From Sinomicrobium kalidii (GTDB lineage: Bacteria; Bacteroidota; Bacteroidia; Flavobacteriales; Flavobacteriaceae), in NCBI RefSeq assembly GCF_021183825.1, contig NZ_CP089211.1, positions 806,001-870,000 of the forward strand: a stretch of DNA of 64,000 nt. Direction: 5' to 3'. The notes under the pieces are model-generated. The model did not search any database and was not told the origin of the DNA. It worked only from the letters and a program-made list of their open reading frames with translations. Made by a program: the position numbers and the translations under genes. Positions 1 to 64,000 of this stretch are shown here, one piece after another. The stretch's first letter is position 1, and each line of letters opens with the position of its first letter.

Positions 1-1286
1 AAGAAGAACTCGAAGAAAACGAAGACCTTATCATTGCTTACTTCAAAAAGACCGAAAAAGAAGCTGTAAGGGAACTTACCCTTTCCGAAGGCATACGCCT
101 GGACGGAAGGAAAACAAATGAAATACGCCCCATCTGGTGCGAGGTGAATTATCTGCCCTCCGTTCACGGTTCGGCCATTTTCACCCGTGGGGAAACACAG
201 GCACTTGCCACGGTAACCCTCGGAACCTCCCGGGAAGCGAACGTTATAGATCTACCCACTTTTCAGGGAGAAGAAAAATTCTACCTGCACTACAATTTCC
301 CGCCTTTCTGTACCGGTGAAGCCTATCCCATACGGGGTACTTCCCGTCGCGAAATAGGTCACGGAAACCTCGCGCAACGTGCACTAAAGGGAATGATCCC
401 CGAAGATTGCCCCTACACCGTACGTATAGTTTCGGAAGTACTGGAATCCAACGGTTCTTCTTCCATGGCTACCGTTTGTGCCGGGACCATGGCACTCATG
501 GATGCGGGAGTCCAGATGAAAAAACCGGTATCCGGTATTGCGATGGGATTGATCTCTGACGGTGATCGACACGCAGTGCTGTCTGACATCCTGGGCGATG
601 AAGACCACCTGGGGGACATGGACTTTAAGGTCACCGGAACTCACGAAGGCATCACCGCCTGCCAGATGGACATCAAGATAAAAGGACTATCATATGAAAT
701 CCTGGTACAGGCCTTAAAACAGGCCCGCGAAGGCCGCTTACATATTCTCGACAAGCTTACGGAAGCTATTCCTGCACCTGCGGAAAATGTCAAGGCACAT
801 GCTCCGAAGATCGTGAAAATGGAAATTCCGAAAGATTACATCGGTGCGGTTATAGGACCCGGCGGAAAGAACATTCAGGCACTACAGGAAGAAACCCAGA
901 CCACTGTCGTTATCGAAGAGGAAGGCAACCTGGGTATCGTAGAAATACTAGGTGTAGACCAGGCAGGTATCGAAAGGGCCATAGAAGCTGTAAAAGCATA
1001 TACCTTTGAGCCTGTTGTTGGCGAAACTTATTCTGTGAAAGTCATTAAAGTACTGGACTTCGGCGCCGTGATAGAATTTGTTCCCGGTAAAGAATCCCTG
1101 CTCCATATTTCAGAGCTGGCCTGGGAACGCACTAATAATGTTACCGATGTCGTAAATGTAGGAGATACCATAGAGGTAAAATACATAGGACTTGATCCGA
1201 GGACCAAAAAACCCAAGGTTTCCCGGAAAGCACTCTTGCCAAAGCCGGAAAGGCCTGAAAAAAGAGAAGCCAGAAACCGGTCATAA
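1..1286 (+). CDS. pnp: Polyribonucleotide nucleotidyltransferase (PNPase), 3' part
   Basis: Phosphorolytic 3'-5' exoribonuclease that degrades mRNA in the cytoplasm. The frame is open from base 3 to the TAA at 1284-1286 (427 residues); the window edge removes the start, so roughly the last 60% of a normally ~740-residue protein is present. The order seen is the end of the helical linker, the second RNase PH core with the phosphorolysis-site stretch [11 protein letters not shown] (bases ~594-627), a KH domain with its GxxG loop (IGPGGKNI, ~853-876) and an S1 domain ([19 protein letters not shown]). The internal ATG at 144 lies inside the PH core and is not the real start. A strong terminator follows 24 bp after the stop. 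Identification is secure. Confidence 0.97.
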
Positions 1287-1309
1287 TCAAGTGTATATTA
1301 ATTTGTAAG

Positions 1310-1350
1310 ACAACACCCCGAATGGAAATATTCGGGGTGTTGTTTTTGTT
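1310..1350 (+). terminator. Rho-independent terminator of pnp
   Basis: A perfect 14-bp stem (ACAACACCCCGAAT at 1310-1323 pairing with 1330-1343), a 6-base loop and a following T-rich tract. It ends plus-strand transcription and separates pnp from the convergent GH3 gene that ends at 1369. There is no matching T-run on the minus strand. Confidence 0.9.
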
Positions 1351-1368
1351 ACGATATCGGTTCACCCG

Positions 1369-3621
1369 TTATTTGTCGACCAGTTCGAAAGCATGTGTAA
1401 AGGAATTGTCGGAATCTCCGGCCACAAAAAGCTCGAATTCCCCCGGCTCATATATTCGTTCCAGTTCCCGGTTATAAAATTTCAGATCTTCTGCTGACAA
1501 TTCAAAGACAACCGTTTTTGTCTCCCCTGCCTTTATGAACACTTTTTCAAATTTCTTTAACTGCTTTACGGGAGGAGTTATGGAAGCAACCTTGTCGTGC
1601 ACATAAAGCTGTACCACTTCTTCCCCGTCCCTGTCTCCCGTATTGGTCACCTCAGCTGTTACAGTAAGTGTATCTTCCGGGGTCATTTTTTCTTTATCCG
1701 TAGAGACCTCATAGGAAAATGAAGTGTAACTGAGCCCGTACCCGAAAGGATAAAGGGGCGTATTCGGGGTATACAGATACCTGGACACATACTTTTGATC
1801 CGGGTCACCGGAATCTATCGGCCGTCCCGTATTCTTGTGGTTGTAGAACAGCGGTAATTGTCCCACTGCCCTGGGAAAGCTGACCGTTAATTTCCCGGAG
1901 GGATTATAATCTCCGTACAATACATCGGCAACGGCGTGGCCTCCCATGGTCCCCGGCCACCAGGCTTCAAGGATAGCATCGACCGTATTGTTTTCCCACT
2001 CCAGGGTAAGCGGCCGGCCGTTCATCAGCACCAAAACAACAGGTTTTCCGGTGTTTTTCACGGCTTCGATCAATGCTTTTTGCTTGCCGGGAATATTGAT
2101 ATCGGTCCGGCTGGCCGCTTCACCCGTCATACCTTCCAGTTCTCCCACGACCATGACCACAACATCGGCCTTCCCTGCAGTGGCAACGGCCGCTGCAAAA
2201 CCCGAAGTGTCTCCCCCGGTGATTTTACACCCTTCGGCATACAGAAAACCGCCTTCCCCCAGTCTTTCCTCAAAACCTTCAAAGACACTCACGGCAGTTC
2301 CGTTACGGTCTCCGGCAGCAGCCCAGTTTCCGATAATATTCTTTTCATCTTTTACCAACGGGCCTATCAACGCCACTTTCTGATCCGGGGAAAGCGGTAA
2401 CACGCGGTTTTCGTTCTTCAGCAATACCATTGATTTTCTTGCGGCATCACGGGCTGTTTCCAGATGTGCGTCATTGAGAATCTCTTCCTTTTCCCTTTTT
2501 TCATCCAGGTAGCGGTAAGGATCGTCAAACAGGCCCAGGCGGAACTTCATTTCCAGTATTCTCCGGACAGCATCATCCAGGTCGGCTTCGCTTACTTTTC
2601 CTTCCCCGACGGACTCCTTCAGGTATTTCATGTATATCCCTCCCTGCATGTCCATGTCCACACCGGCGTTCATGGCTATTTCCCCGGCCTGCTTTTCATC
2701 CCCGGCATAGCCATGGGCCACCATTTCGTTCATGGAGGTATAATCGGTCACCACAAAACCGTTAAATGTCCATTCGCCCTTGAGAATGTCCCGAAGGAGA
2801 AATTCATTTCCTGTGGCGGGTACACCGTTCAGGTCGTTAAAGGCGTTCATAAAGGTAGCCACTCCGGCATCGAGTGCGGCTTTAAACGGCGGCAGGTAAG
2901 TGGTCCGCAATTCGTTTTCAGACATGTCCACGGTATTGTAATCCCTTCCTGCCAATGCAGCGCCGTATGCCGCATAGTGTTTGGCACATGCCAGTATGGT
3001 ATTGTTTGCCGAAAGGTCATCGCCCTGGAATCCTTTTACCCTTGCCCCGGCTATGAGTGATCCGAGATAGGTATCTTCCCCAGCACCTTCGGCTATTCTG
3101 CCCCACCGGGCATCCCTTGCTATATCTACCATAGGGGCAAAGGTCCAGTTAATACCTTCTGCCGATGCTTCGGTTGCGGCTACCCTGGCCGTTTTTTCCA
3201 TCAGCTCCAGGTCCCAGCTTGCCGATTCCCCGAGGGGAATGGGGAAAATGGTCCGGTGACCGTGAATAACGTCATATCCGAACAACAGGGGAATGCCCAG
3301 CCGGGTATCTTCCACCGCGATCTTTTGCAGTTCCCGGTTGTACTTTGTGGTAAAGGCATTGAAAACAGCACCTACACTACCGTTTTTGAGGTATTCCTTG
3401 TAGTTCTCGTCCATAGAGGGGCCCGTAACGTCCCATCCGCTGGTAAACAGGACGGTCTGCCCTATTTTCTCATCAAGGGTCATCAGGCTTAAAACGGAGT
3501 CGGCTTTTTGTATGTATGCATTGTTTTTTCCATTATTCCGCTGCACGGATTTGTCCGAACAGGAGATCAGGGCCGATACAAGCATAAACAGTGCGGAAAT
3601 TCTTTTCATTGTTGTTCTCAT
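1369..3621 (-). CDS. GH3 beta-glucosidase, BglX type, lipoprotein
   Basis: Predicted exo-acting beta-glucosidase (glycoside hydrolase family 3) anchored in the outer or periplasmic membrane face. I chose the ATG at 3621 (750 aa); an ATG at 3609 gives the same lipoprotein signal, MKRISALFMLVSALISC, with the lipobox Cys. The frame is open further upstream but those codons precede the signal peptide. Domains: GH3 N-terminal barrel (~60-340) with the nucleophile Asp ~293 in FVVTDYTSMNE and the KHYAAYG motif; the C-terminal alpha/beta sandwich with GEAASRTDI; and a fibronectin-III-like tail. It is the last gene of the minus-strand polysaccharide locus. BglX-type GH3 enzymes often finish oligosaccharides made by endo-glucanases of the same locus. 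With a GH144-like protein nearby, sophorose-type beta-1,2 oligosaccharides are a plausible substrate (inference). Confidence 0.9.
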   Translation of the reverse strand: MRTTMKRISALFMLVSALISCSDKSVQRNNGKNNAYIQKADSVLSLMTLDEKIGQTVLFTSGWDVTGPSMDENYKEYLKNGSVGAVFNAFTTKYNRELQKIAVEDTRLGIPLLFGYDVIHGHRTIFPIPLGESASWDLELMEKTARVAATEASAEGINWTFAPMVDIARDARWGRIAEGAGEDTYLGSLIAGARVKGFQGDDLSANNTILACAKHYAAYGAALAGRDYNTVDMSENELRTTYLPPFKAALDAGVATFMNAFNDLNGVPATGNEFLLRDILKGEWTFNGFVVTDYTSMNEMVAHGYAGDEKQAGEIAMNAGVDMDMQGGIYMKYLKESVGEGKVSEADLDDAVRRILEMKFRLGLFDDPYRYLDEKREKEEILNDAHLETARDAARKSMVLLKNENRVLPLSPDQKVALIGPLVKDEKNIIGNWAAAGDRNGTAVSVFEGFEERLGEGGFLYAEGCKITGGDTSGFAAAVATAGKADVVVMVVGELEGMTGEAASRTDINIPGKQKALIEAVKNTGKPVVLVLMNGRPLTLEWENNTVDAILEAWWPGTMGGHAVADVLYGDYNPSGKLTVSFPRAVGQLPLFYNHKNTGRPIDSGDPDQKYVSRYLYTPNTPLYPFGYGLSYTSFSYEVSTDKEKMTPEDTLTVTAEVTNTGDRDGEEVVQLYVHDKVASITPPVKQLKKFEKVFIKAGETKTVVFELSAEDLKFYNRELERIYEPGEFELFVAGDSDNSFTHAFELVDK

Positions 3622-3754
3622 GGTTTTCTTTTTAGACAGAAGGCCAGGGACCGGAGACCGATGCATACATCTGTTATCCGTCTCGTACATATTCATTAAA
3701 AAAATAATCATGCTGTGTGTTTTAAAATCGATCACGGGGAATTCTTTTTCACCA

Positions 3755-4546
3755 TTAATTGTTTAAGGTCTTTGAGAACAGCCAGGGCAAAAGTTCGGGT
3801 TCTGCAAAGGCCGGGTCCCAGCTGTTGTGGTTGGCATTCTCGTAAAGGGTAAATCTGGGATTCCCTCCTTCCTTCAGCAGCCTTTCCACCATATTTACCG
3901 AAAGTAACGGGTTTACAACATCGTCTTTGGCCCCATGAAAAATCCAGAGCGGTACCTGCGAAACGTATTTTTTTACCGATCTCGGTTTCCCTCCGCCACA
4001 AATGGGAATGGCAGCGGCAAACATTTCCGGCTTCCTGTACAGTATTTCAAAAGTACCCATACCTCCCATGGACAAGCCCATGACATATACCCGGTCTTCT
4101 TCTACAACGGGCATTTTTGTGATACTGTCCATCAGCTCCATTACCAACCGGAGTGGTTTTGTAGGTTTACGCCCGTAACGAAATCTTATTTTGATCGGAG
4201 TTCTTTTGCGTTTCACCCTGGCATTGGCCCAGTAGTCTTCTACGGGGCATTGCGGAAAGATCACTATCGCCGGGAAGCGCTCCCGGATGGAATCATGTAC
4301 AAACATTTCACTGCCATGGATCAGTTGGGCTTTATTGTCATTTCCCCTTTCCCCCGCCCCGTGCAGAAAGAGTACCACCGGATATTTTTTATCCGCTGAA
4401 AAATCGTCCGGGTATAAAATGCGGTATAAAAGGGTATCCTCTCCGGAAACAAATTTCTCCTTTTGATATAAACTGTCTGCCTGTGCAAAGGAAAGGACGG
4501 TATGTAACATCAAGTACAAAACAGGTAAAACGGTTCGGTTAGTCAT
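3755..4546 (-). CDS. Secreted alpha/beta hydrolase, esterase/prolyl-oligopeptidase type
   Basis: 263 residues with an N-terminal signal peptide (cleavage probably after SFAQA, ~22). The alpha/beta-hydrolase elements are clear: the oxyanion-hole strand VVLFLHGAGERG (~57-68), nucleophile Ser159 in GLSMGGMG, acid Asp ~209 in HGAKDDVV and His240 in ANHNSW. This combination is typical of the family that includes feruloyl/acetyl esterases of carbohydrate loci (CE1-like) and dienelactone hydrolases. It sits in the polysaccharide locus, 53 bp after the phosphoesterase gene and 133 bp before GH3, so de-esterification of a substituted glycan is a reasonable inference. A peptidase role cannot be excluded. 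All three catalytic residues are present. Confidence 0.8.
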   Translation of the reverse strand: MTNRTVLPVLYLMLHTVLSFAQADSLYQKEKFVSGEDTLLYRILYPDDFSADKKYPVVLFLHGAGERGNDNKAQLIHGSEMFVHDSIRERFPAIVIFPQCPVEDYWANARVKRKRTPIKIRFRYGRKPTKPLRLVMELMDSITKMPVVEEDRVYVMGLSMGGMGTFEILYRKPEMFAAAIPICGGGKPRSVKKYVSQVPLWIFHGAKDDVVNPLLSVNMVERLLKEGGNPRFTLYENANHNSWDPAFAEPELLPWLFSKTLNN

Positions 4547-4599
4547 GATCGTTTTTTGTTTTCAAATTAACAAAACAGCCCCGGTCAGATACAAAATCA

Positions 4600-5601
4600 C
4601 TATTCCCCGGGTTCGAAAAACACGTTCTGTATCCGGAAATGGTGTGCGGGGTCTTCCATATACGCATCGAGATAAGGGGAATAAGTAACTACTTCCATGC
4701 TGTTTTTCCGGAGATCGATCTTTAGCATACGAAGCCAGCCGTTACCTCCTTTTTCCGAACCCCGAACGCCTTCCTGGTAATTGGCCAGCATCTGGTAAAC
4801 AGGATATCCTTTGTCGTTAGTACTTACCAGTGTCCCCACCCCGGAGTGAAGGACATGCCCGGAAAACACAAATCTTACATTGGGATATCGCCTGACCAGT
4901 TTTTGCCAGACATCTTCCCCGTCATTTACCGCATCTTCGCCCGTACCCTTTCCCACACCATATGCCTGCGGGCGCCAGTCGTCCCCTTCGCCCTGCCGGG
5001 TATTGTCGGAATACATATAACTGTGCGTATTGATCGCGACCAAATGCCCGGAATGGGCCTCGATGATCTTTCCCGCCCAGTCCAGCACCTTGTTCCGCGG
5101 ACCGAATTCGAGGGAGAGTACCAGCCATTTTACTTTTCCCGTTTCGACAGTGTACCAGGTATTGTCCATGATTCCCGGTTCAAAACTCCCGCCGAAACCC
5201 GGAAGTTCCGACATCCGGGAATACGGGAAATACCGGTTGAACAGTGTGGTATTCCTTATATCGGCAAATTTCCCCGGGGCGCTGCCCATATCGTGATTGC
5301 CCACTGCAAGCACATAAGGCACTTTACCGTCCAGCTTACTGAATGCCTGCCGTACGGTCTCCCACTCTTTCCGGCTGTTATTCTGGGTGAGGTCTCCCTG
5401 CTGTATCACCAGGTCGGTTTTTCCGGCATTATCGGCGATCCACCGTACCTGTGTACGGAGTATTTCGGGATATTTTTCGGCATAGGTCTGTGTATCGGGC
5501 AGTAAAACAATGCGTACCTGTTGCTTTGACGACCCACAGGAAACCAACAGTAAAAACAACAAAAAAACGGTTATTTTTTGTATCATAAATTTATTTTTCA
5601 T
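4600..5601 (-). CDS. Metallophosphoesterase lipoprotein
   Basis: 333 residues from the ATG at 5601, chosen because it gives a compact lipoprotein signal with lipobox Cys22 (FLLLVSC); upstream in-frame ATGs at 5658 and 5706 overlap the end of the sulfatase gene and lack that logic. The calcineurin-type phosphoesterase motifs are visible: LLPDTQ (metal-binding D), QQGDLTQNN, VGNHDMG and a late GHVLHSG. Such enzymes cleave phosphomono- or diesters with two metals. Its place between a sulfatase and an esterase in a glycan locus suggests removal of phosphate or phosphodiester substituents, but the substrate is unknown. It lies 40 bp after the sulfatase and is probably co-transcribed. Confidence 0.82.
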   Translation of the reverse strand: MKNKFMIQKITVFLLFLLLVSCGSSKQQVRIVLLPDTQTYAEKYPEILRTQVRWIADNAGKTDLVIQQGDLTQNNSRKEWETVRQAFSKLDGKVPYVLAVGNHDMGSAPGKFADIRNTTLFNRYFPYSRMSELPGFGGSFEPGIMDNTWYTVETGKVKWLVLSLEFGPRNKVLDWAGKIIEAHSGHLVAINTHSYMYSDNTRQGEGDDWRPQAYGVGKGTGEDAVNDGEDVWQKLVRRYPNVRFVFSGHVLHSGVGTLVSTNDKGYPVYQMLANYQEGVRGSEKGGNGWLRMLKIDLRKNSMEVVTYSPYLDAYMEDPAHHFRIQNVFFEPGE

Positions 5602-5641
5602 TAAGCTACCGGTCTGCCGGAAAATGGCCTGCACATGGTAT

Positions 5642-7297
5642 TTATAATTCCTGTTCATCTCCGGCCTTGACGTATGGAGGCCGAAAATGAGCCGGGGGTA
5701 CTTCATAATCCTTCCTCAGGCGCTCTAATTCTTTTTTAAGCCCTTTAATGACCGCTTTGTATTTTTTATCTCCATACCTGTTATCTGTTTCATGGGGATC
5801 ACTTTGCAGATCGTAAAATTCCCAGGTATTATCAGTATAGAAATGAATAAGTTTATAACGGGCCGTTCTTACCCCGTCATGGCGCGCCACACCGTGCAAA
5901 CCGTGATCGTAATAATGATAGTACACACTGTTGCGCCATTTGCCGGGATTGTTTCCCTTCAGCAACGGGAAAAAGGAATTCCCCTGCATTTCCCCCGGTA
6001 TATCTACCCCGGCAACATCCAGAAAAGTAGGTGCAAAATCTATATTTTGTACCATTTCTCCTATTTCACTTCCGGGTTTAATATAACGGGGCCATCTCAT
6101 TATAAGGGGTGTCCTCAGCGATTCTTCATACATAAACCGCTTTTCCGCCCAGCCGTGCTCTCCTGTAAAAAAGCCCTGGTCTGAAGTGTATACCACCAGG
6201 GTGTTGTCGCGGATTTCCGGATGTTCGTCCAGCCAATCAAGTAATCTTCCCACATTTTCATCAACACCGTCAATCATCCTGAGATAATCCTTGATAAATT
6301 TCTGGTATTCGAAACTTTGCAGCGCTTTTCCCTCAAGCCCCCCTTTTTCTTTCATCTCCAGGTATTCTTCGGTTTCGGGGTCTTTGTAACGATGCCATTT
6401 TCTGAGTTGTTCTTCAGTCATCCGGGAATAATAGATGTTATCCTCCGGATCGTGATCTTCCAGCAAGGGCAAAGGCCTATAGTGAAATCCCATTTTCGCT
6501 TCTCCTGCGCTCGATGTCCTTGTCCTGTAATCGTCAAACAGTGTTTCCGGTTCGGGAATGGTATCATCGGTATACTTATCGAGAAAACGAAATTCGGGCA
6601 TTCTCGGAACATGAGGTGCTTTATACTGGACAAACAGCATAAAAGGTTCGTCCTTATCCTTTTCCGTATTATCCGAGAGCCAGTGAAGTGCCTTGTCTGT
6701 TACCAGGTCGGTAGCATGTCCTTCCGGGCTTTCCTTTTTTCCGTTCCCGTACTCGAATTCCGGGTTGTAATAAAAGCCCTGTTTTCCTGCTCCCGTCAAT
6801 CGGCAGGAATAGTCAAATTCTTCCCCGGGCGGGCTGTTGAGATGCCACTTGCCGATCAAAGCGGTAGTATAACCGGCATTTTGCAATAACCGGGGCAGCA
6901 GCAGTTGCTGATTATTCCAGGGTGATGCATTACCCACTACCCCGTTCTTATGGCTGTGTTTTCCCGTCAGTATGGAAGCCCTGCTCGGGTTGCAAATCGA
7001 ATTGGCCACAAAACTGTTCAGAAAAAGACTCCCTTCTTCCGCAAGGCGGTCTATATTCGGGGTACGGTTAATTGCATTTTCATATGAACTCACGGTGCGC
7101 CTGGCCTGATCGTCGGTCATTATAAAAATAATATTGGGGCGTTTGTCTCTTTTTTTATCCGATCCTTTTTTCCCGGTACAGGACATAAAACCGATGATTC
7201 CCCATATAAGCAACAGTTTTATAACAACAGGAGCACTGAACAGTGCATACCGATCATTTTCTTTGGCAATTGCCCGGTATTTTTCCCTTTGTTTCAT
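5642..7297 (-). CDS. Sulfatase, formylglycine-dependent, type I, lipoprotein
   Basis: 551 residues. The sulfatase signature C-x-P-S-R is intact (Cys102 in ICNPSRASILTGKHS; the Cys is expected to become formylglycine), preceded by the metal-binding TDDQ (Asp62/63). The N-terminus has a hydrophobic stretch and a lipobox-like FMSC (Cys40), so it is probably surface or periplasmic. The C-terminal stretch GVRTARYKLIHFY...WEFYDL is typical of the GlcNAc-6-sulfatase-like subfamily in Bacteroidota, but the substrate cannot be read from sequence. The start ATG (7297-7295) overlaps the stop TAA of the upstream GH144-like gene by one base (TAATG), which implies translational coupling. The maturase (anSME) needed for activation is not in this window. 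Confidence 0.9.
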   Translation of the reverse strand: MKQREKYRAIAKENDRYALFSAPVVIKLLLIWGIIGFMSCTGKKGSDKKRDKRPNIIFIMTDDQARRTVSSYENAINRTPNIDRLAEEGSLFLNSFVANSICNPSRASILTGKHSHKNGVVGNASPWNNQQLLLPRLLQNAGYTTALIGKWHLNSPPGEEFDYSCRLTGAGKQGFYYNPEFEYGNGKKESPEGHATDLVTDKALHWLSDNTEKDKDEPFMLFVQYKAPHVPRMPEFRFLDKYTDDTIPEPETLFDDYRTRTSSAGEAKMGFHYRPLPLLEDHDPEDNIYYSRMTEEQLRKWHRYKDPETEEYLEMKEKGGLEGKALQSFEYQKFIKDYLRMIDGVDENVGRLLDWLDEHPEIRDNTLVVYTSDQGFFTGEHGWAEKRFMYEESLRTPLIMRWPRYIKPGSEIGEMVQNIDFAPTFLDVAGVDIPGEMQGNSFFPLLKGNNPGKWRNSVYYHYYDHGLHGVARHDGVRTARYKLIHFYTDNTWEFYDLQSDPHETDNRYGDKKYKAVIKGLKKELERLRKDYEVPPAHFRPPYVKAGDEQEL

Positions 7298-8679
7298 TAT
7301 ATATCAGGACTTGTAAACCCCAATTTTTTCAAACCGTTCCGAACGTCTGTATTCTGCATAAACAGCTTCCACAGCAAACCGCTGCGATGATTTTCGATCA
7401 TTACGGGGATCGGCCCCTGATCGATGGCCAGATACCTGGGTACGTACCAGTTGGCCTGCCGGCTGTAGGCATCATAAGGGCCGTATTTGCCTACAAGACT
7501 ATCGGCTTCCTGGTAGAGAAAGCGCAACATCTGCATACTTTCTTCCGGGGTGTACGGAAAGGATGAAAGAGCTGCGGTAGGAGATATTACGCCAAGGTCA
7601 TGGCCGGGATGATGTCCTGCATATCCTTTTATGGAATAACTGGAGGTAAGTCCCCAACTATTCGCGCCGTACCCTTTATAATCTCCCGGGTTGTCCACAC
7701 AGTATTTGTAATTGATCAAAGCGTGGTTCCGGTTCAGTTTCCAGTAATCACCATATTTATCCGACAGCCCTTTGGGGTTTAACCCGAGATAGGAATAATG
7801 CGCCCAGAACAGCGGCCCTACGGGATCATCGTTATGTTCATAATGATCCAGCACGGTTTCCAGGCCGTAGTATTTCGTGTCGGTTGCAATAGCACCATTC
7901 CCTGCCCATCCCCGGTGATACACCTCAGGTTGTACGGGATGGGTGGGCGAAGCGGCGGCAAGTACATACATAATGAGGCATTCGTTATACCCGCCTACCG
8001 GGAAATCCATGTCCCACGCATGGTTCGGCGACCAATGCCAGTAGAGCACATTTTCCCCGTTTTTGGTGTACCAGTCCCATTCTACCTCTTTCCACAGGGT
8101 TTCTATCCGGCCGGCGAGTTGTTGTTCTTCTTCTGTTCCGTCCTTAAAATATTCGGCTACGGTGAGCAGCCCCTGTACCAGGAATGCGGTTTCCACAAGG
8201 TCTCCCCCGTCATCTTTTTGACTGAATGGCTTTACCTTTCCGGTCTTTCCGTTGATCCAGTGTGGCCATGCACCGTGAAAACGGTCGGCTTTTTCCAGGA
8301 AATCCACTATTTTCCCGAAGCGTTCAAATGCTTCCTCCCGGCTGATGAACCCTCTTTCCACACCTACCAGGATAGCCATCACCCCGAAACCGGAACCTCC
8401 TGTGGTGACAATATCCCGGTCGTTTTGCGGATAATCGCCATCCGTATGGATACGTTCCCGGGCCATTCCCGAATTGGGCTCGGCTCCTTCCCAGAAATAG
8501 TTGAAGGTTTGCCGTTGAACACGATCCAGCAGTTCGTTATCACTTAGTGTTTCATCATTGTTATTTTCTTCTTCACTTTGCTCCGGTGCATCAGTACCGG
8601 GAGTATCCTTTGTTTCTTTCTGATTGTTATTGCAGGCGATAAGGAAAAATAAACTCAGGACAAAGACTGATATTCGCAT
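7297..8679 (-). CDS. Glucoamylase-family (GH144-like) lipoprotein
   Basis: 460 residues with a lipoprotein signal (MRISVFVLSLFFLIAC, Cys16) and an acidic, low-complexity linker (~17-45). The rest is the (alpha/alpha)6-barrel 'glucoamylase' domain (PF10091): QRQTFNYFWEGAEPNSGMARER, TTGGSGFGVMA, GGYNECLIMYVLA and GHDLGVISPTAALSSFPYTPEES are hallmark stretches. Characterised Bacteroidota members of this family form GH144 and act on beta-1,2-glucan, either endo or releasing sophorose; this is family knowledge, not seen here. It is the third gene of the SusC-SusD operon and is coupled to the sulfatase downstream. A hairpin at 8719-8743 separates it from susD. Confidence 0.85.
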   Translation of the reverse strand: MRISVFVLSLFFLIACNNNQKETKDTPGTDAPEQSEEENNNDETLSDNELLDRVQRQTFNYFWEGAEPNSGMARERIHTDGDYPQNDRDIVTTGGSGFGVMAILVGVERGFISREEAFERFGKIVDFLEKADRFHGAWPHWINGKTGKVKPFSQKDDGGDLVETAFLVQGLLTVAEYFKDGTEEEQQLAGRIETLWKEVEWDWYTKNGENVLYWHWSPNHAWDMDFPVGGYNECLIMYVLAAASPTHPVQPEVYHRGWAGNGAIATDTKYYGLETVLDHYEHNDDPVGPLFWAHYSYLGLNPKGLSDKYGDYWKLNRNHALINYKYCVDNPGDYKGYGANSWGLTSSYSIKGYAGHHPGHDLGVISPTAALSSFPYTPEESMQMLRFLYQEADSLVGKYGPYDAYSRQANWYVPRYLAIDQGPIPVMIENHRSGLLWKLFMQNTDVRNGLKKLGFTSPDI

Positions 8680-8718
8680 AATTATTTTATTTTTATAGTG
8701 GGATTTTCTTCTTTATTC

Positions 8719-8743
8719 ATATTGACTTAACAAGAGTCAATAT
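8719..8743 (-). promoter_or_regulatory. Intercistronic hairpin between susD and the GH144-like gene
   Basis: A perfect 9-bp inverted repeat (ATATTGACT at 8719-8727 and its complement at 8735-8743) with a 7-base loop, inside the 93-bp gap after susD. No T-run follows on the minus strand, so it is not a simple terminator. An mRNA-stabilising or partial attenuation structure that sets SusCD expression above the enzymes is possible. Confidence 0.5.
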
Positions 8744-8772
8744 AATTTCAGTATTTTTAGTTTTATTATGGA

Positions 8773-10197
8773 TTACCATCCCGGATTCTGGATCATTTCA
8801 GGGGTCTGGATAAGTTGGTCATTCGGAATGGGGAACAATTCGTGTTTACCCTCTTCAAACGGTTTTCCGAGGGCCCTCATCACTTCGCCGGCCTGTCCGG
8901 TACGGATAAGATCAAACCAGCGGTCGTGTTCAAAGGCCAGTTCCAGTCGCCGTTCTTTCCAGATCAGTTCCCGGAGTTGCCCCTGGTCTGTTGTAACGAT
9001 TTCGGGAAGGTTTACCCTGCTTCTTACCCGGTTCAGGGAAGATAAGGCCGAATTGGTATCACCCAGTTCATTGGCTGCTTCGGCATGGATCAATAAGACC
9101 TCTGCAAACCGGAGAATCCGGACGTTTTTATCGCCGTCGCCATTCCCTGCATTGGCACTGGAATATGCCTTTTCGTTGTACATGGGGTTTTCTGCGGCTT
9201 CGTCAACTTCCCTTCCGTCCCACAGCGTCTCTCCGCGAAATATAATGGTTGCATCTCTCCTCACGGTATCTCCTTCATCATTAAAAGCCTCCAGCAAGTC
9301 CTGTGAAGGGACATTAAAGCCCCAACCCCAGCCACCGGGGCCTCTTGCGCCCTGGGTTGTGGAATACTGCTGCACACCGTGGGCTATGATCTCTCCCCTG
9401 GCCTGTATTTCAAAAACGGATTCTGTACCATTTTCCGAAGAGGCCCTCCAAACTGTTGCATAATCGGGTTCCAGTCCGTACTCTCCCGAACCAATAACAG
9501 TTTGTGCTGCCTCTGCAGCTTCCTGCCATTTTTCCTGGTACAGGTATACTTTTGCCAACAATGCCCTGGCAGCGCCTCTGGTGGCCCTTCCCAAATCTGA
9601 GGACGAATATTCACTTTTCAGGGGCAACACTTCTATGGCTTCGGTCAGATCCTCTTCTATAAAAGCGTAGACTTCTTCTGCCGGAACCCTTTCAATAAGG
9701 TCGATGTGTTGCAACGGAAGATCGCCGAACGACCGTACCAGCCAGAAATAGTTGAGGGCCCGGAGAAACTTGCATTCCCCTATTAAACGGGCCCGAAGTG
9801 TTTCGTTGGTCATGTCAAAGGTTTCGGTATATTCTATGGCCTGGCTGGCCCTTCCTATGGTTTTATACCATTTTGTCCACATGGCCCGAACAGACGGTGC
9901 TGTTGATGTATGCTGCAAACCATCCAAAAGGTGCTTATCAGTTCCTGTATCCGTGGGTGAGCTCCCTTTATCCGCATTGTCCGAAATAATTTCGGTAATT
10001 CCCAGATAGGAAAACGCATAATCCCAATCGGTATGCATACCGTAAACCCCGGTAACAAACTGAACCGGTTCAAATATTTCTCCGCTTTCCTCTGCCGTGG
10101 GATCCACTACCTCTACTTCTTCCACAAAATCATCACAACCGGTTATCAGGAAGAAGGAGAGCATATAACCTAACAAATGTTTATATCTGAGATTCAT
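8773..10197 (-). CDS. SusD/RagB-family glycan-binding lipoprotein
   Basis: 474 residues from the ATG at 10197, which begins directly at the lipoprotein signal MNLRYKHLLGYMLSFFLITGC (start and Cys21 read separately); in-frame codons upstream overlap the intergenic space after susC and were not used. Typical SusD features: lipobox Cys21 followed by acidic residues, TPR-like helices (EAAEAAQTVIGSGEYGLEPDYATVW), and the C-terminal RagB/SusD region (LAFEHDRWFDLIRTGQA; PIPNDQLIQTPEMIQNPGW). It sits on the outer membrane as the lid of the SusC transporter and binds the incoming oligosaccharide. It starts 22 bp after the susC stop. Confidence 0.93.
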   Translation of the reverse strand: MNLRYKHLLGYMLSFFLITGCDDFVEEVEVVDPTAEESGEIFEPVQFVTGVYGMHTDWDYAFSYLGITEIISDNADKGSSPTDTGTDKHLLDGLQHTSTAPSVRAMWTKWYKTIGRASQAIEYTETFDMTNETLRARLIGECKFLRALNYFWLVRSFGDLPLQHIDLIERVPAEEVYAFIEEDLTEAIEVLPLKSEYSSSDLGRATRGAARALLAKVYLYQEKWQEAAEAAQTVIGSGEYGLEPDYATVWRASSENGTESVFEIQARGEIIAHGVQQYSTTQGARGPGGWGWGFNVPSQDLLEAFNDEGDTVRRDATIIFRGETLWDGREVDEAAENPMYNEKAYSSANAGNGDGDKNVRILRFAEVLLIHAEAANELGDTNSALSSLNRVRSRVNLPEIVTTDQGQLRELIWKERRLELAFEHDRWFDLIRTGQAGEVMRALGKPFEEGKHELFPIPNDQLIQTPEMIQNPGW

Positions 10198-10219
10198 AAT
10201 ATATCTTTTTAAAACACTA

Positions 10220-13200
10220 TTATAACTGTAAATTAACACCGAAAATAAAGGTACGGGTCGTAGGGTATGCAGCGAGTTCTATCCCTGTTGTTCCCGTCGG
10301 ATTTCCATACTCATTGTTGCCACTTCTGTTCAGTTCGGGTGTAAAGCCCGAATAATTGGTAAACATAAACGGATTTTGTGCGGTAACGTAAAAACGAACC
10401 CGGTTAAAAAGGGACAGCTCATTGAATGTATATCCCAGGGTTATATTATTTATTCTGAAAAAACCCCCGTCTTCCAGCCAATATGAAGATGCTACGGCAT
10501 CCCTGTTAGCCCCCGGATGTGTATTGGTAGAGCCTTCTCCGGTCCAGCGGTCATTAAATGCTTCAGCGGTTATATTCTCCCCGCCCAGGCGGGTATTTGC
10601 CAGACCGTTGTATACCTTATTTCCGCCTACGCCAAAACCATCCAGGCTAAAATCGAATTGTTTATATTGTACACCTATATTCACCCCGTAATTGAACGTG
10701 GGGATATAAGAGTCAAAATATTTTTTATCCCTGTCGTCAATAACGCCGTCTTCGTTCTGATCCTTGTACCGTAAATGACCCGGAGCCGCGCCTCCTATGG
10801 AAGCGTTGTTATCGATCTCCTCCTGGTTTTGCCATACACCTTCTGCCTCATACATCCACCAGGCGAACAAGGGTTGGCCTTCCTTTAATCTTTTGGTGAT
10901 CTGGCCATTCCCCAGGCTTCCTCCCGTAGCACCGTCATATCCGGGAGTAACATTTTCTACCCGGTTCCTGTTGGTCGAAAAGTTGACACTCAGGTTATAG
11001 CTGAAATTCTCATTGATGTTGTCTTTCCAGTTCACCAATGCCTCTATCCCGGTATTGGACACTTCAGCCGCATGTGCCAAAAAATTTCCTTCGGCTTCCG
11101 AGTTCAATATATTTTGCACATTGATTATTGCATTGGTATTTCTCCGGTTATAGTAATCCAGTGTACCCGATAACTTGCTATTAAAGAATGCAAAGTCAAA
11201 ACCTGCCTCCCATTCTTCAGTCACTTCCCATTGCAGAGGGACTACCGGACTTCCGAATGAGGCCCCGAAAATCAGGCTTTGTGTGGGGCCAAATACATAA
11301 TTTTGATTTCCGCTCCCTGCATTGGTCTCTATCTGCTGAATATTAAAAGGTACATTGGCATTCCCCAGTTTTCCCCAACCGGTAAAGAGTTTTAAATGGC
11401 TGAGAAAAGTGCTTTCCTTTAAAAAATTCTCTTTAGAAATGGTCCATCCCAGGCTAACTGCGGGAAAAGTTTCAAAATAATTATCTCCTGTAACAAAATC
11501 ACTCGTACCATCTCTTCGGAGTACTGCTCTCAAAAAGTATTTCTTTGCATAATCATACTCAACCCGGCCGAAATAAGATTGCAGGTTGGTAGATTGGTTA
11601 AATTCCTGATTAACGGTATTTTCAAAGAAAGAGGATGTTTTTCTCCCGAGACTTCTCAATCTTTTTTCTTCAAAAACATCATATGCCAGGGCTTCTATTT
11701 TTTCTCTTCCGCCATAGTTTTCCCTGCTCAAACCAACGGTAGCCGAAAGATTATGATCATCAAAGGATTTATCGAAGGTCAAAAAACCTTCTATATTCCA
11801 CCTGAAGTATTCTTCATCTATAACCCGGTATGAGTTATTGGCAAATTCAGTCGAAATTGTTCCGTCTTCTTCATCAGGAACACGACCGGCTTCAAATTCT
11901 TCTACAGTCCTCCTGGGATCAGCGTTTAACCATCGTTCCCTTATCGGGTTGTATGTATTGTTCTTGGAATAAAATTTTGTAGCTCCGAATCGCGTAGTTG
12001 CCTTCAAATAATCCGTAATATCCAATTCTGCCGTGATTTGCCCCTGCAATGTGGTCGTATTAATATCCTGCTCCCGATAATATACATCGGCTACCGGGTT
12101 TCCGTGCGGATATAACCGGCCAACCGTTTCTCCGGGACCTGATTCATAAGTAACATTACCCGTGGTTTGATTTACAAAGGATTGGCCGAATCTGCCATTG
12201 TCATAATAAACCGGAACCAGCGGTGATTGCCGATACGCATTATTAAAAGCCCCAAATGGTTTGGGCGCTTCATTGGTATATGTAATATTTACATTCTGAG
12301 TGATCCTGAATTTATCGTCAAACAAATGATACGTATTGTTATTCCTTATTGTCCCCCTGCTGTATTTATTGTCTTTCAGAATCCCTTCTTCCTGGTAAAA
12401 ATTATAGCTGAAGAAATAATCTACGGCATCCCCTGCTCCTGATACGGAAAAACTGTTACTGTTAATGCTCCCTAACTGCAGTAATTCATCATACCAATCC
12501 GTATTGAACCGTTGATTTTCCTGCAATAAAAACCCGTCAACGGCAGCACTCTCTTCGTTAAAAAAGGTGGTGTATTGATCGGCATTGGCCATTTTCACCT
12601 TATTGAGGGCGCTTTTAACCCCATAAAAAGAATTTACCTTAAAAACAGGCTTTCCCTTTTTTCCTCTTTTAGTAGTAATCAGAATTACACCGTTGGCTGC
12701 CCGAATACCATAAATATTGGCATAAGATGCGCCTTTAAGAAAGTCTATGGATTCTATATCAGACGGATTAATACTTCGTATATCCTGGGTAGGCTGTCCG
12801 TCTACCACATAAAAAGGGGCCCTTCCTCCTTCAGCCGTTCCCAGACCACGTACCATAACGGTTGGTGTAGCACCGGGGGCATCACTTGAAACAATATTAA
12901 CCCCGGCCACTTTTCCCTGGATAGACTGTACGGCAGTCAAAGCAGGTTGTTTAACAATATCTTCCGCCTTAATTGATGATACGGCCCCGGTGATATCCGA
13001 TTTTTTCTGTGTGCCGTATCCAACGACCACCACTTCATCGAGTTCGGCAGTGTCTTCCTGGAGTACAATAGTCAGTGAAGCCTGGTCCCCGACCGTGATC
13101 TGTCGGGCTTCAAAACCTACATAGGTGACCTCCAGCACTTCACCCTGCGAGGCTTCGATACTGAAATTTCCGTCAAAATCGGTGACGGCATACCTGTTGG

Positions 13201-13339
13201 TCCCTTCCACTACAATATTAGCTCCGGGTAATGGCTGGTTGTTTGCATCCGTTACCGTACCCGTAATCGTATTCTGCGCATAAATACCTATTGGAAATGT
13301 AACCAAACAGCATACAAGCCAAAACAATTTTACCTTCAT
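10220..13339 (-). CDS. SusC/RagA-family TonB-dependent oligosaccharide transporter
   Basis: 1039 residues, the usual SusC length. Order: signal peptide (~1-21), carboxypeptidase-regulatory-like beta-sandwich (GTVTDANNQPLPGANIVVEGT..., ~25-105), the SusC signature DEVVVVGYGTQKKSDITGAV (~100-119), TonB plug (~120-225) with VMVRGLGTAEGG and PFYVVDGQPTQDI, then a large beta-barrel ending in TFIFGVNLQL. It imports oligosaccharides across the outer membrane using TonB energy and pairs with the SusD protein that follows. It is the first gene of the polysaccharide operon; the 227-bp leader upstream contains palindromes that may bind the regulator encoded next to it. Confidence 0.95.
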   Translation of the reverse strand: MKVKLFWLVCCLVTFPIGIYAQNTITGTVTDANNQPLPGANIVVEGTNRYAVTDFDGNFSIEASQGEVLEVTYVGFEARQITVGDQASLTIVLQEDTAELDEVVVVGYGTQKKSDITGAVSSIKAEDIVKQPALTAVQSIQGKVAGVNIVSSDAPGATPTVMVRGLGTAEGGRAPFYVVDGQPTQDIRSINPSDIESIDFLKGASYANIYGIRAANGVILITTKRGKKGKPVFKVNSFYGVKSALNKVKMANADQYTTFFNEESAAVDGFLLQENQRFNTDWYDELLQLGSINSNSFSVSGAGDAVDYFFSYNFYQEEGILKDNKYSRGTIRNNNTYHLFDDKFRITQNVNITYTNEAPKPFGAFNNAYRQSPLVPVYYDNGRFGQSFVNQTTGNVTYESGPGETVGRLYPHGNPVADVYYREQDINTTTLQGQITAELDITDYLKATTRFGATKFYSKNNTYNPIRERWLNADPRRTVEEFEAGRVPDEEDGTISTEFANNSYRVIDEEYFRWNIEGFLTFDKSFDDHNLSATVGLSRENYGGREKIEALAYDVFEEKRLRSLGRKTSSFFENTVNQEFNQSTNLQSYFGRVEYDYAKKYFLRAVLRRDGTSDFVTGDNYFETFPAVSLGWTISKENFLKESTFLSHLKLFTGWGKLGNANVPFNIQQIETNAGSGNQNYVFGPTQSLIFGASFGSPVVPLQWEVTEEWEAGFDFAFFNSKLSGTLDYYNRRNTNAIINVQNILNSEAEGNFLAHAAEVSNTGIEALVNWKDNINENFSYNLSVNFSTNRNRVENVTPGYDGATGGSLGNGQITKRLKEGQPLFAWWMYEAEGVWQNQEEIDNNASIGGAAPGHLRYKDQNEDGVIDDRDKKYFDSYIPTFNYGVNIGVQYKQFDFSLDGFGVGGNKVYNGLANTRLGGENITAEAFNDRWTGEGSTNTHPGANRDAVASSYWLEDGGFFRINNITLGYTFNELSLFNRVRFYVTAQNPFMFTNYSGFTPELNRSGNNEYGNPTGTTGIELAAYPTTRTFIFGVNLQL

Positions 13340-13566
13340 AACAAAAGATTTGAATTAGTTGAAAGTAAAATTAGAGACTCCCCGGGGTTTGCGTTGTAGT
13401 AGTAGCGCTACAAGAAGGAAGAAAAACACACGATTATTTACAAATAATTAATATTCAATAAGTTAATAAGCTGTCAAAATTGCGTGTTTCCTAAAATTTT
13501 AACACATTGATGTAGGGATGATGAGTTATTTTATCGTAAAACACACCCTTGTTTTTTACCGAAACA
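13340..13566 (-). promoter_or_regulatory. Upstream region of susC with two palindromes
   Basis: This 227-bp gap carries the susC promoter. Two inverted repeats stand out: CCCCGGGG at 13380-13387 and GTAGCGCTAC at 13402-13411, the latter embedded in a longer imperfect TTGTAG...CTACAA repeat (13394-13413). They lie 41-75 bp before the susC start and are candidate operator or leader structures. I found no perfect TAnnTTTG -7 element on the minus strand here, so the transcription start is not placed. Confidence 0.4.
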
Positions 13567-16326
13567 TCAAATAACCATTAAAAATTTTACCAAATCCTGA
13601 TCCTTGTCCAGTCCCAGTTTCTTTCGGAGGCGGTACCGGTGTATTTCCACCCCGCGGATAGTGATTCCCATAAGCGGGGCGATTTCCTTTGAACTGAGGT
13701 TCATTTTAAGGTAGCCGCACAGCTTCATATCCTTGGTGGTCAGTTTCGGATACTGTTTCACCAGCCTTTTAAAAAAGTCGTCGTGCAGTTCATTGAAATT
13801 GGTTTCAAACACCTGCCAGTCTTCCTGGTTGTGTATGGCTTCCGTTGTTCGTGCGATAAGGCTCTTTACCCGGTATTCGTTGACACTGTCATTTTTGATC
13901 CTTCGCAGTTCGTTTTGAATTTCCAGTAAGAGTTCGTTCTTTTTACTGATCATCAATGTGGAATTCATCAGCTCCTTCCGTTTCATTTTCACTTCCCGCT
14001 CCAGGTTCTGCCGTTCCAGGAGTTCCAGCTTTCGCTGCTTTTCCTGGTACATCCGCTTTGTCAGCTTCCGCTGATGGTCGCGTATCAGCTTCTTGTTCCA
14101 CCTGAAAAGCAGGTAGATCCCTAACAGGAATACGAGGAGATAAATGATTTTCATGGTCCGGGAAAGGTACCAGGGCGGGTATACGCGAAAATTATAGTGC
14201 AGGGCCGACGGACTGTCTGCCCCCAGGGCCACCGGCCATACTTCCAGGTCATACGTTCCGTAGGTCAGGTTTTGCAGGGAAAGTATTCCGTTTTCCACCC
14301 TTCCTTTCTGCGGGATAGCTCCCGACAGGCGGTAACTGAAATCCTGTTTGAAATGATGGGGATAATAGAGGGAAAAACGGATGTTCCGTGCATTGTTGAA
14401 AGGGATGCCCGGATTCTCCGAAAAAGCATACGGGGAATAATTCGTTTCCACCCCTGCAATCCGAACCGTATCCGTAAGCTGCTGTCGCTGTTGTTCCCTG
14501 TATTTCCGGAAATTGAATTCGGCAAAACCATCGTTAAGGGTAAAGTAATAGAGCGAATCGTTCCTCTTCACCACTTTTTCAAACAAGGGGGTCAGCCGCT
14601 GTATCAGTTCTTTTTGGGCAATAACGGTATCTTTGGTCAGATCCGTATAAATAATACCGTTCTTCCCGGGGTCGGTAAACCAGTAATGTCCCTTGTCCTG
14701 AAAGAGCAGTTTTTTCCCGGTGTATTTTTTAAACGGTGTAAATGCTTCGAGATAATCCTTCACGGGATTGTAGGTATACCAGTTTCCCGAATTGTACAGG
14801 GCCACATCGTTACCAACACGGAACACCTGCGTTCTGAAATCTTTTAGCTTACTGTCATTGAATTCCCTCTCAACAGTGGCATTCCGGTAGTTGTCACCCA
14901 GACTGATCCTGAAAAAACCTTTGTAGGGATGCGATGCCCAGATGGTATGCCGGTTTTCAAAAATGATATTGTCTACGGGGAAGTTGATACCTTCAATACG
15001 GTTCACGGCCCACCCTTCTTCTCCGTAAGTGAACAAAGCCAGCCCGATATACGTACATTGAATAAAGGTATTTTCCCGTCCGGGCACTTTACGGATACGG
15101 TACCCCCCGGAAAACCCGGAAATTTTGTTAAAAGTATTCGTGCTGATATCGTAGGTCCCTGTATTATGTCCGCAGAGCAACCTGCCGCTCACCACTTCCA
15201 GGTCCCATACATGCCCCTGGGAATTCTCCAGGAAAACCAGTTCACCTTCCTTAAAATAATACACCCCCGTATTGCTCCCCATATAGGTTGTATTGTTGTA
15301 AAAGGCAATGTCATATACCGTTCCCAGTTCTCCGCTGTCCTCCTTAAAAAAGGAAAATTCGGAGTTTATCTTTACCGCATCCACCCCGTTATCCAGTGCC
15401 AGCCACAGGTTATTACCGCGCACATCCATTCCGAGTACCGTATTGTTCTGAAGTCCCAGGTGCCTGTTGATATACTGGCTGTCTCCCGTTTGCCTGTCAT
15501 AAATAATGACCCCGTTCTTTATAGTCCCGAAAGCGATACGGTTTTGCTGCAACAGGTGAATCTTGTTCAGTTCATATTCCGACAGGAGTGCATTGATGCC
15601 GCTGTCCCATTTTTGCAGTTCCTGCCGGTTGAAATCATAACTGAAACATCCTTTCGATTTGGTTCCGATAATCAGTTCATCCCCGTTGACCACCATATCC
15701 GCAACAGGGTCGTCAATTCCACCGGCCCCTTCCATCTGTATCAGGCCATCCGCCAGGGAATAGCGGTAGATATCCCCGTTGTTTTTCCCGAGGATGAGCT
15801 CCCGGTTGCGGGGTACAATTTTAGTCACAATAAAATCCGGTTCGAATACGGTTATTTTTTCACCATTATAAATATAAACCGTAGTAAACGAGCGGAACAC
15901 AATATTTTCGCCCCATTTGGCAATCTCCCAGAACTCCTCACTTTTAAATTCGTGATCGGTGTTTATCAATGATGTCAGCGATGTGTACTCATAAATACCG
16001 AAAGTATTTTTTTCCCAATAGCCGAATTCTTCATAAGAACCGGTATATATCCTGTCCCCATCACAAAAAACCGACCTTATAATGGTCTTGTTGGGCAGGG
16101 TGTAAAGTTTCCAGTGCTGTCCGTTAAATACCAGCAACCCCTGGTGATTGGCCACAAAAGTAACCCCGTGTTCATTTGTACTTATATCCCAGTTCTGGTT
16201 CGCCGCCCGGTAATCATTGACCGAAAAATTGGTTACAGGTAGAATAACCTCCTGAGAAGAAATAACCTGCCAGCCCGGAACAAACCAGATAATAAAAAAC
16301 AAATATCCTGTAACACTACGCCACAT
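13567..16326 (-). CDS. Membrane-spanning propeller/Y_Y_Y/LuxR-type HTH regulator
   Basis: 919 residues. A signal or anchor segment (~5-22) is followed by a long beta-propeller-like sensor region (~30-600) of WD-like repeats similar to two-component regulator propellers (for example WDISTNEHGVTFVANHQGLLVFNG split over ~46-69), a Y_Y_Y-like Ig domain (~640-725), one transmembrane helix (KIIYLLVFLLGIYLLFRW, ~733-750), a charged coiled coil (~755-845) and a LuxR/GerE HTH (TTKDMKLCGYLKMNLSSKEIAPL then GITIRGVEIHRYRLRKKLGL). No histidine kinase or receiver domain is present. The protein would sense glycan in the periplasm and bind DNA directly from the membrane. It lies just upstream of susC in the same orientation and probably controls the locus. 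Confidence 0.88.
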   Translation of the reverse strand: MWRSVTGYLFFIIWFVPGWQVISSQEVILPVTNFSVNDYRAANQNWDISTNEHGVTFVANHQGLLVFNGQHWKLYTLPNKTIIRSVFCDGDRIYTGSYEEFGYWEKNTFGIYEYTSLTSLINTDHEFKSEEFWEIAKWGENIVFRSFTTVYIYNGEKITVFEPDFIVTKIVPRNRELILGKNNGDIYRYSLADGLIQMEGAGGIDDPVADMVVNGDELIIGTKSKGCFSYDFNRQELQKWDSGINALLSEYELNKIHLLQQNRIAFGTIKNGVIIYDRQTGDSQYINRHLGLQNNTVLGMDVRGNNLWLALDNGVDAVKINSEFSFFKEDSGELGTVYDIAFYNNTTYMGSNTGVYYFKEGELVFLENSQGHVWDLEVVSGRLLCGHNTGTYDISTNTFNKISGFSGGYRIRKVPGRENTFIQCTYIGLALFTYGEEGWAVNRIEGINFPVDNIIFENRHTIWASHPYKGFFRISLGDNYRNATVEREFNDSKLKDFRTQVFRVGNDVALYNSGNWYTYNPVKDYLEAFTPFKKYTGKKLLFQDKGHYWFTDPGKNGIIYTDLTKDTVIAQKELIQRLTPLFEKVVKRNDSLYYFTLNDGFAEFNFRKYREQQRQQLTDTVRIAGVETNYSPYAFSENPGIPFNNARNIRFSLYYPHHFKQDFSYRLSGAIPQKGRVENGILSLQNLTYGTYDLEVWPVALGADSPSALHYNFRVYPPWYLSRTMKIIYLLVFLLGIYLLFRWNKKLIRDHQRKLTKRMYQEKQRKLELLERQNLEREVKMKRKELMNSTLMISKKNELLLEIQNELRRIKNDSVNEYRVKSLIARTTEAIHNQEDWQVFETNFNELHDDFFKRLVKQYPKLTTKDMKLCGYLKMNLSSKEIAPLMGITIRGVEIHRYRLRKKLGLDKDQDLVKFLMVI

Positions 16327-16508
16327 CGTTAGTCTATATAATTAAATATCCTGTTGTGAAGCCCGAAAACGGCCCTGAATTTAGGATTAAACCGGTAAAA
16401 AAAGGGCTTGTGCACTAAAATATTTCGATTTTGATTAAACTTTTTGTAACATTTAACGTCAATAATACGTATAACCAGTACCATAAGCAATTATACACTT
16501 AAAAAATC

Positions 16509-16514
16509 AAGGAG
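16509..16514 (+). promoter_or_regulatory. Shine-Dalgarno-like AAGGAG before the sigma factor gene
   Basis: AAGGAG lies 8 bases upstream of the ATG at 16523. Clear Shine-Dalgarno sites are rare in this window, as expected for Bacteroidota, so it supports this start for the sigma factor. Confidence 0.55.
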
Positions 16515-16522
16515 AAGATTAG

Positions 16523-17386
16523 ATGAGACAGCTTAAAATTACGAAGCAGGTAACCAACAGGGAAACTGCTTCCCTGGATAAGTACCTCCAGGAAATAGGG
16601 AAAGTTGACTTGATTACTGCAGATGAAGAGGTAGAACTGGCACAGCGTATCAAGGCAGGAGACCAGCGGGCGCTGGAAAAACTGACGAAGGCCAACCTGC
16701 GTTTCGTGGTTTCCGTGGCAAAACAATACCAGAACCAGGGGTTAACACTTCCCGATCTGATCAATGAAGGTAATCTGGGGCTGATCAAAGCCGCACAGCG
16801 TTTTGACGAAACCCGTGGTTTTAAATTCATATCGTATGCCGTCTGGTGGATTCGCCAGTCCATTTTGCAGGCATTGGCGGAGCAGTCGCGTATTGTACGT
16901 TTGCCCCTGAATAAAATCGGTTCTATAAACAAAATCAATAAGACCTATGCCTTCCTGGAGCAGGCCCATGAGCGTGTTCCCTCTGCCGAAGAGATCGCGA
17001 AGGAACTGGATATGACCGTAAACGACGTCAAGGAATCCATGAAGAATTCCGGACGCCACGTTTCCATGGATGCACCGCTTGTGGAAGGTGAAGATTCCAA
17101 CCTGTACGACGTGCTCCGAAGCGGGGAATCCCCCAATCCGGACAAAGACCTTTTACACGAATCGCTCCGTACGGAGATCGAAAGGGCACTGGAAACCCTT
17201 ACGCCGCGCGAAGCCGATGTGATCCGTCTTTATTTCGGTCTGGGAGACCAGCATCCCATGACACTGGAAGAAATAGGCGAAACCTTTGACCTGACCCGCG
17301 AACGCGTACGCCAGATCAAGGAAAAAGCCATCAGGAGGTTGAAGCATACCTCACGCAGTAAAATATTAAAAACCTATCTGGGCTAA
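16523..17386 (+). CDS. rpoD: Principal RNA polymerase sigma factor (sigma-70 family)
   Basis: 287 residues, the compact primary sigma factor typical of Bacteroidota, which lacks region 1.1. Regions seen: 1.2 ([20 protein letters not shown], ~17-36), 2.1-2.4 ([44 protein letters not shown]), region 3 ([22 protein letters not shown]) and 4.2 HTH ([28 protein letters not shown], ~247-274). It directs core polymerase to TAnnTTTG promoters. It is monocistronic with tandem terminators downstream. An ATACGTAT palindrome occurs 51 bp upstream (16465-16472). Confidence 0.95.
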
Positions 17387-17397
17387 CAATCCCGATA

Positions 17398-17419
17398 GAG
17401 ACGTATAGCCGTGCGTTTC
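17398..17419. repeat. Degenerate copy of the GAGACGCACGGCCGTGCGTC repeat
   Basis: These 22 bases match the palindromic element at 60492-60513 at 18 of 22 positions. It lies directly after the sigma factor stop and next to an ATCCCGATAG segment (17389-17398) that recurs at 38521-38530. This is a decayed member of a dispersed intergenic repeat family. Confidence 0.6.
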
Positions 17420-17497
17420 GAACGAGAAAGAACCGTTAGGTTAAATTTATATGATACCCGTCCCCTCCCTCCGGGAGAATCGGACGGGAACAGCAAC

Positions 17498-17526
17498 AAC
17501 AGTTTATCATAACTGTTCGTTTTTTG
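17498..17526 (+). terminator. First terminator after the sigma factor gene
   Basis: AACAGTT (17498-17504) pairs with AACTGTT (17511-17517) around a 6-base loop, followed by CG and six T. A longer GC-rich stem (CCCGTCC at 17457-17463 with 17482-17488, with an inner CTCCC/GGGAG stem) precedes it. Confidence 0.7.
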
Positions 17527-17537
17527 ATTGATGGATG

Positions 17538-17567
17538 AACTCCGGTGTGATAGCCGGAGTTTTTCTT
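17538..17567 (+). terminator. Second terminator after the sigma factor gene
   Basis: AACTCCGG (17538-17545) pairs with CCGGAGTT (17554-17561), 8-base loop, then a T-run. Together with the hairpin at 17498 it isolates rpe from the sigma factor transcript. Confidence 0.85.
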
Positions 17568-17633
17568 TACCCCCATCCCTCCCCAAGTCAAAGATTTCCC
17601 CTATTTTTGCACCGATAAAGACAACACATCAAC

Positions 17634-18296
17634 ATGGACCGAAAACTGATAGCTCCTTCCGTACTGGCATCTGATTTTGCCAACCTGCAACGCGACATCG
17701 AAATGGTAAACCAAAGTGAGGCCGACTGGTTTCATATCGATATTATGGACGGGGTCTTCGTTCCCAATATCTCTTTCGGCATGCCCGTACTGGAAGCCAT
17801 AAAAAGGCATGCCCGGAAAACCATAGATGTTCACCTGATGATCGTTGATCCGGACAGGTATATCAAAACCTTTGCAGACCTGGGTGCCGACAACCTCACT
17901 GTACATTATGAAGCCTGTACACACCTGCACCGTACCCTTCAGGCCATTAAGGCCGAAGGCATGAAAGCCGGTGTAGCCCTTAATCCGCACACCCCCGTGA
18001 GCCTCCTGGAAGATGTGATCAACGATATCGACCTGGTCTGCATAATGAGCGTCAATCCCGGGTTCGGCGGACAATCCTTTATTGAAAACACTTATAAAAA
18101 AGTCTCCGAACTGAAGGAAATGATCCGGAAGAACAATGCCGGGACCAAAATAGAAATCGACGGCGGCGTTACTTCAAAAAATGCCGGACAACTTGTAAAT
18201 GCAGGTGCCGATATACTCGTAGCGGGAAGTTTTGTCTTTAAAAGTGATGCTCCCCTGCAAACGGTAAAAGAGCTTAAAACACTGGCCAATAGCTGA
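17634..18296 (+). CDS. rpe: Ribulose-phosphate 3-epimerase
   Basis: 220 residues, the normal length. It interconverts D-ribulose 5-phosphate and D-xylulose 5-phosphate in the pentose phosphate pathway. The TIM-barrel motifs are intact: APSVLASDFANL near the N-terminus, metal/catalytic HIDIMDGVFVPNISFG (~34-49), VHLMIVDPDRYI, MSVNPGFGGQSFI (~140-152) and IEIDGGV with its catalytic Asp (~177-183), then GADILVAGSFVF for phosphate binding. It begins shortly after the second sigma-gene terminator and appears monocistronic. Confidence 0.97.
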   Translation: MDRKLIAPSVLASDFANLQRDIEMVNQSEADWFHIDIMDGVFVPNISFGMPVLEAIKRHARKTIDVHLMIVDPDRYIKTFADLGADNLTVHYEACTHLHRTLQAIKAEGMKAGVALNPHTPVSLLEDVINDIDLVCIMSVNPGFGGQSFIENTYKKVSELKEMIRKNNAGTKIEIDGGVTSKNAGQLVNAGADILVAGSFVFKSDAPLQTVKELKTLANS

Positions 18297-18555
18297 TACC
18301 CCCCATCCGTTTTTAACTGTCCGGTTTAAAAACGCGGTAAATATACAAGGTAACATTGCTGTAAGAAAATGCATTCGTCTTCAATCTCCTGTTGTTTGTT
18401 GTCAAACTCTTGTTGTATGTATAAATAATTTCTTACAAACACGAAAATTTACTACTTTTAAAAAGCAGATGCGCACCGGGAATTGTTTTCCGTGCACCTA
18501 CCAATCCCATTGAGCCATATCCCGATCAGAACTGTCAATCTCAAATCTTTATACC

Positions 18556-19083
18556 ATGAAAACTTTACACCTTTTAGAAACAGCCCTCGTGCTAACGGGA
18601 CTACTGCTCATTTTTTCCTGCGGACAGGAAGAAATAACAGATCCCGGCCCGGAACCTGTTCCCTTACAGGCAGAACTATCTTCTGCCACTGTCTGGCACC
18701 AGGCCAATCTGACAAACTTTGAGTCCTATCCCGACCCCAACAGCGACGAATGCATACTTTATAACGGGTGTCAATGGGCGGGGCAGTTTGCCTTTGTTTC
18801 CGGAGTTAAGCCGGAAAGCTGGGTAGAAGCCAATAATATCATTGCCGTACACTCCCGCGACGCTTATCAATACAAACTAAAAACCCTGCGTATAAAACAG
18901 GGCAACCGTCAGATTGATGCCGTCGTATACGATTACTGCTCAGATACCGATTGCGATGGTTGCTGTACCACCAATGCTGATGAAAACGGTATCGGTTTCC
19001 TTATCGATATGGAAAAATATACCATGCAGCGCTTCGGCTCCGGCTCGGGGATCGTAGAATGGACCTGCCTGGACTGTGATTAA
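18556..19083 (+). CDS. Cysteine-rich lipoprotein with a barwin/expansin-like fold (tentative)
   Basis: 175 residues. MKTLHLLETALVLTGLLLIF followed by SC gives a lipobox with Cys22, so it is exported and lipidated. The mature part has ten Cys after the lipid Cys, seven of them in the last third. The stretch VYDYCSDTDCDGCC (~130-143) followed by GIGFLIDM, RFGSGSGIVEW and TCLDCD resembles the double-psi beta-barrel of barwin/expansin/RlpA proteins. That assignment is from pattern only and is moderate; the catalytic Asp of expansins cannot be confirmed. It stands alone between rpe and a sulfatase, with alternative hairpins downstream. It could bind polysaccharide or loosen cell wall, but no function is assigned. 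Confidence 0.55.
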   Translation: MKTLHLLETALVLTGLLLIFSCGQEEITDPGPEPVPLQAELSSATVWHQANLTNFESYPDPNSDECILYNGCQWAGQFAFVSGVKPESWVEANNIIAVHSRDAYQYKLKTLRIKQGNRQIDAVVYDYCSDTDCDGCCTTNADENGIGFLIDMEKYTMQRFGSGSGIVEWTCLDCD

Positions 19084-19155
19084 ACATAACCGCCGGCGAC
19101 AACGTTTCAAGACCGTATTTACCACACCTTTTTTTGACGAAGAGGTCCCTTTTTC

Positions 19156-19206
19156 AAGCCTGTTTATTTTAACGATAGACAGGCTTTTTCACATCAACCT
19201 GTCTAT
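19156..19206 (+). terminator. Terminator with an alternative overlapping hairpin
   Basis: AAGCCTGT (19156-19163) pairs with ACAGGCTT (19179-19186) and is followed by a T-run: a terminator for the lipoprotein gene. The segment ATAGACAGG (19175-19183) can instead pair perfectly with CCTGTCTAT (19198-19206). The two structures share bases 19179-19183 and exclude each other. The remaining gap up to the sulfatase start at 19462 holds only AT-rich sequence that I could not interpret. Confidence 0.6.
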
Positions 19207-19461
19207 ATTTCATAAAAAACAGCTAATATTTGATGTTTTTATAGTAAAACACCTTAAATTTCATTAAAAACGGAACACATCATCACTACATCAATATGTT
19301 AAAACCTGAAAATATCCACGGGGCACTTCATAAAACAATTCACTATTAATCAGATATTTAAAACAGGGGTATGTCAAAGCGTTTCCCTGCACCCTTCATC
19401 GAAAAACAGATAGCTGTAACGGGATTTTTAACTTTACATCAATATAAATTGAAATGCAACC

Positions 19462-21102
19462 ATGAATACCAAGACACTTTTTATCCTGGCAGGTATTATT
19501 TTCACGTTTACTTCCTGCAGGGAAAAGCAACAAAAGGAAACGACGACACCCGCACAACAACCGAATATTATTTTCATCATGGCCGATGACCATGCACAAC
19601 AGGCCATAAGCGCTTACGGTCATCCCATCGGCCAGATAGCCCCCACGCCCAATATTGATCGTATAGCAAGGAACGGTGCTATTTTCCGGAATAATTTCTG
19701 TACCAATTCCATTTGCGGTCCCAGCCGTGCCGTGATACTTACGGGGAAACACAGTCATGTAAACGGTTTCCGGAAAAACGGGGAAAAATTCAACGGCAGC
19801 CAGCCCACCCTGCCCAAATACCTGAAAAAAGAAGGCTATAAAACCGCCATGATCGGTAAATGGCACCTGCACGGCGCCCCTACCGGGTTTGATTACTGGG
19901 ACATTCTCAACGACCAGGGAAACTACTACAACCCGGAATTCATACACAATGAGGATACTGTGGTCACCCCGGGATATGCCACCGATCTCATTACGGAGAA
20001 GACCATAAAATGGCTCAAGGAAAATACCGGCAAGCAACAACCTTTCTTTGTAATGATGCACCACAAGGCCCCACACCGCAACTGGATGCCTGCACTTCGA
20101 CATGCCGCAATGTACGATTCAGTGAAATTCCCGCTCCCCGATAATTACTTTTCCAGACACAAAGGACAGCTCGCAGCGCAGCAACAACTGATGACAGTTT
20201 ATAAAGATATGTACGAAGGGCATGACCTTAAAATGAGTATTGCCGAAGGAAGTACCGAACTGGCCAGCAACCCCTGGACCACCGATTTTGACCGTATGTC
20301 TCCCGAACAACGCAAAACCTGGGACAGCATCTACCTCCCTAAGAACAACGCCATGCACCGGGCCGATCTCACCGGGAAAGCCATGGCAGAATGGAAAGCA
20401 CAGCGTTATCTGCAGGATTATATGGCCACCATTGCTTCTGTAGACGAAAGCGTGGGACGCGTACTGGATTACCTTGAAGAAAACAACCTCGATGAAAATA
20501 CCATTGTAATTTATACCTCCGATCAGGGGTTCTATCTCGGTGAGCACGGCTGGTTCGACAAACGCTTTATGTATGAAGAATCGCTGCGTATGCCATTGCT
20601 CATGCAATATCCCGGTCACATTGGCAAAAGGACCAACATCCGCGCCCTTACCCAGAACCTCGACTTTGCATCCACCCTTCTCGATTTTGCCGGTGCCCCG
20701 ATACCGGATGCCATGCAGGGAAAATCCTTTAAACCCCTGCTGGTTAAAAATGTCGGCCGCGAAGAATTCCGGGATGCCGTGTATTACCATTACTACGGAT
20801 ATCCCGATTTTCACATGGTTAAAAAACATTATGGCGTACGCACCAAACGCTACAAACTCATGCACTTTTACGACGATATCGATTCCTGGGAAATGTATGA
20901 CCTCGAAACCGATCCGGCGGAAAACAACAACATCTACGGGAACCCCAAATATCAGAACATACAGGAACAGCTAATGAAAAAACTCGATTCCCTGCAACAG
21001 GTTTACGGTATTTCGGAAAAAGAATTCGAGTACGCAGACAAAAAACAGATCGAAAAAGCCTACAAATTCTTTGAAAGTGTCCGGGGAGAACCTATGGAAT
21101 AA
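19462..21102 (+). CDS. Sulfatase, formylglycine-dependent, type I, lipoprotein
   Basis: 546 residues; lipoprotein signal ending FTFTSC (Cys19). Sulfatase hallmarks: ADDH (Asp42/43, metal), the C-x-P-S-R motif with Cys85 (ICGPSRAVILTGKHSH) and GKWHLHG. The C-terminal half (EHGWFDKRFMYEESLRMPLL, YGVRTKRYKLMHFY, WEMYDLETDP) closely parallels the sulfatase at 5642-7297, so both belong to the same subfamily, similar to GlcNAc-6-sulfatases; the exact substrate is unknown. Unlike that one it stands outside the polysaccharide locus and has no obvious partner. Confidence 0.9.
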   Translation: MNTKTLFILAGIIFTFTSCREKQQKETTTPAQQPNIIFIMADDHAQQAISAYGHPIGQIAPTPNIDRIARNGAIFRNNFCTNSICGPSRAVILTGKHSHVNGFRKNGEKFNGSQPTLPKYLKKEGYKTAMIGKWHLHGAPTGFDYWDILNDQGNYYNPEFIHNEDTVVTPGYATDLITEKTIKWLKENTGKQQPFFVMMHHKAPHRNWMPALRHAAMYDSVKFPLPDNYFSRHKGQLAAQQQLMTVYKDMYEGHDLKMSIAEGSTELASNPWTTDFDRMSPEQRKTWDSIYLPKNNAMHRADLTGKAMAEWKAQRYLQDYMATIASVDESVGRVLDYLEENNLDENTIVIYTSDQGFYLGEHGWFDKRFMYEESLRMPLLMQYPGHIGKRTNIRALTQNLDFASTLLDFAGAPIPDAMQGKSFKPLLVKNVGREEFRDAVYYHYYGYPDFHMVKKHYGVRTKRYKLMHFYDDIDSWEMYDLETDPAENNNIYGNPKYQNIQEQLMKKLDSLQQVYGISEKEFEYADKKQIEKAYKFFESVRGEPME

Positions 21103-21189
21103 ATACCGTATCCCTGTCAAAATAACATTTTCATATCGGTAAAAGTGTGTTTTTTGGTATCTTTATGAATTCGTAAAAAAAGGATACAG

Positions 21190-22581
21190 ATGTATGCCAT
21201 AGTCGATGTGGAAACTACCGGGCTCGGGGGTGAAGCCAACAGGATCACCGAAATTGCCATTGCCGTACACGACGGCAATACGCTACTGGAGGAATTCCAC
21301 AGCCTTATCAACCCGCAGGTCCCTATCTCTCCCTATGTCACCGGGCTTACGGGAATAAACAATGACATGGTCATGGACGCCCCCGTTTTCGAAGATCTTG
21401 CAGACACCATCCGGTGTTTTACTGAAGATAAAATCTTTGTAGCGCACAGCGTCAACTTCGATTATAATGTGATCCGTAAGGAATTTCAGCGCATAGGCTG
21501 GGACTTCAGGAGAAAAAAACTCTGTACCGTGAGGCTTTCCAGGCAAATATTTCCCGGCCTGAAATCCTACAGCCTCGGGAGGCTGTGCAGGCATCTCGAC
21601 ATAGAAATACAAGACCGGCACCGCGCCAAGGGAGACACCGACGCTACGGTGATCCTCTTTGAAAAACTGTTGGAAAACGATAACAAAGGGGTATTTGCGC
21701 GACAGCTCAACCCGAGGTCGGGCGAGATCACCCTTCCTCCCCTGCTCCCCAAAAGTGTATTCGACAAACTTCCGGAAACCCCGGGTGTTTATTACTTCCT
21801 GGACGAAAGGGACAAGATGATTTACGTAGGAAAGGCCATTAACATTAAAAAAAGGGTGCTCGGCCATTTTTACGACAAGAAATCCAGGGAAATTGCACTG
21901 GCAAGGGAAACCGCACATATAGACTGCGAAGAAACCGGGAGCGAACTCCTGGCCCTGATCCGGGAATCCACACAGATAAAACAATACTTCCCCAGGTACA
22001 ATACCGCCCAGAAAAAACCGGTTAAAGGTTACGGTATCATTGCCTATACAGACAGACAGGGTATTCTTCACCTGGGATACAACCAGTTACGGATCGCCCC
22101 GGATCCGCTGAAGATCTTTTATACGGTCACCGAATGCCTTTCCTTTCTGGAACAGGTCTGTGAAAAATACGAGCTGTGTCCCAAATTCACCCAGTTACAG
22201 ACCAATGTCCCCCATTGTTCCCATTACAAACTGAAAAACTGCAGGGGGATATGCCGGGAAAAAGAAAAAACGGAAGAGTATAACGAACGCGTAGAACAGG
22301 CCATCGAAGCTATAAGATCCGTACGGGAAGACTTCCTTATTATCGAAAAAGGGAGAACGCCCGGGGAAAAAGCATTGATAGAAGTTAAAAGCGGCAATTA
22401 TGCCGGTTACGGGTTTATCCCCGGTGAGGAACGGATTGACCGCTATGAAAATTTCCGGGATTTCATCACCCCGCAAAAACACAATGCGGACATCAAACAG
22501 ATCATCAATGCCTACCTGGCCCGGAACACCAAAAAAAATATTGTTTTTGATACAGATACCGTTGTTTCCCGGATATCCTGA
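21190..22581 (+). CDS. DnaQ-like exonuclease fused to a UvrC-type GIY-YIG nuclease
   Basis: 463 residues in two nuclease halves. The N-terminal half (~1-165) is a DEDDh 3'-5' exonuclease like the DNA polymerase III epsilon subunit: DVETTG (Asp6, Glu8), AHSVNFDYN and HRAKGDTDAT. The C-terminal half begins with the GIY-YIG domain (PGVYYFLDERDKMIYVGKAINIKKR, ~197-221) plus the UvrC-like stretch GSELLALIRESTQIKQYFPRYN, and continues like Cho, the UvrC homologue that cuts 3' of lesions. The fusion is known from other bacteria, usually annotated as an exonuclease domain protein. A role in DNA repair is likely; it does not replace UvrC. Confidence 0.88.
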   Translation: MYAIVDVETTGLGGEANRITEIAIAVHDGNTLLEEFHSLINPQVPISPYVTGLTGINNDMVMDAPVFEDLADTIRCFTEDKIFVAHSVNFDYNVIRKEFQRIGWDFRRKKLCTVRLSRQIFPGLKSYSLGRLCRHLDIEIQDRHRAKGDTDATVILFEKLLENDNKGVFARQLNPRSGEITLPPLLPKSVFDKLPETPGVYYFLDERDKMIYVGKAINIKKRVLGHFYDKKSREIALARETAHIDCEETGSELLALIRESTQIKQYFPRYNTAQKKPVKGYGIIAYTDRQGILHLGYNQLRIAPDPLKIFYTVTECLSFLEQVCEKYELCPKFTQLQTNVPHCSHYKLKNCRGICREKEKTEEYNERVEQAIEAIRSVREDFLIIEKGRTPGEKALIEVKSGNYAGYGFIPGEERIDRYENFRDFITPQKHNADIKQIINAYLARNTKKNIVFDTDTVVSRIS

Positions 22582-22666
22582 AAAGTCCCTTCACCGGAAA
22601 CAGGCAGAATTTAAAAAATAATTGATATCTTCGGTATCATGTAATTTTAACCAAACCAGACAAAAT

Positions 22667-23074
22667 ATGAAAAGTTTTTTTAACTACCACTCCCTGAATA
22701 CAGATGTTGCCACCCTTGTATTGCGACTGCTCTTCGGGGGATTATTTATCCGCTACGGATACATGAAACTGGTATCGTATGATGAAATGTTGTTACAATT
22801 CGGAGACATTATCGGTATTGGCTCCGAATTATCACTCATCCTGGTCATCTTTGCAGAGTTTTTCTGCGGTATCCTGGTCACGATAGGATTACTTACCCGC
22901 CTTGCGGCAATCCCGATCTTCATTACCATGTTTGTCGCCTATTTCATCGCCCACGGGAATGATGCCTTTGACGTAAAAGCCCTGGCTTTCGTATTCCTGA
23001 TTCTGAGTATCGTAATCTTTATTCTTGGAGGGGGAAAATATTCATTGGACAAGTTGATCTTCGGTAAAAAATAA
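22667..23074 (+). CDS. DoxX family membrane protein
   Basis: 135 residues from the ATG at 22667; codons upstream of it are in frame but do not belong to the conserved N-terminus. Four hydrophobic segments are visible (LVLRLLFGGLFIRYGYMKL; LSLILVIFAEFFCGILVTIGLL; IPIFITMFVAYFIAH; ALAFVFLILSIVIFILGGG), with the DoxX hallmark arrangement G..F..G..K in the first helix. DoxX proteins are inner-membrane proteins linked in some bacteria to thiol or oxidative stress; the exact role here is unknown. A bidirectional terminator separates it from the convergent GNAT gene. Confidence 0.88.
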   Translation: MKSFFNYHSLNTDVATLVLRLLFGGLFIRYGYMKLVSYDEMLLQFGDIIGIGSELSLILVIFAEFFCGILVTIGLLTRLAAIPIFITMFVAYFIAHGNDAFDVKALAFVFLILSIVIFILGGGKYSLDKLIFGKK

Positions 23075-23088
23075 CCGGGTAAGAACAT

Positions 23089-23130
23089 AAAATCCCAAAT
23101 TGCAGGATATTTCCCTGAATTTGGGATTTT
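23089..23130. terminator. Bidirectional terminator between doxX and the GNAT gene
   Basis: A perfect 13-bp inverted repeat, AAAATCCCAAATT (23089-23101) and its complement (23118-23130). The outer A and T tracts make it work in both directions, as expected between convergent genes. Confidence 0.9.
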
Positions 23131-23148
23131 AAATAAAGAAACCAACAT

Positions 23149-23649
23149 TTATAATTGCAAATCGTACCGCTGTTCCACCAAAGGTTTGTTAAAGGCTTCG
23201 GATGGTACCTCTTCGATGAGCCGGAAACCGTATTTTTTATACAGGGCAATAGCCGTTTCCTGTTCGCGGGTAGTCCACAGGTAAGCTTTTCCGCAGCCTA
23301 TTTCCTTCATATAATTTATAAAAGATTGCATCAGCTTTTTCCCCAGCCCGAGGCCGCGACATTCGGGTAACAAGATAAAATAGCGCAACTGTACCATTCC
23401 ATCCCGGAACACACCGCAAAGAAAACCTATGATCTTACGGTGGTCTTCACAAATCCACACCCGGTCTTTGACCGGATCGTATTCCTTTAAGAATTCAGCC
23501 AGGCCCTGCAATACATAACTTTCAAATCCCGGCCCATAGCCGCATTCTTCATCGTATATCTTTCCGTGAAGATAGGCTATATAACCAAGGTCGCCCGGTT
23601 GCAGTGTTGTTCTTATCTCAATATCCGGAGTCTTTACTGTCCGCTCCAT
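23149..23649 (-). CDS. GNAT family N-acetyltransferase
   Basis: 166 residues. The acetyl-CoA loop is LLPECRGLGLGKKLMQSFINY (V/I-x-P-x-x-R/Q-x-x-G-x-G type, split at ~93-113), and the C-terminal motif is TREQETAIALYKKYGFRLIEE. Its acceptor is unknown. The start overlaps the end of the marR gene by 32 bases in a different frame. In many bacteria a MarR domain is fused to a GNAT domain of this kind; here the pair is separate but translationally coupled, which suggests a shared function. Confidence 0.9.
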   Translation of the reverse strand: MERTVKTPDIEIRTTLQPGDLGYIAYLHGKIYDEECGYGPGFESYVLQGLAEFLKEYDPVKDRVWICEDHRKIIGFLCGVFRDGMVQLRYFILLPECRGLGLGKKLMQSFINYMKEIGCGKAYLWTTREQETAIALYKKYGFRLIEEVPSEAFNKPLVEQRYDLQL

Positions 23650-24088
23650 ATTTACTGTTGTTTTCAGGGGTTAAAATCTGTAAAATATCCTTCATACGGG
23701 CTATGAGCCGTTCTTTCTCCTTTTGTGTAAGCGGCTCCAGCAGTCCGGCGATCTGCCGGTCGGAAGCCTTGTTTAAAAGTTTAAATTCGGCAACACCTTT
23801 CTGGGTCAGGTACAACATATAGGCCCGGCCGTCTTCTTTTGATCTCTCCCTCGACACAAGTCTGTCTTTTCCCAGTTTCTTTAAAATACGGCTCAGGTAA
23901 CTTTTATCGATATGCATGATTTCCATGATCTGTGATGCCCTGATCCCCTTGTGATGAAAAATCTCATACAACACCCTGATTTCCGCAAGTGAATACGGAC
24001 TGTTGAGAAAATTCCGGTCCAGCAAACCTGTAATACCCGTATAAAAACGGTTAAACGCCCTTACCTCTTCAATTAAGGTCTGCTCCAT
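23618..24088 (-). CDS. MarR family transcriptional regulator
   Basis: 156 residues with the winged-helix core: SLAEIRVLYEIFHHKGIRASQIMEIMHIDKSYLSRILKKLGKDRLVSRER (~33-82, quoted regions partly overlap), wing residues RSKEDGRAYMLYLTQKG and a C-terminal dimer helix. It likely controls itself and perhaps the GNAT gene it overlaps. A 17-bp inverted repeat 38 bp upstream of the start (24127-24143) is a good candidate operator. The ligand is unknown. Confidence 0.9.
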   Translation of the reverse strand: MEQTLIEEVRAFNRFYTGITGLLDRNFLNSPYSLAEIRVLYEIFHHKGIRASQIMEIMHIDKSYLSRILKKLGKDRLVSRERSKEDGRAYMLYLTQKGVAEFKLLNKASDRQIAGLLEPLTQKEKERLIARMKDILQILTPENNSKYGADSKDSGY

Positions 24089-24126
24089 GCTTCTGTTTTT
24101 AAAAACGGGAACAAGTTAATTAAAAA

Positions 24127-24143
24127 AGTTGACAAAATCAACT
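24127..24143 (-). promoter_or_regulatory. Candidate MarR operator
   Basis: AGTTGA-CAAAA-TCAACT, a 6-5-6 inverted repeat in the gap between marR (minus) and the SRPBCC gene (plus). On the minus strand the core reads TGATTTTG, one base from the TAnnTTTG -7 consensus, so a bound repressor would block the marR promoter. The size and symmetry fit MarR-type operators. Confidence 0.55.
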
Positions 24144-24219
24144 AAAAATAGTTTCCCTTTGGTTACAAAATAATTTGCCTGAAATCCCTATTTTTGATCT
24201 TCAACAAATAGCTTTTACC

Positions 24220-24621
24220 ATGACTTTCGTATCCAGGCACATCAGTATCTCCATTAACAAAACGGCAAAACAGGTCTATGATTTTGTTTCCGATCCCGCC
24301 AACCTGCCCCAATGGGCTGCCGGGCTCAGCGCATCCATTAAAAAGGTGGGACAGGACTGGATCGCCGAATCCCCGATGGGAACCGTCAAGGTCAAATTTG
24401 CAGAAAAGAACGATTTTGGCATCCTCGATCACAACGTCACCCTACCTTCCGGCGAAACAGTGTACAACCCGATGCGTGCTTTTCCCAATGACAATGGCTG
24501 TGAAGTGGTGTTCACCCTCTACAAATTACCCGGAGTGACCGAAGAACAATACACCCAGGATGGTAAACTTGTGGAAATCGACCTCGTGCAGTTAAAGCAC
24601 CTTATGGAAGAAAAGCAATAA
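24220..24621 (+). CDS. SRPBCC (START/Bet v 1-like) domain protein
   Basis: 133 residues from the ATG at 24220, chosen because the SRPBCC start SRHISISINKTAKQVYDFV follows at once; an upstream ATG at 24175 would add 15 unrelated residues. Features: YDFVSDPANLPQWAAGL (~18-34) and the central beta strands ending in CEVVFTLYKLPG, with a long C-terminal helix. Such proteins bind hydrophobic ligands or act as polyketide cyclase-like proteins; no specific role is visible. It is 39 bp upstream of the glycosylase-like gene and may be co-transcribed with it. Confidence 0.8.
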   Translation: MTFVSRHISISINKTAKQVYDFVSDPANLPQWAAGLSASIKKVGQDWIAESPMGTVKVKFAEKNDFGILDHNVTLPSGETVYNPMRAFPNDNGCEVVFTLYKLPGVTEEQYTQDGKLVEIDLVQLKHLMEEKQ

Positions 24622-24660
24622 TCATTTATATTGCAACGGGTTTCCCTTAAAAAATAAGTT

Positions 24661-25092
24661 ATGAGAATATGGTCCCTGCATCCGAAATACCTGGATACCA
24701 AAGGGCTTGTAGCCCTGTGGCGGGAAACCCTCCTCGCCAAACATGTCCTCGAAGGAAAGACCCGGGGATATAAAAATCATCCGCAACTGGACAGGTTTAA
24801 AGCACTGAAAGACCCGGTACACGCCGTAAATCAATACCTTTCGGAAATATTCCAAGAAGCGTTCCGCCGGAACTACAATTTCAACAGGGAAAAGATACAG
24901 TGGGACTTTTCTCCGATTACCATGAAAGTCACCTCCGGACAAATAGCTTATGAAACCGGGCACTTACTGGACAAACTGAAAATACGGGACATCAAAAAAT
25001 ACCATGTCCTGAAAGCAATAACTTCCCTCCCCGATCCTCATCCCATGTTTGAAATTACAAACGGCGACATAGAGGACTGGGAAGTCTTATAG
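24661..25092 (+). CDS. Pyrimidine dimer DNA glycosylase/endonuclease V family protein
   Basis: 143 residues. The N-terminus MRIWSLHPKYLDTKGLVALWRETLLAKHVL and the following KNHPQLDRFK are typical of the pyrimidine dimer glycosylase family related to phage T4 endonuclease V (the MSMEG_6728-like group). Family members excise UV dimers; activity is not demonstrated for most of this group. It ends 123 bp before nirB, whose own promoter fills that gap. Confidence 0.7.
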   Translation: MRIWSLHPKYLDTKGLVALWRETLLAKHVLEGKTRGYKNHPQLDRFKALKDPVHAVNQYLSEIFQEAFRRNYNFNREKIQWDFSPITMKVTSGQIAYETGHLLDKLKIRDIKKYHVLKAITSLPDPHPMFEITNGDIEDWEVL

Positions 25093-25155
25093 CTGGACCA
25101 CAGCCCTTAGCTCCCCTGTTTCGGAAAAACGGATATATCCTTTTTTACTAAAAAA

Positions 25156-25211
25156 TACGTACTTATTGTTTTATTAAGTATTTATACTTATATTTGACAT
25201 CTAAATACGTA
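25156..25211 (+). promoter_or_regulatory. nirB promoter with two-box operator
   Basis: The inverted repeat TAAGTA-TTTA-TACTTA (25175-25190) ends in the TA that begins a perfect Bacteroidota -7 element TATATTTG (25189-25196); a TTG 20 bp further up (25167-25169) can serve as -33. TACGTA cores lie upstream (25156-25161) and downstream (25206-25211). The -7 is 19 bp from the nirB ATG. The same arrangement occurs before narK and the porin gene. Confidence 0.75.
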
Positions 25212-25215
25212 CGCT

Positions 25216-27726
25216 ATGAAAAAGATTGTCGTTATCGGGAACGGTATGGTGGGCTATAAGTTTTGTGAAAAACTGGCAGCTCACCCCAAAAGACAGGAAT
25301 TTGACATCACCGTCTTCGGAGAAGAGCCCAAACCGGCCTATGACCGTGTTCACCTCAGTGAATACTTTGCGGGGAAGACAGCGGACCAATTGCTTCTGGC
25401 CGGCTCCGAATGGTACGAAGAACACCGGATACAACTCCATACTTCCGAACTTATTTCAGGTATTGACAGGAAAAAGAAGCAGGTAACTACGTACAAGGGC
25501 AAAACATATACGTATGACTATCTGATACTGGCTACGGGGTCTACGCCTTTCGTCCCCCCTGTCTCAGGTGTCGAAAAAAAGGGAGTATTTGTTTACCGTA
25601 CCCTTGAGGACCTGGACGCCATAAAAGATTATGCCGTGCGGATAAAACGGGAAGGAAAAACGAATGCAGCCGTGCTCGGCGGCGGCCTCCTGGGGCTCGA
25701 AGCCGCCAAAGCCGTTAAAGACCTCGGTTTAAAAGCCCATGTAGTTGAGTTTGCCCCGCGTCTCATGCCCCGACAGCTTGACGATAAGGCAGCGGATATG
25801 CTGAAAACGGAAATGGAAGATCTCGGTATACGCGTTCACCTTAACAAACGAACAGAAAATATCCTCGGGGAAGATCGTATGACGGGAATGCAGTTCGCCG
25901 AGGAGGAAATCCTTCATTCCGATATGCTCATTATTTCCGCAGGCATCCGCCCCCGGGACGAACTTGCCCGTAATTGCGGACTGGAAACCGGGGAACGCGG
26001 CGGAATTGTTGTAGACAACCGCATGCTCACCAATGATCCTTCCATTTATGCCATTGGCGAAGCCGCACTGTACAACAACGGTATTTACGGATTGGTGGCC
26101 CCCGGGTATGATATGGCCGCGGTAACCGTGGAACAAATCACCGGAGGGAACAAGGTCATGGCCGAAAGTATCGATATGTCCACCAAATTGAAGCTTATAG
26201 GTGTGGAAGTGGCCAGTTTCGGAGACCCTTTTATTGAAAATGACGAAGTGGTAGCCGTTACCTACGAAAACAAATTCAGCAGAATATATAAAAGAATAAA
26301 TGTTACCAGGGACGGCAAAAAACTTCTCGGCGGTATCCTGGTCGGGGACGCCTCCGAATACAACAACCTCTTCCAGGTATACCTCAACGGGCTTCCCCTG
26401 CCCGAAAACCCGGAGGACCTCATCCTGGGGTCCCGGGGAGAAGGAAGCGCTTCTGCACTTGGGAATGTCCTTGATCTCCCGGATACCGCACAGGTTTGTT
26501 CCTGTGAAAGTGTTTCCAAAGGAGCCATCTGCAATGCGGTTACAGAACAAGGCTGCGCCTCTGTTGGTGATGTTATCAACTGTACCAAAGCTGCCACGGG
26601 GTGTGGGGGGTGTAAGCCGATGGTAGCCGACCTCGTAAAAGAAACCCTGAAATCACAAGGTATCGAGGCCAAAGAAGTGATCTGCGAACACTTTGACTAT
26701 TCCCGCCAGGAACTCTACGACCTCATCAGGGTAAATGGCATTACCACATATAACGAGGCACTGGACACCCTGGGGAAAGGTGGCGGCTGCGAGGAATGCA
26801 AGCCCGCACTGGCCTCTCTTTTCGCCAGTATTTATAATGAAACTGCCAACAAACAGGTAACCATCCAGGATTCCAACGACCGTTTTCTCGCCAATATCCA
26901 GCGTAACGGCTCCTATTCCGTAGTACCCCGTGTCCCCGGCGGGGAGATCACGGCGCAAAAACTTATTGCACTGGGCAAGGTGGCCCGGAAATACGACCTC
27001 TACACCAAAATTACCGGAGGGCAACGTATAGACCTTTTCGGAGCCCAGCTGAACCAGTTGCCACACATCTGGAAAGACCTTATCGATCACGGTTTTGAGA
27101 GTGGCCATGCTTACGGAAAAGCATTGCGGACAGTAAAAAGTTGTGTGGGCTCCACCTGGTGCAGGTACGGTATGCACGAAAGTGTAAGCTTTGCCATCTG
27201 TATTGAGGACAGGTACAAAGGCATCCGGTCTCCCCATAAACTAAAAGGCGGCGTATCCGGCTGTATCCGGGAATGTGCCGAGGCACGGAGCAAGGATTTC
27301 GGGATCATTGCCGTGGAAGGTGGCTGGAACCTCTACATATGCGGTAACGGTGGCGCCAATCCCAAACACGCCATACTGTTTGCAGAACAACTGGACGACG
27401 AGACCTGCATCAAATATCTCGACAGGTTCCTGATGTTCTATATCAAAACAGCCGCCCCCCTCACCCGGACCGCAAAATGGCTGGACGACCTTGAAGGCGG
27501 TATAGACTACCTGAAACAAGTGGTTATAGAAGACAGCCTGGGTATTGCCGAAAGCCTTGAAAAAGAAATGCAGCAACTCGTGGATTCATACGAATGTGAA
27601 TGGAAACAGGCCATAAACGACCCGGAAATGCGGAAACGCTTCTCCCATTTTGTCAATTCCGACGATACGGATGACAACATGGTTTTTGTTCCCATGCGCG
27701 ATCAGAAAATGCCACGGCCGTGGTAA
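25216..27726 (+). CDS. nirB: NADH-dependent nitrite reductase, large subunit
   Basis: 836 residues, full length. It reduces nitrite to ammonia in the cytoplasm with NAD(P)H. Order: FAD-binding GNGMVGYKFCEKL (~8-20); NADH-binding VLGGGLLGLEAAK (~155-167); NirB [2Fe-2S] BFD-like domain with Cys428 and Cys430 (VCSCESV) and NCTKAATGCGGC (~460-475), repeated once in weaker form (CEHFDYSR... GGGCEECKP); then ferredoxin-like and siroheme/[4Fe-4S] domains with C-x5-C (CVGSTWC, ~643-649) and C-x3-C (GCIREC, ~683-687). It is first in the nitrate island, and siroheme is supplied by the methyltransferase at 39758-40561. Confidence 0.96.
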   Translation: MKKIVVIGNGMVGYKFCEKLAAHPKRQEFDITVFGEEPKPAYDRVHLSEYFAGKTADQLLLAGSEWYEEHRIQLHTSELISGIDRKKKQVTTYKGKTYTYDYLILATGSTPFVPPVSGVEKKGVFVYRTLEDLDAIKDYAVRIKREGKTNAAVLGGGLLGLEAAKAVKDLGLKAHVVEFAPRLMPRQLDDKAADMLKTEMEDLGIRVHLNKRTENILGEDRMTGMQFAEEEILHSDMLIISAGIRPRDELARNCGLETGERGGIVVDNRMLTNDPSIYAIGEAALYNNGIYGLVAPGYDMAAVTVEQITGGNKVMAESIDMSTKLKLIGVEVASFGDPFIENDEVVAVTYENKFSRIYKRINVTRDGKKLLGGILVGDASEYNNLFQVYLNGLPLPENPEDLILGSRGEGSASALGNVLDLPDTAQVCSCESVSKGAICNAVTEQGCASVGDVINCTKAATGCGGCKPMVADLVKETLKSQGIEAKEVICEHFDYSRQELYDLIRVNGITTYNEALDTLGKGGGCEECKPALASLFASIYNETANKQVTIQDSNDRFLANIQRNGSYSVVPRVPGGEITAQKLIALGKVARKYDLYTKITGGQRIDLFGAQLNQLPHIWKDLIDHGFESGHAYGKALRTVKSCVGSTWCRYGMHESVSFAICIEDRYKGIRSPHKLKGGVSGCIRECAEARSKDFGIIAVEGGWNLYICGNGGANPKHAILFAEQLDDETCIKYLDRFLMFYIKTAAPLTRTAKWLDDLEGGIDYLKQVVIEDSLGIAESLEKEMQQLVDSYECEWKQAINDPEMRKRFSHFVNSDDTDDNMVFVPMRDQKMPRPW

Positions 27727-27927
27727 TTAATGTGGAAATTTGGGATAATGAGATAATGTGTCAATGACCGTTAAATGGGAGAGAAAATATCCTGAAGACA
27801 AAGGCAGGTGGTTAAAAACAAAGTGAAGAAGATAAATTCCTCCTTTGGGCGGAGGGGATAGAAAGCCTCTAAAAATGCCTCAAGAGGAGTCTTCCCTGAC
27901 TCCCGTCAACAACTAAAAAACTAAAAA
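27727..27927 (+). other. nirB-nirD spacer
   Basis: 200 bp without a gene, unusually long for two subunits of one enzyme. It contains short inverted repeats such as CCTCC...GGAGG (near 27840-27857) and GGAGTC...GACTCC (near 27887-27904), but no clear T-run or promoter. It may tune the subunit ratio; nothing firmer can be said. Confidence 0.4.
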
Positions 27928-28305
27928 ATGCAGCAACTATTGGAACAATATCGAAAAACGGCCCCCGATGAAGTTAAAAGCTGGGTCAGGGTTGGCAGCA
28001 TACACGACTTTCCGGCAGACGGAGGGGCCTGCATAAAGCACGGTACCCGGCAAATTGCGGTGTTCAATTTTGCCAGGCGCATGGAGTGGTATGCCTGCCA
28101 GAACCTGTGTCCGCACAAACTGGAAATGGTCCTTTCCCGCGGGATGACGGGAGAGGTCAACAATGAGCCCAAAGTGGCCTGTCCCCTGCACAAAAAGACG
28201 TTCTCCCTCAGAACAGGAGATAATTTAAACGGTGATGACTTAAAAATTGCCACCTATCCGGTAAAAATTGAACAGGAAAATGTGTATATTGGTTTTTCAG
28301 ATTAA
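27928..28305 (+). CDS. nirD: Nitrite reductase small subunit, Rieske type
   Basis: 125 residues. It has a Rieske-like fold with both iron-ligand motifs intact: C-P-H (Cys61, His63 in NLCPHK) and C-P-L-H (Cys85, His88). The E. coli NirD lacks these ligands, so this subunit probably carries a real [2Fe-2S] cluster and takes part in electron transfer to NirB. It is followed 32 bp later by the DUF4202 gene. Confidence 0.92.
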   Translation: MQQLLEQYRKTAPDEVKSWVRVGSIHDFPADGGACIKHGTRQIAVFNFARRMEWYACQNLCPHKLEMVLSRGMTGEVNNEPKVACPLHKKTFSLRTGDNLNGDDLKIATYPVKIEQENVYIGFSD

Positions 28306-28337
28306 AATGAATAACCCTGTTTTTGAAAAACCATAGC

Positions 28338-28928
28338 ATGCAACACGTGTCAAAATTTGAAATGGCCATAGGACGGATAGATGCCGAGAATGCCGAAGAC
28401 CCCAATGTGGAAACCGTGAACGGGGTAACCTTCCCCAAGGAACTGCTCTACGCCCGGAGAATGACAGAAAAACTGCTGGACTTTTATCCCGAAGCTTCCG
28501 GCGAACTCCAGATAGCGGCAAGGGCACAACATATTTGCCGGTGGAAAATAGACCGTAAACAGTACCCCATGGACAGGGTAGGTTATCTCAAATGGCGGGA
28601 AGCTCTGAAAAAATTCCATGCCGAAAAAACCTCCGAAATACTGAAAGACCTGGGATTTGAAGATACATTCGCAGAAAGGGTATCTTTCCTCATCCGTAAA
28701 AAACAACTCAAAAAGGACGAAGAGACCCAGATCCTGGAAGATGTGGTCTGCCTCGTTTTTTTACAGTATTATTTTGACGATTTCGCTGCCAAGCATCCCG
28801 AAGAAAAAATAATAGATATTGTCCAGAAGACCTGGGCTAAAATGTCAGAATCCGGACAGCAGGCCGCCCTGGAACTGAAACTGTCCCCGGAGGCATCGGG
28901 CCTGGTAAAAAAAGCGCTGCAAACATAG
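28338..28928 (+). CDS. DUF4202 domain protein
   Basis: 196 residues from the ATG at 28338; a TTG 15 bases upstream is possible but less likely. The sequence (FEMAIGRIDAENAEDPN near the start, then AARAQHICRWKIDRKQYPMDR and ERVSFLIRKKQLKKDEETQ, ILEDVVCLVFLQYYFDDF) matches the DUF4202 family. It has no transmembrane segment or cofactor motif that I can name; the His in AARAQHICRW with downstream D/E residues recalls HD-domain-like helices, only as a weak hint. Family members are known to occur beside nitrate/nitrite genes. Its position between nirD and the sensor kinase suggests a role in nitrite handling or signalling. Function unknown. Confidence 0.75.
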   Translation: MQHVSKFEMAIGRIDAENAEDPNVETVNGVTFPKELLYARRMTEKLLDFYPEASGELQIAARAQHICRWKIDRKQYPMDRVGYLKWREALKKFHAEKTSEILKDLGFEDTFAERVSFLIRKKQLKKDEETQILEDVVCLVFLQYYFDDFAAKHPEEKIIDIVQKTWAKMSESGQQAALELKLSPEASGLVKKALQT

Positions 28929-28956
28929 TACGGTGACGGACATAGTTTTCTACTAA

Positions 28957-30777
28957 ATGAACAACACAGACCGCAAACATCCTTTAGATCAGCAAACCTT
29001 TAAAAAACTGAGCCGGCTATATCTCATAGCCCTTACGGCTATTGCCCTTGCCGTTATTATCAGCCAGGTGCTCATCCAGAAGTTCCTGCACGACCAGGAA
29101 AATGATTCCCGTCTCGTCAATATTGCGGGAAGACAGCGGATGCTCAGCCAGAAACTCGCCAAAGAAGTGCTTTCGTTTTCACCCCGGAACAGCAGGGAGG
29201 AAAACAGGGCCATCAACAACAAGCTCAAAAACACCATACGGGAATGGACCCTTTCCCATCGCGGTTTGCAGGAAGGTAATGACAGCCTGGGGCTGCCGGC
29301 GGGAAACAGTGAGGAAATAACGGTACTTTTCCGGCAGCTCTCCCCCTATTTCGATACCATCCGAAAAGCAGCATCGCGCATCGGTGCCCTTACGGATTCC
29401 GGCACCATTACCAGCCCTGAACAACTGCAAAGGCAAACTGCGGTTATCACCCGGAACGAACCGGAATTTCTGGCCATCATGAACACCATTGTGTATCAGT
29501 ACGACAAGGAAGCCAATGAAAATGTAAAGCAACTCAGCAGGATAGAATACCTTATCCTGTTTATTACCCTGGCTATTCTTCTGCTGGAATTCCTGTTCAT
29601 TTTCCGCCCGGCCGCCGTATTTGTAAAAAAGACGATCACCCAGCTTCTCCTCGCGGAACGAAATGCCAAAAAAATGGCCCGGAATGCCGATCAGTTGAGC
29701 GAGGCCAAGGAACGATCGGTCAAGGAACTGAAAATACTGAACTATGCTATAGACCAGACCCTGTTGTTTGCCCGCATCACTACCGAAGGACGTATTGTTT
29801 ACATGGGTGAAAAATTCGTCAGGCGTTTTATCCCTTCAGGAGGGAATACGGAGCATATGAAACTTTCCGAAGTACTTACACCCGTAAAGCAGGAACGCAC
29901 CCTGCTGGACAACATCCTCTCCGAACACCGGAAAAAGGGATGGCAGGGCGAAATAAAACTCACGCCCAATGATGAGGGTCCCGTGTGGCTGGAGCTGTAC
30001 CTTATTCCCATAGACATCCCGCAGGGCAAATCGGAACTCCTGGTCATCTGTTTTGACATTACGAAACAGAAGGAGGCCCTGGTGGAAATAGAACGGCTCA
30101 ATGCCGTTCATCTTTCCGAGCAGATCGGAAGGCAGAAGATCATTTCCAGCAAGATCATCGAAAACCAGGAAAACGAGCAAAAACGGATAGCCAAGGACAT
30201 TCACGACGGTATCGGGCAAATGCTCACGGGATTAAAGTTCAACATCGAAAGCATTGACCTGAAAACCCCGGAAAAAGCCGCCGAAAAAATAGAACACCTT
30301 AAAAACCTGACCACCGATATTATAAAAGGTGTACGGACCGCCACCTTTAACCTCACCCCTCCCGAACTTACCGACCACGGCATTGTCCCCGCCCTCACCA
30401 AACTGGTACAGGAACTTTCCCGGCTTACCGGAAAGAATATTTTACTGGTGAACAAAACCGGGTTTGCCAACCGTCTTGATTCACTGACGGAGATCAATAT
30501 TTACCGTATCGTACAGGAAGCCATTAACAACGCCATAAAGTATGCCGATTCCACCCATATTGTTGTCAGCCTGTCGCACAGCGATGAAATGCTCAGCATT
30601 ACCATAGACGACAACGGAAAAGGGTTCGACCCGGACAAAATCAATAAAAAGAACAACGGGGCTTCCGGTATGGGCATGACCTTTATGAAAGAGCGGGTGG
30701 AATATATTGACGGCCGACTTTTTATCCACTCCGCTCCCGGTGAAGGGACACGGGTTACGCTGAACATCCCGCTTTAG
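28957..30777 (+). CDS. NarX-like nitrate/nitrite sensor histidine kinase
   Basis: 606 residues. TM1 ~22-43 (LYLIALTAIALAVIISQVLI), a periplasmic PilJ/NarX-type four-helix domain starting with DSRLVNIAGRQRMLSQKLAK (~50-69), which resembles the P-box that binds nitrate in NarX, TM2 ~199-218 (YLILFITLAILLLEFLFIF), a PAS-like region (~255-370) and a HisKA_3 kinase core: phosphoacceptor His in AKDIHDGIGQMLTG (~409-422), then HATPase with NNAIKYA, DDNGKGFD and GMGMTFMKER. It should phosphorylate the NarL-like regulator encoded 146 bp downstream. Nitrate binding is inferred from the P-box and context. Confidence 0.88.
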   Translation: MNNTDRKHPLDQQTFKKLSRLYLIALTAIALAVIISQVLIQKFLHDQENDSRLVNIAGRQRMLSQKLAKEVLSFSPRNSREENRAINNKLKNTIREWTLSHRGLQEGNDSLGLPAGNSEEITVLFRQLSPYFDTIRKAASRIGALTDSGTITSPEQLQRQTAVITRNEPEFLAIMNTIVYQYDKEANENVKQLSRIEYLILFITLAILLLEFLFIFRPAAVFVKKTITQLLLAERNAKKMARNADQLSEAKERSVKELKILNYAIDQTLLFARITTEGRIVYMGEKFVRRFIPSGGNTEHMKLSEVLTPVKQERTLLDNILSEHRKKGWQGEIKLTPNDEGPVWLELYLIPIDIPQGKSELLVICFDITKQKEALVEIERLNAVHLSEQIGRQKIISSKIIENQENEQKRIAKDIHDGIGQMLTGLKFNIESIDLKTPEKAAEKIEHLKNLTTDIIKGVRTATFNLTPPELTDHGIVPALTKLVQELSRLTGKNILLVNKTGFANRLDSLTEINIYRIVQEAINNAIKYADSTHIVVSLSHSDEMLSITIDDNGKGFDPDKINKKNNGASGMGMTFMKERVEYIDGRLFIHSAPGEGTRVTLNIPL

Positions 30778-30888
30778 ATGGTGTATTGTTTTAACCTCAT
30801 TCCTTCTCTATACCCCCGGTGCCGACCTTTAAACAACATCTCATGTCTCATCGCTAAAATCTCACTTCGAATCCCTATCCATTATTTC

Positions 30889-30904
30889 AAAATACGTATT
30901 TTTG
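30889..30904 (+). promoter_or_regulatory. Promoter of the response-regulator gene with ATACGTAT palindrome
   Basis: AAAATACGTATTTT (30889-30902) is a perfect 14-bp palindrome. Its right half overlaps TATTTTTG (30897-30904), a perfect TAnnTTTG -7 element 18 bp from the ATG at 30923. The regulator gene therefore probably has its own, autoregulated promoter. Confidence 0.65.
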
Positions 30905-30922
30905 TGGGAAACACTTTTTGAC

Positions 30923-31582
30923 ATGAGCGAACAAAAAATACGTATCGTCCTCGCAGACGACCATGTATTGGTTAGGGACGGCATCAGAGCACTACTCGAA
31001 GACCAGGAAGACCTTGAAGTCATCGACGAAGCATCAGATGGCAGGGAAGCCCTCCGGATACTGGAAAACAAAACTCCCGACCTGCTTATCGTAGACATCC
31101 GGATGCCCGAACTGAACGGTATTGAAGTGGTAAAAATCATAAAAAAACAGGGCCATCCGGTGAAAACACTCGTACTTTCCATGCACGATTCCGAAGAATA
31201 CGTATTGCAATCCGTCGAGGCAGGAGCAGACGGGTACCTGCTCAAGGGTTCCAGTAAGGAAGAATTTCTGAAAGCCCTGCATACGGTACACTCCGGCGGA
31301 AAATATTTCAGCGGGGACGTTTCCTCCATACTCATACAAAACTTCGTTTCCAAACCCAAATCTCCCGCGGTGGCGGCCGAAGATAAATTCTCACTTACCA
31401 AAAGGGAAAGGCAGATACTGTCGCACGTACTCGAAGGAAAAAGCAACAAGCAAATCGCCGAAGAACTCGATATCAGCAAACGCACCGCCGAAGTACACCG
31501 TTTTAACCTCATGAAAAAACTCAAGGTAAAAAACCTCATCGAACTCGCCAATAAAGCCAAGGAACACGGATTGTCACAGTGA
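30923..31582 (+). CDS. NarL/FixJ-type response regulator
   Basis: 219 residues from the ATG at 30923, which starts at MSEQKIRIVLADDH; an ATG 21 bases upstream lies inside the promoter and was rejected. Receiver domain: acidic pair in LADDHVLVRDG, phosphoacceptor Asp58 (LLIVDIRMPE), switch Lys in LLKGSSKEEF. Output: LuxR/GerE HTH (LTKRERQILSHVLEGKSNKQ then IAEELDISKRTAEVHRFNLM). It is the only DNA-binding protein inside the nitrate island and the best candidate for the shared operator boxes. Confidence 0.92.
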   Translation: MSEQKIRIVLADDHVLVRDGIRALLEDQEDLEVIDEASDGREALRILENKTPDLLIVDIRMPELNGIEVVKIIKKQGHPVKTLVLSMHDSEEYVLQSVEAGADGYLLKGSSKEEFLKALHTVHSGGKYFSGDVSSILIQNFVSKPKSPAVAAEDKFSLTKRERQILSHVLEGKSNKQIAEELDISKRTAEVHRFNLMKKLKVKNLIELANKAKEHGLSQ

Positions 31583-31853
31583 ACAAGGCAACTACCGATA
31601 CCCGGATATTTTTCTGGAAAACGTAAAGCCTCCGGTCACCGGCAACATCCCCGGAAAAATCCGTGTATCGATGGCTGAACACTTTTCTTCCCGCTTTTAC
31701 ATTTGACAATACTTCAAAACCGTTCTGGCTATTTTAGTATAACACGAATATTCCCGTATTTTTTTGAACAGGTCATAATTCTTTCGTAATACGTATTATT
31801 TTTAAGTATTAATACTTATATTTACTACGTAAAACCTCCAAAGAAAAATTGTT
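31583..31853 (+). promoter_or_regulatory. narK promoter with paired palindromes
   Basis: Within this 271-bp gap, TAATACGTATTA (31787-31798, perfect 12-bp palindrome) is followed, centre to centre 18 bp later, by TAAGTATTAATACTTA (31803-31818, perfect 16-bp palindrome). The last TA of the latter starts TATATTTA (31817-31824), one base from TAnnTTTG. A further TACGTA core sits 18 bp downstream of the second centre (31826-31831). The rest of the gap, after the regulator gene, shows no gene. Confidence 0.75.
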
Positions 31854-33206
31854 ATGAAAGAATTTATCTCCAAAAAGGCTACGAAGATCAATCTGCTGGA
31901 CTTCAAAAGCCTGCCCATGCGAACATTTCACATTACCTGGTTTTCGTTCTTTATCTGTTTCTTCGGCTGGTTCGGTATTGCACCGCTCATGGCCGTGGTA
32001 CGGGAAGAATTACAACTGACGAAGGAACAAATAGGAAGTACCATAATCGCATCAGTTGCTATCACCGTTCTCGCCCGGCTGGCCATCGGATGGTTGTGCG
32101 ACAGGATAGGTCCGCGCATTACCTATACCTACCTCCTCATCCTGGGGGCCATCCCCGTAATAGCCATAGGATTGAGCAACAGTTTTGAAACCTTTCTCCT
32201 GTTCCGGCTTACGATCGGTATCATAGGAGCTTCCTTTGTTATTACACAATATCACTCCTCCGTTATGTTTGCCCCCAATGTGGTAGGTACGGCCAACGCT
32301 ACTACCGCCGGATGGGGAAATCTCGGCGGCGGGGTCACACAGATGATCATGCCGCTTCTGTTCGCCGGTTTTATAGCCCTCGGTTTTTCAGACAACTCCT
32401 CCTGGCGATATGCCATGGTCGTACCCGGAATAATTATGATTGTCATGGGTATTATCTATTACAAATACACCAAAGACACCCCGGAAGGCAATTTCAAAGA
32501 CCTGAAAAAAATAAAGGAGGCCGAAACGGGACAGGCAGATCGTTCAGGCAAGCGCGAAAATACTTTTATGACAGCAGTAAAAGACATCCGTGTATGGGCA
32601 CTGTTCTTTATTTATGCCGCATCTTTCGGCATAGAGCTTACCATAAACAATATCGGGGCCATATATTACAAGGATTATTTCGACCTGGACCTGAAAACCG
32701 CCGGGCTGATAGCCGGACTGTTCGGGTTGATGAACCTCTTCGCACGGAGCCTCGGTGGCTATTTTGGTGACAAGGCAGGCATCAAATGGGGACTGAAAGG
32801 CCGTATCCTCTTTCTTTTCACCGTCCTTATTCTCGAAGGCATCATGCTCATTACCTTCTCCCAGATGCGTTTGCTGCCCATGGCCATAGCCGTAATGATC
32901 CTTTTCAGTCTATGCGTTCAAATGGCCGAAGGTGCTACGTTCTCCATCGTCCCGTTTGTCAATAAAAAGGCGGTTGGTGCCGTAAGCGGTATTGTAGGGG
33001 CCGGAGGAAATGTAGGGGCCGTACTCGCCGGGTTCCTGCTGAGATCAGAAGAGGTCAGTTATCCGAATGCATTATTGATCCTGGGAATATGCGTAGCCGT
33101 TATTTCATTATTTTCATTTTTAGTACGTTTTTCTGAAAAAGAAGAAAAAATAGCCGGCAGGGAGATAAAAGCTTCCCTGGAAAACCTGGTTTCTGTGAAA
33201 AATTAA
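31854..33206 (+). CDS. narK: NarK/NasA-type nitrate/nitrite transporter (MFS)
   Basis: 450 residues, about 12 transmembrane helices of the major facilitator superfamily. The nitrate/nitrite porter signatures are present: GWLCDRIGPRITY after TM2, TQYHSSVMFAPNVVGTANAT, and the glycine-rich GWGNLGGGVTQM (~155-166), mirrored in the second half by VSGIVGAGGNVGAVLAGF. Nitrate/nitrite symport or exchange across the inner membrane is expected. It is followed 93 bp later by the nitrate reductase fusion gene; a weak operator copy overlaps its stop codon (33204-33219). Confidence 0.93.
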   Translation: MKEFISKKATKINLLDFKSLPMRTFHITWFSFFICFFGWFGIAPLMAVVREELQLTKEQIGSTIIASVAITVLARLAIGWLCDRIGPRITYTYLLILGAIPVIAIGLSNSFETFLLFRLTIGIIGASFVITQYHSSVMFAPNVVGTANATTAGWGNLGGGVTQMIMPLLFAGFIALGFSDNSSWRYAMVVPGIIMIVMGIIYYKYTKDTPEGNFKDLKKIKEAETGQADRSGKRENTFMTAVKDIRVWALFFIYAASFGIELTINNIGAIYYKDYFDLDLKTAGLIAGLFGLMNLFARSLGGYFGDKAGIKWGLKGRILFLFTVLILEGIMLITFSQMRLLPMAIAVMILFSLCVQMAEGATFSIVPFVNKKAVGAVSGIVGAGGNVGAVLAGFLLRSEEVSYPNALLILGICVAVISLFSFLVRFSEKEEKIAGREIKASLENLVSVKN

Positions 33207-33219
33207 GTATTTTTACGTA
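33204..33219 (+). promoter_or_regulatory. Weak copy of the TAAGTA-N4-TACTTA box
   Basis: TAAGTA-TTTT-TACGTA begins at the narK stop codon; it differs by one base from the repeat found before nirB, narK and the porin gene. No TAnnTTTG element follows, so it may be a weak secondary site for the nitrate reductase gene or a decayed copy. Confidence 0.4.
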
Positions 33220-33299
33220 AGCATAAAAACACCTGTATGGCTCCGTTCCGTTAGCAGGAAGAACGGAGCCGCAGAAAACCGAAGTAAAGCGAATACAAC

Positions 33300-36200
33300 A
33301 TGGCGGACATGCTGAAAACAACCTGCTCCTATTGTGGTGTGGGTTGTGGAATTACGGTAAAGAAAGATGCCAAAAACCGGGTTTATGTGGAAGGAGACAA
33401 GGATCATCCCGTAAACAAGGGAATGCTGTGCTCCAAGGGTATGAACCTCCACCACGTGGTCAACGACACTTCAGACCGCATCCTTTACCCCGAAATACGG
33501 TGGAGCAGTTCCCATCCCAGAGAACAGACAGACTGGGACACCGCCCTGGACCGGGCTGCGGCCGCCTTTAAATCCATCATAAAAAAATACGGTCCGGACA
33601 GCGTGGGATTTTATGTTTCCGGACAATGCCTTACCGAAGAATACTATATCGCCAATAAACTTACCAAGGGCTTTTTAAAGACGAATAACATCGACACCAA
33701 TTCCAGGCTCTGTATGAGTTCTGCCGTGATCGGGTACAAAAAGACCTTTGGCGAAGACAGCGTGCCGATAGCCTATGAAGACATCGAACTGGCCGATTGC
33801 TTTCTTATTGCCGGGGCCAACCCGGCCTGGTGCCACCCCATACTCTTCCGCAGGCTTGAAAAACACAAAGAAACAAATCCCAATGTAAAGGTCATTGTAG
33901 TCGACCCCCGCAAGACCGACTCCGCCAATTTTGCCGATCTCCACCTTCAGATCGTACCGGGTACGGATGTGGTCCTTTACAATGCCATAGGCAGGAGGTT
34001 ACTGGACCGCAAACAGGTAGATTTCGACTTTATCAAAAAACACACCGAGGGCTTTGAAAAGTACAGGGAACTCATCAAATCCGTTTCCCTTAAAAAAGCG
34101 GCGCAAATATGCGGTATTACCGTTGATGAGATCAAAGATGCAGCCGATATGATAGGCGCCTCCGAAGGATTTATTTCCATGTGGGCCATGGGGCTCAATC
34201 AGAGCGTTGTAGGTTCCAACAAAAATTTTTCGTTACTCAATCTCTCCCTGATTACCGGGCATGTGGGTAAACCCGGTTCGGGGCCGTTTTCCCTGACCGG
34301 GCAACCCAATGCCATGGGGGGCCGGGAAGTAGGTGGCATGGCCAGTCTCCTTGCCGTACACAAAAACCTGGATAACCCGGAACACCGCCGGGAAGTAGCC
34401 GACTTCTGGGGTGTGGACGAAATATCCCCGAAACCAGGATACACCGCAACCGAGATGTTTGAGGCTCTCGAAAAAGGAAAACTGAAAGCCATCTGGATCG
34501 TCTGTACCAACCCGCTGGTAAGTCTGCCCGATGTAAGACGGGCGGAAAAAGCACTGCAACAGGCCAAATTTGTAGTGGTACAGGATATTTCCCATAAATC
34601 CGATACTACCCAATACGCCGACTTGCTCCTCCCTGCTGCGGGATGGCTGGAAAAAGAGGGGACCATGACCAATTCCGAACGGCGGGTATCCTACCTCTCC
34701 AAAGGCATTAATCCACCGGGTGAAGCCCTTCCCGACGTGGAAATACTGTGCAGGTTTGCCAAAAAAATGGGGTTCCCGGGATTTGACTACGCTTCCGCGG
34801 AAGAAATTTACCGGGAATACTGTCAAATGACCAAGGGAACCAACATCGACATTTCTTACCTCAGTTATGACCGACTGAAGAACGAAGGCACGTTCCAATG
34901 GCCTGTTCCGGATTACCGCCACCCCGGAACAGCGAGGCTTTTTACCGACAGGAAGTTCTATACCCCTTCACAAAAAGCCGTGTTCAACACCCCGTACAGC
35001 GTGGAAAACGCTTCCATAAAACCCGATGGCGATTATCCGCTGATACTCACCACCGGACGTATACGCGACCAATGGCATACCATGACCCGTACCGGAAAGG
35101 TTTCCCGCCTGAAAACCCACTATCCCGAACCCGTATTGGAGATCAACCCTGTAGATGCCTATATCTGTAAGGTAAAAAGCGGCGACGTGGTAAACATAAA
35201 AAGCCGGAACGGTACGGTAAGGGTCCGCGCAAAAGTAACAGGCAGCATACGGGAACAGGTGGTGTTCCTTCCCATGCACTGGGGCAAACAATTGCAAAAC
35301 GACTACAGCAGGGCCAATAACCTGACCAATAATATTGTAGACCCGCTTTCCAAGGAACCGGACTTTAAATACACCGCTGTGTCGGTTTCCCGCTACAAAA
35401 AACCGGTGCATAAAATCTGTGTTATCGGGGCCGGGGCCGCTGCATTCCGGTTTATCCAGAATTACAGGGAACACAATGAAGAAGATGATATTCACGTCTT
35501 TTCCAAGGAACCGAACCCGTTTTACAACCGGGTACTCCTTCCGGAATACATCACAGAGGAACTGACCTGGGAGCAGCTCCAGAAGATAAAAAAAGAGGAG
35601 CTGGACAAACTGGGCGTTGCCCTGCACTCGGAAAAGCACATCCGGGAAATTGACAGGGAACAAAAACAAATACGGGACAATACCGGGCAATGGCACGACT
35701 ATGATATACTGATCCTTGCCACGGGCAGCAGCCCCTTTGTTCCCGGGGACGTGCCGTTACACCTCCCGGGCAGGTTTACCATACGAAGCAAGGAAGACGC
35801 AGACGGACTCAAAAAATACCTGGACGACACGGGAATTCCCGCCGAAAAACAACATGTTGCCATCGTAGGCGGCGGTTTGCTCGGCCTGGAACTCGCCGCT
35901 GCGCTCAAACACAATAACCTTCAAATCACCATCATACAGCGGGGTTCCCGGCTTATGGAAAGACAACTGGACCCTGTTTCCAGCAAACTCCTTGCCCAGG
36001 ATGTTCAGGAGCGGGGCGTACAGGTGTATTTTGACAATGAGGTAAGTACCGTATTTGACGAGGAAGACACCGGGGAACTGACCATTACCCTGAAAAGCGG
36101 GAAAACGATCAACGCCCACGCTATCGTCTATGCCATAGGCACCACTCCCAATATAACCATTGCCAAAGATTGCGGCCTGCAGTGTGGCAGGGGCGTAAAA

Positions 36201-36821
36201 GTAAATCCGTACCTGCAAACCTCCGATCCCGATATTTTTGCCATCGGGGAAATTGCGGAGTTCAAAAACAATCTCTACGGTATCACTTCGGCAGCCGAAG
36301 AACAGGCCAATATACTGGCCAATTACCTGGCCGGGGATACCGGAAGCACATACAAAGGTTCCGTGTTGATGAACATCCTCAAGTTCCAGGACCTGGACCT
36401 GTGCAGTATAGGCACCGTGCGTATCCCCGAAAACGATGAGGATTACGAAGAGATCGTCTTTACCGATGTCAGCAAGCATTATTACAAAAAATGTATTGTA
36501 AAAAACGACCTGCTCATCGGGGCCATTTTGATGGGCGACAAAAACGAGTTTGCCGAATTCAAGGCCATGATCGAAAGCAAGACCGAACTCCTCGACAAGC
36601 GGGAAACCCTGCTGAGAGGATCTTCTGAAACCAAACCCGTACTGGGCAAACTGATATGTTCCTGCAGCCAGGTAGGCGAAGGCAATCTTATTGCTGCCAT
36701 TGAAAACGGTTGCGGTGATTTTACCGAACTGTGCAAACAAACGGGGGCCGGACTGGGCTGCGGAAGTTGTAAGACCGAGGTGCGGGAAATCCTGAAAAAA
36801 CAGGAAAACCCGGTATCGTAA
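33300..36821 (+). CDS. Assimilatory nitrate reductase fused to NirB-type diaphorase and [2Fe-2S] domain
   Basis: 1173 residues in three parts. (1) Molybdopterin oxidoreductase, ~1-690: [4Fe-4S] ligands Cys9, Cys12, Cys16 and Cys44 (C-x2-C-x3-C-x27-C), and NSRLCMSS (Cys138), the expected Mo ligand in NasA/NarB-type cytoplasmic nitrate reductases. (2) FAD/NAD(P)H diaphorase, ~702-1090: KICVIGAGAAAFRF and VAIVGGGLLGLELAAALK, related to the N-terminal half of NirB and to NasC. (3) BFD-like [2Fe-2S] domain, ~1119-1170: LICSCSQ and TGAGLGCGSCKTEV. This single chain should take electrons from NAD(P)H and reduce nitrate without a separate donor subunit. No signal peptide, hence cytoplasmic. Confidence 0.92.
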   Translation: MADMLKTTCSYCGVGCGITVKKDAKNRVYVEGDKDHPVNKGMLCSKGMNLHHVVNDTSDRILYPEIRWSSSHPREQTDWDTALDRAAAAFKSIIKKYGPDSVGFYVSGQCLTEEYYIANKLTKGFLKTNNIDTNSRLCMSSAVIGYKKTFGEDSVPIAYEDIELADCFLIAGANPAWCHPILFRRLEKHKETNPNVKVIVVDPRKTDSANFADLHLQIVPGTDVVLYNAIGRRLLDRKQVDFDFIKKHTEGFEKYRELIKSVSLKKAAQICGITVDEIKDAADMIGASEGFISMWAMGLNQSVVGSNKNFSLLNLSLITGHVGKPGSGPFSLTGQPNAMGGREVGGMASLLAVHKNLDNPEHRREVADFWGVDEISPKPGYTATEMFEALEKGKLKAIWIVCTNPLVSLPDVRRAEKALQQAKFVVVQDISHKSDTTQYADLLLPAAGWLEKEGTMTNSERRVSYLSKGINPPGEALPDVEILCRFAKKMGFPGFDYASAEEIYREYCQMTKGTNIDISYLSYDRLKNEGTFQWPVPDYRHPGTARLFTDRKFYTPSQKAVFNTPYSVENASIKPDGDYPLILTTGRIRDQWHTMTRTGKVSRLKTHYPEPVLEINPVDAYICKVKSGDVVNIKSRNGTVRVRAKVTGSIREQVVFLPMHWGKQLQNDYSRANNLTNNIVDPLSKEPDFKYTAVSVSRYKKPVHKICVIGAGAAAFRFIQNYREHNEEDDIHVFSKEPNPFYNRVLLPEYITEELTWEQLQKIKKEELDKLGVALHSEKHIREIDREQKQIRDNTGQWHDYDILILATGSSPFVPGDVPLHLPGRFTIRSKEDADGLKKYLDDTGIPAEKQHVAIVGGGLLGLELAAALKHNNLQITIIQRGSRLMERQLDPVSSKLLAQDVQERGVQVYFDNEVSTVFDEEDTGELTITLKSGKTINAHAIVYAIGTTPNITIAKDCGLQCGRGVKVNPYLQTSDPDIFAIGEIAEFKNNLYGITSAAEEQANILANYLAGDTGSTYKGSVLMNILKFQDLDLCSIGTVRIPENDEDYEEIVFTDVSKHYYKKCIVKNDLLIGAILMGDKNEFAEFKAMIESKTELLDKRETLLRGSSETKPVLGKLICSCSQVGEGNLIAAIENGCGDFTELCKQTGAGLGCGSCKTEVREILKKQENPVS

Positions 36822-36826
36822 CAGAA

Positions 36827-36853
36827 AAGGAGGTTAAAAAAATGCTGGCATGA
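36827..36853 (+). promoter_or_regulatory. Strong Shine-Dalgarno with a three-codon ORF coupled to the next start
   Basis: AAGGAGGT (36827-36834) is a full-length Shine-Dalgarno sequence, rare in this genome. It is spaced 7 bases from an ATG at 36842 that encodes only Met-Leu-Ala before TGA (36851-36853). That stop overlaps the real ATG at 36850 (ATGA). Ribosomes would terminate and restart, so expression of the rubredoxin protein could be tuned by this leader. Confidence 0.5.
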
Positions 36854-38286
36854 AGAAAAAATTATCCAGATTGACCGTAAAGGGAGGCGTACTCAGCCCG
36901 CGGGAATTAAAAAACATTGTCGAAACCGCCGAAGAGGCCGGACTGGACAGTATTTCCTTTGGTTCCCGGCAGGACATTCTCTTTCCGGAAACGGTCCGCC
37001 CCGGAATACTGAAAACACTTCGGGGTATGGAAGTGGTAACTTCGGTATCCGACAAAAAGGAGAATATTGTTTCTTCCTATGTTTCTGCCGATATTTTCCC
37101 GGGTACGAGCTGGCTTACCGGTGATCGCTACCTCTATATCCTCGAACAATTCAAGCAAACCCCTACCCTCAAGGTAAACATTACCGATCCCAAACAGCGA
37201 CTGGTGCCTCTTTTTACGGGGCATCTCAACTTTATTGCATCGGCACACGAAGATTACTGGTACCTGCACATCCGGTTGCCGCACTGGGAGAAAAAAGCGG
37301 AATACCCGGCCCTTATCTACGGATGGGACATTGAAAAAGTAGCATCGGCCATAGAAGATATTTTACCGGAAGAACCGGAATCGGTCACTACTATTTTTTA
37401 CCTCCTCAACGACAGGATAGATACCAACAACCGTACTGTGGACACCCCTTTGCAAGTTCCCTTCCACCCTTTTCCGTATTACGAGGGAATGAACAAACTG
37501 GGGTCCGGGAAATACTGGCTGGGACTTTACTGGCGCAATAATCATTACGATATCCGCTTTCTGAAAACCATGTGCGACCTGTGTATGGAATGCAAGATCG
37601 GGAAAATATGTATTACCCCCTGGAAATCCTTTATTGTAAAGGGTATTCCCGTGGAATTTAAACTTACCTGGGAAAAATTTCTGGGCGTAAACGGTATTAA
37701 TGTACGTCATTCCATGCTGGAACTCAACTGGCACGTTCCCGTTGGGGAAGACTGGGCCAGGGAACTCAAAAAATACCTGGTCGGCGAGTTCGACAAGAAC
37801 GATATCAGCACTTACGGGCTTACTTTCGGTATTACGGGATACGGAAAGAAGGTATATTACTTTACATCCGTAGTGATCGAAAAAAATGCTTTTCCGGTGG
37901 ATATTGAAGGTATCGATATTCCCGACACCTACAACCTGCTTTATGCCAGGGATTTCGACCCCAACACCCTGGAATACCTCATCTATGCCCAGGACATTGA
38001 CCGCCGCGAACTCCCCGACCTGCTCATGGAACTCAGCAGGATGTATTTTAAGGAACTGGGCAACGAAAAAGAAGTTATAAAACCAAAAGCACAAAAAAAG
38101 GAGGAAGAAACCTACACGGTGTATCAATGTACTGACTGCCTGACCATCTACAATCCCGAATACGGCGATGTAACACAGGATATCCCATCCGGAACGGCCT
38201 TCGAAGAGCTTCCGGAAAGTTATTGCTGCCCTCTGTGCGAAGCCCCCAAAAGCAATTACAATAAGCAGGAACTGGTAAAGCGGTAA
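36850..38286 (+). CDS. Sulfite/nitrite-reductase-fold protein with C-terminal rubredoxin
   Basis: 478 residues. The N-terminal part contains a nitrite/sulfite-reductase ferredoxin-like half domain (LDSISFGSRQDILFPE, ~36-51, resembling the RQ motif of that fold) and the stretch ICITPWKSFIVKGI (~253-266), similar to the R/K-lined 'TPW' segment of siroheme reductases and CobG. Instead of the usual C-x5-C...C-x3-C pattern it has a tight cluster Cys242, 245, 248, 254 (C-x2-C-x2-C-x5-C). The last ~50 residues are a rubredoxin: CTDC (~428-431) and CPLC (~461-464) around PSGTAFEELPE. It follows the nitrate reductase by 28 bp and is probably its or NirB's electron partner. No enzymatic role is assigned. 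Confidence 0.8.
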   Translation: MKKKLSRLTVKGGVLSPRELKNIVETAEEAGLDSISFGSRQDILFPETVRPGILKTLRGMEVVTSVSDKKENIVSSYVSADIFPGTSWLTGDRYLYILEQFKQTPTLKVNITDPKQRLVPLFTGHLNFIASAHEDYWYLHIRLPHWEKKAEYPALIYGWDIEKVASAIEDILPEEPESVTTIFYLLNDRIDTNNRTVDTPLQVPFHPFPYYEGMNKLGSGKYWLGLYWRNNHYDIRFLKTMCDLCMECKIGKICITPWKSFIVKGIPVEFKLTWEKFLGVNGINVRHSMLELNWHVPVGEDWARELKKYLVGEFDKNDISTYGLTFGITGYGKKVYYFTSVVIEKNAFPVDIEGIDIPDTYNLLYARDFDPNTLEYLIYAQDIDRRELPDLLMELSRMYFKELGNEKEVIKPKAQKKEEETYTVYQCTDCLTIYNPEYGDVTQDIPSGTAFEELPESYCCPLCEAPKSNYNKQELVKR

Positions 38287-38322
38287 TTTTCAGGACAGCC
38301 CCGTGGTTAAGATACTAAACCA

Positions 38323-38352
38323 CTCTGCACAAAGGTGCAGAGGTTTTCTTTA
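38323..38352 (+). terminator. Terminator of the nitrate operon
   Basis: CTCTGCAC (38323-38330) pairs with GTGCAGAG (38335-38342) around the AAAG loop, followed by a T-rich tract. It ends the transcript that runs from narK or nirB through the rubredoxin protein. Confidence 0.8.
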
Positions 38353-38520
38353 CCGGGGACTAAAAGTCCCCCTTCTTGGAAAGCAATAAAATTACCAAGT
38401 GATTAGGTGGATTTAGTTATGGAGTTATTTAGTCAACACACAATAACTCAATAACCTCATAACTCAATAACCGGGATTATAATTTTTTAGCACTACTAAA
38501 GTACTGCAATAATCCCGATT

Positions 38521-38540
38521 ATCCCGATAGATATCGGGAT
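38521..38540. repeat. ATCCCGATA palindromic repeat
   Basis: A 20-bp near-perfect palindrome: ATCCCGATA (38521-38529), two spacer bases and TATCGGGAT (38532-38540). It is flanked by further CCCGAT and CGGG copies. The left half recurs next to the sigma factor gene at 17389-17398. Confidence 0.6.
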
Positions 38541-38682
38541 CGGGAGCAGGGTTTGACACCCTAAACTGAGACCAATCAATTCAGATAGTCGGCCGGGAAA
38601 AGCTTCTTTACAATGAGATAAAAAATTTTGAGATTTATTTTTGAAAATAAATCTCGTCAAAAGCACATTAAATAACTACGGA

Positions 38683-39594
38683 CTATTCCCCGTGACGTTC
38701 CCCTTTTACTACTTTAAAAATATGAAGTACGTGCGGAAATATGGCATCCATGGATTCCCGGGCACCATTGGTAGACCCCGGTAATGCCAGTACCAGACAC
38801 CCCCCTGCCATTCCCGCAACACTTCGGGACAATGCGGCATAGGGCATCCGTTGCTGGCCGTAACTTCTTATCGCTTCCTCTATTCCCGGTATCTTCCGGT
38901 CGATCAGCGGTGCCAGGGCTTCGGGAGTGACATCCCGTTCGGAAAGCCCCGTTCCCCCGGTGAATATCAGCAGATGGTTATTTCCGGTGTATTGCCGGGT
39001 CTTGTTTTTGATGATCGCTGCCTCATCGGGAATAATATCGTAGGCAGTGACCTCTACATCACACTGGTTCAGTTTGTCTATAATGGCTTTTCCGGCCCGG
39101 TCTTCCTTTTTCCCTGCGGATATGGTATCGGAACAAACGATCACTGCAGCTTTCAGCGGGGAGGAAAAGGTATTTACAAAAGAGGACTTCCCTCCTCTTT
39201 TATGTAACAGTTTAATGCGTTGTATTTCTATTTCCTTGTCTATGGGTTTCAGCATGTCATACATGGTCAGTGCCACTACCGAGGCCCCGTGCATGGCCTC
39301 CACTTCCACCCCGGTCTTATAAACCGTTTTCACGGTAAACACAATATGTATCTCCTGCGCCCCGATTTCATAATCTACCGAAGTGTACTCCACCGGAAGC
39401 GGGTGACAGTCCGGAATGACCTGGTAAGTGTTCTTTACGGCAAAAAGCCCGGCTGTTTTAGCCATTTCCAGGACGTTTCCCTTAGGGACAAGATCGTTCT
39501 TAATCGCCGTTATAGTTTCTTTTTTTCCTACTTTCACCACAGCCTGGGCAGTTGCCGTACGGAGTGTGGTTATTTTATGGGTTATATCGACCAT
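38683..39594 (-). CDS. moaCB: Fused MoaC-MoaB molybdopterin biosynthesis protein
   Basis: 303 residues from the ATG at 39594 (MVDITHK is the normal MoaC start); frame extending upstream was not used. N-terminal MoaC (~1-150) makes cyclic pyranopterin monophosphate: DCHPLPVEYTSVDYE and TGVEVEAMHGASVVALTMYD carry the active-site region. C-terminal MoaB/MogA (~160-303) adenylates molybdopterin: VIVCSDTISAGKKEDRAG and FTGGTGLSERDVTPEAL. The fusion is common in Bacteroidota. It provides the cofactor for the nitrate reductase on the other strand; moaA, moaD, moaE and moeA are not in this window. Confidence 0.93.
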   Translation of the reverse strand: MVDITHKITTLRTATAQAVVKVGKKETITAIKNDLVPKGNVLEMAKTAGLFAVKNTYQVIPDCHPLPVEYTSVDYEIGAQEIHIVFTVKTVYKTGVEVEAMHGASVVALTMYDMLKPIDKEIEIQRIKLLHKRGGKSSFVNTFSSPLKAAVIVCSDTISAGKKEDRAGKAIIDKLNQCDVEVTAYDIIPDEAAIIKNKTRQYTGNNHLLIFTGGTGLSERDVTPEALAPLIDRKIPGIEEAIRSYGQQRMPYAALSRSVAGMAGGCLVLALPGSTNGARESMDAIFPHVLHIFKVVKGERHGE

Positions 39595-39668
39595 GATTCC
39601 GGGTTTCAGGTTCTTTTGGGTTAAATTAAGGTATTGGCATTTACAGCCCTCTATATAATTACGCTCAA

Positions 39669-39704
39669 AATACAAAAATAAAACAGGTTCGAAAGAACCT
39701 GTTT
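39669..39704 (-). terminator. Terminator of the mobA-siroheme methyltransferase transcript
   Basis: A perfect 10-bp stem (AAACAGGTTC at 39681-39690 with 39695-39704) and a 4-base loop. On the minus strand it is followed by a T-rich tract (RC of 39669-39680), so it ends transcripts coming from 40561. moaCB then needs its own start. Confidence 0.8.
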
Positions 39705-39757
39705 AAACTTTTCAACTACTACTGGCCCTCGTTTGCAACGAGTGGAATACCATCACC

Positions 39758-40561
39758 TCACCTCCCCAAAAACGGCAGTAAATTCAGGTTCTGGAACAAA
39801 AATTCGTCTTCGAGAAATTCTTCATCATAATAACCGGCAAGTACGGAAGCGTATTTCACTACCTCCCCCGTAACAATAACTGCAGGCGATGTAAGCCCTT
39901 CTTTCCTCACCACTTCTTCTATGGTATCAATGGTGCCGTACCCGGCCTTCTCTCCTTCGGTAGTTCCGTTCTGTATCACGGCCACGGGGAGGTTTTGCTT
40001 ACCACATTCCCGGTAGGCAGAAACGATTTCCGGTAATTTGCTTATCCCCATCAATATGATGACCGTTGCCGACGACTGTGCTGCAAGCCTTACATCACCG
40101 GACAGTTTTCCTGAAGAAGTAGTTCCCGTAACTACCCAGAAACTTTCCGCGACTTTCCTGCGTGTCACGGGAATACCCTGGCCGGCAGGCACTGCAATCG
40201 CCGAGGTAATACCGGGGATTACCTGCGTGCTTATTCCAAAGTTTTCAGCATATTCCGTTTCTTCCGCTCCCCGGCCAAAAACATTGGGGTCCCCTCCCTT
40301 TAGCCGGACCACATGGCCCTGACCAAGTGCCTTGTCCACAATAAGCTTATTGATCTCTTCCTGTGAAAACCGGTGGGCTCCCTTGCGTTTGCCCACAAAG
40401 ATCTTCTCAGCCTGCGGGGCATGGGACAATAATTCCGTGTTTACAAGAGCATCATACAGTACCACATCCGCTGCTGCCAGTGCTTTCACCGCTTTAAGGG
40501 TAATGAGGTCCGGATCTCCCGGTCCTGCACCTATCAATGTGAGTTTTGGTATCTTTTTCAT
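39758..40561 (-). CDS. cobA: Uroporphyrinogen-III C-methyltransferase (siroheme synthesis)
   Basis: 267 residues. It transfers two methyl groups from S-adenosylmethionine to uroporphyrinogen III to give precorrin-2. SUMT motifs: VTLIGAGPGDPDLIT-like start (LTLIGAGPGDPDLITLKAVK, ~8-27), VVRLKGGDPNVFGRG (~85-99), VIPGITSAIAVPA (~115-127) and the ATVIILMG segment. The siroheme made from this intermediate is required by NirB. CysG-type dehydrogenase and ferrochelatase domains are absent, so the later steps are encoded elsewhere. It follows mobA by 33 bp. Confidence 0.95.
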   Translation of the reverse strand: MKKIPKLTLIGAGPGDPDLITLKAVKALAAADVVLYDALVNTELLSHAPQAEKIFVGKRKGAHRFSQEEINKLIVDKALGQGHVVRLKGGDPNVFGRGAEETEYAENFGISTQVIPGITSAIAVPAGQGIPVTRRKVAESFWVVTGTTSSGKLSGDVRLAAQSSATVIILMGISKLPEIVSAYRECGKQNLPVAVIQNGTTEGEKAGYGTIDTIEEVVRKEGLTSPAVIVTGEVVKYASVLAGYYDEEFLEDEFLFQNLNLLPFLGR

Positions 40562-40594
40562 CGGAATGTGGTTTCTGCAATTTTTTATTTTGGT

Positions 40595-41173
40595 CTACAA
40601 TACTATCTGCAGGTCTTCCCGCGTATTTATGTTTTGCAATTCAATACTTCTCTCTCCGGACACCGGTAATTGCTGGCAGTTAATCCTTTCAAGCACTTTC
40701 ATAAGGCGCAGCTCATTCTGCAACAAGGCAGCTTTAAACAAATGCCTCGTCTTTTTCTTGTATATCCCGATGAGCGGGTGAATACGGTCGCTGTCCCTGA
40801 CTACAGTTATAGCGGCGGTTCCGTTTCGGTGCCAAACCATCAGCTCCCTCAGCAATCCGGTGGTAAGCAGAGGCACATCACAACTTAGAATAAGGTTATC
40901 TTCCGTATCCGAATGTTGCAGGGCCGTGTAAATTCCGCCTATGGGTCCCTTATCGGCATAAATATCCGTTATGGTATCCGGATATCCGTATGCTTCGCGA
41001 TTGCCGGAATTGGTCACCAGGAAAACCCGGTCGCAAACCGGGATTATCGCCTCAAAAATATGTCCTACAAAGGTCCTGCCATTAAAGACCACCAGACCTT
41101 TTTCCGATCCCATTCTCCTGCTTTTTCCCCCGCAAAGGATATACGTAGATATGTCTCCTGCTAAATTAGTCAA
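40595..41173 (-). CDS. mobA: Molybdenum cofactor guanylyltransferase
   Basis: 192 residues. It attaches GMP to the molybdenum cofactor, forming the guanine dinucleotide form used by NasA-type reductases. Nucleotidyltransferase motifs: LCGGKSRRMGSEKG (~13-26), GPIGGIYTAL (~76-85) and LSCDVPLL (~96-103, metal-binding Asp). The start appears to be TTG at 41173: a TGA stop lies 9 bases upstream in frame and no ATG or GTG precedes the first motif. It opens the minus-strand cofactor cluster; the promoter must lie in the 239-bp gap shared with the porin gene. Confidence 0.9.
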   Translation of the reverse strand: MTNLAGDISTYILCGGKSRRMGSEKGLVVFNGRTFVGHIFEAIIPVCDRVFLVTNSGNREAYGYPDTITDIYADKGPIGGIYTALQHSDTEDNLILSCDVPLLTTGLLRELMVWHRNGTAAITVVRDSDRIHPLIGIYKKKTRHLFKAALLQNELRLMKVLERINCQQLPVSGERSIELQNINTREDLQIVL

Positions 41174-41354
41174 TGGTTTTCAATTTATGTGTACAAGCCG
41201 GAAATAAAATTTCAAACACTCCCCCTTTTTATACTACCCAACAAAAAGACCTCTCCCATCCCCGAATTACCGGGGATGTTCGAGGAAAACTTCAATGTTG
41301 ACACAACACAGTCAGTAAAAAGCTAATACGGGACAAATATATAAAAAATACACA

Positions 41355-41392
41355 AAATACGTATTTAAATTAAGTATTTTTACTTAGTTTTG
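41355..41392 (+). promoter_or_regulatory. Porin promoter with two-box operator
   Basis: AAATACGTATTT (41355-41366, perfect palindrome) is followed 18 bp later (centre to centre) by TAAGTA-TTTT-TACTTA (41371-41386). The last TA starts a perfect -7 element TAGTTTTG (41385-41392), 20 bp from the ATG at 41413. The spacing between boxes is the same as at narK. Confidence 0.8.
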
Positions 41393-41412
41393 ATCATAAA
41401 AAAGATATTGCC

Positions 41413-42681
41413 ATGAAAATCAAACTCTTTTGGGCACTGTTACCCCTGACCATCCAGTGTTCCTATTCGCAAAATTTCAAGCTAAGCGCAGATCTGCGAC
41501 CCCGTTTCGAATACCGGCACGGCTTCGGCAATTTGTTTCCGGACGATGCCGAACCCGCAGCGGGTGTTATTCAGCGTTCAAGGCTGAATATGGACTACGG
41601 GACAGACAAACTGAAAATCGGCCTGAAATTGCAGGACGTAAGCGTATGGGGTGATACCCCGCAATTATCGGCTACGGACGACAATCATTCCTTTTCTGTT
41701 TTTGAAGCCTGGGCAGAACTGCTCTTTCACAAAAACTGGTCGGTAAAGGCCGGGAGACAGGTACTTTCCTATGACGACCAGCGTATCCTGGGTGAAGTGG
41801 ACTGGGCCATGCAGGGCAGGTCGCACGATGCCGTCCTCCTCCGGTATCACCGGGGACAATGGAAAGCAGACGCCGGATTTGCCTTTAACCAGAACAATCT
41901 CGGAACAGAAGGTACGGCATACACAACAACAGCCTTTTTCAGCTATAAAACCATGCAATACCTCCATCTTCACAGGGACTGGAATAGTTTTTCAGGAAGT
42001 TTCCTGTTTCTCAACAACGGTTTTCAGAAGTTTGACGCAGCTGAACATCCCGACGGCGTTTTTTACCGACATACCACCGGGGCTTACCTGCAATTTCCTC
42101 TTGGTAAGGTAAATATTTCCGGAAGCGGGTATTACCAGTTCGGGAAAGCCGGTGCTTCGGAAGACCTGAGTGCCTACCTGCTGGCTCTCGAAGGTCTTTA
42201 TAAAACAAAAAATATTTCGTTCGGTCTCGGCCTCGAAATACTAAGTGGTACAGATCAGGACAGTAACGGGGACAACCGCTCCTTTTTTCCGCTCTACGGT
42301 ACCAATCACAAGTTTAACGGTTTTATGGATTATTTTTACGTGGGCAATCACGCCAACAGTACAGGGCTCAACGACTATTACGCCAAAGTTAATTTTACCC
42401 CGGGAAAAAAATCCGCGATATCGCTCCACGCTCACTACTTCGCTTCCAACGCTACCCTGCCGGACGATACGGGCGATACAGCCGACAAGTACCTGGGTAC
42501 GGAAATCGATCTTGTCTATTCCCGGAACCTTATCAAAAATGTAAAACTGGCCGCCGGATACTCGCATATGTTTGCAGGAGACAGTATGGGCTATCTTAAA
42601 GGCAGGACTCCCGACAATACCAATCACTGGGCCTGGATGATGCTGGTCATTAAACCCGAATTGTTTTCACATACTTTTTAA
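41413..42681 (+). CDS. Outer-membrane porin, alginate-export family; likely nitrate/nitrite porin
   Basis: 422 residues with a signal peptide (cleavage after SYSQ, ~20). It opens with LSADLRPRFEYRHGFG and carries RSRLNMDYGTDKLKIGLKLQDV and KAGRQVLSYDDQRILGEVDW, the typical beginning of the Alginate_exp porin family, then alternating amphipathic beta strands and the final strand LVIKPELFSHTF with a C-terminal Phe. The family name reflects one member only; substrates vary. Because it shares the two-box operator and -7 layout with nirB and narK, it probably lets nitrate or nitrite cross the outer membrane (inference). Confidence 0.85.
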   Translation: MKIKLFWALLPLTIQCSYSQNFKLSADLRPRFEYRHGFGNLFPDDAEPAAGVIQRSRLNMDYGTDKLKIGLKLQDVSVWGDTPQLSATDDNHSFSVFEAWAELLFHKNWSVKAGRQVLSYDDQRILGEVDWAMQGRSHDAVLLRYHRGQWKADAGFAFNQNNLGTEGTAYTTTAFFSYKTMQYLHLHRDWNSFSGSFLFLNNGFQKFDAAEHPDGVFYRHTTGAYLQFPLGKVNISGSGYYQFGKAGASEDLSAYLLALEGLYKTKNISFGLGLEILSGTDQDSNGDNRSFFPLYGTNHKFNGFMDYFYVGNHANSTGLNDYYAKVNFTPGKKSAISLHAHYFASNATLPDDTGDTADKYLGTEIDLVYSRNLIKNVKLAAGYSHMFAGDSMGYLKGRTPDNTNHWAWMMLVIKPELFSHTF

Positions 42682-42707
42682 AACTCCATCGGATATTTTA
42701 ACAGTAA

Positions 42708-42746
42708 AAAACAGGGGCAAAACAATATGATCTGCCCCTGTTTTCC
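42708..42746 (+). terminator. Terminator of the porin gene
   Basis: A perfect 12-bp stem (AAAACAGGGGCA at 42708-42719 with 42733-42744), 13-base loop, ending in a T-run. Confidence 0.9.
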
Positions 42747-42834
42747 ATTTCATATCAATCCAATACCGCTGTATTGTATTAAAAATTTGCGAATACACAT
42801 ACTAAGATCACCCATTTTGCGTATATATTAGCAT

Positions 42835-45159
42835 ATGCAAAAGATAAGATCCAAATGGCTGAAGTGGTCCCTTTGGGGTATTGCGGGACTGGTACTGGCT
42901 TTTGCCCTGTTTTACTGGAGTGTTTATTTCGGACTCTGGGGACATATTCCCACCCAAAAGGAACTGGGGGAAATTGTACAGAACGAAGCTTCGGAAGTGT
43001 ATGGCCTGGAAGACAAACTCATCGGCAAATACTATTTGTTCGACAGGCAGTCCATTCCCTATGATGCTATCCCCCAAAACCTGATCGATGCCCTGATCGC
43101 CACGGAAGACTTCCGGTTTTACGATCACAACGGTATTGATTACAGGAGTTTTTTCCGGGTATTTTTTAAAAGTATCCTGCTCATGGACGACTCTTCCGGG
43201 GGCGGGAGTACCGTAACCCAGCAGTTGGCCAAGAATCTCTATAAAAGAAAAAATTACGGACGGCTGGGTATCGCTGTAAACAAGCTGCGGGAGATGATCA
43301 TTGCCAAACGGATAGAAAAAGTATACAGTAAAGAGGAAATCCTGACATTTTACCTCAATACCGTTCCTTTCAGCGATAATACCTACGGAATAGAAAGTGC
43401 CTCCTATAAGTTTTTCAACAAGAGGGCCAAACGGCTCAAGGTAGAAGAAGCAGCCGTTCTTGTAGGTATGCTCAAGGCCAATTATTATTACAATCCCCGC
43501 TTATTCCCCGAAAAAAGTATGCAACGCCGGAATACCGTACTCCATCAAATGGTAAAATACGATTACCTGGGGGAAGAAGCCTATGACAGCCTGAAAACGC
43601 TTCCCGTTAAATTACAATACACCGCCTACTCTCATGATGAAGGTATTGCTCCCTATTTTCGCGAACAGGTCAAAAAGGAAGTAGAAGCCTGGTGCGCCGC
43701 CAACCCCGGGGAAAACGGCGAAACTTATGATATTTATCGCGACGGACTCCGGATATACACCACACTCGATGCCAGAATGCAATCGCTTGCCGAAGAAGCC
43801 ATGCAGGAACATCTGGGCAAACTGCAAGAACAGTTTGAAAAAAGTTACGGCAAAAGGGCACCGTGGATCGCTAATGCGAACATGACGGAAGAAGCCGTAA
43901 AGCGGTCTGAACCCTACCTTAGCCTGAAACAAAAGGGCTGGAAAGCGGAAAAGATTATGGATTCACTCCGCAAACCGCGCAAAATAGAACTTTTTGAATG
44001 GGGAGAAAACAAAATTGTCGATGCCAGTACTGTTGACAGCATACAACATTACCTCAAATTCCTCAATACCGGCATGATCGGCATTGACCCGCACACGGGA
44101 GCAGTGCGTACCTGGATAGGAGGGATAAACTACAAGTATTTCAAATACGATCATGTTCGTCAGAGTAAAAGACAGGTAGGTTCCACTTTTAAACCTATCG
44201 TATACACCACGGCCATAGAAAACGGACTGTACCCCTGTTCCTATTTTTCCCCGAAAAAAGTGGTCTACGAGGAATACGACGGATGGAGCCCGTCTAATGC
44301 CACGGAAAAAGAGGAAGATGAGTTTGTAAAATATTCCCTGAAATATGCTTTGAGCCGTTCCATCAATACGGTGGCCGTAAAAGTGCTGGATTTTGCCGGG
44401 ATAGGCAATACCATTGCCATGGCCAAAAAAATGGGGATTGATTCCCCTTTACCCGAAGTACCGTCACTGGCACTGGGCACGGCCGGGATCAGTGTAGAAG
44501 AAATGGCAGGGGCCTATGCCGCATATATCAACAACAGTCGCCCTGTAAAACCTTTCTTTATCACCCGTATCGAAGACAAGGAGGGAAACGTACTGGCCGA
44601 ATTCAGGCCTGAAGAAAGGGCTGAACCCGCCTTTTCCGAACACACCCGGCAGGTAATACTGGAAATGATGAAGGCCACGGTAAACGAAGGTACGGCCTCC
44701 CGGATACGGTATGCCTATAAACTCAACAATGCCATAGCGGGCAAAACCGGGACCACACAGTCCAACAAGGACGGCTGGTTCGTGGGAGTAACACCCAATC
44801 TCGTTACCGTAACCTGGGTAGGTGCAGACGATCACAGGATTGGCTTCCGGAGTACCCGTATGGGCCAGGGTGCGAATTCTGCCCTTCCGGTCTTTGCCGG
44901 GTTTATGCAAAAAATGAACAAAGACAGCGTTTTTGACCCGTATACCAAAGCCCGTTTTAAGGCTGCCTCTGCCGTTGTCCGTTTTGAACTGGACTGCGAA
45001 CCCGTCATAGAATCCACTTTCCTTGAGCGTTTATTTGGCAATACCGACAACATGCGGAAAAAGGAACGCCGGGCAGAGCGAAAGGAGAAAAGGAAAGAAA
45101 AAAAGAAGAAAAAGAAAGGTTTCTTTAAATGGCTCTTCGGAAAAAAAGACAAGAATTAG
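42835..45159 (+). CDS. Bifunctional penicillin-binding protein 1A (transglycosylase/transpeptidase)
   Basis: 774 residues. An N-terminal membrane anchor (WGIAGLVLAFALFYWSVYF, ~14-32) is followed by the GT51 glycosyltransferase domain with catalytic ATEDFRFYDHNGID and GGSTVTQQLAKNLYKRKN (~121-138), and by the transpeptidase with SxxK (STFKP, ~449-453), SxN (SRSIN) and KTG (GKTGTTQ, ~636). A lysine-rich tail (~735-774) is unusual but common in the family. It polymerises and cross-links peptidoglycan. It ends 7 bp before the convergent M14 peptidase gene. Confidence 0.95.
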   Translation: MQKIRSKWLKWSLWGIAGLVLAFALFYWSVYFGLWGHIPTQKELGEIVQNEASEVYGLEDKLIGKYYLFDRQSIPYDAIPQNLIDALIATEDFRFYDHNGIDYRSFFRVFFKSILLMDDSSGGGSTVTQQLAKNLYKRKNYGRLGIAVNKLREMIIAKRIEKVYSKEEILTFYLNTVPFSDNTYGIESASYKFFNKRAKRLKVEEAAVLVGMLKANYYYNPRLFPEKSMQRRNTVLHQMVKYDYLGEEAYDSLKTLPVKLQYTAYSHDEGIAPYFREQVKKEVEAWCAANPGENGETYDIYRDGLRIYTTLDARMQSLAEEAMQEHLGKLQEQFEKSYGKRAPWIANANMTEEAVKRSEPYLSLKQKGWKAEKIMDSLRKPRKIELFEWGENKIVDASTVDSIQHYLKFLNTGMIGIDPHTGAVRTWIGGINYKYFKYDHVRQSKRQVGSTFKPIVYTTAIENGLYPCSYFSPKKVVYEEYDGWSPSNATEKEEDEFVKYSLKYALSRSINTVAVKVLDFAGIGNTIAMAKKMGIDSPLPEVPSLALGTAGISVEEMAGAYAAYINNSRPVKPFFITRIEDKEGNVLAEFRPEERAEPAFSEHTRQVILEMMKATVNEGTASRIRYAYKLNNAIAGKTGTTQSNKDGWFVGVTPNLVTVTWVGADDHRIGFRSTRMGQGANSALPVFAGFMQKMNKDSVFDPYTKARFKAASAVVRFELDCEPVIESTFLERLFGNTDNMRKKERRAERKEKRKEKKKKKKGFFKWLFGKKDKN

Positions 45160-45166
45160 AACCTGG

Positions 45167-46585
45167 CTATAACTTCACAATCTCACCGTCCACAATGGCA
45201 TAAACGGGTTTACCTTCCTTGGCAAGGAAAAAATAACCGGGCCTTCCGATAAAAAGGTCCCCGTGCAATTTCTCTTTTTCGGGCAGTAACAACAAAGGAA
45301 GGTCTGTTTTATCATCCTCCGGAAGGGAATTCACACGCACCGCAATATATCCTTTTTTAAGCAGGGAATCTGCTTCTTCGGGGGCAATGGCCCTGACCGA
45401 AGGGTATACCTTGTTGTACACTTTTCCCGGCATCCAGGTATAACCGGATGCATCCAGTTCCCGGTAGCCGTAAAAAACGGACAGGTCGCCGAGGTCCCGG
45501 ATACGGGGAAGTCCTTCCCCCTGTTTTATACTGATATCTGTCCTGTAACGTTTACTATCACTTCGCCTTATCTCAACATTACGGATAAGGAGGTCTGTCA
45601 ACTTCGAATCATTGTCCGGGATACGAAAATATTCCTCGGTCTCATACTCCCTGTAATTTTCAGAAGCGATCTCCGAAAGGGCATTGAGGATCACGGCAAA
45701 GTTCAGTTTGCGGATATATTGCTTTTCCGGGTCATCCGGGTAACCTCCCGACTCGATCAGGATGGTGCTGGTCCCCCATTTCTGGAAATTATCGCCAAAG
45801 GCCCGGGGTTCAAAAGTATCATCGTATTTGCCTACCCCGCCGGGAATGTATTGCTGAAGCAGGCGGTTCATCCCCACAATGACCTGCATGGCCCGTTTTC
45901 GTACTTCATTGACCTCCCTGGCCTCGTTAAAGGCAGGGGCCAGCACAGATATGGTTGCAGGCGTTGACGTACCGGAAACGTTGTAATAAATGTTCTGATC
46001 GTGCAGGTTAAAACCGAAATCGGGTTGTTCCCGTTCCCGTGCCTCACGCAGGATCACCGATTCCGGGGCCTGTGCCCTTACCGCATCCCGGTTCAGGTCA
46101 AAATCATAGCTGTTCCTCCGCCGGAACCTTTCGGCACCATCGGGGTTAAGCATAGGGATAAAATACAGGGTTGTATGTTCCAGGATATGATTGCGCAACG
46201 CATCAAATCCGTCATTTTCGCCTTCCAGGAAATTAAAAATATCGAAAAGTGCCATCGTTGCCGTACTTTCGTCACCGTGCATTTGCGACCACAACATCAC
46301 TTTAGTTTCCCCTTTTCCACAGGTGAGCTGGTAAACACTTCTTCCTTCAACGGAGGCACCGAGCGCTTTCACCGAAAATACACTGCCCTGCTTCCGATGT
46401 TCTATAAGCGGCATTATATCCTCATGTTTAAACGTTTTTTTGACAATACGCTTTTCCCTGAAAGCCTCAAAGGCCCGGTCAAACATTTCCGGGTCGTAAG
46501 CACTGTCTTTTGGCGGATTTGCCTGTCCCGTACAGTTCAGGCCCGACATTACAAACAATGGAAGAAGGTAAAACAACTTTTTCAT
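45167..46585 (-). CDS. M14-family zinc carboxypeptidase, secreted
   Basis: 472 residues with an N-terminal signal (MKKLFYLLPLFVMSGLNC; Cys18 may be lipidated). Zinc ligands: His103 and Glu106 in QMHGDEST and a later His in GFNLHDQN (~196); substrate-binding NPDGAERFRRRNSYDFDLNRD (in part) and catalytic Glu in TILIESGGYP. It would remove C-terminal residues from peptides or cell-wall peptides in the periplasm. The C-terminal ~130 residues are beyond the catalytic domain and unassigned. Confidence 0.88.
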   Translation of the reverse strand: MKKLFYLLPLFVMSGLNCTGQANPPKDSAYDPEMFDRAFEAFREKRIVKKTFKHEDIMPLIEHRKQGSVFSVKALGASVEGRSVYQLTCGKGETKVMLWSQMHGDESTATMALFDIFNFLEGENDGFDALRNHILEHTTLYFIPMLNPDGAERFRRRNSYDFDLNRDAVRAQAPESVILREAREREQPDFGFNLHDQNIYYNVSGTSTPATISVLAPAFNEAREVNEVRKRAMQVIVGMNRLLQQYIPGGVGKYDDTFEPRAFGDNFQKWGTSTILIESGGYPDDPEKQYIRKLNFAVILNALSEIASENYREYETEEYFRIPDNDSKLTDLLIRNVEIRRSDSKRYRTDISIKQGEGLPRIRDLGDLSVFYGYRELDASGYTWMPGKVYNKVYPSVRAIAPEEADSLLKKGYIAVRVNSLPEDDKTDLPLLLLPEKEKLHGDLFIGRPGYFFLAKEGKPVYAIVDGEIVKL

Positions 46586-46657
46586 GGTTGGTTTTTTCTG
46601 GGTTTGGTTTAAACATCAATCCGGGAAATTCTTCCTCCGGCATCCCGCCAGCTCCTG

Positions 46658-47785
46658 TCAGGCTACCGTAAACGCCTTCTGGTAAATTTCTTCGTATAGC
46701 GGAACAATTTTTTCTATATCGAATTTTTCCGCTTCTGTTCTCGCATTTTCCTTGAACGATTTTAACAATGTTTCGTCCGAAAGTAATTTCAGGGCATTTT
46801 TCGCCATGTCCTTCACATCGCCCACATCACTCAAAAATCCGGTTATCCCCTGTTTGTTTACTTCCGGGATCCCTCCGGTATTACTGGATATGACGGGAAC
46901 ACCGTTGGCCATGGCTTCCAGGGCAACCAACCCGAAGCTTTCCGTTTCGGAGGGCAGCAAAAACAGGTCGGAAAAACAGAGTATCCGGTCTATTTCATTA
47001 CTGTTACCCACGTACAGTACTTTTTCGGCTATTCCCAGTTCTTCGCACAACAGTTCCGCTCCTTCTTTTTCCGGGCCTTCGCCTACCATGATCAGTTTGG
47101 CGGGAATTTTTTTCTGTACTTCATAAAACACCCGGATCACATCCTTTATCCGCTTTACCTTCCTGAAATTACTGATATGGGTTATGATCTTTTCATCCTC
47201 ATCGGCCATCATACTGCGCTGGCAGTCCGTAAACTTTGTCTTGTATTTGCTCATATCGATGAAGTTGGGGACCACGTGAATATCGTTCTTTACGTCAAAA
47301 AGGCGCAACGTATCTTCCCGGAGGCTTTGTGAAACCGAGGTCACCACATCCGATTTGTTGATACTGAAGGTCACTGCCGGCCTGTAAAAAGGGTGGCTCC
47401 CCACCAGGGTTATGTCAGTGCCGTGCAGGGTTGTGACCATGGGAATGGATATCCCTGTCTCGGCCAGCATCTGCTTGGCCATATATCCGGCATAGGCATG
47501 AGGGATGGCATAGTGGACATGCAGCACTTCTATTTTGTGCAGCTTTACCATATCCACCAGTTTGCTGGAGAGCGCCAGTTCGTAAGGTTGATAGTGAAAC
47601 AGCGGATACTTGGGCACATGTACCTCGTGAAAATGGATATCGCTGCTCAACAGGGCCAGCCTTACGGGTTGTTTATACGTAATAAAATGTACTTCATGTC
47701 CTCTGTTTGCAAGGGCGATCCCCAGTTCGGTGGCTACTACACCACTCCCGCCGAAAGTGGGATAACATACTATTCCTATTTTCAT
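46658..47785 (-). CDS. bshA: N-acetyl-alpha-D-glucosaminyl L-malate synthase
   Basis: 375 residues. GT4 glycosyltransferase that joins GlcNAc to L-malate, the first step of bacillithiol synthesis. Features: GIVCYPTFGGSGVVATELGI (~3-22), HVHYAIPHAYAGYMAK, FRKVKRIKDVIRVF and the E-x7-E site ETESFGLVALEAMANG (~280-295). The sequence fits the BshA subgroup strongly. bshB and bshC are not in the window. It starts 40 bp after the NagZ fusion gene ends in the same orientation. Confidence 0.94.
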   Translation of the reverse strand: MKIGIVCYPTFGGSGVVATELGIALANRGHEVHFITYKQPVRLALLSSDIHFHEVHVPKYPLFHYQPYELALSSKLVDMVKLHKIEVLHVHYAIPHAYAGYMAKQMLAETGISIPMVTTLHGTDITLVGSHPFYRPAVTFSINKSDVVTSVSQSLREDTLRLFDVKNDIHVVPNFIDMSKYKTKFTDCQRSMMADEDEKIITHISNFRKVKRIKDVIRVFYEVQKKIPAKLIMVGEGPEKEGAELLCEELGIAEKVLYVGNSNEIDRILCFSDLFLLPSETESFGLVALEAMANGVPVISSNTGGIPEVNKQGITGFLSDVGDVKDMAKNALKLLSDETLLKSFKENARTEAEKFDIEKIVPLYEEIYQKAFTVA

Positions 47786-47825
47786 GTGTGTTGTTTTTAA
47801 ATCTGAAAAAGGCCTCCGGATTCAC

Positions 47826-50744
47826 CTATTTATCGGCAATGGCATCGTAAATAACTTTCAGTATTTCGGTCCGTGTACCCTTGGTGATCAGTTTCCGGTT
47901 ACTTGCCGTCGGATAGGTACGGTTAGACAAAAATACGTATACTAATTCATTTTCCGGGTCTGCCCAGGTATAGGTTCCCGTAAATCCGGAATGACAGAAA
48001 CAACCTTTCGGAACCCGGTTATAGAGTTCATCCCCAATGCTTTCGGGCCGGGGTTTGTCAAAGCCCAGTCCCCGTCTTACGTCCCTGTCGCAATAATAAC
48101 AGGTGTTGAATTTATCTATCGTACCTTCCTTAAAATAGTGTTTTCCTCCATAATACCCTTTCTGCAGGTACATCTGCATGATCTTGGCGATATCATCGGC
48201 ATTCGAAAAAAGTCCCGCATGCCCGGAAACCCCGCCTTTCATGGCAGCGGCCATATCGTGTACATAGCCCTGTATGATCTGGTACCTGAAATAATCATCG
48301 GCCTCCGAAGGAACGATATTTTCTTTTTCTATTCCTCTGTCCAACGGATTGAACATGGTCCTGTCTGCTCCCAGCGAGGCATAAAAATAATTTTCATCAA
48401 GGGAATCCAGGGAACTGCCATAAGAATCCTCTATAAATTTTTGCAACATAAAATAACCGAGATCGCTGTACCTGTACCCTTTTTTCGACAAAAGATCACT
48501 TTCTTTAACGGCCTTGAAAATGGAATCCCTGTAATCTTCACGCATATACAGGTGATCTGTCACTTTTACGGTGAATTTCCCCTGCGGACGCTTCCGGTAA
48601 TATTTTTCCAGCGGCTTGTCGGTATCCTTATCCAGGGTATAGCGGTAAAAAGGTATCCAGGGTTTTATTCTTCCGTAATGCAGCAGAACATCCCTGACAC
48701 TTATGTTTTCCTTGTTGGTCCCTTTCAGTTCCGGAAGGATATCCCCGAGACGGGAATCTATCGTAATTCTTTCATCGTCGTTCATTTTCATGATCATGGG
48801 AAGTGTAGCCAGTATTTTTGTGAGGGAGGCAACATCATAGATATCGCCGTTACTCACGGGGCGGTTGCCCGTATAGGTGTGTCTTCCGAAACTCTTGTTA
48901 TAAACTACTTTCCCCCTGCGGGCTACGAGTACCTGTGCCCCGGGCATGGCAAGGGTTTTGATCGCTTCTTCGGTAATGGAATCTATTTTTTTGAGGGTAG
49001 CGGAATTCATCCCCACACTTTCGGGAATACCGTATTGAAGTCTTCCCAGGGCTTCCGTTGTGATCCCGGTATTGACAAGAAGTTCTTTATTTGCCGTAAC
49101 AGGCAATACGCCTTTTGCTCCTATGGCACCGAATATGACCTCGGCTGCCTTTCGTTGTGCTACCGGGTTGTTCTGGTACCCGACAACGATGCTTTCTATA
49201 TTGTTCAGGGTGCTTAACTTCAGCAGGTTGTATGGTTTAACAAAGGTTGTCAGCACTACCTTTTTCTCCCGTGCGATTTCGTAGATCCATGTGAGCTCGC
49301 CAACCGTAAAATCATGTGGTTTCCAGGGCGATTCGTTTGATCTGTGGTGTCCTATGATCACGGTATTGTACGGTTGTAACTGTTTGAGAAGAACGTCCAG
49401 TTTGTCTGCCTGTACTTCATCTACCCGGGCATAGTGGTTTAAGGCTTTCAGGAACTCTTCGCCACCCGCATCACCAAAGTGTACATACGCAATATCCTTG
49501 TCTTCCAGCCGGGTGAACGGTACCAGGCTATCCTGATTCCTTGCCACCGTAATGGCGTTCGCGTATATTTCTTCTTCGAGCAGGTTGTCCCTTTTTGTAT
49601 TCAGATCCCGGTACAGGTCTGTGGTATCTATGGGGCTGTATTTTGCCAGTCCCACTTTAAATTTGGCCTTCAGTATTTTCTTTACCGAATATTCGAGTCT
49701 TTCTTCTGTGATCTGCCCCTCGTTGTAGGCTTCTATCAGCTTCTGACTGGCCCTGGGTACATCGAGCGACATCACCAGCATATCATTACCGGCCATAAAG
49801 GCGGCAAGGTCAATATCGCCGGGACTGGTAAAATCGGACGCCCCTTTCATGTTCAGTGCATCTGTAAATATCAATCCGTTAAAGCCGAGTTCCTCCTTCA
49901 ACAGCCCGGTAATGATATTTTTGGATATGGAAGACGGATAATGTTCCCGGTTTTCCAGGGCGGGAACATTGAGGTGGGCCACCATTACACTTTCGAGGTT
50001 TTCCGAGATCAGGCGGTTATAGGGGTACAGTTCTACATTGTTTATCCTGCTTTTACTGAAGGTAATGGTAGGCAGGGTTTTATGGGAATCGGTTTCCGTG
50101 TCGCCATGCCCGGGGAAATGCTTTCCGCAGGCCAGTATACCCGCATTGCGCATACCACGGGCAAAGGCCGCTCCTTTTTCGGCAACATTGTGTTTATCCT
50201 CACCGAAAGAGCGGTTACCGATTATAGGATTTTCAGGATTGGTATTGATATCAATATCGGGAGCAAAATTGATGTGAACTCCCAGCCGCCGGGCATGCCG
50301 TCCTATCTGGTAACCTGCCTGTTCTATCAGCTTCTCGTTCTTTACGGCCCCGAGGGTCATGTTCCACGGATAGGCGAAAGTGGAATCCAGCCGCATGGCC
50401 AGTCCCCATTCGGCATCCATGCCCACCAGCAGGGGCACTTTTGAAGCAGCCTGGTATTTATTGGTAAGTACCGCCTGTTGATGCGGATTTCCCCTGAAGA
50501 AGATAACCCCGCCCACGTGGTATTCCCGTATCAGTTCTTCGGCACGCTTTATCTTTTTTTCTCCCTGTTCCGGGAAGACATCTATCATAAAAAGTTGTCC
50601 GACTTTCTCTTTCAGGGTCATTTGCCCGTAAATACTGTCTACCCATTTTTGCTGCAAGTATTCGTTTCCGCTCAATAACGGATCGGTTTGCTGAGCGATA
50701 CCCCACACGGGAACTGCGAGCAGCAATGCCAAAATCTTCTTCAT
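47826..50744 (-). CDS. NagZ-type GH3 beta-N-acetylglucosaminidase fused to a beta-lactamase-like domain
   Basis: 972 residues from the ATG at 50744, which starts at the signal peptide MKKILALLLAVPVWGIAQ; an upstream frame extension was not used. N-terminal GH3 (~30-360): GKHFPGHGDTETDSH, the Asp/His dyad region of NagZ enzymes, and nucleophile Asp in FTDALNM; a C-terminal GH3-like lobe (~400-570); then a class C beta-lactamase/DD-peptidase-like serine hydrolase (~580-970) with SxxK (VASLTKILAT) and YxN-type GYRYSDLGYFM. The fusion is typical for Bacteroidota and likely recycles or trims muropeptides in the periplasm. Confidence 0.92.
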   Translation of the reverse strand: MKKILALLLAVPVWGIAQQTDPLLSGNEYLQQKWVDSIYGQMTLKEKVGQLFMIDVFPEQGEKKIKRAEELIREYHVGGVIFFRGNPHQQAVLTNKYQAASKVPLLVGMDAEWGLAMRLDSTFAYPWNMTLGAVKNEKLIEQAGYQIGRHARRLGVHINFAPDIDINTNPENPIIGNRSFGEDKHNVAEKGAAFARGMRNAGILACGKHFPGHGDTETDSHKTLPTITFSKSRINNVELYPYNRLISENLESVMVAHLNVPALENREHYPSSISKNIITGLLKEELGFNGLIFTDALNMKGASDFTSPGDIDLAAFMAGNDMLVMSLDVPRASQKLIEAYNEGQITEERLEYSVKKILKAKFKVGLAKYSPIDTTDLYRDLNTKRDNLLEEEIYANAITVARNQDSLVPFTRLEDKDIAYVHFGDAGGEEFLKALNHYARVDEVQADKLDVLLKQLQPYNTVIIGHHRSNESPWKPHDFTVGELTWIYEIAREKKVVLTTFVKPYNLLKLSTLNNIESIVVGYQNNPVAQRKAAEVIFGAIGAKGVLPVTANKELLVNTGITTEALGRLQYGIPESVGMNSATLKKIDSITEEAIKTLAMPGAQVLVARRGKVVYNKSFGRHTYTGNRPVSNGDIYDVASLTKILATLPMIMKMNDDERITIDSRLGDILPELKGTNKENISVRDVLLHYGRIKPWIPFYRYTLDKDTDKPLEKYYRKRPQGKFTVKVTDHLYMREDYRDSIFKAVKESDLLSKKGYRYSDLGYFMLQKFIEDSYGSSLDSLDENYFYASLGADRTMFNPLDRGIEKENIVPSEADDYFRYQIIQGYVHDMAAAMKGGVSGHAGLFSNADDIAKIMQMYLQKGYYGGKHYFKEGTIDKFNTCYYCDRDVRRGLGFDKPRPESIGDELYNRVPKGCFCHSGFTGTYTWADPENELVYVFLSNRTYPTASNRKLITKGTRTEILKVIYDAIADK

Positions 50745-50902
50745 AAAAATACCTTGATTTGCTGAAAACAGAGGCAAGATACGGTTATCTCGTTAAATTA
50801 AAAAGTCAAAATTACTGACAACATTATCAACAATCGGATACGGGTGTGCTCTTACACGTTTTTTTGGGATTCTTCCCTTGTTCATTTTTTAGTGAATACA
50901 GG

Positions 50903-50926
50903 CAGAAACGCACGGCCGTGCTTTTC
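50903..50926. repeat. Degenerate copy of the GCACGGCCGTGC repeat
   Basis: The core GCACGGCCGTGC (50910-50921) is perfect and the flanks (AGAAAC..., ...TTTT) resemble the longer element at 60492-60513. It lies between the NagZ fusion gene and the 161-aa gene, on the side of their shared transcription direction. Confidence 0.55.
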
Positions 50927-50966
50927 CACGGGATATCAGGTCGAAGACCGTTGGGGAATTGTGTGT

Positions 50967-51452
50967 TTATTTTACAAAGCGGGAATGCCAGCTTTCACTG
51001 GCAGGGACTTCCCAGTGCTCTTCATACTCCTGCTTGTTGGCCACGAGATTATTAAAGACGATCGTTTTTCCGGAAACGGCCTTGTTTTTGGCCATTTTCC
51101 TGAATTCTGCCAGGGGTTTATAGGCAATGAAATCACCTTGTTTGTATGACACGTTCATCTTGTCCAGCAAATCCACATCGTATTCTTTTTCCAGTTGCTG
51201 GATAAAGTGTACCGAAGCATCTATGGAGCACCCGGATGCGGCACCGGCTTCCTGGTTCAGGCCAATAATGATAAAACGTTTGTACCTCACCTCAAAACCG
51301 GCCTGGAGAGCAGCCCCGTGTGCCGTCCATTCCTTTAAAAATGTTGCTGTCCTGGCCTCTATCTCTGCCAACTCCTCTTCTGCAAAACTTCTGTTGGCCT
51401 GGTATATCCATATCCGCGATGTATCGGGTAGTTCGTTAAAAGGAATATACAT
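50967..51452 (-). CDS. Conserved protein of unknown function (161 aa)
   Basis: 161 residues, no signal peptide or membrane segment. Conserved-looking stretches: SRIWIYQANRSFAEEELAEIE (split over ~12-32), FLKEWTAHGAALQAGFEVRY and FIIIGLNQEAGAASGCSIDAS. Related proteins in this group are often labelled 'ABC transporter ATPase', but no Walker A or B motif is present and the label is probably wrong. The function is unknown. It stands between the NagZ fusion and the antitoxin gene. Confidence 0.75.
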   Translation of the reverse strand: MYIPFNELPDTSRIWIYQANRSFAEEELAEIEARTATFLKEWTAHGAALQAGFEVRYKRFIIIGLNQEAGAASGCSIDASVHFIQQLEKEYDVDLLDKMNVSYKQGDFIAYKPLAEFRKMAKNKAVSGKTIVFNNLVANKQEYEEHWEVPASESWHSRFVK

Positions 51453-51517
51453 TATAAATTTAAAATTTACGAATTGAAATTAAGCGTTAAGTTCAGGTAA
51501 TTATAATCTTTGAGGTC

Positions 51518-51607
51518 TTATATTTTTCTTACGCAATCTTTTGCTATATATTCAGCAATATCTTTAAGATCGTCTTTAGCCTGAAATGTCCAGTTTATTT
51601 GAACCAC
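51518..51607 (-). pseudogene. Truncated ParE/RelE-type toxin
   Basis: A 29-codon frame (GTG at 51607, stop at 51518-51520) reads VVQINWTFQAKDDLKDIAEY then IAKDCVRKI before the stop. This is the start of a ParE/RelE toxin (W-x-x-x-A...DL..I..YI), which normally has about 95 residues. It overlaps the 3' end of the antitoxin gene by 13 bases, as intact pairs do. The rest is missing: the downstream 60 bp show no continuation in other frames. The toxin is therefore dead. Confidence 0.7.
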
Positions 51608-51777
51608 TTCTCCATTTCATCATCAAGATCGGTTTCCGATAAGATTTCATTGCTTTCCGACTGCTTGTTGCTCCGTTCAATTTTCTCCACCAGGATGAGT
51701 CTTTCTATTAATTCATCAATAGAAAATTCTTCGGGAAGCCTATCTATTTGTTCTCGCAGTTTAGCCTTTGTTAACAT
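51595..51777 (-). CDS. Antitoxin of a ParE/RelE-type pair
   Basis: 60 residues from the ATG at 51777 (an upstream start is possible but adds hydrophobic residues unlike the family). The sequence is acidic and helical, with SIDELIERLILVEKIERSNK and a C-terminus (SETDLDDEMEKWFK) typical of antitoxins that wrap a RelE/ParE toxin in Bacteroidota. The toxin beside it is truncated, so the antitoxin is an orphan. Confidence 0.7.
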   Translation of the reverse strand: MLTKAKLREQIDRLPEEFSIDELIERLILVEKIERSNKQSESNEILSETDLDDEMEKWFK

Positions 51778-51842
51778 CTTCAATATAATTATTAGTCGAT
51801 GTACATAAAGGTACAAATAAAACAGAAAAATCCGTGAATTAT

Positions 51843-52631
51843 TTATAACTCTCCTGCATTCGCAATAAGTTCGGCGATGTCCATAACAGCAATATCGGCT
51901 TCTTTTTCCTTGCCTTTTACACCGTCCGTCATCATGGTGTTGCAGAACGGACAGCCTGCCGCTATAACATCAGGCTGTGTTTCCAATGCCTGCTCGGTCC
52001 TCTCGATATTGACGTCCTTATTGCCCTTTTCGGGCTCTTTGAACATCTGGGCACCTCCGGCACCACAACAAAGTCCTGCTTTTTTGCATTTGCGCATCTC
52101 TACCAGTTCCACGTCGAGTTTACGGATGAGTTCCCTCGGGGCTTCATAGACTCCGTTGGCCCGGCCCAGGTAACACGGATCGTGGTATGTAATCCGCTTT
52201 CCTTTGAACTTTCCGCCCTCAATGGCAAGCCGGCCTTCTTCCAGTAATGATCTCAGGAACTGGGTATGGTGCATTACCTCGTAATTTCCTCCCAGTGAAG
52301 GGTATTCGTTTTTCAGGGTATTAAAACAGTGCGGACATGCCGTTACTATTTTTTTCACTTCATAACCGTTAAGTACCTCTATGTTGGTTACGGCCTGCAT
52401 CTGGAAAAGGAATTCGTTCCCGGCCCGCTTGGCCGGGTCTCCGGTACAGCTTTCTTCGGTTCCGAGCACGGCAAATTCCACACCGGCCTTGTGAAGCAGT
52501 TTTACCAAAGCCCTGGTGATCTTTTTGGCCCTGTCGTCAAAGCTTCCGGCACAGCCTACCCAAAAGAGCACTTCAGGTTGCCTGCCTTCAGCCATCATTT
52601 CGGCCATAGTAGGTACTTTCAGTTCACCCAT
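51843..52631 (-). CDS. Heterodisulfide reductase-related Fe-S protein (two CCG domains)
   Basis: 262 residues with two CCG-type cysteine modules: CPHCFNTL.. and ..YHDPCYLGR..KAGLCCGAGGAQM, then AAGCPFCNTMM. Such modules bind [4Fe-4S] clusters or related centres and occur in HdrB, LutA and GlpC. It probably works with the membrane Fe-S protein at 53286-54593, as a split version of one enzyme, passing electrons to or from a quinone. The substrate is unknown. It starts 79 bp after the HAD gene. Confidence 0.85.
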   Translation of the reverse strand: MGELKVPTMAEMMAEGRQPEVLFWVGCAGSFDDRAKKITRALVKLLHKAGVEFAVLGTEESCTGDPAKRAGNEFLFQMQAVTNIEVLNGYEVKKIVTACPHCFNTLKNEYPSLGGNYEVMHHTQFLRSLLEEGRLAIEGGKFKGKRITYHDPCYLGRANGVYEAPRELIRKLDVELVEMRKCKKAGLCCGAGGAQMFKEPEKGNKDVNIERTEQALETQPDVIAAGCPFCNTMMTDGVKGKEKEADIAVMDIAELIANAGEL

Positions 52632-52710
52632 AATTTTATTTGCATTTATGACCGGGATTTACGGTGTATGATCTGTCAAAAAATCATGATCATTAAACCG
52701 TAAATTCCAT

Positions 52711-53157
52711 TCAGTCGTGTTTTCCATCATCGAACACCTCGATGGTCACCTCTTTTTCGATAAGGTCTGTAAACTTACCGTTATATCTTGTGGCCCGGAC
52801 CAGGTGATTGTCGATCCAGTGGTAATTTCCACCTCTCGGTTTTCCCATCAGCAGTCCGTGGTATTTAAATCCGTGCCTGTCCAGCCATTCTTCGGTCACT
52901 TTCCTGTGGTCTTCCGTCCTGGACGTAAAAAAAGTAATAACATGCCCTTCTTCATACCATTTATTCAGCGTTGTCAGGGCATCGGGAAACGGTTCACATG
53001 TTGCCATACGTTCCGGCTCTTCATTGGGCACGTCTTCGGTCACGGTACCGTCAATATCGATCAGGTAATTCTTTATTCCCTGCGGCAATACCGGGCTTAT
53101 GTGCTCACCTGCTTCTACTTTGTCGTGTAACAGCCTTTCTACTTCTTCCTTTTTCAT
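52711..53157 (-). CDS. HAD-superfamily phosphatase-like protein
   Basis: 148 residues. Motif I is D-x-D-G-T (YLIDIDGTVTED, ~31-42) and motif II Thr/Ser in TFFTSRTEDHR (~74-84), then the conserved Lys in MGKPRGGNYHW. It belongs to the small HAD hydrolases that include nucleotidase and polysaccharide-linked phosphatases. It is inserted between the two Fe-S genes; whether it contributes to their function is unknown. Confidence 0.83.
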   Translation of the reverse strand: MKKEEVERLLHDKVEAGEHISPVLPQGIKNYLIDIDGTVTEDVPNEEPERMATCEPFPDALTTLNKWYEEGHVITFFTSRTEDHRKVTEEWLDRHGFKYHGLLMGKPRGGNYHWIDNHLVRATRYNGKFTDLIEKEVTIEVFDDGKHD

Positions 53158-53285
53158 AGCGTCTGCGTCCTTTTTCGGACATCATTTTGGATTGGTTATA
53201 CTTTGGTTTACTTTGTTTATTTACTTTTAATCTTCCCGAAACCCATATCCCATAACCGAAGGGTCCTCCCGTATTCAATTATGGG

Positions 53286-54593
53286 CTATTCGTCTTTCCA
53301 GTTCAGCCTGTCCATCTGGTTATAGGGCCAGGGTGCACCGTTGTTCTCTATATTGGTCATCATATTGTTCAGTTCGGCCGGGGCCGCAGACTGCTCCATG
53401 ACCAGATAACGCCGCATGTCCAGGATAATGGACAGGGGGTTAATGCTCACCGGGCAAGCTTCCACACAGGCGTTGCACGAAGTACACGCCCAAAGTTCTT
53501 CCCGGGTGATATAATCGTCTAATAACGACTTGTTATCTTCTGCAAAAGTACCATTATTATCTATATTTTTCCCAACTTCTTCCAGACGATCCCGGGTATC
53601 CATCATAATTTTTCTCGGGGACAGTTTCTTCCCGGTCTGGTTTGCCGGGCACTCACTGGTACACCGGCCGCATTCCGTACAGGTATAGGCACTGAGGAGC
53701 TGTACCCAGTTCAGGTCCGTCACATCCGATACGCCGAATTTTTCGGGTGCCGCACCATCGCCTTCTTCTTTCGGCGGAGCGGCAAACGGATCGGCATCGG
53801 GGTCCATCATTAATTTTACTTCATTGGTCACGGCTTCCAGGTTATCCATCTGCCCTTTCGGATTCAAGCCTGCAAAATAAGTGTTCGGGAATGCCAGCAG
53901 AATGTGCAGGTGTTTGGAATAATAGAGATAATTGAGAAAGATCAGTATCCCTACAATGTGCAGCCACCACGCGCTTCGTTCAACAACATGCAAAGTGGAT
54001 TCCGGGAGACCGTCAAACCACGGAGCTATAAACCCGCTCACTACATTTCCCGCCTGCATTTGCTGAAACGGGACATCGGTGGCATTCATGGTAAGGAAAA
54101 GGATCATCAGCACCATTTCGAAATAGAGGATCAGGTTTCCGTCGTTTTTGGGCCATCCTTTCATTTCCGGGTTCCGGAACCGCTTTAACCGGATGACGTT
54201 CCGCCGTATCCAGAAAACGATCACCGCAATGAGCACCAGTAATGCCAGAATTTCGAAGCCTCCTATGAGCACGGTATAAAACCCTCCCATGAAAGAGAAT
54301 ACCCGGTGCGTCCCGAAAAGACCGTCAATAATGATCTCCAGCACTTCTATATTGATAATGAGAAAACCGAGATAGACTATGATATGCATGATCCCTGCCA
54401 CGGGGCGGACCACCATTTTTTGCTGCCCCAGGGCAATACGGGCCATGTTTTTAAACCGCTGCGACTTGTTGTCCGACCTCTCGGTTGCCTTGCCCAGCCG
54501 GATATTGCGTACCAGTTTCCGGATATTCCGGACAAAGAACCCTATCCCCGCTATGAGGACAACCGCAAAAATTATATTTGGTATGACAGCCAT
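53286..54593 (-). CDS. Membrane-bound 4Fe-4S dicluster oxidoreductase subunit
   Basis: 435 residues. The N-terminal half has several transmembrane helices (~5-25, 65-90, 100-130, 155-175, 210-235), resembling the haem-binding membrane part of HdrE/NarI-type subunits. The C-terminal half holds two ferredoxin motifs, CTECGRCTSECP (~303-314) and CTSCNACVEACP (~367-378). Together with the CCG-domain protein downstream it resembles the HdrDE or lactate-utilisation type complex. A menaquinone-linked electron transfer role is inferred. Confidence 0.85.
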   Translation of the reverse strand: MAVIPNIIFAVVLIAGIGFFVRNIRKLVRNIRLGKATERSDNKSQRFKNMARIALGQQKMVVRPVAGIMHIIVYLGFLIINIEVLEIIIDGLFGTHRVFSFMGGFYTVLIGGFEILALLVLIAVIVFWIRRNVIRLKRFRNPEMKGWPKNDGNLILYFEMVLMILFLTMNATDVPFQQMQAGNVVSGFIAPWFDGLPESTLHVVERSAWWLHIVGILIFLNYLYYSKHLHILLAFPNTYFAGLNPKGQMDNLEAVTNEVKLMMDPDADPFAAPPKEEGDGAAPEKFGVSDVTDLNWVQLLSAYTCTECGRCTSECPANQTGKKLSPRKIMMDTRDRLEEVGKNIDNNGTFAEDNKSLLDDYITREELWACTSCNACVEACPVSINPLSIILDMRRYLVMEQSAAPAELNNMMTNIENNGAPWPYNQMDRLNWKDE

Positions 54594-54634
54594 ATTTTCT
54601 GGATTATAACTACTGAACTCTCTTTCCTCCCGGT

Positions 54635-55588
54635 CTATTTATCCGGTTCTTCTTCGGGTGGCTCATATTGTTTGGCCCTTTTGCCAAACAGGGAAAAATG
54701 CACATACCTCTTGGGGTTGAGTTTCATATCCTGCAACAACTGCTCCAACTGCCGGGACGCCCCGGTAAGGTTGTCGTACAGCTCTTCATCCTTGAGCAGC
54801 TTCCCTACGGAGCCTTCTCCCCGGTCGATCTTTTCAACAACACGGTTAAAACCGGTTATGGTCTGCTGCAGTTCTGCCATGGTCTGTTCCAGGTTGGCTT
54901 CTGCCAGGGTGCCCGAAACGTCTTTCAGGTTCCCGGTGAGCCCTTCTATATTTTCGATGGAATTGTCCAGCTTTTGCTTATTATCCCTCAACAATGCATT
55001 CAGGGTTACCGAACTGCTTTTAAAATTAGCTGTGATATCCTTTAAATCGGCAATACTGGTTTTCAGGTTGGCCCTGGATTCCTCGTCCAGTATGGTATTG
55101 ACCCCGGAAAGCACGGAATCGGCATGTTCCAGCATACTCCCCAGCTTGGCCTGCAAAGGGGTCAGTTTTTGTGTAACCAGTTCCGTAAGCCCCGGCTTTA
55201 TGAAAGACGGAAGGGTATCTCCCGAAATGGATTTTTCACTACCGTCAAAGACCGGAACGATCTGTATGGCTTTTCCGCCAATGATCCCCGTATCGTGAAG
55301 TACTGCCTTACTGCTTTTGGAAAATTCAAAATCGTTCTCCACAGAAAATGTCACCAGCAGCTTTCCCTTTTCGTTTAAAAAGCGAATATTCATGATCTTC
55401 CCCACGGGAAAGCCGTTAATACTAACGGAAGTTCCCGTAGCCAACCCACCTACATCGTCATACACCGCATAGTATGTCCTGTAGGATTTAAAAAGCGGAT
55501 TGGATTTCAAATAGCTAAAGCCCAGTATAAATAACAATATACCGCCTAAAACTATAATAGCTGTTTTAAATTCTCTGGATATTTTCAA
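54635..55588 (-). CDS. MlaD/MCE family protein
   Basis: 317 residues: one N-terminal transmembrane helix (IIVLGGILLFILGFSYL, ~11-27), an MCE domain (~38-115, DVGGLATGTSVSINGFPVGKI) and a long helical coiled-coil C-terminus (~130-295). It is a substrate-binding subunit of an ABC lipid transporter that keeps phospholipids in balance at the outer membrane. The ATPase and permease are not in the window. In Bacteroidota it commonly sits beside the amidase gene seen here. Confidence 0.88.
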   Translation of the reverse strand: MKISREFKTAIIVLGGILLFILGFSYLKSNPLFKSYRTYYAVYDDVGGLATGTSVSINGFPVGKIMNIRFLNEKGKLLVTFSVENDFEFSKSSKAVLHDTGIIGGKAIQIVPVFDGSEKSISGDTLPSFIKPGLTELVTQKLTPLQAKLGSMLEHADSVLSGVNTILDEESRANLKTSIADLKDITANFKSSSVTLNALLRDNKQKLDNSIENIEGLTGNLKDVSGTLAEANLEQTMAELQQTITGFNRVVEKIDRGEGSVGKLLKDEELYDNLTGASRQLEQLLQDMKLNPKRYVHFSLFGKRAKQYEPPEEEPDK

Positions 55589-55849
55589 ATGTTCTCGCTT
55601 TTTGGGTTGTGAACAAATTTAGAAATAATTTTATTAAGACGCTTTTTAGATTGCGGATATTCCCCATGAGATCCCGAAAGTTAAAGGCAACCCCAAAGAA
55701 TAAGAACAGGTAGTACAGCCTCAGCTATCTGATAGCCGGGCCGGAGCAGTAATAGTCCGGCAGCTCATTCAGTATGCTTTGAATCCACAGTGCAACCGGC
55801 TTTTACCGGTTTCTCTTCTCACCACCCCTGAATTCCGAACCCGTCAGTT

Positions 55850-56938
55850 TTAATTGTGAAGTACTTCATTTACGGAAACACGCGCACCGTTTTTGTACGC
55901 TACGATGTAAGCATTGTCATACCCTTTGCCTTTTGCCTGCTGTTGCAGCTTCCGGGCCTCATCATAGCTGGAGGTTTCCCCGTAGAGGTAACGGAACACA
56001 CTTCCGAATGTCTCCATCGATATGGGAGACAACCCCCTGAAGTTATAACGCTTGGGCTCTATTTTATTGTTGCCTGCGGCAATCTGTACCTTAAATACCA
56101 CACCCGGAGCCGGATGTTCTTTGACCGGAGACACAGGAGGTTCTTCTATAGCAATATTATCGGTGACGTTTTTTTTGTACCGTACAATGGCACTGGCTAT
56201 ATTCCTGGAAACTTCCGCCTGCCCTTTACGGGAGGTCAGGTAGTTTTTTTCATTCCGGTTACTTAAAAATCCGGTTTCTACCAGCACACTGGGCATAAAA
56301 GTCTGGTGCAACACGATAAATCCCGCCTGTTTTACGCCACGGTTCTTTCGTTTCAGCTTTACCGTAAAATTGTCCTGTAGTAATTTTGCCAGCTCAATGC
56401 TCTGGGCAAGAAACTCTTCCTGCATAATGGTAAGACCGATAACGGATTCCGGAGAGTTAATATCGTATTGGGCATAATTAGCTTCGTGATTTTCTTCCAG
56501 GTAAATAACCTCGTTCTCCGCTTTTGCCACTTCAAAGTTTCGTTTGTTGGCGTGCAGTCCCAGCACAAAAGTCTCCGTACCGTAGGCATTGGAATTGTGG
56601 GAATTGCAGTGGATGGAAACAAAGAGATCGGCATTGGCCTCATTCGCAATCTTACCGCGAACGTACAGGTTCACAAACTTATCGGTCTTCCGTGTATAAA
56701 TTACTTTTATACCCTTATGTTTTTCCAGTTCCTTCCCGACCGCGAGGACAATATCCAGAGCCACATTCTTTTCTTTGGCTCCGTTACCTATATTCCCCGG
56801 GTCGTGTCCTCCATGCCCTGCATCGAGCACCACAGTGAAAACTTTTCCGGTTTTTTCCTGCCCTTTTCCTTCCGCGAAGGAACACAACCATAAAAAACCT
56901 GCCAGCAACACCGGCAGCATCCCAAGCTTTTTTACCAT
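55850..56938 (-). CDS. N-acetylmuramoyl-L-alanine amidase with SPOR-like C-terminus
   Basis: 362 residues, signal peptide ~1-25. Amidase_3 domain (~33-255): zinc His in VVLDAGHGGHDPG, Glu in AKEKNVALDIV, His in FVSIHCNSH, and catalytic Glu in SVLVETGFLSN. A C-terminal SPOR-like region (~282-362, KVQIAAGN...DEARKLQQQAKGKGYDNAYIV-type) probably targets septal peptidoglycan. It splits the wall at division. It is divergent from lptD with a 250-bp gap. Confidence 0.92.
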   Translation of the reverse strand: MVKKLGMLPVLLAGFLWLCSFAEGKGQEKTGKVFTVVLDAGHGGHDPGNIGNGAKEKNVALDIVLAVGKELEKHKGIKVIYTRKTDKFVNLYVRGKIANEANADLFVSIHCNSHNSNAYGTETFVLGLHANKRNFEVAKAENEVIYLEENHEANYAQYDINSPESVIGLTIMQEEFLAQSIELAKLLQDNFTVKLKRKNRGVKQAGFIVLHQTFMPSVLVETGFLSNRNEKNYLTSRKGQAEVSRNIASAIVRYKKNVTDNIAIEEPPVSPVKEHPAPGVVFKVQIAAGNNKIEPKRYNFRGLSPISMETFGSVFRYLYGETSSYDEARKLQQQAKGKGYDNAYIVAYKNGARVSVNEVLHN

Positions 56939-57188
56939 CTACCTTATAATTTACAAAAACGACAAATCCAGATATTGCGGGGCTTCCTTATTAATTTTAA
57001 ACGTATCAGGTTCAAAATATTGTTAAAAAGCGAAGCATTATTTATCCCGACCGTCATGTTCCATTTCCGTATTACCCGATGGGCGGATATCGCATGTGTC
57101 AAAAAAAACATAAAATCAAAACCCGTAACGAGGAATTCGTATATTTTTTTTACATCTTTGCCTGTATGAAAAACAGGACGGGAAAACC

Positions 57189-59987
57189 ATGCCTGATCCG
57201 AAGCCGGAACATACCGGGTCATTTTTTACAAAAATAGGATTTAAAGCATTGCAAGCAAATAACCCTTACATACTTTTAGTGTTTATTTTGCTGTTTTGCC
57301 AGCCGTTTCTTTTTGCACAGGAAACCCCGGTAAAGCAACCGCTGAACATTGAAGCCGGGAAAGACTCTTTACAAGTACCTGTTAAAGAAGCGCTTCCGGA
57401 CCTCACAGTCAACGATTCTATCATTGCAGACCATATACTACTGGACAGTACACAAATAAACAAGGTCCAGGACAGCATCGAACAGGACAGTGTACCGCCG
57501 AAAAAGGAGCTTATTGCAGACCAAATAAAATACAAGGCCAAAGACTACCAGAAAACAGTACGCAGTGAGAACAAGATATACCTGTATAACGAGGCCGAGG
57601 TGTATTACCAGGACACCGAACTCAAATCGGGGGTTATTGTTATTGATTATGAAAAAAAGGAAGTGTATGCCGGGCGGATAAAAGACTCGACGGGAACACT
57701 GGTTCAGGCCCCTTATTTCAAACAGGGGAGCAATGTAGTGGAGCCGGACTCCATCCGGTATAATTTCGATACGCAAAAGGCACTGATCTGGAATTCCAGA
57801 TCGGAACAGACCGTGGGAGGTGAAATGAATGTATTTGCCGAGGTCACCAAAAAGGAAAACGATTCTGTTTACTTCCTTCACGAAGGAAAACTCACCACTT
57901 CCAAAAACCTGGACGACCCGGAATATTACATCCGGGTCCGAAAAGCCAAGTTCGTTCCGAAAGAAAAAGTTATTGCGGGGTTCAGTAATATGTATATTGC
58001 TGATGTCCCCACACCTATTGCAGTGCCGTTTGCCTACTTCCCGATGTCTCAGGAAAGCAGTGAATCGGGACTGATATTCCCTACCTTCGGAGAGGTGAAC
58101 GACCAGGGCTATTTTTTACAGAACGGAGGCTATTACTTTGCTATAAACGACCACTTGGACCTGGCCGTGCTGGGTGATTATTACACCAACGGGAGTTACG
58201 GTTTCCGTACGGAGACCAACTATGCCGCACGCTATAAATTTCGCGGAAATTTCAATTTCAGGTTTGAAAACCTCGTACAGGGGCAACGGGGGTTCCCTGA
58301 TTACAGCCGGCAAACCCGGTACAACATCCAGTGGTCGCACAGCCAGGACGCCAAGGCAAATCCCAGTTCCCGGTTCTCGGCCAGTGTAAACCTGGGGAGC
58401 AGCCGGTATTACAAAGACTCTTACAACCAGGTGAATACCGGGAATTTTATGAACAACACCCTGACGTCGTCCATCTCCTACTCCAAGTCGTTTCCGGGAT
58501 ATCCGGCGGTAAACCTCAGCCTTACGGCCACACACTCGCAAAACACCAATACGGAAACCATCAACATGACATTGCCTACCCTGCAGGCCAGCGTGGAGCG
58601 TATTTACCCGTTTGCCCCGAAATCGGGCATCAAAAAAGGCATTTTCCAGAACATCAACTTTCAGTATAACCTCCGGGCGGAAAACAGTTTTGAAACCACC
58701 GATTCCCTGTTCTTTAAAAAGGAAATGTTTGAAACCGCCAAAACGGGATTCAGACACAGTATTCCTCTCAGCACGAATTTCAAGGTATTCAAACACCTGA
58801 GCACCTCCCTCAGCGTGAATTATGACGATGTATGGCAACTCAAAACCATACGAAGAAACGATTACGACCCCGATCTGGAAGAGGCCCCGATCGATACCAT
58901 AAGCGGTTTTGACCGTTTTGGCCAGTACAATTTCAGTGCCAGCCTGGGAACTACACTTTACGGGATGTTCACCTTTAAAGAAGGAAAAAAGATTAAGGCC
59001 ATACGCCACGTCATACGCCCTTCCATAAGCTACGGTTATACCCCGGGCTTTGACCAGTATTACGATGAGTACATCGCAAACGAAGAAGGCGACCGGGAAC
59101 TGTACACCCGGTTCGAAGGCGGTGTTTACGGTACGCCGAGCAGGGGAAATTCCAATAACATAGGGATATCTGTCAGCAACACTCTTGAAGCCAAGGTTCA
59201 GGACAGGGACACCACGGCCACAGAACCCAAAAAGATCACCCTGCTCAACAACCTCAACTTTTCCACCAGTTACAATATTGCTGCAGATTCATTGCCATGG
59301 AGCCCGTTGCGGGTAACGGGAGGCGTGCCGTTGTTTGACAACAAAATGACCGTCAATTTCGGGGCTACCCTGGACCCTTATGCCATTGATAACAGCGGTA
59401 ACCGGATAGAAAAATTCAATATCGACAATGGAGGAAGCCTTTTCCGGCTCACCAATGCCAACCTCACTACGAGTTACACTATTTCGAGCAAGACCTTCAA
59501 AGGAAGCGGAGTGGACCGGGACGCTGATAATACACAGAGCGGCGGAAGGGACGACGACCTGTTCGGAACCTCACAGGACTTTAGTGACGGCAGGATGTTC
59601 CCCGATGATGACGAGGAGGACGAAGAAGAGGAAGATACCAAGTTTTACGGGGCATCTTTGCCCTGGGATCTGCGACTGGCCTATTCCATGACCTATTCGA
59701 ATTCCAACCGGCAAAACGAAATCAGCAACAATTCCCTGATGTTCTCGGGCAACGTGGAGCTCTCTCCGAAATGGCGCGTAGGCGTGTCTTCCGGATATGA
59801 TTTTAAGAACAGGGGGTTCAGCTATACACAGCTTCGTTTTGAGCGGGACCTTGAAAGCTGGCGTATGAACTTTAGCTGGACACCTTTCGGGAACCGCACC
59901 TCGTGGTACTTCTTTATCGGGATAAAGAGTTCCATGCTCAGCGATATCAAATGGGAAAAAAGACGGAATCCGGACAGGCGGTTATAG
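57189..59987 (+). CDS. lptD: LPS-assembly protein LptD
   Basis: 932 residues: N-terminal signal segment (~26-44) then the OstA/jellyroll part (~95-210, KAKDYQKTVRSENKIYLYNE) and the large beta-barrel. LFTY-type strands: PIAVPFAYFPMSQESSESGL and the C-terminal LRFERDLESWRMNFSWTPFG and FFIGIKSSMLSDIKWEKRRN. It inserts lipopolysaccharide into the outer leaflet of the outer membrane. An acidic linker (PDDDEEDEEEEDTKF, ~805-819) is a noticeable insert. RidA lies 78 bp downstream in the same direction. Confidence 0.9.
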   Translation: MPDPKPEHTGSFFTKIGFKALQANNPYILLVFILLFCQPFLFAQETPVKQPLNIEAGKDSLQVPVKEALPDLTVNDSIIADHILLDSTQINKVQDSIEQDSVPPKKELIADQIKYKAKDYQKTVRSENKIYLYNEAEVYYQDTELKSGVIVIDYEKKEVYAGRIKDSTGTLVQAPYFKQGSNVVEPDSIRYNFDTQKALIWNSRSEQTVGGEMNVFAEVTKKENDSVYFLHEGKLTTSKNLDDPEYYIRVRKAKFVPKEKVIAGFSNMYIADVPTPIAVPFAYFPMSQESSESGLIFPTFGEVNDQGYFLQNGGYYFAINDHLDLAVLGDYYTNGSYGFRTETNYAARYKFRGNFNFRFENLVQGQRGFPDYSRQTRYNIQWSHSQDAKANPSSRFSASVNLGSSRYYKDSYNQVNTGNFMNNTLTSSISYSKSFPGYPAVNLSLTATHSQNTNTETINMTLPTLQASVERIYPFAPKSGIKKGIFQNINFQYNLRAENSFETTDSLFFKKEMFETAKTGFRHSIPLSTNFKVFKHLSTSLSVNYDDVWQLKTIRRNDYDPDLEEAPIDTISGFDRFGQYNFSASLGTTLYGMFTFKEGKKIKAIRHVIRPSISYGYTPGFDQYYDEYIANEEGDRELYTRFEGGVYGTPSRGNSNNIGISVSNTLEAKVQDRDTTATEPKKITLLNNLNFSTSYNIAADSLPWSPLRVTGGVPLFDNKMTVNFGATLDPYAIDNSGNRIEKFNIDNGGSLFRLTNANLTTSYTISSKTFKGSGVDRDADNTQSGGRDDDLFGTSQDFSDGRMFPDDDEEDEEEEDTKFYGASLPWDLRLAYSMTYSNSNRQNEISNNSLMFSGNVELSPKWRVGVSSGYDFKNRGFSYTQLRFERDLESWRMNFSWTPFGNRTSWYFFIGIKSSMLSDIKWEKRRNPDRRL

Positions 59988-60065
59988 CGGTGACTCCGGT
60001 CGTTTTTCATTCCCTGTTTTGTCCGGCCCGGATTATAGTATAAGTAAAAAATAAAACCAATTAAC

Positions 60066-60449
60066 ATGAAAAAGATCATCAACACCGACCAGGCACCTGC
60101 ACCCATAGGACCTTATAACCAGGCTGTTTTAAGCGGGAACACACTCTACATATCCGGGCAGATCCCGCTCGACCCGAAGACCGGGGAATTGGTCCGGAAA
60201 TCCATTGAAGAGGAAACCACACAGGTAATGCAGAACCTTAAAGCCATTCTCAGCGCTGCCGGAATGGATTTTGACCATGTTATCAAATCTTCCATTTTTA
60301 TCAGTGACATGAACAATTTCGGAAAGATCAACGAAGTTTACGGCAAGTATTTCAGTGAAGATACCGCCCCGGCCAGGGAAACGGTAGAAGTGGCCAATTT
60401 GCCCAAATTCGTGAATGTGGAGATCTCTATGATCGCCGTAAAATCCTAA
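60066..60449 (+). CDS. RidA family reactive intermediate deaminase
   Basis: 127 residues. It hydrolyses reactive enamine/imine intermediates of amino-acid metabolism. Characteristic: APIGPYNQAVLSGNTLYISGQIPLDPKTG (first part ~14-42), the conserved Arg in PARETVEVANLPK (~106) and VNVEISMIAVK at the end. It is followed by a palindromic repeat element rather than a classical terminator. Confidence 0.95.
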   Translation: MKKIINTDQAPAPIGPYNQAVLSGNTLYISGQIPLDPKTGELVRKSIEEETTQVMQNLKAILSAAGMDFDHVIKSSIFISDMNNFGKINEVYGKYFSEDTAPARETVEVANLPKFVNVEISMIAVKS

Positions 60450-60457
60450 ACAAAAAA

Positions 60458-60527
60458 TTATGATAGAGACGCACGGCCGTTTTTTCACGTGGAGACGCAC
60501 GGCCGTGCGTCTCTATCTATCATAATT
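60458..60527. repeat. Palindromic GAGACGCACGGCCGTGCGTC element after ridA
   Basis: A perfect 22-bp palindrome at 60492-60513, preceded by a partial copy (60465-60480, GAGACGCACGGCCGT) and flanked by TTATGATAGAGA (60458-60469) and TCTATCTATCATAA (60512-60525, offset by four extra bases), which can form a larger stem. Related, decayed copies lie at 17398-17419 and 50903-50926. It could act as a transcription terminator or as mobile, REP-like DNA; neither is shown. Confidence 0.75.
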
Positions 60528-60537
60528 ATATATATAT

Positions 60538-61398
60538 TTATTTATTGAATACGATTTCTCTGTGGTATTCCACCAGGTTGTCGATAGGGCGCCGTAATAT
60601 CTTGCCCACCTTCAGACCGTTCTGCTCCATAACCTCGTGCAGTTCTTCCTGAAGATAAAAAGCAATACTGCCTATAAAATGCACAGGAACGGATTTTGCC
60701 TGTTCGTATTGCATGATACAGTTATCTATAAACAACTGCATTCCCTTTCTTATAAGCTTCTGGCTGTATTCGTGGTCCCGGTTTTCAATCACAAACCTTG
60801 CAAACGTGGCCAGGTAGGTATTCGGGTTGGGTTGCTTATAGAGGTTGTTTTTTATAATGTCCGCCTCAAGGTCATAGGCTTCGGAAAATTTGTGTGCCAG
60901 ATTTTGCGGCATCTTGTGATAATAGTAATCCCGGAGCAACTGACGGCCGAAATAGTTCCCGCTACAGTCATCCATAAGGATGTAACCCAGGGAGGTCACC
61001 TTCTGAAAAACCTCGCTGCCGTCATAATAACTACAATTAGAGCCTGTTCCCAGAATGCATACAATGGCATGTTCTCCCGGGGCAGCCGTAGCATGTATGG
61101 CCGCATAGGTATCTTCTTTTATAGAGACCTTGGCATTGACAAAAAAGTTCTTGAATATTTTGGTCAGGTAATTCTTCATGCGGTCGGTACCGCAGCCTGC
61201 CCCGTAAAAATACAGTTGTGTAACTTCCTTTTTGTTATTGCTAAGTTCAAAATTATTGGCCAGGCGTTCATCTATAATCTCCCGCGTAAGCACTTCCGGA
61301 CTCAACCCAAGTGTTTTTGTCAAAAACAGCTTGTTTCCGTCTTCATCCAGGGCTATCCAATCCGATTTTGTGGCTCCACTATCAACAATTAATATCAT
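60538..61398 (-). CDS. BadF/BadG-type ATPase, probable N-acetylglucosamine kinase
   Basis: 286 residues of the ASKHA fold: phosphate-1 loop ILIVDSGATKSDWIAL (~2-17), phosphate-2 CILGTGSNCSYYDG (~115-128) and a third loop LGYILMDDCSGNYFGRQL (~138-155). The closest family in Bacteroidota is the GlcNAc kinase used for recovered amino sugars. It is a cytoplasmic sugar kinase, separate from the gapA-pfkA pair upstream on the same strand. Confidence 0.86.
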   Translation of the reverse strand: MILIVDSGATKSDWIALDEDGNKLFLTKTLGLSPEVLTREIIDERLANNFELSNNKKEVTQLYFYGAGCGTDRMKNYLTKIFKNFFVNAKVSIKEDTYAAIHATAAPGEHAIVCILGTGSNCSYYDGSEVFQKVTSLGYILMDDCSGNYFGRQLLRDYYYHKMPQNLAHKFSEAYDLEADIIKNNLYKQPNPNTYLATFARFVIENRDHEYSQKLIRKGMQLFIDNCIMQYEQAKSVPVHFIGSIAFYLQEELHEVMEQNGLKVGKILRRPIDNLVEYHREIVFNK

Positions 61399-61500
61399 AT
61401 TCTCATTATTTATTAATAAAGAATGAACAAACAGAGAAAACCCGGTTTTCTATAAAAATACAAACTATTTTCTCTATTTGTTCTCTTTCACACTATCTTG

Positions 61501-62514
<1,014 letters not shown>

Positions 62515-62577
62515 TTATGTGATTTATTGTGATTTGCTTATTATTCATTTCAACTTCATTACAGGAATCCGGGCATA

Positions 62578-63564
62578 TCAGGTCGTCATGATATCCGACA
62601 CCCGCAACAGTTCCCTGTCTATTTCCGATTTTCCTTTTACCGCCTTGTCCAGTGGAGTTAATAATATTTTGTCTTCGGTAAATCCGACCATGTAATTGGA
62701 TTTTCCGTCCAGCAGGCTTTCTACTGCTTTAACTCCCATCCTGCTGGCCAGGACCCGGTCAAAGCATGTCGGCCTTCCTCCGCGCTGGATATGACCAAGA
62801 ACGGTAACCCTTACATCGTAATCCGGAAGGTTGCCTTCAACATATTCCTTGAGCTCAAAAACACTTTTCCCTATTTTATCACCTTCGGCCACGACCACGA
62901 TACTGGACGATTTTCCGGAGAGCCTGCTCCTTTCGAGGGATTCCAGCAACCGTTCCAGCCCGAGGTTCTCTTCGGGAATAAGTATTTCTTCGGCCCCCGC
63001 ACCAACACCGGTATTCAGGGCAATGTGCCCGGCATCCCTTCCCATAACTTCCACAAAGAACAGCCTGTTATGCGAAATGGCCGTATCCCTGATCTTGTCT
63101 ATGGCTTCCACTACCGTATTGAGTGCGGTGTCATATCCCAGGGTAAAGCTGGTGCCATAAATATCATTATCTATTGTTCCGGGGATTCCCATCACGGGAA
63201 AACCGAACTCTTCACTGAAGATCATCGCTCCCGTAAACGAACCGTCCCCTCCTATAACCACAAAGGCTTCTATCCCTTCCGACTTCAACCGTTCATAGGC
63301 CTTTTTCCTGCCTTCCTGCGAACGAAACTCATCAGACCTTGCAGATTTGAGGATAGTCCCTCCCCTGTTGATGATATTGTTCACACTACGGGCGTTCATC
63401 ACTTTGAAATCTCCTTCTATCATTCCCTGGTACCCCCTGTAAATGCCTATACATTCTGTATTAAAATATGCACAGGTCCGTACTACGGAACGGATGGCCG
63501 CATTCATCCCCGGAGAGTCTCCTCCCGAGGTTAAAACAGCGATCTTTTTTATATTGTCTGCCAT
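62578..63564 (-). CDS. pfkA: 6-phosphofructokinase
   Basis: 328 residues from the ATG at 63564 (MADNIKKIAV); a TTG 24 bases upstream would add eight residues not seen in the family. Substrate motifs: LTSGGDSPGMNAAIRSVVR (~11-29), GGDGSFTG (~104-111), PGTIDNDIYGTSFTLGYDTA (start ~128) and VEVMGRDAGHIA. Asp in the TIDND motif is the catalytic base. ATP-dependent, since the G-G-D-G-S motif is of that type. A -7-like TATCTTTG sits 22 bp upstream. Confidence 0.96.
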   Translation of the reverse strand: MADNIKKIAVLTSGGDSPGMNAAIRSVVRTCAYFNTECIGIYRGYQGMIEGDFKVMNARSVNNIINRGGTILKSARSDEFRSQEGRKKAYERLKSEGIEAFVVIGGDGSFTGAMIFSEEFGFPVMGIPGTIDNDIYGTSFTLGYDTALNTVVEAIDKIRDTAISHNRLFFVEVMGRDAGHIALNTGVGAGAEEILIPEENLGLERLLESLERSRLSGKSSSIVVVAEGDKIGKSVFELKEYVEGNLPDYDVRVTVLGHIQRGGRPTCFDRVLASRMGVKAVESLLDGKSNYMVGFTEDKILLTPLDKAVKGKSEIDRELLRVSDIMTT

Positions 63565-63585
63565 GAGCTTTGATTTAAAAGCTAC

Positions 63586-63593
63586 CAAAGATA
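63586..63593 (-). promoter_or_regulatory. Candidate -7 element of pfkA
   Basis: On the minus strand the bases read TATCTTTG, a perfect match to TAnnTTTG, 21 bp before the pfkA ATG. I could not recognise a good -33 element upstream, so confidence is low. The gap from 63594 to 63817 holds AT-rich sequence without a gene. Confidence 0.4.
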
Positions 63594-63817
63594 TTTAATA
63601 ATTCCTTACCTGAAAATCTTATTACGGATGTTTAGGTATTTCTAACGTTTTCGTTAAAAACTTTTAACTTTCACACCTCATTATTTAACACCGGAAGCCA
63701 ATCTTGACTTTATTACTGCCATTTCGGTAATTTTTTTTGCTTGTAAACAACGCTTTCCTCCGTAATGCCTCCCGATAATTTTCTTCAGGAAAATAATACT
63801 GTTTTGTGCCTACAATT

Positions 63818-63851
63818 CAAAAATCCGCCTGCTGAAAACAGACAGGCGGAT
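63818..63851 (-). terminator. Terminator of the gene at the right edge
   Basis: ATCCGCCTG (63823-63831) pairs with CAGGCGGAT (63843-63851). On the minus strand the stem is followed by a T-run (RC of 63818-63822). It ends the transcript of the gene that stops at 63883. Confidence 0.85.
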
Positions 63852-63882
63852 CCGAACGTAATGATTACTAAACTGAAAAACA

Positions 63883-64000
63883 CTAAAAATGATATCTCTT
63901 AAATGCTTCTATAGCTTCATATTCTGCCAGTCCAAGGGTATCATAGAGCCGTGCCGTGTTCTTATTTCTTTCTTCGGCCCGTACCCAGAACTCCCTGGAA
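63883..64000 (-). CDS. 3' end of a GNAT-like gene, cut by the window edge
   Basis: Only the last 38 codons are present, ending with TAG at 63883-63885. The visible residues include REFWVRAEERNKNTARLYDT followed by LGLAEYEAIEAF and KRYHF. The N-x-x-T/A-x-x-L-Y-x-x-L-G pattern is characteristic of the C-terminal part of GNAT acetyltransferases, so this family is likely. The rest and the start lie outside the window. Confidence 0.5.
   Translation of the reverse strand, partial: SREFWVRAEERNKNTARLYDTLGLAEYEAIEAFKRYHF

Follow-up and report, generated by a model that had tools for sequence, protein, structure and literature searches.

A candidate operator for the Bacteroidota narHK/narRR pair that shares bases with the -7 promoter element

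Results

The palindrome TA[AC]GTA-N4-TAC[GT]TA, the generalised form across relatives, in which two TACKTA half-sites face outward, is probably the operator of the Bacteroidota narHK/narRR pair and probably activates from positions -26 to -11; this explanation as a whole, built from sequence comparison, is held with fair but not high confidence. The operator was found to follow a NarL-like response regulator across genomes. It was studied in a window of 64,000 nucleotides of Sinomicrobium kalidii (NZ_CP089211.1, positions 806,001 to 870,000), which is the whole stretch of DNA analysed; all features described below lie on its forward strand.

Operator copies in the nitrate cluster

An earlier note had described three perfect, non-random copies of TAAGTA-N4-TACTTA. 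A motif search of the window and the genome located them at 25175-25190, 31803-31818 and 41371-41386, upstream of nirB (25216-27726, nitrite reductase large subunit, Pfam), narK (31854-33206, nitrate/nitrite transporter, above the cut-off of NCBIfam TIGR00886) and the gene of an Alginate_exp-type outer-membrane porin (41413-42681, Pfam), respectively. The mean in 100 dinucleotide shuffles of the window was 0.01 copies, which bears out the non-randomness of the three. The 5.36 Mb genome contained 3 exact copies (read-backwards control, 1), and all 3 were within the nitrate cluster; the motif was thus not equally frequent elsewhere in the genome.

The broader form TAMGTA-N4-TACKTA occurred 5 times in the 5.36 Mb (control, 1). 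Four of these 5 copies were in the nitrate cluster; the remaining one, at 2,073,018, was within an open frame. The count of three perfect copies therefore stood, but three was not the total, since the motif search detected a fourth site, TAAGTA-N4-TACGTA, at 33204-33219. It precedes the gene of a molybdopterin oxidoreductase fused to a NirB-like Pyr_redox/BFD module (33300-36821, Pfam), which is probably the assimilatory nitrate reductase; its match to the NasC model was below the cut-off of that model. Neither TTTG nor TTTA is found behind the fourth site, and its S. weinanense counterpart is followed by AATTTA. Likewise, TACTTA was retained as a half-site but not as its sole form, the half-site being TACKTA.

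As had been claimed, the last TA of each perfect operator also serves as that of the -7 element in the sequence, namely TATATTTG for nirB (25189-25196), TATATTTA for narK (31817-31824) and TAGTTTTG for the porin gene (41385-41392), and the ATG follows 19, 29 and 20 bp after this element, respectively. The main operator is predicted to span approximately -26 to -11, with its centre at approximately -18.5. When the -33 region was compared, TTG at a spacer of 17-20 was present in 10% of 117 operator promoters vs 8% of 102 control TAnnTTTG matches from related species.

A half-site search revealed accessory TACGTA half-sites upstream of nirB (25156-25161), in the nirB leader (25206-25211), upstream of narK (31790-31795), in the narK leader (31826-31831) and upstream of the porin gene (41358-41363). 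In addition, the sequence before the response regulator gene contains a half-operator TACGTA with the -7-like TATTTTTG in the same register (30893-30904), the likely -7 element of that gene. Because TACGTA alone was common in the window (20 found vs 9.4 expected), single half-sites are weak evidence. In relatives, half-sites were enriched in the flanks of the nirB operators with an offset peak at +30/+31, in agreement with the nirB leader site.

The remaining genes of the cluster encode a nirD-like small subunit (27928-28305, named from its position alone), a DUF4202 protein (28323-28928, Pfam), a conserved companion that is kept in the loci of relatives, a narHK-type sensor kinase (28957-30777), the NarL/GerE-type response regulator narRR, which is the proposed binder (30923-31582; Pfam, NCBIfam and structure-sequence comparison), and a NirA-like half-domain protein with a C-terminal rubredoxin (36850-38286, Pfam).

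Conservation in related genomes

The operator was not absent from orthologous nitrate promoters. Its generalised form was present within 150 bp upstream of nirB in 143 of 146 genes chosen by gene (read-backwards control, 0 of 146) and upstream of narK in 47 of 53 cases (25 of 27 in NirB-chosen loci and 22 of 26 in partly motif-chosen loci). Considering distinct nirB upstreams only, it was present in 140 of 143, and considering the family draw, in 65 of 66. The 146 upstreams comprised 143 distinct ones, the identical pairs (G226/L190, G084/L210 and G162/L227) each joining a named and a family-draw locus; G271 contributed none because of a contig end. The operator windows of 143 upstreams were reduced to 140 non-identical ones, and in the 3 upstreams with more than one operator, the copy before [AT]TT was preferred. 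The three nirB upstreams lacking the generalised operator were those of L157 and L231, with one mismatch each, and G228, with two mismatches to the exact core. In 132 of the 146 nirB upstreams, the operator was directly followed by nn[TA]TTG, its last TA being the TA of TAnn[TA]TTG.

These counts bear on whether the copies reflect chance similarity of AT-rich promoters. Stray copies do occur in AT-rich relatives: at least one exact copy was present in 77 of 234 family genomes without the regulator at E<=1e-70, and 10 of the 234 matched when the -7 tail was required (read-backwards control, 9 of 299). Nevertheless, the window shuffles and the nirB upstream counts refute this explanation, the probability of which is negligible.

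No operator was detected upstream of the genes behind nirB, that is, NirD (0 of 108), DUF4202 (0 of 106) and the kinase (0 of 106), and all 80 named loci contained the NirD ortholog. The operator preceded the nitrate reductase gene in 23 of 68 relatives, the porin gene in just 9 of 41 and the gene of the regulator itself in 31 of 115 cases. The 80 named loci include many Flavobacterium species. For 40 regions, and in some of the motif searches, selection was by the motif plus its -7 tail. Motif-chosen regions also enter the counts for narK, nitrate reductase, the regulator, the porin and cobA, in which named and other loci partly overlap.

Distribution of the regulator

The NarL-like regulator at 30923, which had been proposed as the local candidate binder, was supported in this role by co-occurrence with the operator, and the regulator pair very probably binds it. 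An ortholog of the regulator scoring 267 bits or more was found in 44 of 299 family genomes, and all 44 contained exact operator copies (1-10 each); the cut was set afterwards, at the point where the operator counts change (267.8 vs 266.4 bits). All 67 family genomes with NirB contained a relative of the regulator, 65 of them at E<=1e-70; in the other two, G180 and G228, the relative (220 and 210 bits, respectively) was on a different contig from nirB. Outside the family, 13 genomes with nirB were compared, of which G483 and G468 alone contained a regulator above 250 bits; the former had a perfect operator and the latter a variant with an N5 spacer. No operator was found in the remaining 11, of which 9 lacked a regulator match at E<=1e-50 and 2 contained only a relative of 184-195 bits.

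MerR-type regulators bind in promoter spacers, next to the -7 element. Since the operator is located in just such a position, another, unlinked regulator, for instance of the MerR type, could be considered as the binder. However, the NarL-like regulator tracked operator presence outside the family, and of the two regulators in the studied part of the window, it was the one kept in the clusters, the count among 80 named loci being 75 for it and 1 for the MarR protein at 23618. Judged from these two linked regulators, binding by an unlinked one is very unlikely, and the MarR protein was rejected as the binder.

A Crp/Fnr-family regulator was also considered, because N4 palindromes of FNR-like or HcpR2 box layout are known (the available text of PMC1274295 gives such palindromes for HcpR motifs of both the FNR and the HcpR2 type) and because, in some of the genomes, the promoter of the Crp/Fnr gene itself contains the operator, the loci being partly motif-chosen. 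Against this, 7 of 8 Crp genes examined in group II loci had no operator within 220 bp. Moreover, no ortholog at E<=1e-40 was found in 8 of the 44 genomes whose regulators reached at least 267 bits, namely the source genome and 7 others, all with the operator (at most 9 candidates were scored per genome). Binding by this family was therefore largely refuted and is hardly probable.

With the NarL-like regulator as the favoured binder, its recognition helix was compared with the half-sites. The choice of T or G in the half-site shifted with the residue that corresponds to V189 of NarL in the alignment (Fisher p 7e-7, distinct rows). In a regulator tree of 119 distinct rows thinned to 90, the V/T shift was essentially one deep split, and because it forms one deep branch, it gives weak support as covariation. 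G164 and G177 run counter to the shift: in the former, T goes with TACTTA on either side, and in the latter, V goes with TACGTA on either side. The helix was read in 17 of 21 group II genomes, with T in 15, V in 1 and A in 1.

Proposed mode of action

According to the proposed mechanism, the membrane kinase (28957) would sense nitrate outside the cytoplasm via its PilJ-type domain and phosphorylate the NarL-like regulator (30923), a dimer of which would contact one TACKTA half-site per subunit, with extra half-sites aiding its loading. At nirB, narK and the porin gene, the regulator bound at -26 to -11 would contact RNA polymerase and switch the promoter on. An operator just downstream of the -7 element, as in the globin and NrtA genes of relatives, would block transcription. 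It is likely that nitrate is the signal, and it appears somewhat more probable than its opposite that binding at -26 to -11 activates.

In relatives, a few discrete registers dominated: +14, +23/24 and -15/-16. The -7 element started exactly at +14 for 170 of 347 sites; because this count includes motif-chosen loci, it was repeated on NirB-chosen loci, where 108 of 232 intergenic sites had this register vs 3.4 in shuffles. The second operator position was approximately 7 nt downstream of TTTG, in the globin and NrtA genes, and it suggests position-dependent action. The position at the NrtA genes differed between species, with the upstream arrangement at 7 sites, the downstream one at 16 and neither at 6, which suits a repressor in both arrangements.

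The opposite sign was also considered, with the same regulator as a repressor that sits on the -7 element or the start site without nitrate and is released by it. Nitrate, however, activates kinases of the NarX type, and phosphorylation is usually what makes GerE-type regulators bind, so that a repressor of this kind would turn the nitrate genes off in nitrate. Furthermore, the discrete registers represent more order than simple blocking requires, albeit with 113 of 347 sites in neither main position class. On the other hand, the main operator overlaps the -7 element, half-sites also occur near +4, the second position is downstream of TTTG, and E. coli NarL, according to the available text of PMC4886647, represses ompW from a site with the equal centre of -18.5. 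Repression throughout has an appreciable probability, though a lower one than activation from -26 to -11.

More generally, it may tentatively be proposed that a regulator of the NarL family acts inside the core promoter in much of the Flavobacteriaceae and in some Cytophagales, through an operator merged with the -7 element. It would contact polymerase and activate at -26 to -11 and repress at approximately +3 to +18, so that the place relative to TTTG would set whether nitrate switches genes on, as in the NarK route, or off, as in the NrtA route.

Significance and comparison with known systems

The narHK/narRR pair is known from sequence in Bacteroidetes, and the listings and abstract openings that made up the literature search indicated no operator for it. 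The available passages of PMC8199190 give no DNA target, and the words "operator", "heptamer" and "DNA-binding" had no match in its main text. The pair now has a candidate operator. The predicted regulon comprises nirB, narK, the nitrate reductase gene, sometimes also the genes of the porin and of the regulator and, in certain species, the globin, NrtA and Crp/Fnr genes; a promoter layout is also supplied, in which the predicted operator shares bases with the -7 element. Signalling by sensors without HAMP is listed as an open question in PMC8199190, as far as its available passages go, and the candidate operator makes it testable by a reporter.

By its sequence features, the neighbouring kinase fits the nitrate-sensor class narHK/narRR of the available PMC8199190 passages. 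Like that class, it has a PilJ-type sensor, a G-x-x-R P-box (VNIAGRQRM, residue 54), PAS in place of HAMP or GAF, an adjacent NarL-like regulator and surrounding nitrate genes. Its Pfam domains (PilJ, PAS_9, HisKA_3 and HATPase_c, without HAMP or GAF) are those of the Flavobacteriales type of narHK, and the P-box G and R were each present in 105 of 107 kinase orthologs. The P-box given in PMC8199190 has S-L after G, whereas the kinases studied here have R/K-Q. Record JH651379.1 in Figure 3 of that paper is the record of locus L155. Since, according to the same passages, the PilJ P-box occurs also in a nitrate chemoreceptor, it is no proof of nitrate sensing by the kinase.

The FNR-type HcpR box, as given in the available text of PMC1274295, resembles the present operator in being an N4 inverted repeat at nitrogen-oxide genes, but its sequence is different. 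The FNR/HcpR box also needs a Crp/Fnr regulator; an ortholog lies beside the operator in relatives and was not found in this genome at the threshold given above.

Of the solved structures, NarL (1a04) is the one nearest to the regulator in sequence. The NCBIfam NarL score of the regulator was 164.9 bits, not reaching the cut-off of 250, and its best model was MctR (202.4 bits, below the cut-off of 300); by these scores, it is NarL-like and not a NarL equivalog. The classic NarL site is an inward-facing 7-2-7 pair, whereas the half-sites found here face outward with N4 between them. TACTTAT of nirB and narK fits the E. coli NarL heptamer TACYYMT (as given in the available text of PMC4886647), but TACTTAG of the porin gene and the TACGTA sites do not. 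Unlike the E. coli NarL sites, the present operator also uses TACGTA, and its bases are in part those of the Bacteroidota -7 element.

Operator copies and gene neighbourhood

A re-scan of the window bore out the three perfect copies of TAAGTA-N4-TACTTA that an earlier note had placed at 25175-25190, 31803-31818 and 41371-41386, and the last TA of each copy was indeed the TA of a TAnnTTTG-type -7 element. These were the only exact copies in the whole genome (5,364,211 bases), and shuffles of the window contained a mean of 0.01. When the pattern was generalised to TAMGTA-N4-TACKTA, a fourth site was found at 33204-33219, upstream of the nitrate reductase gene, and one further match at genome position 2,073,018, within an open frame. 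The nitrate reductase site was not followed by TTTG, and its counterpart in Sinomicrobium weinanense (locus L201, 17046) was followed by AATTTA. In that species, whose NirB is 90% identical, the sites at nirB, narK and nitrate reductase were all kept; its locus stops short of the porin gene, and the comparison covers these three sites. On this ground the window would probably come from Sinomicrobium or a near relative.

After nirB come a nirD-like gene and a DUF4202 gene, then the genes of a PilJ-PAS-HisKA_3 kinase (28957-30777) and of a NarL/GerE-type regulator (30923-31582), and then narK. These are followed by a probable nitrate reductase that carries a fused Pyr_redox/BFD module, a NirA-like protein with a rubredoxin tail, cofactor genes on the opposite strand and the porin. 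Full operators lie upstream of nirB, narK, nitrate reductase and porin, and a half-operator, TACGTATTTTTG (30893-30904), precedes the regulator gene in the same register. The DUF4202 gene (28323-28928) had an ortholog in 78 of 80 named loci.

Conservation upstream of nitrate genes

In a motif-based scan of 299 Flavobacteriaceae genomes, TAAGTA-N4-TACTTA-NN-TTTR, which includes the -7 tail, was found in 54, against 9 for the read-backwards control. Two samples were independent of the motif: the upstream regions of nirB in the family draw (67 genomes with NirB, upstream sequence in 66) and the 80 named loci, fetched by NirB. The generalised operator was present within 150 bp upstream of nirB in 143/146 cases (65/66 and 78/80, respectively), and the read-backwards control in 0/146; after removal of identical upstreams, it was present in 140/143. 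The operator was directly followed by nn[TA]TTG in 132/146, and in 140 aligned nirB windows the four TTTG columns were 93-100% conserved. Additional half-sites were commoner in nirB windows than in shuffles (87 vs 10, 29 vs 5 and 239 vs 17).

In loci partly selected by the motif, the operator preceded narK in 47/53, cobA in 13/14, the regulator gene in 31/115, nitrate reductase in 23/68 and the porin in 9/41 cases, and was absent upstream of NirD (0/108), DUF4202 (0/106) and the kinase (0/106).

Co-occurrence with the regulator

Regulator orthologs scoring at least 267 bits were found in 44 of the 299 genomes, all of which contained 1-10 exact operator copies. Among 21 further genomes with more distant orthologs (240-266 bits; the boundary between the two groups was chosen afterwards), 11 had an exact copy (five in G177, one or two in the others), because the nirB operators of this group mostly use TACGTA. 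An exact copy was present in 77 of the other 234 genomes. With the -7 tail required, the counts were 42/44, 2/21 and 10/234, respectively. Neither of the two genomes of the source genus in the draw (G094 and G297) matched NirB or the regulator under the thresholds applied, and neither carried the operator, so that the genus shows a patchy distribution of the system.

Thirteen NirB genomes outside the family provided a natural test. The regulator exceeded 250 bits in two, of which G483 had the operator and G468 (locus L251, another family of the class) an N5-spaced form, TACGTA-N5-TACGTA, one base longer in the spacer and followed by TTTTTG at nirB. The remaining 11 had no operator; nine gave no match at all at E<=1e-50, and the other two had only lower-scoring relatives, of 195 and 184 bits. 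In one of these two, G479 (contig C23, 64005-68977), the relative adjoins nirB and has a different recognition helix, SVRTVDNHRANMM, and no TAMGTA-N4-TACKTA operator, which hints that additional regulator-operator pairs may exist. In the regulator tree, the sequence from a Chryseobacterium locus (L229, Weeksellaceae) grouped within the Flavobacterium clade, which suggests cluster transfer.

Most regulators of the first ortholog group had the recognition helix SKRTAEVHRF and most of the second SKRT[IV]ETHRF; G177 (V), G082 (A) and Salegentibacter (A) departed from this. The group-varying residue was aligned with V189 of NarL, in a numbering with a one-residue offset. The fourth half-site base (T or G) tracked this residue, but on the regulator tree the shift amounts to little more than one event.

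In some members of the family (L011, L018, L057 and other loci), the operator also lies at the promoter of a gene for a Crp/Fnr-family protein whose N-terminus has a Cys-rich stretch, which hints at a regulatory cascade. Among at most 9 candidates scored per genome, no ortholog of this protein was found at E<=1e-40 in the source genome or in 7 others of the 44, and its gene is therefore more likely a target than the source of the binder.

Position relative to the promoter

Counted from the F. psychrophilum -7 box, placed at -12 to -5 in PMC9723704, the operator would span about -26 to -11, with its centre at -18.5. Of 347 distinct intergenic sites, 170 had a -7 element beginning at +14, counted from the start of the operator, where 5 would be expected; another 27 had it at +23/24 and 20 at -15/-16, each against an expectation of about 1. 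In loci chosen by NirB, the corresponding counts were 108/232 (3.4 expected), 15 and 6. Regulator-gene promoters made up 17 of the 27 sites at +23/24, and the -15/-16 register belonged to NrtA (14) and globin (6) genes.

Repression by the regulator from this position is a serious rival reading, as E. coli NarL represses ompW from a site centred at -18.5 (PMC4886647). Activation from -26 to -11 is preferred as the likelier reading, because these genes would be expected to be switched on by nitrate and because a small number of registers dominate.

At NrtA-like genes (L139, L140, L144, L041, L059 and others) and single-domain globin genes (L011, L016 and L057), both named from sequence, the first base of the operator lies some 7 nt downstream of TAnnTTTG; at the NrtA genes of L035, L037, L225, L230 and L231, it is placed as at nirB.

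Comparison with known systems

The Bacteroidetes pair narHK/narRR is named in a review (PMC8199190), which depicts a gene order taken from the same record as locus L155 (JH651379.1); the review's main text contains none of the words operator, heptamer or DNA-binding. Literature searches brought up no operator for this pair. The TACTTAT of the operator at nirB and narK resembles the NarL heptamer (the porin copy reads TACTTAG), whereas its half-sites face outward with N4 spacing and TACGTA is accepted, unlike the NarL arrangement.
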